Positions 1 to 60,000 of a stretch of 60,000 bases of DNA are shown here, piece after piece. The position numbers were made by a program, and so were the translations under genes. Every line of letters begins with the position of its first letter. Positions within the stretch are counted from its first letter, which is position 1. Source of the DNA: Bolinopsis microptera (Eukaryota > Ctenophora > Tentaculata > Lobata > Bolinopsidae). Below the pieces are notes generated by a model. The model saw only the letters and a program-made list of their open reading frames with translations, did no database searches and was not told the DNA's origin. Where the stretch lies: assembly GCF_026151205.1 (NCBI RefSeq), contig NC_087075.1, forward strand, positions 3,386,359-3,446,358. Reading direction: 5' to 3'.

Positions 1-92
1 GTTTAGCAGCAATCGCTGCTTCTACTGCACGATGTCAGCTGAACAAAGAGGTAGCTTGGATCAGGAACACAAGAAAGTTGATTGCACTTGGA
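1..92 (+). CDS. Partial exon copy at the left window edge
   Basis: The window opens inside an exon, at the GTTTAGCAGC segment that lies about 74 bases into the 165-bp consensus. The remaining part (module residues from about 25 onward, including CTACPAD and SDCTW in consensus) runs to a GTAAGT donor at 93. About 70-75 bases of its 5' part are outside the window, which shows the array extends further left. Single-base losses put this copy out of frame as read. Confidence 0.8.
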
Positions 93-3000
93 GTAAGTTG
101 TTGTTCCTAAAACTTGGAGGGACCGAAGGGGTTCATCCTGAAATTTATGTTAATCTTAGAAATGCAATTAATGTGTGCGATAAACATAGGACTGAAATAC
201 TGACGTCAACAGCAAAGTTAGTATTCTGTACATTAATTGGTATTACTATCGTTTTATGAGGTCCCATCACGATTGCTCGAAAGGAATTCCTGTGAATGAA
301 ATGACAACGATTGTATATGAAACAACCACCCGCACACACTTTGACACTTATCCACTATTCAAATAAAAAGCGAACCATCCTAAAAGGGTATTCGAATCTT
401 AAACTGCTTTCCAGCGGGCTGAACTTGCAGTTCTATAAAATACTTGACTAAACTCGCTATACTTGCAGATGATTGTGTGCGGGTCCAGTTCTGGATCTGT
501 CAATGTGGCTGTCAAGCCTGTCCGGCAGATCATGAGTTTAGCAGCAAACGCAGCTTCTACCTGCACGGCTTGTCCAGCTGCATGAGGTAGCCTCTGGATC
601 AGGAACACCAAGAAAGTGACTGCACATGAGTAAGTTGTTGTTTCCTAAAAATTGGAGGAGACCGAAGAGGGTTCATCCTATATTTATGTTAATTCTCCAA
701 GAATGCAATAATGTGTGCTGAATAAAAATAGACTGAATACTGACGTCAACAAGCAAAGTGTTAGTATTTGTACATAATTTGGTTATTACTATACGTTTTG
801 AGGTACCATCACAGATGCTCGAAAGGAATTCTGTGAATGAATGCAAACTTTTGTATTATGAAACACCACACCGCACACAACTTTGACACTTATTCCAATT
901 TCAAATAAAAGCGAAACCTTCCCTAAAAGGGTACTTCGATTCTTAAATGCTTGCCAGGCGGCTGAAACTTGCTGTTCTAAATACTTGACTAAACCTCGAC
1001 TATACTTGCAGAAGATTGTGTTGCGGGCAGTATCTGGATCAGTCAAGTGGCTGTCAAGCCTTGTCCGGAGGATAAATGGGTTTAGCAGCAAACGCAGCTT
1101 TCTACCTGCTCGCATGTCACAGTGACAAAGAGGTAGCCTCATGGTTACAGGAAACAGAAACGTGATGCACATGGTGTAAGTTGTTGTTTCCAAAAATTGG
1201 AGGGGAGCCGTAGGGGTTCATCCTGAATTTATGTTAATCTTGAAATGCAATAATGTGTGCGAATAAACATAGACTGAAATACTGACGTCAACAGAAAGTT
1301 TAGGTATTTGCAATAATTGGTATTACTATCGTTTATGAGGTCCCATCACAGATGCTCGAAAGGAATTCTGTGATGAAATGCAACTATTGGTATATGAACA
1401 CACCCGCACACACTTTGACATTATCCAATATTCAAATAAAAGCGGAACCATCCCTAAAAGGGATAATTCGAATCTTAAACTGTTGCCGGGGCTGAAACTT
1501 GCTGTTTCTATAAATTACTGACTAAACTCGACTTAACTTGCAGAAGATGGTGTTTGAGGGCCAGTATCTGGATCAGTCAAGTGGCTGTCAAGACTGCTGT
1601 CCGGCAGATCAATGGTGTTTAGCAGCAAAGCAGCTTCTACACTGCACGGCTTGTCCAGCTGCAAAGAGGGTAGCCTCTGGATCAGGAACACAAGCAAGTG
1701 ATGCCATGGAGTAAGTTGTTGGTTTCCTAAAAAATTGAGGGACCGAAGGGGTTCATCCTGAAATTTATGTGAATTTAGAAATGCAATAGTGTGCGATATA
1801 AACAGACTGATATATGACGTCAACAAGGCAAAGTTTAGAATTTGTACAATAATTGGGATTATATAAGTTTATGAGGTCCCATAAGATGCTCGAAAGGAAT
1901 TCCTGTGACAATGAAATGCAACTATTGTATATGAACACCACCCGCACACACTTTTGACACTTATCCAATTATTCAATAAAAGCGAACATACCTAAAAGGT
2001 ACTTCGAATCTTTAACTGCTTGCCAGCGGCATGAACTTGCAGTTCTATTAATACTTGACTAAACCGACATATACTTGCAGAAGTTGTGTTGCGGGCCAGT
2101 ATCTGGATAGTCAAGTGCTGCAAGCCTGTTCGGCAGATCAATGGAGTTAGCAGCAACGCAGCTTCTACTGCACTGGCAAGTACAGCTGACAAAAAGAGGT
2201 AGCCTCTGGTCAGGAACACAAGAAAGTGACTTCACATGGAGTAAGTTGTTGTTTCCTAAAAAATTGGAGGACCGAACGGGGGTCATCCTGAAATTTATGT
2301 TAATCTTAGAAATGCAATAATGTGTGCGAATAAACATAACTGAAATACTGGACGTCAACAAGCAAAGTTTAGTTTTTGTACAATAATGGTTATTACTATA
2401 GTTTATGAGTTCCCATCACAGCATGCTTCGAAAGGAAATAACTGTTGATATGAAATGCAAAAATTTGTATATTGACACCACCCGACACACTTTGACACTA
2501 TCCAATATTTCAAATAAAGCGAACCATCCCTAAAAGTACTTCGAATCTAAACTGCTTGCCAGCGCTGAAACTTGCAGTTCATAAAATACTTGACTAAACT
2601 CGATATACTTGCAGAAGATTGTGTTGCGGGCCAGTATCGGATCAGTAAAGTGGCTTTTCAAGCCTGTCCGGCAGATCAATGGAGTTTAGCAGCAAACGCA
2701 GCTTCTACCTGACGGCATTGTCCAGCTGACAGAGGTAGCCTTGGATCAGGAACACAAGGGGTGGAAGTGAACTGCACATGGAGGAACGTTGTTGTTTCAT
2801 AAAAAATTGGAGGGGACGATGGGGTTAATCCTGAAATTTTTGTTAATCTTAGAAATGCAAAATGTTGTGTCGAATAAACATAGACTGAAATTACTGACGT
2901 CAACAAGCCTAGTTTTAGTATTGCTACATAATTGGTATTACTATAGTTTATGAGGTCCCATTCACAGATTGCTCGAAGGAATTCCTGTGAATGAAATGAA

Positions 3001-6000
3001 CTTATTGTATATGACACCACCCGCACACACTTTGACACTTATCAATATTCAAATAAAGCGAACCATCCCTAAAGGGATATTCGAATCTTAAATGCTTGCC
3101 AGCGGCTGTAACTTGACAGGTTCCTTTAAATACTTGAATAAACTCGCTTTACTTGCAGGAAAAATGTGTTGCGGGCCAGTATCTGGATCAGTCAAGTGGC
3201 TTGTCAAGCCTGTCCGGCAGATCAATGGAGTTTAGCAGCAAAGCAGCTTTACCTGCACGGCATGTCCAGCTGACAAGTGGTGCATCTGGATCAGGAACAC
3301 AGAAATGTGACTGCACATGGAGTAAGTTGTTGTTCCTAAAAATTGGAGGACCGTAGGGGTTCATACTGAAATTTATGTTAATCTTAGAAATTGCATAATG
3401 GTGTGCGAATAACATAGTCTGAAATACTGACGTCAACAAGCAAAGTTTTGTATTTGTACAATAATTGTATTTAGTACTATCGTTATGAGGTCCCATCACA
3501 GATGCTCGAAGGAATTCCTGTGAATGAAATGCAACTATCTGTATATGAACACCACCGCACACACTTGACACTTATCCATATTCATATAAAAGCGAAACCA
3601 TCCCTAAAGGGTACTTCGAATCTTTAAAACTGCTTGCATGCGGATGAAAACTTGCAGTTCTATAAATACTTGGACTAAACTCGATATACTTGCAGGAGAT
3701 TGTTGTTGCGGGCAGTATCTGGATCAGTCAAGTGGCTGACAAGCCTGTCCGGCAGATCAATGGAGTTTTAGCAGCAAAACGCAGCTTTACCTGCACGCAT
3801 GTCCAGCTGACAAAGAGGTAGCCTCTGGATCAGGAACACCCATAAAGGGGGGGAAAAAATAAAAAAAGGGTGAATGCACAGTGAGTAGTTGTTGGTTTTC
3901 CTAAAAATTGGAGGGGACGAAGGGGTTCATCCTGAAATTTATGTTAATCTTAGAAAATGAATAATGTGTGCGAATAAAATTAGACTGACTTACTGACGCC
4001 TCAACAAGCAAGGTTAGTTTTTGTCAAAATTGGTATTACTATACGTTTTTGAGGTCCCATCACAGATGCTCGAAAGAATTCCTGTGAATGAAATGCAACT
4101 ATTGTATATGAACACCACCCGCAAACCTTTGACTCTTTATCCAATATTCAAATAAAAGCGTATCATCCCTAAAAGGGTACTTCGAATCTCTTAAACTGCT
4201 TGCCGCGGCCTGAATACTTGCAGTTCTATAAATACGTGACTAACTGACTATACTTGCAGAAAGATTGTGTTGCGGGCCAGTATCTGGATCAGTCAAGTGA
4301 GCTGTCAAGCCTGTCCGGCAGATCAATGGAGTTTAGCAGCAAACGCAGCTTCTACCTGCACGGCATGTCCATGCTGACAAAGAGGTAGGCCTCTGGATTC
4401 AGGATCACAAGAAAGTGGCTGCACATTGGGTAAGTTGTTGTTTCCAAATATTGGAGGGACCGAAGGGTGTTCATCACTCGAAATTATGTTAATCTCCCCG
4501 TAGATATGCAATAATTGTGTGCGAATAAACATAGACTGAAATACTGACGGTCAACAAGCAAAGTTAGTATTTGTACAATAATTGGTATTACTATACGTTT
4601 ATGAGGTCCCATCACAGATGCTCAAAGGATTCCTGTGAATGAAATGATACTATTGATTATGAACACCACCGCACACACGTTGACACTTATCCAATATAAA
4701 ATAAAGACAGAACCATCCCTTAATGGGTACTTCGACTTAAACTGCTTGCAGCGGCTGAAACTTGAGTTATATAAATACTTGACTAACTCGACTATACTTG
4801 CAGAAGATTGTGTGGGGCCAGTATCTGGTTCAGTCAAGATGTGCTGTCAGCCTGTCGGCAGCAGATCAATGGAGTTTAGCAAGATAACGCAGCTTCTACC
4901 TGCACGGCATGTCAGCTGACAAAGAGTAGCCTCGGATCAGGAACACAAGAAAGTGACTGCACATGGAGTAAGTTGTTGTTCCTAAAGTTGGAGGGACCGA
5001 AGGGGTTCATCCTGAAATTATGTTATATCTTAGAAATGCATAATGTGGCGAATAACATAGACTGAAATACTGCGTCAACAAGCAAAAGTTAGTATTTGTA
5101 CAATATTGTTTACTTTACGTTTATGACCGGTCCCATCACAGATTGCTCGGGAAAAGGAATTCCTGTGAATGAAATGCAACTATTGTTATGAACACCACCA
5201 CGCACCCTTTGCACTTATCCAATATGCAAATAAAAGCGAACCATCCTAAAAGGGTACTTCGAATATTTAACTGCCTTGCCAGCGGCTGAAAACTTGCAGT
5301 TCTATAAATACTTGACTAAATCGTCTTATACTTGCAGAAGATGTGTTGCGGGCCAGTATCTGGGATCAGTAAGCTCGGCTGTCAAGCTCCTGTCCGCAGA
5401 TCAAATGAGTTAGCAGCAAACGGCAGCTTCTACCTGCACGCATGTCAGCTGAAAGGAGGTAGCTCTGTTCAGGAACACAAGAAAGTTGACTGCACATGGA
5501 GTTAAGTTGTTGTTCCTATAAATGGGAGGGGCCGAAGGGGTTCATCCTGAAAATTTTATGTAATCTTAGAAATGCAATTATGTGTGCGATTAAACATAGG
5601 TTGAAATACTGCGTCAACAAGCAAAGTTTAGTTATTTGTAAATAATTGGTATTACTATACGTTTATGAGGTCCCATCACAGATGCTCGAAAGGAATTCCG
5701 TGAATGAAATGCAACTATTGTATAGACACCACCGCACACACTTTGCACTTATCCAATATTCAAATAAAAGCGAAAACCATCCCTAAAAGGGTACTTCGAA
5801 TCTTAAAACATGCTTGACCGCGGCTGAAACTTGCAGTTCTATAAATACTTGACTAAAACTCGACTATACTTGCAGAAGATTGTGTTGCGGGCCAGTATTG
5901 GTCATGTCAAGTGGCTGTCAAGCCGTCCGGCAGATCTATGGTGGTTTAGCAGCAAACGCAGCTTCTACTGCACGGCATGTCCAAGTGACAAGAGGTAGCC

Positions 6001-9000
6001 TCTGGATCAGGAAACACAAGAAATGTGACATGCACATGGAGAAGTTGTAGTTTCCTATAAAAAATTGGAGGGTCCGAAGGGGTTCATCCTGGAAATATAT
6101 GTTAATATTAGAATATGCAATATGTGTGGAAATAATATCGGATGAAATACTGACGTCCACACAGCAAAGTTTGTATTTGTACAATAATTGGTATTACTAT
6201 TACGTTTTTTGAGTCCCATCACAGATGCTCGAAAAGGAATTCCTGTGATGAAATGCAACTATTGTAATATGAAACACCCACCCGCACACACTTGACACTT
6301 TCCAAATTCAAATAAAAAGAGAAACATCCCTAAAGGGTACTTCGAATCTTAAACGCTTGCCAGCGGCTGAAAACTTGCAGTTCTATCAAGACTTGACTAA
6401 ACTGACTATACTTGCAGAAGTTGTGTTGCGGGCAAGTATCTGGATCTGTCAACGTGGCTGTCATGCCTGTCACCGGGCAGATCATGGAGTTTTAGCAGCA
6501 AACGCTGCTTTCTACCTGCACGGCATGTCAGCTGACAGAGGTAGCCTCTGGATCAGGAACACAAGAAAGTGAATTGCACATGGGAAAGTTGTTGTTTCCT
6601 AAAATTGGAGGGACGAAGGGGTTGCATTGAATTTATGTTAATCTTAGTTATGCAATAATGTGTGCGAAATAAACATAGACTGAAATTATGACGTCAACAT
6701 GCATAAGTTTAGTATTTGTTACAATAATTGGTTTACTATACGTTTATGAGGTCCCATCACTGATGCTCGAAAGGAATTCTGTGAATGAAATGAACTATTG
6801 TTATAGAACACCACCCGCACACACTTTGACACTTATCCAATATTCATAATAAAAAGCGAACCATCCTAAAAGGGTACTTTCGAATCTTAAGCTGCTTGCA
6901 GCGGCTGAAACTTGCAGTTCTATAAATACTTGACTAAAACTCGGACTTACTTGCAGAAGATTGTAGTTGCAGGGCCAGTATCTGGATCAGTCAAGGTGGC
7001 TGTCCAGCCTGTCCGGCAGATCAATGGAGTTTAGCAGCAACGCAGCTTCTACATGCACGGCTGTCCAGCTGAACAAGAGGTGCCTCTGGATCAGGTACAC
7101 AAGAATAGTGACCTGCACACATGGTGTAAGTTGTTGTTCCTAAATATTGGAGGGACCGAAGGGGTTCTTCTGAAAATTTATGTTAATTCTTAGAAATGAA
7201 TTATGTCGTGCGAATAACCATTAGACGGATATACTGAGGTCAACAAAGCAATGTTTAGTATTTGTACAATAATTGGTTTTACTATAGTTTATGAGGTCCA
7301 GCTACAGATGCTCTCGAAAAGGAATCCTGTGAATGAAAATGCAACTATTGTATATGAACACAAGCACACTTTGACACTTATCAACTATTTCAAATAAAGC
7401 GAACCATCCCTAAAAGGGTACTTTCGATTCTTAAACTGCTTGCCAGCGGCTGAAACTTGCAGTCTTTAAATACTTGACTAAATCGACTATACTTTGCTGA
7501 AGATTGTTTGCGGGACAGTATCTGGATCAGTCAAGTGGCTGTCAAGCCTTGACCGGCAGATCAATGTAGTTTTAGCAGCAAACGCAGCTTCTACCTGCAC
7601 GCATGTTCAGTGACAAGAGGTAGTCTGGATCAGGAAACAAAAAGTGACTGCACATGGAGTAAGTTGTTGTTTCCTAAAAATTGGAGGGACCGAAGGGGTT
7701 CATCCTGAATTTTATGGTTATTCTTAGAAATGCAATAATGTGTGCGAAATATCATAGACTTGAAATACTGACGTCAAACAAGCAAGTTTAGTATTTGTAC
7801 ATTAATTGGTTATTACTATACGTTATTAATGTGGTCCCATCACAGATGCTCGAAAGGATTCTGTGAATGAAATGCAAACTATTGTATATGAACACCACCC
7901 GCACTCACTTTGAACTTATCCAATATTCAAATAAAGGAACCATCCCTAAATGGGTACTTCGAATCTTAAACTGCTTGCCAGCGGCCTGAAAATTGCAGTT
8001 CTATAAATACTTGACTAAAATCGACTATACTTGCAGAAGATTGTGTTGGGGCCAGTATCTGGGATCAGTCAAGTGGTGTCAAGCCTGTCGGCAGGATCAA
8101 TGGAGTTTAGCCAGCAAACGCAGCTTCTACCTGCACGCATGTTCACAGCTGACAAAGAGGTAGCTCTGGATCAGGAACACCATGAAAGTGACTGCACATG
8201 GAGTTAGTTGGTTGTTTCCTAAAAATTGGAGGACGAAGGTGGTTCATCCTGAAACTTTATGTTAATTTAGAAATGCAATAATGTGGCGAATAAACATAAC
8301 TGAAAATGACGTCAACAAGCATAGTTTTGTATTTGTACAATAATTGGTATTACTATCGATTTATTGAGGTCCCATCACAGATGCTCGAAAGGATTCTGTG
8401 ACGAAAATGCAAAACTATTGTATATGAACACCACCCGCACACAACTTTGACACTTATCCAATATTCAAATAAATGCTAACCATCCTAAAGGGTACTTCAG
8501 AATCTTAACTGCTTGCCAGCGGCTGAAACTTGCAGTTCTATTAAAATACTTGACTAACTCGACTATACTGCAGAAGTTTGTGTTGCGGGCCAGTAATCTG
8601 GATCAGTCAGTGGCTGTCAAGCTGTCTCGGCATATCAATGGAGGTTTTAGCAGCAAACGCAGAAAATCTTCTACCTGCACGGCATTGTCCTAGCTGACAA
8701 AGAGGTAGCATCTGGATCAAGGAAACCAAGAAAGTGACTGCACTGAGTAAGTTGTGTTTCCTAAAAATTGGAGGACGCAGGGGTTCATCCTGAAATTTAT
8801 GTTAATCTTAGAATGCAATAATGTGTGGAATAAAACATAGACTGAATTACTGACGGCACAAGCTAAGTTTAGTATTTGTACAATAATTGGTTATTACGAA
8901 GTTTATGGAGGTCCTCATCACAGATGCTCGAAAGGAATTCCTGTGAATGAAATGCCCAACTATTGTATATGAACACCACCCGCACACACTTTGACACTTA

Positions 9001-9828
9001 TCCAATATTCAAATTAAAAGCGAACCTTCCCTAAAAGGGTACTTCGAATCTTAAACTGGCTTGCCAGCGGCTGAATCTTGCAGTTCTATAAAACTTGGAC
9101 TAAACTCGACTATACTTGCAGAAGATTGTTGTTGCGGGCCTGTATATGGATCAGTCTAGTGGCTGTCAAGCCTGTTCGGCCGATCATTGGAGTTTGCAGC
9201 AAACGCAGCTTCTACCTGCACGGCATGTCCAGCTGACAAAGAGGTTAGCTCTGGATCAGGAACACAAGAAAGGGTACTGCACATGGAGTAAGTTGTTTTT
9301 TCCTAAAAAATTGGAGGGACGAAGGGGTTCATCCTGAAATTTTATGTTTAATCTTAGAAATGCATAATGTGTGCGAATAAACATTAGACTGAAATACTGA
9401 CGTCAACAGCAAAGTTTAGTATTTGTACAATATAATTGGTATTTCTATACGTTTATGAGGTCCCATCACAGATGCTCGAATGGAATTCCTGTGAATGAAA
9501 TGGCAACTATTGTATTATGAACACCACCCGCACACACTTGACACTTTATCAATATTCAAATAAAGCGAAACATCCCTAAAAGGGTAATTCGAATCTTTAA
9601 ACTGCTTGCCCGCGGCGAAACTTGCAGTTCTATAAATACTTGACTAAACTCGACTATATTGCTGAAGATAGTGTTGCGGGCCAGTATCTGGATCTGTCAA
9701 GTGGCTGTCAAGCCTGCGGCAGATTCATTGGGTTTAGCAGCAACGCAGCTTCTACCTGCACGGTATGTCCAGCTCGTCAAAGGGGTAGGCTCTGGATCAG
9801 GAACACAAAAAGTGACTGCACAATGGAA
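1..9828 (+). CDS. Exon copies 0-18 (coordinates listed)
   Basis: Exons as read from acceptor to donor: 1-92 (partial; the 5' part is off the window), 469-629, 1012-1175, 1544-1710, 2081-2240, 2615-2782, 3159-3321, 3696-3884, 4260-4429, 4804-4967, 5338-5500, 5876-6040, 6418-6583, 6957-7125, 7500-7658, 8037-8202, 8574-8746, 9122-9287, 9665-9828. The gaps between them are introns. Oddities: the exon at 3696 has a G/A-rich burst near its 3' end; the acceptors before 7500 and 9665 read CTG instead of CAG; the donor after 5876-6040 reads GAAG for GTAAG and the one after 2615-2782 reads GGAACG. Lengths from 159 to 189 around the consensus 165 reflect indel noise. Ends are accurate to a base or two where the junction itself is damaged. 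Confidence 0.75.
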
Positions 9829-12800
9829 GTAAGTTGTTGTTTCCCTAAAAATTGGAGGGACGAGGGGTTCATTGAAATTTATGTTAATCTTAGAAAATGC
9901 AAAAATGTGTGCGAATATACATAGACTGAAATTACTGACGTCACAAGCAAAGTTTTGTATTTGGTACAATATTGTATTACTATACGTTTATGACGTCCAT
10001 CACAGATGCTCGAAAGGTATTCTGTGAATGAATGCAACTAATGTTTTGAACACCACCCGCACACACTTTGACACTTATCCTATATTCAATAAAGCGAAAC
10101 ATCCCGAAAAGGGTACTTCGAATCTTAAAAATGCTGCCAGCGGCTGAACTTGCAGTTCTATTGAAATACTTGACTAAAACTTTCGACTATACTTGCAGAA
10201 GATTGTGTTGCGGGCCTGTAGCTGGATCGTCAAGTGGCTGTCAAGCCTACCGGCATAGATTCAATGGAGTTTAGCTGCAAAACGCAGCTTCTCCTGCAGG
10301 CTGTCCAGCTGACAAAGAGGTACCTCTGGATCAGGGAAACAACGTAAGTGGACTGCACATGGAGTAGTTGTTGTTCTAAAATTGAGAGGGTCCGGAAGGG
10401 GTTCATCCTGAAATTTATGTTAATATTAGAAAATGCATATGTGTGCAGAAATATACATAGAAACTTGATAATCACTGACGTTCAAACAAGCAAAAGTTTA
10501 GTATTTGTACAATAATTGGTATTACTATACGTTTATGAGGTCCTGCACAGATGCTACGAAAGGATTTCCTGGGAATTGAATGCAACTATTGTTTTGAACA
10601 CCACCCGCACACACTGTGGCACTTATCCCAATATGCAAATAAAAGTCGAACCATCCCTAAAAGGGTACTTCGATTGATCTCTTATAAACTGCTTGCCAGC
10701 GGCTGAAATTGGCGAGTTCTATAATGACTTGACTAAACTCGACTATACTTGCTGGAAGATTGTGTTGCGGGCAGTATCTGGTCAGTCAAGTGGCTGTCAA
10801 GCCAGTCCGGCAGATCAATGGAGTTTAGCGGCAACGAAGCTTCATACCTGCACGGCATGTCCAGCTGACAAAGAATGAGGTAGGCCTCTGGATCAGGAAC
10901 ACAAGATAAGTGATGGCACATGGGAGTAAGTTGTTGTTCTAAAAATTGGTGTGACGAAGGGGTTTCATCCTGAATTTATGTTAATCTTAGAAATGCATAA
11001 TGTGTGCGATTAAACATAGATGAAATACTGACGTCAACAAAGCAAAGTTTAGTATTTGTACAATAATGGTTTTACATACGTTTATGAGGTCCCTTCACAG
11101 AGCTCGAAAGGAATTCCTGTGAGTGTAATGCTACTATTGTATATGAACACACCCGCACACACTTGCCACTTATCCAATATTTCAAATAAAATGCGAACCA
11201 TCCTAAAAGGGTACTTCGAATTTATAACTGCTTGCCAGCGGCTGAAACTTGCAGTTCTATAAATACTTGCCTAAACTCGACTTTACTTGCAGAGATTGTG
11301 TGCGGGCAGTATCTGGATCAGTCAAGTGGCTGTCAAGCTGTCCGGGCAGATCAAGGGAGTTTAGCAGCAAAACGCAGCTTCTCCTGCACGCATGTCCAGC
11401 TGAAAAGAGGTGCTCTGGATCAGGAACACAAGAAGTGATGACATGGAGTAAGTGTTGTTTCCTAAAAATTGGAGGGGGAACGAAAGGGGGATTCATTCTG
11501 ATATTTATGTTAATCTTTAGAAATGCATAATGTGTGCGAAATAAAACATAGACTGAAATACTGACGTAATCAAGCAAAGCTGTAGTATTTGTACAAATAA
11601 TTGGTATTATATACGTTTATGAGGTCCCATCACAGATTCTCGAAGGAATTCCTGGAATGAAATGCATATTGTATATGAACACCACCCGCACACACTTTGA
11701 CACTTATCCAATATTCAAATAAAAAGCGAAACCATCCCTAAATGGGTATTCGAATCTTAAACTGCTGCAGCGGCTGAAACTTGCAGTGCTATAAATTCTT
11801 GACTAAATCTGACTATACTTGCAGGAAGATTGTGTTGGGGCCAGTAATTGGATCAGTTCATGTGGCTGTCAAGCCCTGTCCGGCAGATCAATGGAGTTTT
11901 AGCAGCAATCGCCGCTTCTTCCTGCACGCTATGTCCAGCTGTACAAGAGGTAGCCCTCTGGATCAGGATACACAAGAAATGTGATGCAACATGGAGTAAG
12001 TTGTTGTTCCTAAAAATTGAGGGACGAAGGGGTTAATCCTGAAATTTATGTTAATCTTAGAATCAATAATGTGTGCGAAATAAATCATAGACTGAAATAC
12101 TGACGTCAACAGCAAAGTTTAGTATTTGTACAATAATTGGTATTACTATACGTTATTGAGGGTCCCATCACAGATGCACGAAAGGAAATTCCTTGTGAAT
12201 GGAAATGCAACTATTGTATATGAACACACCCGGCACACACTTTGAACTTATCCATATTCAATAAAAGCGAACCATCCCTAAAAGGGTACTTCGAATCTGA
12301 AATTGCTTGCCAGCGGCTGATGAAACTTGCAAGTTCTATAAATACTTGACTAAAACTCGACTATCTTGCAGAAGATTGTGTTGCGGGCCAGTATCTGGTT
12401 TCAGTTCAAGTCGGCTGTCAAGCCTGGCCGGCAGATCAATGGAGTTTTTGCAGCAAACGCAGCTTCTACCTTGCACGGATGTCCAGTGTCAAAATAGGTA
12501 CCTCGGGACAGGAACACAGATAAGTGACTGCACATGGAGTAAGTTGTTGTTTCCTTAAAATTGGTTGGGACCGAAGGGGTTCATCTGCAATTTTTTAAAT
12601 CTTAGGAAATGCAATTAATGTGTGCGTATAAAAATAGACTGAAATACTGACGTCAACAAGCAAAGTTTAGGATTTGTCAATAATTGGTATCACTATACGT
12701 TTATGAAGGTCCCATCTAGATTGCTCAGAAAGGATGATTCCTGTGAATGAAATGCAGCTATTGTATATGAACAACACCCGCAACACACTTTGACACTTAT

Positions 12801-15800
12801 CCATTATTCAAATAAAAGCGAAACCATCCCTAAAAGGGTACTTCGAATCTTAAACTGCTTTGCCAGCGGCTGAAACTGCAGTTCTTAAATACTTGACTAA
12901 ACTCGACTATACTTGCAGAAGATTGTGTTGCGGGCCCAGTTATCTGGATCCCAGTCAAGTGGCTGTCAAGCCTGTCCGGCAGATCAATGGAGTTTTAGCA
13001 GCAAAAACGCAGCTTCTACCTGCACGCTTGTCAAGCTGACAAAGGAGGTAAGCCTCTGGTTTATGGAAACACAACGAATGTGACTGCACATGGAGTAAGT
13101 TGTTGTTTCCTAAAATTGGAGGGACCGAAGGGGTTCATCTGAAATTTATGTTAATCTTTGAAATGCAATAAGGTGTGCGAATATACATAGACTGAAATAC
13201 TGACGTCAACAAGCATAGTTTAGTTATTTGACATATTGGTATTTACTATACGTTTATGAGGTCCCATCACAGATGCTCGAAAGGAATTCCTGTGAATGAA
13301 ATGCAAATATTGTATATGAACACCACCCGCACACAATTTGGACACTTATCAATATTCAAATAAAAGCGAACCATCCCTAAAAGGGTACTTAGAATCTTAT
13401 GACTGATTGCCCAGCGGCTGAAACTTGCAGTTATATAAATACTTGACTAAACTCGGACTATACTTGCAGAAGATTGTGTTGCGGGCAGTATCGGGATCAG
13501 TCAAGTGGCTGTCAAGCCTGTCCGGCAGATCAATGGAGTTTAGCAGCAAAAAAAAAATTTAAAAAAAAAAAATATAACGGCAGCTTACTACCTGCATCGG
13601 CATGTCAGTGACAAAAGAGGTAGCCTCTGGTTCAGGAACACAAGAAAGTGACTGGCACCATGGAGTAAGTTGTTGTTTCTAAAAATTGGAGGGACCGAAG
13701 GGGTTCATCCTGAATTTATGTAATCTTAGAAATGCAATAATGTGTCAGACGAATATACATAGACTGAAAATAATGACGTCACAGCAAAAGTTTAGTATTT
13801 GTACAATATTTGGTATTACTATACGTTTATGAGGTCCATCACAGATGCTCGAAAGGAATTCCTGTGTATGAAAGCAACTATTGTAATATGACACACCCGC
13901 ACACACTTTGACACTTATCCAATATTCAATATAAAAAGCGTAACCATCCCTTAAATGTACTTGAATCTTAAACTGGCCTGGCCAGGGCTTGAAACTTGCA
14001 GTTCTATAATTACTTGACTAAACTCGAATATACTTGCTGAGATTGTGTCTGCGGGCTGTATCTGATCAGTCAAGTGGCTGTCAAGCCCTGATCCGGCGAT
14101 CAAATGGAGTTTGCAGCAATAACGCTGCTTTACATGCACTGCATGTCAGCTTGACAAAGAGGTAGACATCTGGATCAGGAACACAAGATAGTGAACCTGC
14201 ACATGGAGTAAGTTGTTGTTCCTAAAAATTGGAGGGACCGAAGGGGTTACATCCTGAAAATTTATGTTAATCTTAGAAATGCAATAATGTGTGAGAATAA
14301 ACTAGGACTGAAATACTGACGCAAAAAGCAATGTTTAGTATTTGTACAATATTGGTATTACTAACGTTTATGAGGTCCCATCACAGATGCTCGAATGGAT
14401 TCTGTGAATGAAATGCAACTATTGTATATGACACACCCGCAAACACTTTGACACTTATCCAATATTCAAATAAAAGCGAACCATCACTAAAAAGGGTACT
14501 TCGAATCTTAAACTGCTTGCCAGCGGCTGAAACTTGCAGTTCTATAAATACTTGACTAAACTCGACTATACTTGCAGATGATTGTTTGCGGGCCAGTATC
14601 TGGTTCAGTCAAAGTGGCTGTCAAGCCTGTCGCAGATCAATGGAGTTTAGCAGCAAACGCAGCTTCTACCTGGAACGGCATGTCAGCTGACAATGAGGTA
14701 GCCTCTTGGATCAGGAACACAAGAAAGTGATGCCACATGGAGTAAGTAGTTGTTGTTTCCTAAATTGGTGGACCGAAGGGGTTCATCCTGAATTTATGTT
14801 AATCTTTGAATGCCAATAATGTGTGCGAATAACATAGACTGAAATACTGACGTCAATATGCAAAGTTTCGTATTTGTACAATAATTGGTATTATATCGTT
14901 TATGAGGGCCCATCACTGGATGCTCGAAAGGAATTCTGTGAATGAAATGCAACTATTTCGTTATGAACCCACCCGCACACACTTTGACACTTATCATTAT
15001 TCAAATTAAAAGCGAACCATCCCTAAAAGGGTACTTCGATCTATAAACTGCTTGCCAGCGCTGGACTTGCAGTTCTATAAATATTGAACTAAACTCGACT
15101 ATACTTGAGAAGGATTGTGTTGCGGGCCAGTTCTGGAACCAGTCAAGTGGCTGTTCAAGGCCTGTCCGGCGATCAATGGAGTTAGCAGCAATCGCAGCTT
15201 CTACTGCACGGCCATGTCCAGCTGCAAAAGTGGTAGCTCTGGGATTCAGGAAACACAGAAAGTGAATGCACATGGGAGTAGTTGTTGTTTCCTAAAAATT
15301 GGAGGGACCGAAGGGGTTCATTCCTGAAAAGTTATGTTAATCTTAGAAATGCAATAATGTGTGCGAATAAAACATAGACTGAAATACTGACGTCAACAAG
15401 CAGTTAGTATTTGTACAATAATTGGTATTACTATACGTTTTATGAGGTCCCATCACAGTTGCTCGAAAGAATTCCTGTGAATGAAATGCAAATATTTGTA
15501 TATGAACCCACACCGCACACACTTTGACACTTATCCAATTATTCATAATATAAAAGCGACCCATCCCTAAAAGGGTCCTTCGATCTTTAACTGCTTGCCA
15601 GCGCTGAAGTCTTGCAGTTCTATAAATACTTGACTAACTTCGGATCTATACTTTGCAGAAGATTGTGTTGGGCAGTATCTGGATCAGTCAAGTTGGCTGT
15701 TCAAGCCTGTCCGGCCAGGATCAATGGAGTTTAGAGCACGCGCTTCTACCTGCTCGGATGTACAGCTGACAAAGAGGTTGCCTCTGGTTCAGGAACAACA

Positions 15801-18800
15801 AATGTAAAGTGACTGCACATGGAGTAAGTTGTTGTTTCCTCTAAATAATTGGATGGGACCGAGGGGTTCATCCTGAAATTTATGTTATATCTTAGAAATG
15901 CTATAATGTGTGCCGAAATGGAATAAACCATAGACTGAAATAATGACGTCAACAAGCATAAGTTTAGTATTTGTACAATAATTGGTATTACTATTACGTT
16001 TATGAGGGCCATCACAGATCTCGAAAGGAATTCCTTATGAATGAAATGCAACTATTGTATTTTGAACAACACACGCACACACTTTGACACTTATCCAATA
16101 TTCAATAAAAAGCGAACCATCCCTAAAAAGGTGTACTTCGAATCTTAAAACTGCTTGCCAGCGGCTGAACTTGCAGTTCTATAAATACTTTACTAAACTC
16201 GACTATACTTGCAGAAGGATTGTTTGTTGCGGGCCTGTATCTGGATCAGTCAAGTGGCTGTCAAGCCTGTCCGGGCAGATCAATGGAGTTTAGCAGGCAA
16301 CGCAGCTTTTACCTGCACGCATGTCCAGTGACAAAGAGGTAGCCTCTGGATCAGGCACACAAGAAAGTGGCTGCACATGGGAGTGTAAGTTTGTGGTTTC
16401 TTTAAATTGGACGGGGACCGAAAGGGGTTAATCCTGAAATTTAGTTAATCTTAGAAATGCAATAATGTTGTGCGAATAAAAATAGATTGAAATCTGAGTC
16501 AACAAGTCAAAGTTTAGTATTTGTACCAATAATTGGTATTACTATTTACGTTTATGAGGTACCCATCACAGATGCTCGAAAGGAATTCCTGTGAATGAAT
16601 GCAAACTTTTGTTTAGGAACACACCGCACACACTTTGGACACTTATCCAATTTTCAAATAAGCGAACCATCATAAAGGGTACTTCGAATCTTAAACTGCT
16701 TGCCCAGCGGCTGAAACTTGCAGTTCTATAATACTTGTCTAAAATTCGACTTTACTTGCAGAAGATTGCTGTTGCGGCCAGTTCTGGATCATGTCAAGTG
16801 GCTGTCAAAAGGCTGTCCGGCAGATCAATGGAGTTTTGCAGCAAAAGCAGCTTCTACTGCAGGCAGGTCCAGCTGACAATGAGTAGCATCTGATCAGGAA
16901 CACAAGATAGTGTTGCACATGGAGTAAGTTGTGTTTCCTGAAAATTGGAGGGTCGAGGGGTTCATCCTGAAATTTATGTTAATCTTAGAAATGCATTAAT
17001 GTGTGCGAATAAAATAGACTGAAATATGTCGTCAACAAGCAAAGTTTGTATTTGTACAATATTTGGTATTACTATACGTTATGGAGTTCCCATCACAGTG
17101 CTCGAAAGGAATTCTGTGAATGAAATGCAACGATGTTTATGATCACAACCCGCATCTAACTTTGACACTTATCCAATATTCAAATAATGCGAAACCATCC
17201 CTAAAAGGGTTACTTCGAATCTTAAATGCTCTGCCAGCGGCTGAAACTTGCAGTTCATTAAATACTTGACTTAACTCGACTATACTTGCAGAAAGTTTGT
17301 GTTGCGGGCCAGTATCTGGATCAGTCAAGTGGCTGTCATGCTGTCCGGCTGATCAATTGGAGTTTAGCAGCAAACGCCAGGCTTCTACTGCACGGCGTGT
17401 CCAGATGACAAAGAGGTAGCCTCTTCTGGATCAGAACACAAGAAAGTGACTTGCACATGGAGTAAGTTGTTGTTTCCTAAAAATTGGAGGGAGATGGGGT
17501 TCATCCTGAAATTTATTGTTAATCTTAGAAATGCTATAATGTGTGCGAATAAACATATGACTGAAATACTGACGTCAACAAGCAAAGTTAGTATTTGTTA
17601 TATCAATATTGGTATTACTATACGTTTATGAGGTCCCATCACAGATGTCGAAAGCGAATTCCTGTGAATGAATGCATACTATTGTATATGAACACCACCC
17701 GCACACACTTTGACACTTATCCAATAATTCTAATAAAAGCGAACATCCCTAAAAGGTACTTCAGAATTCTTATAACTGCTGTGCCAGCGCCTGTAACTTG
17801 CAGTTCTATAAATTTATTGACTAAAACTCGAATATACTTGCAGAAGATTGTGTTGCGGGCCAGTATCTGGATCGTCACGTGGCTGTCAAGCATGTCCGGC
17901 TGATAAATGGTGTTAAGCAGCAAAGCGCAGCTTCTACCTGCACGGCATGTCAGCTGACAAAGTGGTAGCCTACGGGATCGGAACACAAGGAAAAGTGACT
18001 GCAATGGAGTAAGTTGTTGTTTCTTAAAAATTGGAGGGTCGAAGGGTTCATTCCTGAAATTTATGTTAATCTTTAGAAATGCAATAATGTGTGCTTTTAA
18101 ACATAGACGAAATACTGACGTCAACAAGCAAAAGTTAGTATTTGATACTATAATTGGTTAATTGCATACGTTTTGAGTCCCATCTCTGATGCTCGTAAGA
18201 ATTCCTGTGAATGAAATGCAAAAAACTCTTGTATATGAACACCACCCGCGCACACTTGACAATTATCCAATATTCCATAAAAGCGAACCATCCCTAAAAG
18301 GGTACTTAGAATTTAAAACTGCTTGCAGCGTGCTGAAACTTGCAGTTTCTAAATACTTGACTAACTCGACTATACTTGCAGAAGTTTGTGTTGCGGGCAG
18401 TATCTGGATCAGTCAAGTGTGCTTCAAGCCTTTCGGCAGATCAATGGTGTTTAGCAGCAAACGCAGCTTCTACATGCACGGCATGTCCAGCCTGACATAG
18501 AGGTAGCCTCTGGATCGGAACACAGAAAGGGATTGCAAGTGAAGTTGTTGTTTCCTAAAAATTTGGAGGGGGACCGAAGGGGTTCATCCTGAAATTTATG
18601 TTAATCTTAGAATTGCAATAATGTGTGCGTATAAACATAGACTGAAAATACTGACGTCAACACGCAAGTTTAGTAATTTGTACATAATTGGTTTTTCTAT
18701 ACGTTTATGAGAGTCCCATCCAGATGCTGAAAGGAATTCCTGTGAATGAATGCAACTATTGTATATGAACACTCCGCACACACTTTGACACTTATCTATA

Positions 18801-21800
18801 TTCAAATAAAAGCGATAATCCCTAAAAGGGTACTTCGAATCTTAAACTGCCTTGCAGCGGCTGAAACATGCAGTTCTATAAATACTTGACTAACAGACTA
18901 TACGTGCATGAAGATTGTGTTGCGGGCCAGTATCTGGTCAGTCATGGTGGCTGTCAAGCCTGTCGGCAGATCAATGGAGTTTAGCAGCAAACGCTGCTTA
19001 TACCTGCACGGCATGTCCAGCTGACAAAGAGGGTAGCTTCTGGATCAGGAACCACTAGAAAGTGGACTGCACATGGAGTAAGTTGTGGTTTCCTAAAAAT
19101 TGGAGGGACCGAAGGGGGTCATCCTGAAATTTATGTTAATCTTAGAAAATGCAATAAGGTGTGTGCGAATAAAACATGGACGGAATACTGACGTCAACAC
19201 AAGACAAAGTTTAGTTTTTGTACATTATTGGTATTTACTTACGTTTATGAGGTCCCTCACAGATGCGGAAAGGAATTCATGTGAATGATATGCAACTATT
19301 GTATATGAAACACCACCGCAACACTTTGACATTATCCAAATTCAATAAAAGCGAACCATCCCTAAAAGGGTACTTCGTAATATTTAATGCTTGGCCAGCG
19401 CTGAAACTTGCTGTTCTATAAATACTTGACTATACTCGACTATACTTGCAGAAGATTGTGTTGCGGGCAGTATATGGAATCAGTACGTGGCTTGTCAAGC
19501 CGGTACGGCAGATCAATGGAGTTTGCGCAAAAGCAGCTTCTACTAGCACGGCATGTCCGCTGACAAAGAGGGCTCTGGATCTGGGAACACAAGAAAAGTG
19601 ACTGCACATGGGAGAGTAAGTTGTTGTTTCCTAAAAATTGGAGGGTCGAAGGGGTTCATCCTGAAATTTATGTTAATCTTAGAATGCAATAATGTGTGCG
19701 AATAACCATAGACTGAAATACTGACCGTCAACAAGCAAAGTTTAGGATTTGTACAATTAATTTGGTATTCTATACGTTTTATGAGGTTCCCCCATCCAGA
19801 TGCTCGAAAGGAATTCCTGTGAATGAAATGCAACTTAGTTATATGAACCACCACCGCACTCACTTACACTTATCCCAATATTCCATAAAGGAAACCATCC
19901 CTATAAGGGTACTTCGAATCTTAATACTGCTTGCCAGCGGCTGAACTTGCAGGTTCTATATATACTTGACTAACTCGACTATACTTGCAGAAGATTGTGT
20001 TGCGGTCCAGTATTGGAAAATCTGTCAAGTGGCTGTCAAGCCTGTCCGGCAGATCAATGGGAGTTTAGCAGCAAACGCAGATTCTACTGCACGGATGTCC
20101 AGCTGGACAAAGAGGTAGCCTCTGGATCAGGTAACACAAGAAAGTGACTGCACATGGAGTTAAGATTTGATGGTTCCTAAAATTTGGAGGGAACGAAGGG
20201 GTTCATCCTGAAATTTTATGTTAAATCTAGAAAAATGCAATAATGTGTGCGAATAAACATAGACTGAAATACTGAACGTCAACAAGCAAAGTTTAGTATT
20301 TGTACAATAATTGGTATTACTTACGTTTATGAGGTCCCTCAACAGAGCTCGAAAGGAATTCCTGTGATTATAGGCAACTATTGTTTTATGAACTACCACC
20401 GCACACTACTTTGACACTTATCCAATATTCAAATATAAAAGCGCACATCCCAAAAGGGTACTTCGAATCTTAAACTGCTTGCCTGCGGCTGAAACTTCAG
20501 TTCTATAAGATTACTGACTAAAACTCGACTATACTTGCAGAAGATTGTGTTGCGGGCCAGTATCTGGATCAGTTCATGTGGCTGTCAAGCCTGGTCCGGC
20601 AGATCAATGGAGTTTAGCTGCAAACGCAGCTTTCTACATGCACGGCATGTCAGCTGACAAAGAGGTTAGCCTCTCTGGATCAGGAACACATGTAAGTGGA
20701 CTTTCACATGGAGTTAAGTTGTTGGTTCCTAAAACATTGGTGGGACCGAAGGGGTTCATCCTGAAATTTATGTTAATCTTAGAAATGCAATAATGTGTTG
20801 CGTATAAACATAGACTGAAATACTGGACGTCAACAAGCAAAGTTTTGTATTTGTACAATAATTGTATTTACCTCGTTTATGAGGTCCCATCACCGGATGC
20901 TCGAATGGAATTCCTGTGAATGAATGCAACTTTTGTATATGAACACCACCCGCTCACACTGTGACACTTATCCAATATTCAAATAAAGCGAACCATCCCT
21001 AAAAGGGTACTTCGAATCTTAAACTGCTTGCCAAGCGGCTGAAAACTTGCCAGTCTATAAATACTTGACTAAACTCAGACTATACTTGCAGAAGATTGTG
21101 TTGCGGAGCCAGTATCTGGATCAGTCAAGTGGCTGGTCAAGCCTGTCCGCAAGATCAATGGAAGTTTAGCAGCAACGCAGCTTCTACCTGCTACGGCATG
21201 TCAGCTGACAAAGAGGTAGCCTCTGGATCAGGAACACCAAGAAAGTGACTGCACATGGAGTAAGTTGTTGTTTCCTAAAAATTGGAGTGACGAAGGGGTT
21301 CATCCTGAAATTTATGTTAATCTTAGAAATGCAATAATGTGTGCGAATAAAACATAGACCTGAAATACTGACGTAACAAAGCAAAGTTGTATTTGTAACA
21401 ATAATTGGTATTACTATACGTTTATGAGGTCCATCTAAGATGCTCGAAAGGAATCCTGTGAATGAAATGCAACTATTGTATATGAACACCAACCCGCACC
21501 ACACTTTGACACTTAATCCAAATATTCATAATAATAGCGTACCATCCCTAAATGGGTACTTCGAATCTTAACTGCTTGCAGCGGCTGAAAACTTGCAGTT
21601 CTATAAATACTTGACTAAACTCGACTATACTTGCAGAGATTGTTCGTGCGGGCAAGTATCTGTGATCGTCAAGTGGACTGTTCAAGCCTGTCCGGCAGAT
21701 CAATGGAGTTTGCAGCAAACGCAGCTTCTACCTGCACGGCATGATCAGCTGACAAAGAGGTTGCTCTGGATCAGGAACAACAGAAAGTGACTGGCCACAT

Positions 21801-24800
21801 GGAGTAAGTTGTTGGTTTCTAAAAAATTGGAGGGACCGAGGGGTTCATCCGGAAATTTATGTTAATCTTGGAAATGTTTTAATTTTTTTTTTTTTACAAT
21901 AATGTGTGCGAATTAAACATAGATGAAATACTGACGTCAACAGCAAAGTTTAGTATTTGTACCATTAATTGGTATTACTATACGTTTATGAGGTACCATC
22001 ACAGATGCTCGAAGAATTCCTGTGAATGCAACAAAAAAATGCAACTATTGTATATGAACACACCCGCACACACTTTGACACTTATCCAATATTCAAAGTA
22101 AAAGCGAACCATCCCTAAAAGGGTACTTCGAATCTTAAACTGCTTGCCAGCGGCTGAAACTTGCAGTTCTATAAATACTTGATAAATCGACTATACTTGA
22201 AGAAGATTGTGTTGCGGGCAGTATCTGGAATCAGTCAAGTGGCTGTGTCAAGCTGTCGGCATGATAATGGAGTTGCAGCAAACGCAGCTTATACCTGCAC
22301 GGCATGTTCCAGCTGACAAAGAGGTAGACTCCTGGATCTGGAACACAAGAAAGTGACATGCACGTGGAGTAGTTGTTGGTTCCTAACAAATTGGGGGACG
22401 ATGGGGTTCATCTGAAATTTATGTTAATCTTAAGAAATGAATAATGTGTGCGTATATAACATAGACTGAAAATTACTGGTCGTCAAAACAAAGTTTAGTT
22501 ATTTGTACTATTTTTGGTATTTCTATACGTTTATGAGGTCCCATCACAGATGCTCGAAGGGAATTCCTTGTGAATGAAATGCACACTATTGTATATGAAC
22601 ACCACCACGCACACACTTTGAAACTTATCCATTATTCAAATAAAAGCGACACCATCCCCTAAAAAGGGTACTTCGAATCTTAAACTGCTTGCCAGCGGCC
22701 TGAAACTTGCAGTTCGTATAAATACTTGGATAAACTCGGAATATCTTGCAGAAGATTGTGTTGCGGGCCAGTATTCTGGATCAGTCAAGTGGCTGTCAAG
22801 CCTGTCGGCCAGATCAATGGGAGGTTTAGCAGCAACCGCAGCTTTACCTGCACGGCATGTCCAGCTGACAAAAGAGGTAGCCCTCCTGGATCAGGAACAC
22901 AGAAAGTGACTGCACATGGGGTGTTAGTTGTTGTTTCTATAAAAATTGGAGGGACCGAATAAGGGGTTCATCCTGAAATTTTGTTAATCTTAGAAATTGC
23001 AAATAATGTGTGCGAATAAACATAGACTGAAATACTGGACGTCAACAAGGCAAAGTTTAGTATTTTGTAAAATAATTGGTATTACTATACGTTTATGATG
23101 GTCCCATCACAGATGCTCGAAAGGTATTCCTGTGGAATGATATGCAAACTATTGTATCATGAACACCTCCCGACCACACTTGACACTTATCCAATATTTC
23201 AATATAAAAGCGAACCATCCCTAAAGGGTATACGAATCTTAACTTTGCTTGCAGCGGCTGTAAACTTGCAGTTCTATAATACTTGACTAAAATCGACTGA
23301 TACTTGCAGATGATTGTGTTGCGGGACAGTATCTGGATCATTCAAGTGGCTGTCAAGGCCTGTCGGCAGATCAAGGTGGTTCTTAGGGGGGCTTATAAAA
23401 AAAGGCGGGGGGGGGGGGCAACGCAGCTTTTCCTGCGGCATGTCAGCTTGGAATAAGCGGTAGCCTCTGGATCAGGCAAACACAGAAAGTGACTGCACAT
23501 GGTGTTAGTTGTTGTTTCCTAAAAATTGGAGGGACCGAAGGGGTTCATCCTGAATTTATGTTATCTTAGAAATGCAATTATGTGTGCGAATAAATCATAG
23601 ATGAAATCTACTGCGTCAACAAGCAAAGTTTGTATTTGTACAAGAATTTGGTAATTACTATACGTTTATGAGGCCCATCACAGATGCTCGGAAATGGAAT
23701 TCCTGTGAATGAAAATGCAATATTGTATATGAACCCACCCGCACACAACTTTGACCACTTATCCAATATTCAAATAAAAGCGAAACATCCCTAATAGGGT
23801 ACTTCGAAATCTTAAAACTCTTGCCAGCGGCTGAAACTTGCAGTTCTATAAAAATACTTGACTAAACTGACTATAATTGAAGCAAGATGGTGTTGCGGGC
23901 CAGTATCTGGATCAGTCAAGTGGCTGTCAAGCCTTGTCCGGCAGATCAATGGAGTTTACGCAGCAAACGCAGCTTCTACCTGCTCGGCATGTCAGCTGAC
24001 AAAGAGGTAGCCTCTGGATCAGGAACACAAGAAAGTGGTTGCTCATGGAGTAAGTTGTTGTTCCTAAAAATTGGAGGGACGAAGGGGTTCATCCTGAATT
24101 TATGTTAAATCTTAGAAAATTGCAATATGTGTGCGAATAAACATAGGGACTGAAATACTGACGTCAACAAGCAAGTTTAGTATTTGTACAATAATTGGTA
24201 TTACTATACGTTTAATGAGGTCCCTGCTCAGATGCTCGATATGGAATTCCTGTGAATGAAATGCAACTATTGTATATGGAAAAAACCCCGCACCACACTT
24301 TGGATCTTATCCAATATTCAAATAAAGCGAACCATCCCTAAAAGGGTATTCGAATCTTAAAAATGCTTGCCAGCGGCTGAAACTTCGCAGTTCTATAAAT
24401 ATATTGACTAACTCGACTATACTTGCAGAGATTGTGTTGCGGGCCTGTATCTGGATCAGTCAAGTGGCTGTCAAGCCTGTCGGCTGATCAATGGAGTTTA
24501 GCAGCAAAAGCTGCCTTTCTACCTGCACGGGCATGTCCAGCTGGACAAAGAGGTAGCCTCTCTGGATCTGGAACACAAAGAAAGTGTCTGCACATGGAGT
24601 AAGTTGTTGTTTCCTAAAAATTGAAGGGGACAGAAGGGTTCATCCTGTAAATTTATGTTAATCTTAGAAATGCAATAATGTGTGAGAATATACATAGACT
24701 GAAATACTGTCGTCAACATGCAAGTTTTTAGTATTTGTACAATAATTGGTATTACTATACGTTTATGAGGTCCCCATCACTGATGCTCGAAAGGAATTTC

Positions 24801-27800
24801 TGTGAATGAAATGCAACTAATTGTATATGCACCACCCGCACACATTTGACACTTATCCAATATTCAAATAAAGCGAAACCATCCTTAAAGGGTTACTTCG
24901 AATCTTAAACTGCTTGCCAGCGGCTGAAACTTGCAGTTCTATAAATACTTGACTAAAACTCGACATACTTGCAGAAGATTGTTGTTGCGGGCCAGTATCT
25001 GGATCAGTCAAGGGGCTGTCAAGCCTGTCCTGCAGATCAATGGAGGTTAGCAGCAAACGCAGCTTATACCTGCACCGGCATGTCAGATGACATAAGAGGT
25101 AGTAGCCTCTGGCTCCGGACACTAAGAAAGTGACTGCACATGGAAGTAAGTTGTTGTTCCTAAAAATTGGATGGGACCGAAGGGGTTCAGCCTGAAATTT
25201 TTGTTATTCTTAAAGAAATGCCAATAATGTTGCGAATAATAATAGACTGAAATACTGAAGTCAACAAGCAAAGTTTAGTATTTGTACAATAATTTGGGTT
25301 TTTCTATTCGTTTTTGAGGTCCCATCACAGATTGCTCGAAAGAATTCCTGTGAATGAAATGTTTTTCATACTATGTATATGAACAAACACCCGCACAATT
25401 TGACACTTATCCCAATATTCAAATAAAGCGGAACCATCACTAAAAAAGGGTATTCGAATCTTAAAAACTTGCTTGCCAGCGGCTGAAAACTTGCAGTTCT
25501 ATAATTATCTTGACTAACTCGACTATACTTGCTGAAGATTGTGTGTTGCGGGCCAGTATCTGGTTCAGTCAAGTGGCTGTTTCATAGCACTGTCCGGACA
25601 GATCAATGGAGTTTAGCAGCAAACGCAGCTTCATACCTGCACGCATGTCAGCTGACAAAGAGGTAGCCTCTGGGATCAGGAACACAAGAAGTGATCTGCA
25701 CATAGGAGGAAGTTGTTGTTTCCTTAAATTGGAGGGACGAAGGGGTTCATCCTGAAATTTTATGTTAATATTAGAAATGCAATAATTGTGTGCGATAAAA
25801 CATAGACTGAAATACTGACGTCAACAAGCAAAAGTTTAGTTTTGTACAATAATTGGTATTACTATACGTTTATGAGGTCCATCACAGATGCTCGAAAGGA
25901 ATTCCTGTGAAATGAAATTGCAAAACTATTGTATATGAACACCACGCACACACTTTGACACTTATCCAATATTCAAATAAAGCGAACCATCCTAAAAGGG
26001 TACTTCGAATCTTTAAAAAACTGTTGCCAGCGGCTGAAAACTTGCAGTTCTATAAATACTTGACAACTCGACTATACTTGCAGAAGATTGTGTTGCGGGC
26101 CAGTTTCTGGATCAGTCAAGTGGCTGTCAAGCACTGTCCGGAGATCAATGGAGTTTAGCAGCATAAACGCAGCTTCTACCTGCACGGCATGTCCAGCTGA
26201 CAAAGAGGTAGCCTCTGGATCTGGAAACACAAGAAAGTGACTGCACATGAGGTAAGTTGTGTTTCCGTAAAAGTGGAGGGACCGAAGGGGTTCATCCTGA
26301 AAATTTTATGTTAATCTTAGAAAATGCAATAATGTGTGAGAAATAAACATAGACTGGAATACTGACGTCACAAGCAAAGGTTTAGTATTTGTACCAATAA
26401 TTGGTATTACTATAACGTTTTTGAGGTCCCATCACAGATGCTCGAATGGAATTTCCTTGTTGAATGATAATGCAAAACTATTGTATATGAACACCCACCC
26501 GCACACACTTTGACACTTACTCCAATTTCAATAAAAGCGAAATCCCTAAAGGGTAATTCGAATCTTTAAACGCTTGCCAGCGGCTTGAACTTGCAGGTTC
26601 TATTAAATACTTGACTAAACTCGGGGAAACTATACTTGCACAAGATTGTGTTGAGGCAGTATCTGGATCAGTCATGTGGCTGTCAAGGCCTGTACCGGCA
26701 GATCATTGGAGTTTAGCAGCAAACGCCGCCTTTACCTGCACGGCATGTCCAGCTGACAAAGAGGTTTGCCTCTGGATCAGGAACCAAGAAAGTGACTGCA
26801 CATGGAGTAAGTTGTTGTTTCCTAAAAATTGGAGGACCGAAGGGGTTCTTCTGAAATTTATGTTAATCTTAGAAAGCAACAATGTGTGCGATAAACATAG
26901 ACTGAAATACTGTCGTCAACAAGCAAAGTTTAGTATTTGTACAATATTTGGTATTACTATACGTTATGAGGGTCCCATTACACTCGATGCTCGAAAGGAT
27001 TCCTCGTGAATGAAATGCTACTATTGTATATGAACACCACCCGCACACACACTTTGACATTATTCCAATATTCAAATAGAAGCGAACCATCCCTAAAGGG
27101 GTACTTCGAATCTTAAACTGCTTGCAGCGGTCTGAACTTGCAGGTTCTATAAATACTGGGTCTAACTCGTCTATACTTGCAGAAGATTGTGTTGCGGGCC
27201 AGTATCTGGATCAGTCAAGTGGTCTGTCAAGCCTGTCCGGCAGATCAATGGAGTTAGCAGCAAACGCACGCTTCTACCTGCACGGCATGTCTGTGACAAT
27301 AGAGGTAGCCTACTGGTTCGGGAAACACAAGAAAGTGGGATGCTCATGGAGTATGTTGTTGTTTCTAAAATTGGAGGACCCGAAGGGGTTCATCCTGAAT
27401 TTTATGTTAATCTTACGAAATGACAATATATGTGTGTGCTAATTACATCAGACTGAATAATGACGACAACAAGCATAAGTTTAGTATTTCGTTACAATAA
27501 TTGGTATTACTATACGTTTATGAGGTCCCATCACAGATGCTCGAAAGGAATTCCTGTGAATGAAATGCAACTATTGTATAATGAACACCACCCCGCACAC
27601 ACTTTGACACTTATCCAATATTCAAATAAAAAGCGAACAATCCTAAAAGGGTACTTCGAATCTTAAATGCTTGCCAGCGGCTGAAACTTGCAGTTCTATA
27701 AAATACTTGACTAAACTTCGGACTTTACTTGCAGAGTTTGTGTTGAGGGCCAGTATTGGATCAGTCAAAGTGGCTGTCAGCTGTCCGGCAGATCAATGGA

Positions 27801-30800
27801 GTTTAGCAGCAAACGCAGATTCTACCTGCACGGCATGTCAGCTGCCAAGAAGGTAGGCCTATGGATCAGGAACACCAAGAAAGGACTGCACATGGAGTAA
27901 GTTGTTGTTTCCTATAAATTGGAGGGACCGAAGGGGTTCATCCTGAAATTTATGTTAATCTTAGAAAATGCATTTATGTGTGCGAATTAACATAGGACTG
28001 AAATTCTGACTGTCAACTCAAGCAAAAGTTTAGTATTTGTACAATTAATTGGTATTACTATACGTTTATGAGGTCCCATCACAGAAGCTTCAGAAGAATT
28101 TCCTGTGTATGAATGCAACTATTGTTTGTATGTACACCCCCGCACACACTTTGACACTATTCCAATTTTCAAATAAAAGCGAACCATCCTAAAAGGGTAC
28201 ATTCGAATCTTAATAACTTGCTTGCAGCGGCTGAACTTGCAGTTCTATAAATACTTTGACTAAACTCGACTATACTTGCAGAAGATTGTGTTGCGGGCCA
28301 GTATCTGGATCAGTCAAGTGGCTGTCAAGCCTTGTCCGGCAGATAAATGGAGTTTAGCAGCAAACGCAGCTTTAACTGCACGGCATGTCCAGCTGACAAT
28401 GAGGTAAGCCTCTGGATCGGAACCACAAGAAAAGTGACTGGCACATGGAGTAGTTGTTGTTTCCTAATAATTGGAGGGACCGAAGGGTGCATCCTGAAAT
28501 TTATGTTAATCTTAGAAATGCAATAAATGTGTGCGAATAAACATTGACTGAAATACTGGACGTCAACAAGGCAAAGTTTAGTATTTTGTAAATAATTGGT
28601 ATTACTATACGTTTATGAGGTAACATCAAGATGCTCGAAAGGAATTTCCTGTGAATGAAATGCAACTATTTTTGTATATGAACACCAACCGCACACACTT
28701 TGACACTTATCAAATATTCAAATAAAGCGAACCATCCTAAAAGGGTACTCTGAAATCTTAAACTGCTTGCCCAGCGGCTGATACTTGCAGTTCTTAAATA
28801 CTTGACTTAAACTCGACTATACTTGCAGAAGATTGAGTTGCGGGCCAGTATCTGATCAGTCAAGTGGCTGTCAAGCCTGTCGGCAATCAAGGTGTTTTAG
28901 CAGCAAGCAGCTTCTTCCTGCACGGCATGGTCCAGCTGACCAAAAGAGGTTCGCCTCTGATCAGGAACACAAGAAAGTGATGCACATCGGAGTAAGTTGT
29001 TTGTTTCCTAAAATTGGGGATACCTAAGGGTTCATCCTGTGAAATTTATGTTATTCTTAAATGCAATAATGAGTGCGAATAAACATAGGACTGAATACTG
29101 ACGTCAACAAGCAAAGTTTAGTATTTGTTAAATATTGGTTTTACTTTACGTGTATGAGGGCCCATAATCAGATGCTCGATAGGAATTCCCTGTGAATGAA
29201 ATGCAACTATTGTATATGAACACACCAGCAACACCTTTGACACTTATCCAATATTCAAATAAAAGGCGAACATCCCTAAAAGGTACTTCGAATCTTTAAC
29301 TGCTTGCCAGGGCTGAAACTTGCAGTTTATAAATACTTGACTAAACTCGACTATACTTGCAGAGATTGTGTTGCGGGCCAGTATCTGGATCAGCAAGTGG
29401 CTGTTCAAGCTGTCCGGCAGTTCATTGGAGTTTGCAGCAAAAAGCAGCTTCTTCTGCACGGCATGTCCAGCTGACAAAGAGGTGAGCCTCTGGGATCAGG
29501 AAACAAAGAAAGTGACTGCACATGGAGTAGGGTTGTTGTTTCCTAAAAAATTGGAGGGACCGAAGGGGTTCTTCACTGAAATTTTTGTTAATCTTAGAAT
29601 TGCAATAATGTGTGCGAATAAACATAGACTGAAATATGACGTCAACAAGCAAAGTTTAGAATTTGTACAAATAATTGGTATTACTATACGTTTATGTGGT
29701 TCCAATCACTGAAGATGCTTCGAAAGGAATTCTGTGAATGAAATGCATATTGTATTTGATCACCACCGCACACACTTTTGAACTTCATCAATTTTCATAT
29801 TAAAAGCGAAACCATCCTAAAAGGTACTTTTTTTTTTTATTGATTCGGAAAAAAAAATTTTCTATAAAACTGCTTGCACGCGGCCTGAAACTTGCAGTTC
29901 TATAAAATACTTGACTAAACTCGGAACTATACTTGCAGTAGATTCGTGTTTGCGGCAAGTATCTGGATCAGTCATGGGGCTGTTCAAGCCTGTCCGCAGA
30001 TCAATGGAGTTTTTAGGCAGCAAACGCAGCTTCTACCTGCACGGCATGTCCAGCTGACTTAAGAGGTTTGCCTCTGATCCGGAAACAAAGGATAGTGATC
30101 TGCACCTTGGAGTAAGTTGTTGTTTCCTAAAAATTGGAGGGACCGAAAGGGGTTCATTCTGATATTTATGTTAATCTTAGAAATGCAATAATGTGTGCGA
30201 ATAAACTTAGACTGAAATACTGACGTTCAACATAGCAAAGTTTAGTATTTGTTTATACAAATAATTGGTATTACTAACGTTTTTGAGGTCCCATCACAGA
30301 TGCGCGAAGAATTTCCTGTGAATGAAATGCAACTATTGTAGATGAACACCACCCGCACACACACTTTGACACTTTTTCCAATATTCAAATAAAAGCGTAC
30401 CATCCCCTAAAGGGTAATTCGAATCTCTTAAACTGCTTGCAGCGGCTGAAAACTGGCAGTTCTATAATACTTGACTTAACTCGACTATACTTGCAGAAGA
30501 TTGTGTTGAGGGCCAGTATCTGGATAGTCAAGTGGCTGTCAAGCCTGCTGTCCGGCAGATCAATGGAGTTTAGCAGACAAAACGCGCTTCTACCTGCAAC
30601 GGATTGTCCAGCTGACAAAGTGGTAGACATCTGGATCTGAGAACACTAAGAAAGTGACTGCACATGGAGTAAGTTGTTGTTTCCTAAAAATTGGTGGGAC
30701 CGAAAAGGGGTTTCATATCTGAATTTATGTTATTCTTAGAAATGCAATAAATGTGTGCGAATAAACATAGACTGAAATACTGACGTTCAACAAGCAAAGT

Positions 30801-33800
30801 TTAGTATTTGTACAATAATTGGTATAACATTACGTTGATATGAGGGTCCCATCACAGATGCTCGAATGGGAATCATGTGAATGATATGCAATATTGTATA
30901 TGACACCACCCGCACACACTTTGACACTTATCCAATATTCTATAAAAAGCTGAACCATCCCTAAATGGGTACTTCGAATCTTAAACTGCTTGCCAGCGGC
31001 TGAAATTGCAGTTGCTTTATATACGTGGACTAAAACTCGACTTTACTTGCAGAAGATTGGTGGGGGCCAGTATCTGGATCAGTCAAGTGGCTGTACAAGC
31101 CTCGTCCGGCAGATCAATGGAGTTTAGCAGCTAACGCAGCTCTACCTGCACGCATGTCCAGCTGACAAAGTGGTAGCCTCTGGTTCAGGAAAACCACAAG
31201 AAGTGTCTGCACATGGAGTATGTGGGTGTTTTCCTGAAAAATTGGAGGGACCGAAGGGGTCATCCGGAAATTTATGTTAATCTTAGATATGCAATAATGT
31301 GTTGCGAATAAACATTGATGAAATACACCGACGTCAACAAGCAAAGTTTAGTATTTGTACATTAATTGGCTATTACTATTACGTTTATGAGGTCCCATCA
31401 CAGATGCTCGAAAGGAATTCCTGTGAATGAAATGCAACTATTGTATATGAACACCTCCCGCAAACACTTGACACTTATCAATATTCATATAAAAGCGTAC
31501 CATCCTAAAAGGGTACTTGAATCGTAAACTGATTGCAGCGGCTGAACTTGCAGTTTTCTATAATTACTTGACTAAACCGACTATACTGGCAGAAGATTGT
31601 GTTGCGGGCCGTTCATGGATCAGTCAGTGGCTCCTTTGTCATGCCTGTCGGCAGATCATGGAGTTTAGCAGCAAACGTGCTTCTACCTGCACGGCATGTC
31701 AGCTGAAAAAGAGGTTGCATCTGGATCAGGAAAACAAAGAAAGTGATGCACTTGGAGTTAGTTGTTGTGTCCTATAAAATTGGAGGGACCGAAGGGGTTC
31801 ATCATGTTATTTTTTGTCTATTCTTTGATATATGCAATATTGTGGTGCGAATAAAAACCTAGACTGAAAAATACTGACGTCACAAGCAAAGTTCTTGTAT
31901 TGTACAATAATTGGTATTACTATTAGTTTATGATGTCCATCACAGATGCTCGAAAGGAATTCTGTGAATGAAATGCAACTATTGGATATGGAAACACCAC
32001 CCGCACACACTTTGACACTTAGTCACAATATTCAATAAAAGCGTACCATCCCTAAAAGTGGTACTTTCGATTCGTAAACTGCTTGCCAGCGGCAGAAACC
32101 TGGCAGTTCATAAAAATTACTTGGCTAAACTCGACATACTGCAGAGATTTTGTTGCGGGCCAGTATTGGATCAGTTCAAGTGGCTGTTCAAGCTGTCCGG
32201 CAGGATCATGGACGTTTAGCAGCAATAACGCAGCAGCTTCTACCATGCACGGCATGTCTCAGCTGACAAAGAGGTAGCCTCTGGATCAGGAATACAAGAA
32301 AGTGACTGCACATGGAGTAAGTTGTTCGTTTCCTGATGTTGGACGGAACGATGGGGTTCATCCTGAAATTTATGTTATTCTTAGAAATGCACATTGATGT
32401 GGTGCGAATAAAAACATAGACGGAAAAACTGACGTCAACAAGCCAAAAGTTTAGTATTTGTACAATAATTGGTTATTACTTTCGTTGATGAGGTCCCATA
32501 CAGATGCTCGAAAGGGGGGGGGGGAAATCCTGTGAATTGAAATGCAACTATTGTATATGTACACCACCCGCACACACTTGACACTTATTCCAATATTCAA
32601 ATAAAAGCGAACCATCCTTATAGGGTACTTCGATCTTAAGCTGCTGCCAGCGGCTGAAACTTGCAGTTCTATAAATATGACTAAACTCGACTATACTTGC
32701 AGGAAGAATTGTGTTTGCGGGCCAGTATCTGGATCAGTCAAGTGGCTGTCAAAGCCTGTCCGGCAGATCAATGGGTTTAGCAGAAACGCTGCTTTCTACT
32801 GCACGGCATGTCCAGCGGACAAAGAGGTTAAGCATCTGGATCAGGACCACAAGTAAGTGACTGCACATGGGAGTAAGGTGTTGTTTCCTAAAAATTGGTG
32901 GGTCGAAGGGGTTCATCCTGAAATTTATGTTAATCTTAGAAATGCAATAATGTGTGCGATAATAAACATAGACTGAAATACTGACTCGTCAACAAGCAAA
33001 GTTTTAGTATTTGTACAATAATTGGTATTACTATACGTTTTTGAGGTCCATCTCAGATGCTCGAAAGGAATTCCTGTGAATGAAATTGCAACTATTGTAT
33101 ATGAACACCACCCGCACACACTTTGGAATTAATCCATATTCAAATAAAAGGCGAACATCCCTAAAAGGGTACTTCGATCTTAAACTGCTTTGCCAGCGGC
33201 TGAAACTTGCGTTCCTTAAATACGTGACTAAACTCGAAATATACTTGCAGAGATTGTGTTGCAGGGAACAGTTTCTGGATCAGTCAAGTGGCTGTCAAGC
33301 CCTGTCGGCTGATCAATGGAGTGTAGCAGCAAACTGCAAGCTTTATACTGCACGGCATGTTCAGCTGACAAAGAGGTAGCCTCTGGATCAGGAAACTCAA
33401 GAAAGTGACTGCACATGGAGTAGATTTGTTGTTTCTAAATATTGGAGGGACCGAAGGGGTTCATCATGAAATTTTGTGAATCTTAGAAATGCAATCTTGT
33501 GTGCGAATAAACATAGACTGAAAATACTGATGTCAACAAGCAAGTTTAGGTATTGTACAATAATTGGTATTACTATAGTTTATGAGGTCCCTTACAGATG
33601 CCTCGAAAGGAATTCCTGTGAATGAATTCGAAATATTGTATATGGACTCCAACCCGCACACACTTTGACACTTATCCAATATTCAATAAAAGCGAACCAT
33701 CCCTAAAAGGGTACTGCGAATCTTAAACTGGCTTGCCTAGCGGCTGAAACTTGCAGTTCTATAAATACCTTGACTAAACTCGACTATGCTTGCAGAAGAT

Positions 33801-36800
33801 TGTGTGCGCGGAGTATCTGGATCATCATGTGCTTTCAAGCTGTCGCAGAACAATGGAGTTTAGCAGGCAAACGCTGCTTCTACCTGCTCGGCATGTACAG
33901 CTGACAAAGAGGTAGCATCTGGATCAGGGAACACAAGAAGTGACTGCCCATGGAGTAAAGTTGTTGTTTCCTTAAAAAATTGGAGGGGGACCGAAAGGGG
34001 TTCATACCTGAAATTTATGTTATCTTGAAAATGCAATAATGATGTGCGAATTATATAACATAGACTGAAATACTGAAGTCAACAAGCAAAGTTTTGTTTT
34101 GTACATAAATTGGTATTACTATTTACGTTTATGAGGGTCCCATCACAGATGCTCGAAAGGAAATTCCTGTGAAATGAAATGCCACTATTGTATATGAACA
34201 CCAACCCGCCTCACTTTGACACTTATCCAATATTAAATAAAAGCGATAACCATCCCTAAGGGTACTTCGAATCTTATATGCGTGCCAGCGGCTGAAACTT
34301 GCAGATCTATTAATACTGACTAAACTCGAACTATACTTGCAGAAGAGTGTGTTGACGGGCCAGTATATGGATCAGTCAAGTGGCTGTCAAGCCTGTCCGG
34401 CAGGATCAATGGAGTTTAGCAGCAAAACGCAGCTTATACCTGCACGGCATGTCCAGCTGACAAGAGGTAGCCTCTGGATCAGGAACACAAGGGAAAGTGA
34501 CTGCACATGGAGTAAGTTGTTGTTTCCTAAATATTGGTGGGGGACCGAAGGGGTTCATCATGAAATTTATGTTAATCTTAGAAAAGCTATATGTGTGCGA
34601 ATAAACATAGACTGAAAATACTGACGTCAACAAGCTAGTTTAGTATTTGTACATTAATTGGATTACTATACGTTTATGAGGTCCACTCACAGATGCTCGG
34701 AAAGGAATTCCTGTGAATGAAATGAATCTATTGTATATCGTCACCACCGCACACACTTTGTCTCTTATCCAATATTCAAATAAAGCGAACATCCCTAAAA
34801 GGGTATTCGATCTTTAAAACTGCTTGCCAGCGGCTGAACTTGCAGTTCTATAAATACTTGACTAAAACTCGACTATATTTGCAGAAGATTGTGGTGCGGG
34901 CCAGTTTCTGGATCAGTCAACGTGGCTGTCAAGCCTGTCGGTAGATTCAATGGAGTTTAGAAGCAAACGCAGCTTCTACCTGCACGGCATGTCCAGCTGA
35001 CAAAGAGGTTGCCTCTGGATCAGGAACACAAGAAAGTGTCTGCTCATGGAGGAAGTTGTTGTTTCTAAAATTGGAGGGACCGAAGGGTTCATTCCGAAAT
35101 TTATGTTAATTTAGAAATGCAATAATGTGTGCGAATATAAACATAGATCTGTTAATACTGCCGTCAACAAGCAAAGATTTAGGAATTGTTACAAAAATTG
35201 TATTTACTTTAGTTTATGAGGTCCCATTTCACAGATGCTCGAAAGGAATTCCTGTGAATGAAATGCAACTACGTGTATATGAAGCACCACCCGCACACAC
35301 TTTGACACTTATCCAATATTCAAATAAAAGGAACCATCACCAAAAGGTGTACTTCGATCTTAAACTGCTTGCCAGCGCTGTAACTTGCGTTCTATAAATA
35401 CTTGACTAAACTGAGCTATACTTGCAGAGATTGTGGTGCGGGCCAGTATATGGATCAGTAAAGTGGCTGTCAAGCCTGTCCGGCAGATCAATGGAGGGTT
35501 TAGCAGCAACGTAGCTTTACCTGCACGGCATGTCCAGCTGACAAAGAGGTAGCCTCTGGATCAGGAACACAAAGAAGTGACTGCACATGAGTAGAGTTGT
35601 TGTTTTCCTAAAATTGGAGGACGAAGGGGTTCATCCTGAAATTTATGTTAATCTTAGAAATGCAATTAATGTGTGCGAATTAATAATAGATGAAATACTG
35701 ACGTCACAAGCAAAGTTTAGATATTTGTACAATAATTGGTATACTATACGTTTATGAGGTCCCATAACAGCTCTCGAAGGAATTCCTGTGAATGAAATGC
35801 AATTTTGTATATGAACACCACCCGCCACACTTTGACACTTATCCAATATTCAATAAAGCGAACATCCCTTTAAAAGGGTTTTCGAATCTTATAACTGCTT
35901 GCCAGCGGCCTGAAACTTGCAGTTTCTATAATACTTGATAAACTCGAATATACTTGCAGAAGATTGGTGTTGCGGGCCAGTATCTGGATCAGTCAATTGT
36001 GGGCTGTCAAGCCTGTCCCCGCAGAGCAATGGTGTTTTAGCAGCAACGCAGCTTTTACCTGCACGGCATGTCCAGCTGACAAAGAGGTAGCTCTGGACGG
36101 AACACAAGAAAGTGACTGCACATGGAAGTGTTAGTTGTTGTTTACTAAATAAATTGGATGGGACCGAAGGGGGGTTTCCCCCCCCATCCTGAAATTTATG
36201 TTTTAATCTTAGAAATGCAATAATGTGTGCGAATAAACATAGTACTGAAATACTGACGTCAACAGCAAAGTTTGTATTTGTACAATAATTGGTATACCTA
36301 TACGTTTATGAGGTCCCATCCCAGATGCTCGAAGGAATTCCTGTGGATGAAATGCAACTATTGTTCATGAACACACCGCACACACTTTGACACTTATCCA
36401 ATATTCTAATAAAGCGAAACATCCCTAAAAGGGTACTCGAATCTTAAACTGCCTGCCAGCGCTGGAAACTTGCAGTTCTATAAATACTTGTCTAAATCGA
36501 CTATACTTGCAGAGATTGATGTTGCGGGCAGTTATGGATCAGTCATGGGGCTGTCAAGCATGTCCGGCAGAATCTAATGGGAGTTTGGCTAGCAACGCAG
36601 CTTCTACCTGCACGGCTTGTCTGCTGACAAAGAGTAGCCTCTGGATCAGGAACACAAGAAAAGTGACTGCACATGGAGGTAAGTTGTTTGTTTCCTAAAA
36701 TTTGGAGGGTCCGAAGGGGTTCATCATGAAATTTATGTTAATCATAGAAATGCAAAATGTGTGCGGATTAAACATACGACTGAAAAATACTGACGTCAAC

Positions 36801-39800
36801 AAGCAAAGTTTAGTATTTGTATCAATAATTGGTTATTACTATACGTTTTTGAAGGTCCATCACAGATGCTCGAAAGGATTCCTGTGATTGAAAATGCAAA
36901 TATTGTATTTGTCAACCACCGCACACACTTGGGACACTTATCAATATTCAAATAAAGCGAAACCATCCCTAAAAGGGTAACTTCGAATCCTTAAATGCTT
37001 GCCAGCGGCTGAAATTGCAGTTCTATAAATAGACTTGACTAAACTCGATATACTTGCAGGAAGATTGTGTTGCGGGCCAAGTTTTGATCAGTCAAGTGGC
37101 TGTCAAGCCTGTCCGGCAGTCATGGAGTTTAGCCTGCTAACGCAGCTTCTACCTGACGGCAGGTCCATGCTGAAATGAGTTAGCCTCTGGATCAGGGAAC
37201 ACAAGAAAGTGACTGCAACATTGGAGTAAGTTGTTGTTTCCTAAAATTGAAGGGACAGAAGGGGGTTCATCCAGAAATTTATGTTAATCTTAGAATGCCA
37301 ATAATGCCACCTGTGTGCGGAATAAAACATAGACTGAATTACTGACGTCAACAAGCAAAGTTTAGTATTTGTACAATATTTGGTATTACTAGGCAGTTTA
37401 TGAGGTCCCATCACAGATGCTCGAAAGGAATTCCTGTGAATGTAAGGCATCTATTGTATAGAACACCACCGCACATCACTTTGACACTTATCCATTTTCT
37501 AATAAAGCGAACCATCCCTAAAAGGGTACGTCGAATCTTAAACTGCTTGCAGCGGCTGAAAACTTGCAGTTCTATAAATACTTGACTAAAATCGACTATC
37601 ATTGCCGAGAAGATTGTGTTGCGGGCCAGTATCTGGATCAGTCAATGGCTGTCAAGCCTGTCCGGCAGGTTCAATGGAGTTTAGCAGCAAACGCATGCTT
37701 CTACCTGCACGTGCCATGTCCAGCTGGACAAGAGGTTGCCTCTGGATCAGGATACACAAGAAAGTGACTGCACATGGAGTAAGTTGATGTTTCCTAAAAT
37801 TTGGAGGGACCGAAGGGGTTCTATCCTGAAATTTTATGTATCTTAGAAATGCATTAATGTGTGCGAATAAACATAGACTGAAAATACTGACGGCACAAGC
37901 AAGTTTAGTATTTGTACATTAATTGTAATTACTATAAGTTTATTGAGGTCCCATCACAGATGCGCGAAAGGATTTCCTGGAATGAAATGCAACTATTGTA
38001 TTGAACACCACCCGAACACCACTTGGAAACTTATCCCAATAGTCAAATAAAAGCGAACACATCACTAAAAGGGTACTTCGAATCTTAAACTGGCTTGCCA
38101 GCCCCAAAAACCCCACGCTGAAACTTGCAGTTCTATAATTACTTGTACAAAAACTCGACTATACTTGCAGAGATTGTGTTGGGGCCAGTATCTGGATCAG
38201 TCAAGTGGCTGTCAAGGCCTGTCCGGCAGATCAATGGAGTTTAGCAGCAAAGCAGCTTCCTACCTGCACGGCATGTCAGCTGACAAAAGTGGTAGCCTCT
38301 GGATCAGGAACACAAGAAAGTGACGCACATGGAGTAAGTTGTGTTTCTAAAAATTGGAGGGACGAAAGGGGTTCATCCTGAAAATTTATGTTAATCTTAG
38401 AAATGCAATATAATGTCGTGCGAATAAACATTCAGACTGAAATACTGACGTCAACAAGCAAAGTTTTAGTATTTGTACAAAAGTGGTATTACTATACGTT
38501 TATGAGGTCCCATCACAGATATGCTCGTTAAGGAATTCCTGTGTATGAATTGCCAAACTATTGTATTTGAACACCCCCCGCCACACTTTGACACTTATCC
38601 AATATTCAAATAAAAGCGAACCATCCTAGAATGGGTACTTCGATAATTAAATCTTAAACTGCTTGCCAGCGCTGAAATTGCAGTTCTTAAATACTTGACT
38701 AAACTCGACTATTGACTGCAGAGATTGTGTTGCGGGCCAGTATCTGGATTCAGTTCAAGTGGCTGTCCAAGCCTGTCCGGCAGATAAATGGAAGTTAGCA
38801 GCAAACCAGCTTCTACCTGCACGGCATGTCCAGCTGAACAAAGAGGTATGCCTCTGGATCAGGAACCAGTAAGTGACTGCACATGGGAGTATGTTGTTTC
38901 CTAAAATTGGAGGGACCGAAGGGGTTATCCTGAAATTTTATGTTAATCTTAGAAATGCAATAATGTTGCGAATAAACATAGATGAAATACTGACGGTCCA
39001 ACAAAGCAAGTGTAGTATTTGTTCAATAATTGGTATTACTATACGTTTATGAGGTTCCCATCACAGATGCTTCGAAAAGTATCCTGTGAATGCAATGCAA
39101 TTTTGTTTGTGAACACACCGCACACACTTTGACACTTATAAATATTCAAATAAAAAGCGAAATCCATCCCTAAAAGGGTACTTTCGAAATCTTAACTGCT
39201 TGCCAGCGGCTGAAACTTGCAGTTCTATAAATACTTGACTAAAACTCGACTATACATTGCAGAAGATTGAGTGGGGCAGTATCTGGATCAGTCAAGTGGC
39301 TGTCAAGCCTGTCCGAGCAGATCAATGGTGTTTAGCAGCAAACGCAGCTTTACCTGCACGGGACATGTCCAGCTGGACAAGAGGTAGCATTGGATCAGGA
39401 ACACAAGAAAGTGACTGCACATGGAGTAAGTTGTTGTTCCTAAAAAAATTGAGGGACCGAAGGGGTTCATCCTGAAATTATATGTTCATCCTTAGAAATG
39501 CTATAATGTGTGCGAATAAACATAGAATGAAATACTGACGTCAACAAGCAAAGTTTAGTTTTTGTACAAATATTTGGTATTACTATACGTTTATGAGGGT
39601 CCCATCACAGATGCTCGAAAGGAATTCCCTTGTGATGAAATGCAAACTATTGATATGAACACCACCCCGCACCACCACTTTGACACTTATCAAGATAATT
39701 CCAATAAAGCGAACCATCACCTAAAAGGGTACTTCGAATCTTAAACAATGCTTGCAGCGGCTGAAAACTTGCAGTTCAATAAATTACTTGACAAAATCGA

Positions 39801-42800
39801 CTATACTTGCAGAAGTTTGTGTTGCGGGCCAGTATCTGGATCAGTCAAAGTGGCTGTCAAGCCTGTCCGGAAAGTTCCAATGGAGTTTAGCAGCAAACGC
39901 TGCTTTACCTGCACGGCATGTCCAGCTGACAAAGAGGTAGCCTCATGGATCAGGAACACAAGAAGTGACTGCACATGGAGTAAGTTGTTGTTTAAAAATT
40001 GGAGGGACCGAAGGGGTACAAATCCTGAAATTTAGGTTAATCTTAGAAATGCAATTATGGTGCGAAATATACTTAGACTGAATTACTTGCGTCTACAAGC
40101 AAAGTATAGTATTTTGTACAGTAATTGGTATTATTAGTTTATGAGGTCCCATCCCCAGATGCTCGGAATGGAATTCTGTGAATGAATTTGCGAATATTGT
40201 ATATGAACACCACCCGCACACACTTTGACCATCTTATCCAATAATTCAAATAGAAAGCGAACATCCCTAAAAGGGTACTTCGAATCTTAAACTGATGCCA
40301 GCGGCTGAAACTTGCAGTTCTATAAAACTTGACTAAACTCGACTATACTTGCAGAAAGATTGTGTTTGCGGCCAGTATTCTGGAATCAGTCAAGTGGCTG
40401 TACAAGCCTGTCCGGCAGATCAATGGATGATTAGAGCAAACGCAGCTTTCTGACCTGCACGGCATGACCAGCTGACAAAGAGGTCAGCTAGGGGGCAGGA
40501 ACACAAGAAAGTGGCTGACATGGAGTATGTTGTTGTTTCCTAAAAAATTGGGGAGGGACCGAAGGGGTTCATCCTGAAATTATGTTAATCCTTAGAAATT
40601 GCAATATTGTGTGCGAATAATACATAGACTGAAATACTGACGTCAACAAGCAAAAGTTTAGTATTTGTATCAATAATTGGTATTTTATTACGTTTATGAG
40701 GTCATCACAGATGATCGAAAGGAATTCCTTGTGAATGAAGCAACTTTTGTATTAGAAACCACCACCCGCACACACTTTGGACACTTATCATATTCAAATA
40801 AAAGCGAACCATCCCTAAAAGGGTTACTTCGAATCTTAAACTGCTTGCGCGGCTAGAAACTTGCAGTTCTATCAAAATACTTGACTAACTCGGACTATAC
40901 TTGCAGACGATTGTGTTAGCGGGCCAGTATCTGGACAGTCAATTGGCTGTTCAAGCCTGTCCGGAAGATCAATGGTGTTTAGCTGCAAACGCAGCTTCTT
41001 CCTGCACGCATGTCAGCTGACAAAAGAGGTAGCCTTCTGGTCAGGAACAACAAGAAAGTGACTGCACATGGGGAAGTTGTTGTTTCCTAAAATTGGAGGA
41101 CGAAAGGGGTTCATCTTGAAATTTATGTTAATCTTAGAAATGCAATAATGAGTGCGAATTAAACATAGACTGAATACTGGCGTCAACAGGCAAAGTTTAG
41201 TTATTTGTACAATAATTGGTATTATATACGTTTATGAGGTCCCATCAAGATGTCGGAAAGGAAAATTCTGTGAATGAATTGCACTATTGTATATGAACAC
41301 CACCCGCACACACTTTGACACTTTATCCAATATTCAAATAAAAGCGAACCATCACTAAAAGGTACTTTCGATCGTTATACTGATGCCGCGGCTGATAACT
41401 TCCCACCTGCCAGTTCTATAAAAATTCTGACTAAACCTCGACTATACTTGCAGAGATTGGTGTTGCGGGCCTGTATCTGATTCAGTCACGGGGCTGTCAA
41501 GCCTGTCGGCAGATCAATGGAGTTAGCAGCAAACGCAGCTTCTACCTGCACCGGCACTGTCCAGCTGACCAAAGAGGGAGCCTCTGGATCAGGAACACTA
41601 GAAAGTGACTGCCACATGGATGTAAGTTTTTGTTTCCTAAAATTGGAGGGGACGAAGGGGTTCATCCTCGAAATTTATGTTAATTTAGAAATGCTATAAT
41701 GTGTGCGATAAACATAGACTGAAATTACTGTCGTCACAAGCAATAGTTTAGTATTTGTTTATAAATTGGTATTACTATAGTTGTATGAGGTCCCATCACA
41801 GATGTGTCGAAAGGAATTCCTGTGAATGAATGCAACTATTGTATATGAACACCACCCGCACACACTTTTGACACTTATCAAGATTCAAATAAAGCGAACA
41901 TCCCTAAAAGGGTACTCGAATCTTAAAACGTGCTTGCAGCGGCTGAAACTTGCTGTTCTATATATACTTGCTACAACTAGACTATACTTGCAGAAGATTG
42001 TGTTTGCGGGCCAGTATCTGGATCAGGTCAAGTGGATGTCAAGCCTGTCCGGCAGATCTATGGAGTTAGCGCAAACGCAGCTTCTACCTGCACGGCATGG
42101 TCCAGCTGACAAAGAGTAGCCTCTGGATCAGGAACACAAGAAAGTGAATGACACATGGATTAAGTTGTGTTTCATAAAAATTGGAGGGACCGAAGGCGGT
42201 TCATCTGAAATTTTATGTTAATCTTAGAATGCAATAATGTGTGCGAATAAACATAGACTGAAAGACTGGAGTCAACAAGCAAAGTTTAAGTATTTGTACT
42301 ATAATTGGTATTACTATACGTTTATGAGGTCCCATCACAGATGTCCGAAGGAATTCCTGTGAATGATATGCAACTATTGTATATGAACACCTCCCGCACC
42401 CACTTTGACACTTTTCCAATATTCAAATAAGCGAACCATCCCTAAAAGGGTACTTTACGAATCTTAACTGTTGCCAGCGGCTGAAACTTGCGTTCTATAA
42501 TACTTGACTATATATCGACTATTCTTGCAGAAGATTGTTTGCGGGCATATCTGGATCAGTCAAGAGGGTGTCATAGCCTGTCCGGCAGATCAATGGAGTT
42601 TTTAGCAGCAAACGCAGCTTCTACCTGCACGGCATGTCCAGCTGCAAAGAGGTTGCTCTGGATCCAGGAACACAAAGAATGTGACATGACTGGAGTAGTT
42701 GCTTGTTTCCTAAAAAATTGGAGGGACCGAAGGGGTCATCCTGAAATTTTGTTAATCTTAGAAATGCAATTATGTGTGCGAATAATCATAGAATGAATGC

Positions 42801-45800
42801 TGACGTCAACAAGCAAAGTTTTGTATTTGTACAATAATTGGTATTACTATAGGTTTATTGAGGTCCCATCACGGATGCTTCGAATGGAATTCCTGTGTTG
42901 TAATGCAATATTGTATATGTAACACCACCCGCACACACTTTGACACTTATCCAATATTCAATAAAAGCGAACCATCCATAAAAGGGTACTTCGATCTTAA
43001 ACTGCTTGCAGCGCTGATCTTGCAGTTCTATAAATACTTGACTAAACTCGACTTTATTGTAGAAGGATTGTGTTGCGGGCCAGTATCTGGATCAGTCAAG
43101 TGGTGTCAAAGCCTGTACGGAGTCAATGGAGTTTAGCAGCAAACGCAGCTTCTACCTGCCACGGCATGTCCAGCTGACCAAAGAGTAGCCTCTGGATTCA
43201 GGAAAAACACAAAGAAAGTGACTGCACATGAGTAAGTTGTTGTTTCTAAAAATTGGTGGGACCGAAGGGGTTTCATCCTGAAATTTATGTTAAATCTTTG
43301 AAATGCAATAAATGTGTGCGAATAAACATAGAATGAAATACTGACGTCATCAAGCAAAGTTTAGTATTTTGTACAAGAATTGGTATTACTATAGTTTAGA
43401 GGTCCATATCACAGATGCTCGAAAGGAATTCCTGTGAATGAATGCAACTATTGTATCATGAACACCACCCGCACACACTTTGACACTTATCCAATATTCA
43501 AAATAAAAGCGAACCATCCTAAAAAGGGTACTTCGATTCTTAAAATGCTTGCCAGCGGCTGAATCTTGCACAGGTTCTATAAATACTTGAACTAAACTCG
43601 ACTTTACTGAAGAAGATTGTGTTGCGGGCCAGTATCGGATCAGCACGTGGCTCTGTCAGCCCTGTCGGCAGATCAATGGAGTTTAGCAGCAACGCAGCTC
43701 TCTACCTGCACGGCCTGTCCAGTGGACAAAGTGGGTGCCTCTGGATCAGGAAAACAAGAAGTGATAACTGCACATGGGTTAGTTGTTTGTTTCCTAAAAA
43801 TTGGAGGGACGAGAGGGTTCATCCTGAAATTCTATGTTAACTTAGAAATGCAATAATGTGTGCGAATATACATAGACTGAAAAATACTGACGTCAACATG
43901 CAAAAGTTTCGTATTTGTTACAATAATTGGTTTACTATCGTTTATGAGGTCACATACAGGCATTGCTCGAAAGGAAATCCGTGAATGAAAATGCAACTAT
44001 TGTATATGAACACCACCGCACACACTTTGACACTATATCCAATATTAAATAAAAGCGAACATCCCTAAAAGGGTACTCGAATCTTAAACTGCTTGCAGCG
44101 GGCTGAAAAACTTGCAGTTTCTATAAATACTTGGCTAACTCGACTATACTTGCAGAAGAGAAGATTGTGTTGCGGGCCAGTATCTGGATCAGTCCGAGGA
44201 TGTCAAAGCCTGTCCGGCAGATCATTGGAGTTTAGCAGCAAACGCAGCTTCTACCTGCACGCCATGTCAGCTGACAATGAGGTAGCCTAGGATCAGGAAT
44301 ACACAAGAAAGTGATGCACTTGGAGTAAAGTTGTTGTTTCCTAAAATTGGGAGGGACCGAAGGGGTTCATCCTGAAATTTATGTTAATCTTAGAAGTATT
44401 GCAATAATGGTGTTGCGAAATTAACATTAGACGAAATACTGACGTCAACAAGAAAGTTTTGTATTTGTACAATAATTGGTTTTACTATACGTTTATGAGG
44501 TCCCACACAGGATGCTCGAAGGAATTCCGTGAAATGAAATGAAAACGATTGTATATGATACACACCGCACACACACTTGACACTTATCCAATATTCAAAA
44601 TAAAAGCGAACCATCCTAAAAGGGGTACTTCGATCTTAAACTGCTTTTGACAGCGGCTCTGGACAACCTTGCAGTTCTTAAAATTAATTGACTAAAACTT
44701 CGACTTACTTGCAGAAGATTGTGTTGGGGGCCAGTTCTGGATCAGTCAAGTGGCTGTCAAAGCCTGTCCGGCAGGATCAATGGAGTTTAGCAGCAAACGC
44801 AGCTTCTACCTGCACGGCATGTCCAGTGACAAAGTGGTGACTTTGGATCAGGAACAAAGAAAGTGACTGCACATGGAGTAAGTTGTTGTTTCCTAAAAAT
44901 TGGAGGGGACCGATGGGGTCATCTGAATTTTATGTTAATCTTAGAATGCATTAATGCTGTGCGAATAAACATAGACTGGAAAATAATGACGTCAACAAGC
45001 ATATGTTTAGTATTTGTACAATAATTGTATTACTATACGTTTATGGCGGTTACCATCACAGATGCTCGAAAAGGAATTCCTGTGAATGATATGCAAACTA
45101 TTGTATATGAAACCACCGCACACACTTTGACACTTATCAAATATTCAAAATAAAAGCTGAAACCATCCCTAATAGGGGATTCGAATCTTTAAAACTGCTT
45201 GCCAGCGGCTGAATCTTGCAGTTCTATAAATACTGACTAAATCGACTATACTTGCAGAAGATTGTGTTTCGGGCCTGGATCTGGATCAGTCAAGTGGCTG
45301 TCAAGCCTGTCCGGCAGATTCAATGGAGTTTAGCAGCAAAACGCAGCTTCTTCCTGCACGGCAATGTCCAGCTGACAAAGAGGTAGCCTCTGGATCAGGA
45401 AAACAAAAGAAAGTGACTGCAATGGAGTAAGTTGTTTGTTTCCTAAAAATTGGAGGGACGAAGGGGTTATCCTGAAATTTATGTTAATCTTGAAATGCCA
45501 ATAATGTGTGCCCGAATAAACATAGACATGAAAATACTGACGTCAACAAGCAAAAGTTTAGTATTTGTACAATAAATGGTATTAATATAAGTTTATGAGG
45601 TCCCATCACAGATGCTCCGAAGGAATTCCTGTTGATTGAAATGCAACCTGTTTGTATATGAACACCACCCGCACACACTTTGACATTAATCAATATTTCA
45701 AATAAAAGCGAACCATCCCTAAATGGGTACTTCGATTCTTAAAATGCTTGCCAGCGGCTGAAACTGCTGTTCTATTAATATACTTGATAAACTCGGACTA

Positions 45801-48800
45801 TACTTGCAGAAGAATGTGTTGCGGGCCCAGTATCTGCGATCAGTCAAGTGGCGGGCTGTTCAAGCCTGTCGGCAGATCAATGGAGTTTAGCAGCAAACGC
45901 AGACTTTACCTGCACCGCAATGTCCAAGCTGACAAAGTGGTAGCTTCTGGATCAGGAACACTAGAAAGTGACTGCCATGGAGTAAGTTGTTGTTTCTAAA
46001 ATTGGAGGGAGCCGAAGGGGTTCATCCTGAAAATTTATGTTAATCTTAGAAATGCAATAATGTGTGCGAATAAACATAGACTGAAATACTGACGTACAAA
46101 CAAGCAAAGTTTAGTATTTGTACAATAATTGGTATTACCTATACGTTTTATGAGGTCCCATCCACACAGAAGCACTCGAAAGGAATTCTGTCGAATGAAA
46201 TGCAACTATTGTATTATGTAACCACCCGCACACAACTTTGAACACTTATCCAAGTATTCAAATAAGCGAACCCATCCTAAAAGGGTACTTCGTTATTAAC
46301 TGCTTGCAGCGGCTGGAAACTTGCAGTTTCTATTAATACTTGACTAAAACTCGACTATACTTGAGAAGATTGTGTTGCGGGACCAGTATTGGATCAGTAA
46401 GTGGCTGTCAAGCCGGTCCGGCAGATCAATGGAGTTTAGCAGCAAACGCAGCTTCTACTGCTAGGCAGTCCAGCTGACAATGAGGTAGCCTCTGGATCCA
46501 GGAACTCTAAGAGAAGTAGACTGCACATGGTGTAAGTGTTGTTTCCTTAAAAATTGGGGGACCGAAGGGTTCATCCTGAATTTTATGTTAATCTTAGAAA
46601 TAGCATAATGTGTGCGAATAAACATAGACTGAAATACTGACGTCAACAAGCAAAGTTTAGTATTTGTACAATAAATTGGTATTATATACGGTTTATGAGT
46701 CCATCACAGATGCTCGAAAGGAATTCCTGTGAATGAAATGCAACTATTGAATTTGACACCACCCGCACAAATCTTTGACACTTATCAAAATATTTTTTCC
46801 CAAATAAAAAAATAATAGCGAACCATCCCTAAAAGGTTACTTAGATCTTAATCTGCTTGCCTGCGGCTGAAAACTTGCAGTTCTATAATTCTTGACTAAA
46901 CTCGACTTTACTTGCTGAAGATTGTGTTGCGTGGCCAGTATCTGCGATCAGTCAAAGTGGATGTTCAGCCTGTCCGCAGATCAATGGAGTTTAGCAGGAA
47001 ACGCAGCTTCTACCTGCACGGCTTTCCATACTACCAAAGAGGTAGCCTTGGATCAGGAAACACAAGAAAGGACTGCACATGGAGTATGTTGTTGTTTCCT
47101 AAAAATTGGAGGGACGAAGGGGTTCATCCTGGAAATTTATGTAATCTTAGAATGCATAATGTGTGCGAATAAAACATAGACTGAAATTACTGACGTCATA
47201 CAAGCAATGTTCTAGTATTTGTACAATAATTGGTATTACTTTACGTTATTGAGGTCCCATCACAGATGCTCGAAAGGAATTCTGTGAATGAAATGCAGAC
47301 TATTGTATATGAAAACCCACCCGCTACACACTATGACCATATTATCCAATATTCAAATAATAGAGAAACCATCCTAAAAGGTACTTCGAATCTTAAACTG
47401 CTTGCCAGCGGCTGAAACTTCCTTGCAGTTTATAAATACTTGACTAACTCGACTATACTTGCAGAAGATTGTGTTGCGGGACAGTATTGGATCAGTCAAG
47501 TGGCTGTTCAAGCCTGTCCGGCAGTCAATGGTGTATTAGCAGCAAACGCAGCTTCTACCTGCACGCTTGTCCAAGCTGACCAAAGAGGAAGGACTCTGTT
47601 CAGGAACAACAAGAAAGTGACCTGCACATGGTGTAAAGTGTTGTTTCCTAAAAATTGGAGGGAAAAAAACCGAAGGTGTTCATCCTGAATTTTATGTTAA
47701 TCTTAGAAATGCATAATGTGTGCGAATAAACATAGATCTGAAATAATGACGTCAACAAGCTAAGTTTAGTATTTGTACAATAATTGGTATTTACTATACG
47801 TTTTTGAGGTCCCATCACAGATGCTCGAAAGGAATTCCTGTGATTGAAATGCAACTATTGGTATATGAACACCACCCGCACACACTTTGGACACTTATCA
47901 ATATTCAATTAAAGCGAACCAACCCCAAAAGGGTTACTTCGAATCTTAAAATTGTTGCCCCAATAGGGCGGGGGCTGAAACTTGCAGTTCTATAAATACT
48001 TGACTAACTCGACTAGACTTGCAGAAAGATCTGTGTTGGCGGGCCAGTTCTGGCTCAGTCAAAGTGGCTGTTCAAGCCTGTCCGGCTGATCAATGGAGTT
48101 TAGCAGCAAATACGTGCTTACCTGCGCGGCATGTACAGCTGACAAGAGGTAGGCCTTCTGGATCAGGAACACAAGAAAGTGACTGCACATGGAGTAAGTT
48201 GTTGTTCCTAAAATTGGAGGGGACCGAAGGGGTTCATCCTGAAATTTATGTTAATCTTAGAAATGCAATAATGTGTGCTGAATAAACATAGACGGAAATA
48301 CGCCTTGCAACAAGGCAAAGTTTAGTTTTTTGTACAATAATTGGTATTACTATAGTTTATGAGTTCCCATCACAGAGGCTCGAAAGGAATTCCTGTGAAT
48401 GAAATGCACTATTGTATATGAACACCACCCGCACACTCTTTGACTCTTATCCAATATTTCAAATAAAAGCGAACCAATCCCTAAAAGGGACGTCGAATCT
48501 TAAACTGCTTGCCAGCGGCTGAAAAACTTGCAAGTTCTATAAATACATGACTAAACTGGCTATACTTGAAGAAGATTGTGTTGCGGGCCAGTATCTGGTT
48601 CTGTCAAGGGCTGTCCAAGCCTGTCCGGCAGAGTCAATGGTGGTTTTAGCAGCAACGCAGCTTCTACCTGCACGGCATTTGTCCAGCTGACAAAGATGTA
48701 GCCTCGGGATCAGGAACCACAAGATGTGACTGCACATGGAGTAAGTTGTTGTTTCCTAAAATATTGGAGGACCGAAGGGGTTCATCATCCTGAAATTATG

Positions 48801-51800
48801 TTAATCTTAGAAATGCAATAATGTGTGCGAATAAACATAGACCTGAAAAACTGGACGTCAACAGGCAAAGTTTAGTAGTTTTTGTACTATAATTGGTATT
48901 ACTATACGTTTTCTGGGTCATCACAGATGCTCGAAAGGAATTCTGTGAATGAAATGCAACTATTGTATTGTACACACCGCACACACTTTGACACTTATCC
49001 AATTATTCAAATAAAAGCGAACCATCCAAAATGGTACTTCGAATCTTAAACTGCTTGCCAGCGGCTGAAACTTGCAGTTCTATAAATACTTGGACTAAAC
49101 TCGACTATACTTGCAGAAGATTGTGTTGCGGGCCAGTATCTGATCAGTCAAGTGCTGTCAAGCCTGTCGGCAGAATAATGGGAGTTTAGCAGCAACGCAG
49201 CTTCTACCTGCACGGCATGTCCAGCTGACAAAGAGGTAGCCTTGGTTTCAGGAACACAAGAAAGTGATGCACATGGAGGTAGTAGTTGTTTCCTAAAAAT
49301 TGGACGGGACCGAAGGGTGGCGGTTCATCCTGAAATTTATGTGAATCTTAGAAATGCATTAATGTGTGCGAATAAACATAGACTGACATACTGTGACGTT
49401 TCCAACAAGCAAAGTTTAGTATTTGGTACAATAATTGGTATTACTATTCGTTTATGAGTCCCATCAAAGATGCTCGAAAAGGAATTCCTGTGAAAGAAAT
49501 GGCAACTATTGTATATGAACACCACCCGCACACACACTTTGACACTTTTCCAATATTCAATTAAAGCCGAAACCATCCTAAAAGGGTACTTCGAATCTTA
49601 AAAACGCTTGCAGCGGCTGAACTTGCAGTTCTATAAAATACTTGACTAAACTCGACTTTACTTTTTTTTTTTTACACGAAGATTGTGTTGCGGGCAGTAT
49701 CTGGATCAGGTCAAGTGGCTGTCAAGCCTGTCACGGCAGATCAATGGGTTTAGCTGCAAAACGCAGCTTCTCACCTGCACGGCATGTCCATGCTGTCAAT
49801 GAGTGGCCTATGGATCGAGAACACATGGAAAGTGATGCACATGGGTAAAGTTGTTTGTTTCCTAAAAATTTGAGGACCCGAAGGGGTCATCCTGAAATTT
49901 ATTGGTAATCGTAGAAAATGCAATCATGTGTTCGAATAAACATGACTGAAATACTGACGTCAACAAGCAAAGTTTTAGTATTTGTACAATAATTGGTAGT
50001 ACTATACGTTTATGAGGGTCCAATCACGATGCTCGAAAGGATTCCTGTGAATGAAATGCAACTATTGTATATGCAAACCCACCCGCACACACTTGCATTA
50101 TCCCAATATTCAAATAAAAGCGAACCTTCCCTTAAAGGGTAACTTCGACAATTATTAAAACTGCTTGCCAGCGGCTGAAACTTGACAGTTCTATTACTTT
50201 ACTTGACAAACTCGACTATACTGCAGAAGATTGAGTTGCGGGCCAGTATCTGGATAGCTCTCAAGTGGCTGTCAGGCCTGTCCGGCAGAATTCAATGGAG
50301 TTTAGCAGCACCGCAGCTTCTACCTTGCACGGCATGTCCAGCTGACAAAAGAGTTGCCTCGGGATCAGGGAACACAAGAAAGTGACTGACATGATTAAGA
50401 GTTGTTTCCTAAATTTGGAGGGACGAAGGGGTCATCCTGAAATTTATGTTAATCTTAGAATGCAATAATGTGTGCGAATAAACATAGCTGAAATAATGAG
50501 TAACAAAGCAAAATTTATTAATTTGTACAATATTTGGGATATACTATCGTTTATGAGGTCCATCACAGATGCTCGAAAGGAATTCCTGTGAATGAAATGC
50601 AACATTGTTTATGAACACACTCGCACACACTTTGACATTAATTTCCAATATTCAAATAAATAGGACATCTCTAAAAGGTACTTCGAAATCATTAAACTGC
50701 TTGCCAGCGGCTGAACTTGCAGTTCTATAATACTTGACCTAAACTCGACTATACTTGCAGAAGATGTGTTGCGGGGCCAGTATCTGGATCAGTCAAAGTG
50801 GCTGTCCAAGCCTGTCCGGCTGATCAATGGTAGTTTAGCAGCAAACGCAGTTCTACCAGCACGGCATGTCCAGCTACAAAGTGGTAGCCTCTGGATCCAG
50901 GAACACAAGAAAGTGACTGCACATGGAGTAGTGTTGTTCCTAAAAATTGGGGACCGTAAGGGGTTCATCTGGATATTTATCGTTAATATTTGTAAATGCA
51001 ATAATGTGTGCGAATAAATAGACTGAAATACTGACGTCAACAAGCAAAGTTTAGTATTTGTACAATAATTGGTATTACTATACGTTTATGAGGGTCCATC
51101 ACAGATGCTGCGAAAGGAATTCTCGTGAATTGAAAAGCAACTTTGTATATGAACACCACCCGCACACACTTTGACATAATCCAATATCAAATTAAAGCGA
51201 TCCATCCCTAAAAGGGTACTTCGAATCATTAAACTGCTTGCCAGGCTGAAACTTGCAGTTCTATAAATACTTGACTAAACTCGACTATACTCTGCAGAAG
51301 ATTGTGTTGCGGGGCCAGTATCTGGATCAGCTCAAGTGGCTGTCAAGCCTGTCGGCAGATCAATGGGTTAGAGCAAATCGCAGCTTCTACCTGCACGGCA
51401 TGGCCAGTGCAAAGAGGTAGCCTCTGGATCTGGAACACAAGAAAGTGAGGCACATGGAGTAAGTTGTGTTTCCTAAAAATTGGAGGGACCGAAGGGGTTC
51501 ATCTGAAATTTTATGTTTAAATCTTAGAGAAATGCAATAAGGTGTGCGATAAACATAGACTGAAAATACTGACAGTCAACAAGCAATGTTTAGTATTATG
51601 TACATAATTGGGATTACTATACGTTTATGAGGTCCCATCACAGATGCTCGAAAGGAATTCTGTGAATGAAATGCAAACTGTTGTATATGAACACCAACCG
51701 CACACACTTGAACACTTATCCAATATTCCAGTATAAAAAGCGAACCATCCCTAAAAGGTCTTGAATCTTAACTGCGTGCCAGCGGCTGAAACTTGCAGTT

Positions 51801-53990
51801 CTATAAATACTTGACTAAACTCGACTATACTTGGCAGAAGATTGTGATTGCGGGCCAGTATCTTGGATCGTTCAAGTGGCTGCAAGCTGTCCGGCAGATC
51901 AATGGAGTTTTGCAGCAAACGCAGCTTCTACCTTGCACGGCAGTCCAGCTGTCCACGAGGTGCCTCTGGATCAGGAACACAAGAAAGTGTCTGCACATGG
52001 AAGTAAGTTGTTGTTTCCTAAAAATGGAGGACCGAAGGGGGTTCATCCTGAAATTATGTTAATCTTTGAAATGCATTAATGTGTGAGAATAAACATAGCA
52101 CTGAAATACTTGACGTCAACAAGCAAAGTTTAGTATTTGTACAATAATTTGGTTATTACTTATACGTTATGAGGTTCCCTTCCAGTTGCTCGAAAGGAAT
52201 TCCTGTGAATGAATGAACCTATTGTATATGAACACCACCCGCACACACTTTGACATTATCCAATTATTCAAATAAATAAAGCGAACCATCCCTAAAAAGG
52301 GTACTTCGATTCTTAAACTGCTTGCCAGCGGCTGAAACTTGAGTTCTATAAATACTTGACTAAACTCGACTATACTTTGCAGAGATGTGTTGGCGGGCCA
52401 GTATCTGTATCAGTCATAGTGGCTGTCAAGCCTGTCGGCAGATGCAATGGAGTTAGCAGCCAAAAGGCAGCTTCTACCTGCACGGCATGTCAGGTTGACT
52501 AAGAGGTAGCCTCTGGATCAGGAACACAAGAAGTGACTGCACATTGAGTAAAGTTGTTGTTGCCTAAAAATTGGAGGGAACCGAAGGGGTTCATCCTGAT
52601 ATTTATGTTAATCTTAGAAATGCTATATGTGTGAGATAACATTAGACTGAATTACTGACGTCACCAGCAAAGTTAGTTATTTGTACAATAATTGGTATTA
52701 CTATACGTTTATGTGGTCCATCACAGTGCTCGATAGGGATTCCTGTGAAGGAAATGCAACTATCTTGTATATGAACACCACCGCACACACTTTGACACTT
52801 ATCCAAATATTCAAATAAAGCGAAAAAACCAACCCTAAAAGGGTATTCGAAGCATATAACTGCTTGGCCAGCGGCTGAAACTTGCGTTCTATAAATATTG
52901 ATAAACTTCGGGACTATACTTGCAGAAGATTGTGTGCGCGGCTGTATCTGGTTCAGTCAAGTGGCTGTCAAGCTGTCCGGGCAGATCATTGGAGTTTTAG
53001 CAGCAAACGCCAGCTTTACCTGCACGGATGTCAGCTGACAAAGGGTAGCCTCTGGTTCAGGAACACAAGAAAGTGACTGCAATGGAGTAAGTTGTTGTTT
53101 CCTAAAATTTTGAAGGGACCGATGGGTTCATCCTGAAATTTATGTTAATTCTTAGAAATGCAAATAATAGTGTGGAATAAACATAGACCTGAAATATGAC
53201 GTATACAAGCAAAGTTTGTATTTGTCAAATAATGGTATACTATACGTTTATGAACGGTCCCATCACAGATGCTCGAAAAGAATTCCTGTGAAATGAATTG
53301 CTACTATTGTATATGAACACCACCCGCCAAACACTTTGACACTTATCCAATGTTCAATTAAAAGCGAACTTCCCTAAAGGTACATTCGATCTTAAAAACT
53401 GCTTGCCAGCGGCTGAAAAATTGCAGTTCTTAAATACTTGACTAAACTCGACTATACTTGCAGAAGATTGTGTTGCGGGCCAGTATCTGGATCAGTTAAG
53501 TGGCTGTTCAAGCTGTCGGCAGATCAATGGTGTTTTTTAGCAGAAATCGCAGCTTCTACCTGCACGGCATGTCCAGCTGACAAGAGTAGCCTCTGGATCA
53601 GGAACACAAGAAGTGACTGCACATGGAGTAAGTTGTTGTTTTCCTAAAAAATTGGCAGGGACCGAAGGGTTCATCCTGAAATTTATGTATATCTTAGAAA
53701 TGCAATAATGTGTGCGAATAAACATACGACTGAAATACTGACGTCAACAAGGCAAAGGTTTGTATTTGTTACAATAATTGGTATTACTTATACGTTTATG
53801 AGGTCCCATCAAGATGCTCCGAAAGGATTTCTGTGAATGAAATGCAATATTGTATTTGAACACACCGCATCACTTTGATCTTTTATCCAATATTCAAATA
53901 AAAGTCGAACCTTCCCTAAAAGGGTACTTCGAATCTTGAAAATGCTTGCCAGCGGCTGAACACTTGCAGTTCTATAAATACTTGACTCCC

Positions 53991-54021
<31 letters not shown>

Positions 54022-57000
54022 TAAAAAAAAAACAAAAAAAAAAAAAAAATAAAAAACAAAAAAAAAAAAAATAAAAAAAAAACAAAAAAAAAAACTCGAC
54101 TATACTGCAGAAGTTTGTTGTTGCGGGCCAATTATATGGTTCAGTCTCAAGTGGCCCTGTCAAGCCTGTCCGGCCGTTCAATGGAGTTTAGCAGCAAAAC
54201 GCAGTTCTACCTGCCGGCATGTCAGCTGACAAAGAGGTAGCCTCAGGATCAGGAACCAAGAAAGTGATGCACATGGAGTAAGTTGTGTTTCCTAAAAATT
54301 GGGAGGGTCCGAAGGGGTTCATCCTGAAATTTCATGTTAATCTTAGAAATGCAATAATGTGTGCGAAATAAACATAGACGAAATACTGACGTCAAACAAG
54401 CAAAGTTTTGGATTTGTACAATATTGGTATTACTATAGTTTATGAGGTTCCAATCACAGATGCTCGAAAGTATTCTCGTGATTGAAATGCTAACTTTGTT
54501 ATTTGAACACACCCGCAAACACTTTGACACTTATCAATATTCAAATAAAAGGAAACCCATCCTAAAAGGGTACTTGAATCTTAAACATGCTTGCCAGCGG
54601 CTGAAAACTTGAGTCCTATAAATACTTGACTAACTAGACTATACTTGCAGAAGATTGTGTTGGGCCTGTATATGGTCAGTTCAAGTGGTGTCAAGCCTCT
54701 GTCCGGGCTAGATCAAATGGAGAAGTTTAGCAGAAACGCAGCTTCTACCTGCCGCTTGTCCAGCTGAAAAGAGGTAGCCTCTGATCAGGAACACAAGAAG
54801 TGACTGCACATGGGAGTAAGTTTGTTGTTTCTAAAAAAATTTGGAGGGAACGAAGGGTTCATCCTGAAATTTATGTTAATCTTAGAGAAATGCAAATAAT
54901 GTGTGCGAAAATAAACATAGACGACATACTGACGTCAACAAGCAAAGTTTAGTATTTGTACAATAATTGGTATTACTATTACTGTTTATGATGTCCATCA
55001 CAGATGCTCGAAAGAATTCCTGTGAATGAAATGCAACTATTGTATATGAACACCACCCGCACACACTTTGACACTTATCCAATATTCAAATAAAGCGACC
55101 ATCCCCTAAAAGTGTACTTCGAAATCTTAAACTGCTTGCCAGCGGCTGAATCTTCAGTTTCTATAAATACTTGACTAAACTCGACTATACTTGAGATGAT
55201 TGTTGTTGCGGGCCAGTATCTGGATAGGTCAAGTGCTGTCAAGGCCTGTCCGGCAGATCAATGAGTTTAGCAGCATAACGCAGCTTCTACCTGCACGGCA
55301 TGTCCAGTGACAAAGAGGTAGCCTCTGGATGAGAAACACAGAAGTGGACGCACATGGGAGTAAGTTGTTGTTTCCTAAAAAATTGGAGGACCGAAGGGGT
55401 TCATCCTGAAATTTATGTTAATCTTAGAGATGCAATAATGTGTGCGAATAAAATAGACTGAAATACTGAGTCAACAGCAAAGTTAGTATTTGTACAATAT
55501 TTGGTATTACTATACGTTTTTGAGGTCCCATCACAGATGCTCGAAAGGATTCCTGTGAATGAAATGCTACTATTGTATATGTAACTCAACGCCACACACT
55601 TTGACACTTATCCAATATTCAAATTATAAGCGAACATCCCTAAAAAGGAGTTCTTCGAATCTTAAAATGCTTGCCAGCGGCTGAAACTTGCAGTTCTCTA
55701 AATACTTGACTAAACTCGACTATACTTGCAGAGATTGTGTGGGGCCAGTATCTGGATCAGTCATGTGGCTTCGTCAAGGCCTGTGGAAGATCAATGGAGT
55801 ATTTATGCAGCACAAACGCTGCTTTACCTGCTCACGGCATGTCCAGCTGACAAGAGGTTGCCTTCTGGAATCAGGAATCACAAGAAAGTGACTGACATGG
55901 TAGTAGTAAGTGTTGTTCCTAAAATTGCGAGGGTACCGAGGGGTTCTTCCTGAAATAGTATGTTAATCTTAGAAATGGCTATAATGTGTGCGAATAAACA
56001 TAGACTGACATACTGACGTTCAACAAAGCAAAGTTTAGTATTTGTACCAGAATTGGTTATACTTTACGTTTATGAGGGTTCCCATCACAGTTGTCGAAGG
56101 GGGAAATTCCTGTTTTGAATGAAAATGCAACTATTGTATATGGGAACACCACCCCGCACACCTTTGACACTTTTCCCAATATTCAATTAAAGCGAACCAT
56201 CCCTATTAAGGGTACTTCGAATCTTAAACTGCTTGCCAGCGGCTGAAACTTGCGGTTCTATAAATACTTGACTAAACTCGACTATACTTGCCGTAGATTG
56301 TGTTGCGGCCAGTATCTGGATCAGGCAAGTGGCTGTCAAGCCTCATGTCCAGGCAGATCAATGGAGTTTAGCTGCAAACGCAGGCTTCTACCTGCACGGC
56401 ATGTCCAGCTGAACAAAGAGGTAGCTCTGGTTCAGGAACAAGAAAGTGCACTGCCAGCATGGAGTAAGTTGTTGTTTCCTAAAAATTGGTGGGACCGAAG
56501 GGTGTTATTCTGGAAATTTATGTTAATCTTAGAAATGCAATAATGTGTGCGAATAATCATAGACTGAAATACTGTCGTCAACATAGCAAAGTTTGTATTT
56601 GTACAATAATGGTATTACTATACGTTTATGATGGTCCAATCTACAGATGCCGAAAGGAAGATTCCTGTGAATGAAATGCAACTTATTGTATATGAACACC
56701 ACCGCACACACTTTTGACACTTATCCAATATTCAATAAAAGCGAACATCCATTAAATGGGTACTTCGAATCTTAAACTGCTTGCCAGCGGCTGAACTTGC
56801 AGTTCTATATATTCTTGATCTAAACTCGACTATACCTTGCAGAAAGATTGTGTGCGGGCCTGTTCTGGATCAGTCAAGTGGCTGTGTCGTATCAAGCCTG
56901 TACGGCAGATCAATGGAGTTTAGCAGGCAAACTGCTGCTTCTTACCTGCACGGCAATGTCAGCTGACAAAAGGTAGCCTCTGGATCAGGAAAAACACAAA

Positions 57001-59787
57001 GAAAAGGGTACTGCAATCGGAGTAAGTTTGTGTTTCCTAAAAATTGGAGGACCCGATAGGGGTTCATCATGAAATTTATGTTTTATTTAGAATGCAATAA
57101 TGTGTGCGATTAAATCATAGACTGAAATACTGACGTCAACAAGCAAAGTTTAGTATTTGTACAATAATTGGTTTTACTATACGTTTATGGCGGTACCATC
57201 ACAGACTGGTCGAAAGGAATTCCTGTGAATGAAAATGCTACTATTGTATTATTGAACACCACCCGCTCACACTGTGACAACCTGATCCAAATATTCAAAT
57301 AAAAGCGAACCATCCCTAAAAGAGGGTACTTCGAATCCTTAAACTGCTTGCCTGCGGCTGAATCTTGCCAGTTCTATAGTACTTGTACTAAACTCGACTA
57401 TACTTGCAGATGATTGTTGTTGCGGGCCAGTATCTGGATCAAGTCATGTGGCTGTCAAGCCTGTCCGGCAGTTCAATGGAGTTTTGCAGCTACGCAGCTT
57501 CTACCTGCACGATGTCCACTGACAAAGAGGGTAGGCCTCTGGATCCAGGAACACAAGAAAATATAAAAGGTTTCGACTGCACAGGGAGTAAGTTGTTGGT
57601 TTCCTAAAAATTGGAGGGACCGAAGGGTAGTTATCCTGAAATTTATGTTATTCTTTAGATAATGCAATAATGTGTGCGAATAATCATTGACTGAAATACT
57701 GACGTCACAAGCTAGTTTAGTATTTGTACAATAATTGGTATTAATTACGTTTATGGAGGTCCATCACAGGATGCTCGAAGGAATTCCTGTGAATGTAATG
57801 CAATATTGTATATGAACACCACCCGCACTACATTATGACACTTATCAAAGATTCATATAAAAGCGAAACATCCTAAAAAGGTACTTCGAATCTTTATAAC
57901 TGCTTTGCCAGCGGCGAAAACTTGCTCAGTTCTATATCTACTTGACATAAACTCGACTTTACTTGCTGAAGATTGTGTTGCGGGGCCAGTATCTGGATCT
58001 GTCATGTGGCTGTCAAGCCTGTCCGGCAGATCAATGGAGTTTAGCAGGCAAACGCAGCTTCTACCTGCACCGGCATGTCCAGCTGACAAAGAGGAGCCTC
58101 TAGGATCAGGAACAAAAGGAAAGAGATGCACATGGAGTAAGTTGTTGTTTCCTAATAAATTGGAGGGACCGAAGGGGTTCATCCTGAAATTATGTTAATC
58201 TTTAGAAATGAAATATTGTGTTGCGAATAAAACATAGACTGAAATATGACGGTCACAAGCCAAAGTTTTTAGTATTTGTACAATAATTGGTTATTTTATA
58301 TACGTTTGGCGATATGAGCGTCCCATCACAGTTGCTCGAAAGGATTTCCTGTGAATGGAAATGAATAGCTATTGTATATGAAACCAACCGCACACACTTT
58401 GACAATTATCCAATATTCAATTATAAGCGGAACCATCCCCTAAAAGGTTACTTCGTATCTTAAACTGCTTGCCAGCGGCTGAACTTGCCAGTTCTATAAA
58501 TACTTGACTAAACTCGACTATACTTGCAGAAGATTGTGTTGCGGGACAGTATCTGGATCAAGTCAATGGCTGTCAAGCTGTCCGGCAGATCAATGGAGTT
58601 TGCAGCAAACGCAAAGCTTCTACCTGCACGGCTGGTCCAGTGACAAGAGGTTGCCTCTGGATCAGGAACACAAGAAATTGACTGCACAGGGAGAAGTGTT
58701 GTTTCCTAAAAATTGGAGGGACCGAAGGGGTTTCATCCTGAAATTTTATGTTAATATTAGAAATGCAATATGTGTTGCGAATAATCAGAGACTGAAATCT
58801 GAACGTCAACAGCAAGGTTTAGTATAGTGTACAATTAATGGTATTTCTATACGTTTTTGAGGTCCCATCACAGATGCTCGAAAGGGATTTCCTGTTGATT
58901 GAAATGCAAACTTATGTATATGACACCCTCCGCCACACTTTGACACTTATCCAATATTCAAATAACAAGCGAACCATCCCTAAAAGGGTTCTTCGTATCT
59001 TAAACTGCTTGCCAGCGGCTGAACTGCAGTTCTATAAATACTTGACTAAACTCGACTATACTTGCAGAAGATTGTGTTGCGGGCCAGTATTGGATCAGTC
59101 AAGTGGCTGTCAAGCCTGTCGGCAGATCAATGTGTTTAGCAGCAAACGCAGCTTCTACCTGCCGGCATGGTCAGGCTGACATAGAGGTAGCCTCTTGGAT
59201 ACAGGAAACTCAAGAAAGTGATGACTTGGAGTAAGTTGTTGTTTCCTAAAATAGGAGGGACCGAGGGGGTTTCATCCACTGAAATTTATTGTTAATCTAG
59301 AAATGCAATAATGTGGTGCGGAATAAAACATAGCTGAAATACTGACGTTCAACATGCAAAGTTTGTATTTTGTACAATGAATTGGTATTACTATACGTTT
59401 ATGAGGTCCCATCACAGATGCTCGATAAGGAATTCCTGTGAATGAAAATGCAACTATTGTATATGTACACCACCCGCACCTCACTTTGACACTTATCCAT
59501 TTCAATAAAAGCGAAACATCCTAAAAGGGTACTTCGAATCTTAAAAACTGATTGCCTGCGGCTTGATACTTGACTGTTTATATAAATACTTGACTAAAAC
59601 TCGACATTAACTTGCAGGAGATTGTGTTGCGGGCCAGTTTCTGGAAGCAGTCAAGTGGCTGGTCAAGCCTGCCCGGCAGATCTTGGAGTTTAGCAGCAAA
59701 CGCAGCTTCTACCTGCACGGCATGTCCAGTGACAAGGAAGGTAGCTCTGCTGGTTAAGGATACCACAAGAAAGTGACGCACTTGGAT
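1..59787 (+). CDS. Internal part of a giant gene with ~110 Cys-rich GCC2/GCC3-like exons
   Basis: Seen: every unit carries a 165-bp segment (55 codons) bounded by TTGCAG and GTAAGT. In the consensus it is open in one forward frame only; the other two meet stops. The frame starts at the third exon base, and the last exon base begins the next codon, so exon-exon joins give A+AA (Lys) and all introns are phase 1. Counting that Lys as residue 1, cysteines fall at 3, 15, 18, 33, 36 and 53. Short motifs include AGQYLD (5-10), GCQACPADQW (14-23), CTACPADK (33-40) and SGSGTQESDCTW (44-55). The two CxACPAD segments look like an internal half-repeat. Known: GCC2/GCC3 or ephrin-receptor-like modules have CxxCPxG...CxxCPxG...C patterns, occur in extracellular proteins, and symmetric phase-1 exons are typical of shuffled extracellular domains. 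Inferred: a surface or secreted protein with a very long disulfide-bonded repeat stalk. The start, signal peptide and C-terminus lie outside the window. Few or no copies translate uninterrupted because of indel noise. Confidence 0.75.
93..98 (+). other. Splice donor GTAAGT (first of ~110)
   Basis: GTAAGT directly follows TTGGA at the end of the partial first exon; the consensus context is CACATGGA|GTAAGTTGTTG. It matches the major spliceosomal donor and recurs once per unit, for example at 13095 and 44878. Single copies show GTTAAG, GTATG, GTAGTT or GGAAG, consistent with noise. Confidence 0.7.
201..208 (+). promoter_or_regulatory. TGACGTCA palindrome (CRE-like), one per intron
   Basis: The eight-base palindrome TGACGTCA lies at this position within consensus ACTGACGTCAACAAG and recurs once in each intron, for example at 3428-3435. 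It is identical to the consensus cAMP-response element bound by CREB/ATF bZIP factors in animals. Whether it is bound here is unknown; it may be chance fixed by copying a single ancestral unit. Some copies have lost a base within it. Confidence 0.3.
3844..3870. other. G/A-rich burst within an exon copy
   Basis: Between AGGAACACC and TGAATGCACA the expected short ACAAGAAAG segment is replaced by runs of G and A. It is found in this copy only. It frameshifts and lengthens the exon at 3696-3884. Likely a sequencing artefact. Confidence 0.65.
10199..19615 (+). CDS. Exon copies 19-36 (coordinates listed)
   Basis: Exons: 10199-10363, 10755-10925, 11293-11447, 11825-11995, 12372-12538, 12919-13094, 13470-13664, 14040-14207, 14578-14741, 15110-15277, 15659-15823, 16215-16384, 16762-16923, 17292-17461, 17844-18008, 18382-18542, 18911-19077, 19452-19615. 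The exon at 13470 is about 30 bp too long because of an A-rich burst at 13551-13577. The acceptor before 14040 reads CTG, the one before 15110 has lost its C (TTGAG), and the one before 18911 reads GCATG. The donor after 18382-18542 is the most damaged here, with the GT unreadable, so that end is approximate. The donor after 16215-16384 has an extra GT, leaving a two-base uncertainty. Confidence 0.75.
12908..12918 (+). other. Splice acceptor TATACTTGCAG (representative)
   Basis: TATACTTGCAG precedes AAGATTG in nearly every unit. The lariat branch A is probably in the TTGACTAAACTCGAC stretch just upstream. A second ACTTGCAG lies 38 nt further upstream in each intron; using that one would bring in TTCTATAAA and create a stop at the second complete codon after the join, so the downstream AG must be the productive site. 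Confidence 0.65.
12919..13094 (+). CDS. Representative Cys-rich exon: splice signals and module layout
   Basis: This copy has a clean acceptor (TATACTTGCAG, ending at 12918) and a clean donor (GTAAGTTGTT, from 13095). The first two bases complete a Lys codon begun by the previous exon and the terminal A starts the next one, which is phase 1 on both sides. It is 176 bp against the 165-bp consensus because of about a dozen single-base insertions (extra C, T and A in short runs), partly offset by a deletion, so it is frameshifted as read. It illustrates why no long continuous frame appears although the consensus is fully open. Confidence 0.75.
13551..13577. other. A-rich burst within an exon copy
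   Basis: After GTTTAGCAGCAAA the sequence runs into A tracts with short T interruptions and then resumes at CGGCAGCTT. It adds about 30 bp to the exon at 13470-13664 and occurs in this copy only. Confidence 0.65.
14208..14577 (+). other. Representative intron (consensus 375 bp, phase 1)
   Basis: This intron, between the exons at 14040-14207 and 14578-14741, is close to consensus. It opens with GTAAGTTGTTG and closes with TATACTTGCAG. The consensus intron is about 37% G+C against about 52% for the exon and is punctuated by stops in the module's frame. Landmarks in order: a TTGGAGGGACCGAAGGGG stretch, the palindrome TGACGTCA, TTGTACAA, an EcoRI site, the small inverted repeat CCCT-AAA-AGGG, TTCGAATC, an upstream ACTTGCAG, TATAAATA, and a candidate branch region TTGACTAAACTCGAC 15-30 nt before the acceptor. 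The pyrimidine tract is weak. The roughly 109 introns (one per unit) are as alike as the exons, so the repeated unit is exon plus intron together. Confidence 0.7.
19991..30111 (+). CDS. Exon copies 37-55 (coordinates listed)
   Basis: Exons: 19991-20158, 20541-20712, 21092-21259, 21637-21803, 22203-22368, 22752-22922, 23310-23503, 23883-24049, 24429-24598, 24975-25145, 25535-25707, 26084-26251, 26642-26806, 27183-27350, 27735-27896, 28282-28449, 28829-28991, 29363-29526, 29939-30111. The exon at 23310 carries a G-rich insert at about 23386-23418. Acceptors before 22203 and 23883 read GAAG or TGAAG in place of GCAG, the one before 25535 reads CTG, and the one before 26642 ends in AC. The donor after 25535-25707 reads GGAAG. 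These changes are scattered singly and do not recur in neighbouring copies, which fits read errors better than loss of splicing. Confidence 0.75.
21877..21896. other. T-rich burst within an intron copy
   Basis: The expected GAAATGCAATAATG is interrupted after GAAATG by TTTTAA and a run of T, then CAATAATG follows. It is a private insertion with no repeat boundaries. Confidence 0.6.
23386..23418. other. G-rich burst within an exon copy
   Basis: After the ATCAA(T)GG segment the copy shows a G run, CTTATAAAAAAAGGC and a G run of about 12, then returns to CAACGCAGC. It replaces the GTTTAGCAG stretch of the exon at 23310-23503. Private to this copy. Confidence 0.65.
29828..29864. other. T-run/A-run burst within an intron copy
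   Basis: At the GGTACTTCGAATC segment this copy has a T run, ATTGATTCGG and an A run before returning to an altered CTTAAACTG. It is about 30 bp longer than consensus. Two complementary runs (T then A) could fold, but nothing else marks it as a real element. Confidence 0.55.
30497..39979 (+). CDS. Exon copies 56-73 (coordinates listed)
   Basis: Exons: 30497-30668, 31053-31217, 31593-31756, 32145-32316, 32703-32872, 33251-33419, 33796-33954, 34343-34511, 34885-35050, 35428-35590, 35960-36127, 36513-36678, 37060-37225, 37610-37778, 38171-38333, 38722-38888, 39263-39425, 39813-39979. The acceptor before 37610 reads GCCGAG, with an extra CG. Donors after 31217 and 38888 read GTATG, and the one after 35050 reads GGAAG. 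The donor after 35960-36127 reads GTGTTAG, leaving a two-base uncertainty. Exon length varies between 159 and 172. Confidence 0.75.
32514..32524. other. G11 homopolymer in an intron copy
   Basis: CGAAAGGAATTCC reads CGAAA, eleven G, then AAATCC, destroying the EcoRI site of this unit. Private homopolymer error. Confidence 0.6.
36171..36186. other. GGGG-TTT-CCCCCCCC burst in an intron copy
   Basis: The consensus GAAGGGGTTCATCC is expanded to a G run, TTT and a C run before ATCC. The G and C runs are complementary and could hairpin, but the change is private to this copy. Confidence 0.55.
38102..38115. other. C/A-rich 14-bp insert in an intron copy
   Basis: The consensus GCCAGCGGCTGAAAC is split by CCCC, five A and CCCCA. 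Not seen elsewhere in the array. A comparable C/G-rich private insert sits at about 47959-47971 in the same intron segment of another copy. Confidence 0.5.
40355..49844 (+). CDS. Exon copies 74-91 (coordinates listed)
   Basis: Exons: 40355-40524, 40907-41072, 41454-41621, 41994-42159, 42531-42694, 43063-43231, 43613-43777, 44156-44324, 44715-44877, 45258-45426, 45810-45981, 46366-46531, 46918-47083, 47465-47632, 48025-48193, 48572-48740, 49117-49278, 49679-49844. The exon at 44156 begins with a doubled AAGAG. Acceptors before 43063 (GTAG), 43613 (GAAG), 46366 (TTGAG), 46918 (CTG) and 48572 (GAAG) each carry a change. The last exon here has its acceptor replaced by a poly-T run and ACACG, so its start is placed by homology to AAGATTG. 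The donor after 42159 reads TT for GT. Confidence 0.75.
46793..46815. other. T-run/A-run burst in an intron copy
   Basis: TATCCAATATTCAAATAAAAGCG here gains a TTTTTT-CCC run and extra A bases. Private insertion, similar in kind to the other bursts. Confidence 0.55.
49663..49678. other. Poly-T run replacing a splice acceptor
   Basis: Where other copies read TATACTTGCAG|AAGATTG, this one reads TTTACT, a run of T and ACACG before AAGATTG. The acceptor AG is absent as read. If real, the exon at 49679-49844 would be skipped, which is frame-neutral; a read error is more likely. Confidence 0.55.
50227..59787 (+). CDS. Exon copies 92-109 (coordinates listed)
   Basis: Exons: 50227-50394, 50761-50927, 51298-51458, 51838-52002, 52383-52547, 52926-53086, 53464-53627, 54111-54277, 54651-54815, 55196-55359, 55732-55905, 56294-56463, 56843-57021, 57410-57587, 57969-58136, 58530-58692, 59068-59230, 59618-59787. 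The intron before 54111 carries the long A-rich insert. The exon at 57410 has about 16 extra bases (57559-57574, A-rich then GGTTTC). The acceptor before 55196 lacks its C, the one before 56294 reads GCCG, and the one before 57969 reads CTG. The donor after 50394 reads TTAAG. The last exon is followed by 213 bp of ordinary intron up to the window edge, so the array continues. Confidence 0.75.
53988..54090. other. ~100-bp A-rich low-complexity insert inside an intron
   Basis: The consensus TTGACTAAACTCGACTATA is interrupted after TTGACT by CCCTTAT and then about 95 bases of almost pure A with single T or C interruptions, after which ACTCGACTATA resumes. No target-site duplication or 3'-transduced sequence accompanies it. 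It accounts for the single abnormally long unit (647 bp). It resembles a homopolymer burst in a raw long read more than a retroposed poly-A tail. It sits 20 bases upstream of the acceptor. Confidence 0.7.
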
Positions 59788-60000
59788 GTAAGTTGTTGTT
59801 TCCCTAAAAATTGGAGGGACCGACAGGGTTCATCCTGAAATTTATGTTATCTTAGAATGCAATATATGTGTTAGCGAATAAACATAGATGAAATACTGGA
59901 CGTAAACAAGCAAAGTTTAGTATTTGTACAATAATTGGTATTACTATCCGTTTATGAGGTCCCATCACAGGATGATCGAAGGAATTCCTGTGAAGAATTG

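Follow-up and report, generated by a model that had tools for sequence, protein, structure and literature searches.

The DNA analysed here, a window of 60,000 nucleotides from the lobate ctenophore Bolinopsis microptera, belongs in all likelihood to a multi-exon gene whose product is a very long extracellular protein built of modules, secreted or held at the cell surface, as judged from its sequence features. It spans C4:3386359-3446358 and consists entirely of 540-bp units arrayed head to tail. We searched a genome of 264,652,675 bases in 232 contigs, labelled C1, C2 and so on, and arrays were seen on contigs among C1-C13. A predicted ionotropic glutamate receptor in this genome has a 212-bit match to the ML032222a iGluR chains (256 residues), which come from the ctenophore Mnemiopsis. 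The unit of the C4 array, its frame, its splice-site sequences, the constraint on the encoded module, one in-phase neighbouring exon and the technical nature of the indels are matters of direct observation.

The array and the technical origin of its indels

The features to which the text refers are as follows.

Window 1..60000, + strand: tandem array of the 540-bp exon-plus-intron unit, of raw-read quality, with 109 unit boundaries
About C4:3359700 to 3454700: noisy patch enclosing the window
Window 469..629, + strand: first complete exon copy, acceptor TTGCAG at 463-468 and donor GTAAGT from 630; consensus 165 bp, phase 1-1
Window 630..1011, + strand: first complete intron copy, from GTAAGT to TTGCAG; consensus 375 bp
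Window 53995..54094, + strand: A-rich insert of about 100 bases in the 3' part of one intron, in the single unit of aberrant length (648)

The first acceptor of the window lies at 467-468 and the exon start at 469, in agreement with the initial annotation. Alignment of 107 of the 108 window units with MAFFT gave a consensus of 540 bp, composed of an exon of 165 bp and an intron of 375 bp. The 109 unit boundaries are spaced 480-620 bp apart in 107 of 108 cases, with a mean of 546.7, and the single spacing of 648 is caused by the A-rich insert. This insert is almost pure A, with an occasional T or C, and may be either a read artefact or a genuine insertion. Wrap-around identity to the unit is 90-92% per 5-kb bin, falling to 88% in the bin that holds the insert. 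The array was absent from the list produced by Tandem Repeats Finder, for which the longest period in the window was 500. The noisy patch as a whole contains 174 unit starts, although the first of these may sit at the ragged edge of the patch, since that unit alone carries 120 rare errors. A count of 267 units was set aside because the alignment had been forced through a 35-kb piece that is not array.

The initial annotation described frames shattered by indels. The assembly does read in this way, but the indels in the window are raw-read errors, and the assembled length of the array comes from gap filling; the frames look broken because the stretch was filled with raw, uncorrected sequencing reads. 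At the left edge of the C4 array there are seven clean units (C4:3311966-3315745), each exactly 540 bp and 99.4-99.8% identical to the window consensus. In the units that follow, identity drops to 89% and then to 73-81%. Towards the opposite end, the noise stops near 3454706, and the last copy there is again at 99.3%. In the 107 window units, the two parts have similar rates of insertions, deletions and substitutions, which amount to 5.0, 3.0 and 2.7% in the exon and to 4.0, 3.1 and 2.6% in the intron. The errors are asymmetric between the strands, with 93-146 A>T changes against 4-21 T>A changes per full 10 kb, and the excess is greater than 5-fold in every 10-kb block over 95 kb. They are also hardly shared: 2 of 14,878 unit pairs have four or more rare errors in common, and the maximum is five. 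When 170 of the 173 units were combined into 17 ten-unit block consensuses, no substitution or insertion survived and six recurrent single-base deletions remained. Excerpts of the paper on the matching B. microptera assembly give PacBio CLR libraries, assembly with wtdbg, gap closing with TGS-GapCloser and 13 chromosome-scale scaffolds (PMC10232365). The clean edge copies, the steady, asymmetric and unshared errors and the use of CLR gap closing together indicate that the frameshifts are read errors and that the true array is nearly uniform. If the array were instead a genuine pseudogene array riddled with indels, the frameshifts would be mutations, and the assembly as written does show such frames. 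We find this barely credible in view of the clean copies that adjoin the noisy patch, the steadiness and strand bias of errors that units hardly have in common, the block consensuses, which are clean except for the six recurrent deletions, and a second error style in the C4 array's first noisy patch.

As assembled, the C4 array consists of that first patch (3316000-3324100, about 78% identity), a 35-kb piece free of the unit and the 95-kb patch at about 90% that includes the window. Unlike the CLR-like patch, the first patch and a second stretch (L012:2000-3775) are written in a homopolymer-smeared style, and identity in the part that is array is about 78%. In the intervening piece (C4:3324200-3359700; L021-L025), which lies inside the assembled array, identity to the unit is at the level of shuffled sequence; where inspected (C4:3340000) it has shorter tandem repeats of its own, and it is likely a misplaced contig. 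A related question is whether the array, though genuine, was inflated by gap closing from a true number of a few tens of units. Gap closing was used for this assembly, both the left patch and the unit-free 35-kb piece look misjoined, and the length of the patch is carried by one or a few raw reads. Against inflation, a single error regime extends throughout the 95 kb, and the units do not have blocks of rare errors in common, so that no read looks to have been pasted twice. We therefore consider inflation unlikely. Palindromes from missed adapters are not the explanation either, since the unit boundaries in the window, like the rest of the patch as aligned forward, lie on one strand.

A six-cysteine module and its relatives

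Just one of the three forward frames is open in the exon consensus between the TTGCAG acceptor and the GTAAGT donor. It encodes DCVAGQYLDQSSGCQACPADQWSLAANAASTCTACPADKEVASGSGTQESDCTW, to which the exon ends, when joined, add a junction codon AAA (K), and this computed consensus, with no stop in frame, agrees with the 55-codon frame that had been proposed. The claimed cysteine spacing, C-x11-C-x2-C-x14-C-x2-C-x16-C, was recovered when it was read from the consensus peptide, and the claimed G+C contents of about 52% for the exon and 37% for the intron compare with consensus values of 51.5% and 36.8%. The exon begins AG/AA and ends A/GT (the slash marking the exon boundary), and both introns are therefore of phase 1. 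This arrangement of predicted splice sites around 165 bp, a multiple of three, is present in 7 of 7 clean copies on C4 and in 10 of 10 on C13. An open frame of 55 codons alone proves little, and the argument draws its weight from clean copies at other places in the genome.

Related arrays were found at ten further sites, on C1, C2, C3, C5, C8, C10, C11, C12 (two sites, C12a and C12b) and C13. An intact, indel-free exon copy is present at nine of these ten sites, and all three C5 copies are broken. Exon indels occur in 10 of the 72 units of the clean arrays (four in C3, three in C5, two in C12a and one in C8); these ten units were left out of the array comparison, and none was removed for a stop. 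The intact copies mostly retain TTGCAG, GTAAGT, the frame and the six cysteines, exceptions to the splice sites being one C12a copy that lacks the acceptor AG and another with an altered donor. One C10 copy is missing a base at the exon start. Between the chromosomes compared, the introns are at least 92% alike when indels are ignored. In the protein search, in which 150 of 619 candidates were scored, the window copies did not exceed 81% identity. The piece examined at C11:17940301-17942600 (L028) is filled by a further array, with numerous gaps and an identity of about 80-83%, perhaps another raw-read patch. Older relatives with shorter introns, 12 exons in all, are located at C10:11.74 Mb and C6:2.04 Mb.

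These relatives allow coding constraint to be assessed. On a tree of 33 distinct array exons we counted 96 replacement and 21 silent changes. None of the 96 replacements falls at the six cysteines (P=4.7e-6) and none at eight Gly/Pro/Trp sites, and there is no stop among the 33 exons (P=6e-4). For the older relatives omega is 0.32, with a log likelihood of -881.3 compared with -900.5 at omega=1 (better by 19); dN is lower than dS in 65 of 66 pairs among them and in all 396 pairs between them and the array exons. When the arrays bearing transposon pieces (C13, C1, C8 and C11) are left out, the remaining arrays give an omega of 1.13, indistinguishable from 1. Coding constraint, the absence of which would mark a non-coding satellite, is thus present in the unit. 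A weaker form of the satellite idea is that the DNA derives from a once-coding exon and that the C4 array is now amplified and non-expressed, with its copies unselected. Exon and intron are indeed equally homogeneous over 95 kb, so that the C4 copies themselves tell little about selection; omega is near 1 as just described, and some arrays, such as C5, contain decayed copies. We nevertheless judge this quite unlikely, because the 33 distinct exons have neither a stop nor a cysteine replacement, all seven clean copies at the left edge of C4 are intact and a phase-compatible thrombospondin exon comes next. The claim that the array is a gene and not a satellite is therefore well supported for the module, and the C4 array itself is a candidate for an expressed gene.

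The module was also described as GCC2/GCC3-like. A clean C4 copy aligns with PF07699, Ephrin_rec_like (GCC2_GCC3), along the full length of the profile (residues 5-52 on profile positions 1-48, all 48 positions) with E=3.2e-4, but its 20.9 bits fall below the curated score of 23.1. A better single-copy match is to PF23091, TNFR_ELAPOR1_6th (E=2.8e-6, 27.6 bits, under the curated 33.2), in an alignment that covers residues 2-38 only. All ten of ten clean copies match both profiles at E<0.01. The tandem-copy check suggested in the initial annotation also succeeded, in that three copies spliced together score 36.7 bits with PF07699 and 63.4 bits with PF23091, above both cut-offs; because the joined copies are identical, these higher scores are not independent evidence. 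The likeness to Pfam families is genuine but weak. A search of solved structures gave no PDB chain match for the module at E<=0.01. In the genome as a whole, PF07699 returned 1,299 first-look candidates, of which 150 were scored.

Exon divergence and transposon pieces at array edges

Between ten array consensuses the exon differs by 10.7% and the intron by 4.0% (means of 15-base bins), a ratio of 2.7. The step in divergence is sharp at the donor (0.049 to 0.013) and missing at the acceptor, the final intron bins (0.07-0.085) matching the first exon bin (0.064) in divergence. In 45 array pairs the mean dN is 0.135, dS 0.067 and intron divergence 0.039, with dN greater than dS in 42 pairs and dS greater than intron divergence in 30. 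Since silent sites are also above introns, selection acting on the protein cannot be the full explanation, and homogenisation of the introns or constraint on them has to be considered. Over all arrays omega is 1.52, with a log-likelihood gain of 1.57 over omega=1 (P about 0.08). For C13 and C11, with six distinct exons between them, omega is at the program limit of 50 with a gain of 6.4, the C1 and C8 exons being duplicates of those on C13. On the tree, dN/dS is 1.37 for all 54 codons (P=0.11). For residues outside the Cys and Gly/Pro/Trp sites it is 1.94 (P=0.006) over all arrays and 1.48 (P=0.08) without C13 and C11, in a split of residues that is partly post hoc, the cysteine set alone having been defined a priori. 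The formal tests for positive selection over all arrays are thus mixed; the array exons are accelerated, short of proven positive selection.

The greater likeness of introns than of exons between arrays raised the idea of a mobile intron, or introner. This was rejected, in that all of the listed intron matches (40 scored of 356 candidates) are inside known arrays. Among the matches to the intron core (100 of 156 listed), two that lay outside the arrays known at that point were inspected; one, at C11:17.94 Mb, is an array and the other, at C1:1.26 Mb, is a remnant that retains the end of the exon.

Pieces of a TIR transposon are present at the edges of arrays on five chromosomes, C1, C5, C8, C11 and C13 (loci L003, L007-L010, L031, L039-L045 and L052-L053). 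The element is non-autonomous, about 0.9 kb long, with inverted ends of about 40 bp. A 27-base stretch of its end has 730 forward and 745 reverse matches in the genome (1,475 with at most 2 mismatches), compared with 0 for a backward control, and among 100 matches listed the ends often form facing pairs about 0.8-0.9 kb apart. The arrays on C1, C8, C13 and C5 have a common 5' junction, in which unit position 368 is joined to element position 846, and those on C1 and C13 have a common 3' junction, in which unit position 482 is joined to element position 577. The C1 and C8 arrays are preceded by element positions 1-846, interrupted by an internal insert, and followed by 577-886 (C1) or 1-886 (C8). 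The C13 array is preceded by 712-846 and followed by 577-886; the C5 array has element parts before it only, and the C11 array has pieces before it and a full 0.9-kb element after it. In C8 and C11 introns the element edges meet TA, possibly part of a target-site duplication. A 45-bp piece is all that the flank of C12b contains, short pieces are present at the old C6 locus, and the element is absent from the readable 3' side of C4 and from the flanks of C3, C10, C12a and C2 that were examined; the 5' side of C4 is unreadable. Pack-TIRs have been described in animals, according to excerpts of the paper (PMC8277862), and captured exon DNA between TIR-element sequences is what we find at the C1, C8, C13 and C5 arrays and in part at C11.

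These observations may be combined in a tentative and, in our estimation, doubtful proposal, in which an abundant TIR transposon would move the exon together with its intron as a mobile cassette. In various extracellular genes the cassette would insert into phase-1 introns and be amplified there, giving arrays that range from a few copies to about 170, while residues outside the scaffold outpaced the introns. If this were true, a ctenophore would offer a view of exon shuffling while it happens, and the C4 array would be its largest product, with its own link to the transposon not visible.

The gene model and comparison with known systems

The exon directly after the C4 array (C4:3455336-3455518) is 183 bp long, of phase 1-1, and encodes a thrombospondin type 1 module (TSP_1, E=5.6e-9). 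Together with the clean copies and the constraint on the cysteine scaffold, this exon upholds the initial proposal of a symmetric phase 1-1 coding exon. Downstream of it there are stretches with weak, sub-cut-off Ig matches (best E=6e-4) and two further exons that are Ig-like by eye and have no Pfam match; an Ephrin_rec_like exon (E=4e-12) lies about 9 kb further on than TSP_1. The C13 array is followed by LDL-receptor-A exons (Ldl_recept_a, E=3.7e-9), and at C3 and one of the C12 sites a shared sushi-like exon comes next, 71% identical between the sites and without a Pfam match. With TSP_1, Ldl_recept_a or sushi-like exons as 3' neighbours, one module precedes different domains. An exon of 3n bases between phase-1 introns, with different neighbouring domains at different sites, is what characterises a shuffled module.

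Ephrin_rec_like exons also occur around the array in both orientations and in matching score groups, at C4:3272376(+), 3464227(+), 3492390(-), 3562312(-) and 3682291(-), which may be read as a local gene cluster or an inverted duplication. Upstream of the C4 array, L011:2982-4070 contains a reverse-transcriptase-like open frame, LINE-like by eye.

In the gene that we propose, a symmetric phase 1-1 exon for a module of 55 residues and six cysteines, related to the TNFR and ephrin-receptor-like group, would have been duplicated together with its intron, and the near-identity of the copies would be maintained by unequal crossing-over or gene conversion, that is, by concerted evolution. If all copies are joined in one transcript, in-phase splicing would yield a chain of 55-residue modules, about 9,600 residues for 174 of them, ahead of a thrombospondin-1 module, modules of Ig-like type and one that is ephrin-receptor-like. 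Such a protein would most likely serve as a long disulfide-rich stalk or adhesive rod.

In a search of open-licence papers, judged from their listings, none was recognisable as describing the array. If transcribed as drawn, it would give an early-branching animal a series of near-identical coding exons of unusual size. Given the raw-read quality of the assembled stretch, gene prediction would probably overlook it, a warning that genes can lie concealed, as seeming junk, in gap-filled regions of published genomes. The module, beside TSP_1, LDL-receptor-A and sushi-like exons and with introns so alike, offers an unusually fresh test case for exon shuffling.

As far as excerpts of the paper on animal Pack-TIRs describe them (PMC8277862), our cases resemble these in that non-transposon exon DNA is flanked by parts of a TIR element on C1 and C8, with relatives on other chromosomes. 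They differ in that the ctenophore candidates carry a whole exon-intron array, and in that the readable 3' side of C4 is without the element. With Ephrin_rec_like (PF07699) our module shares the six-cysteine pattern on profile positions 1-48, and a member above the cut-off lies downstream of the C4 array, but the clean C4 copy is itself sub-cut-off, and each module occupies one exon in a homogeneous array. TNFR_ELAPOR1_6th (PF23091) is the top single-copy match, but with a score under the cut-off and over part of the module. The PEVK region of titin belongs to a repetitive giant gene, in which near-identical small in-phase exons occur in long runs that are hard to assemble. The C4 array resembles it in these long runs of small in-phase exons and in the difficulty of assembly, and differs in that exon and intron of the C4 unit are both almost identical over about 170 copies and in that the module is a disulfide-rich extracellular domain.
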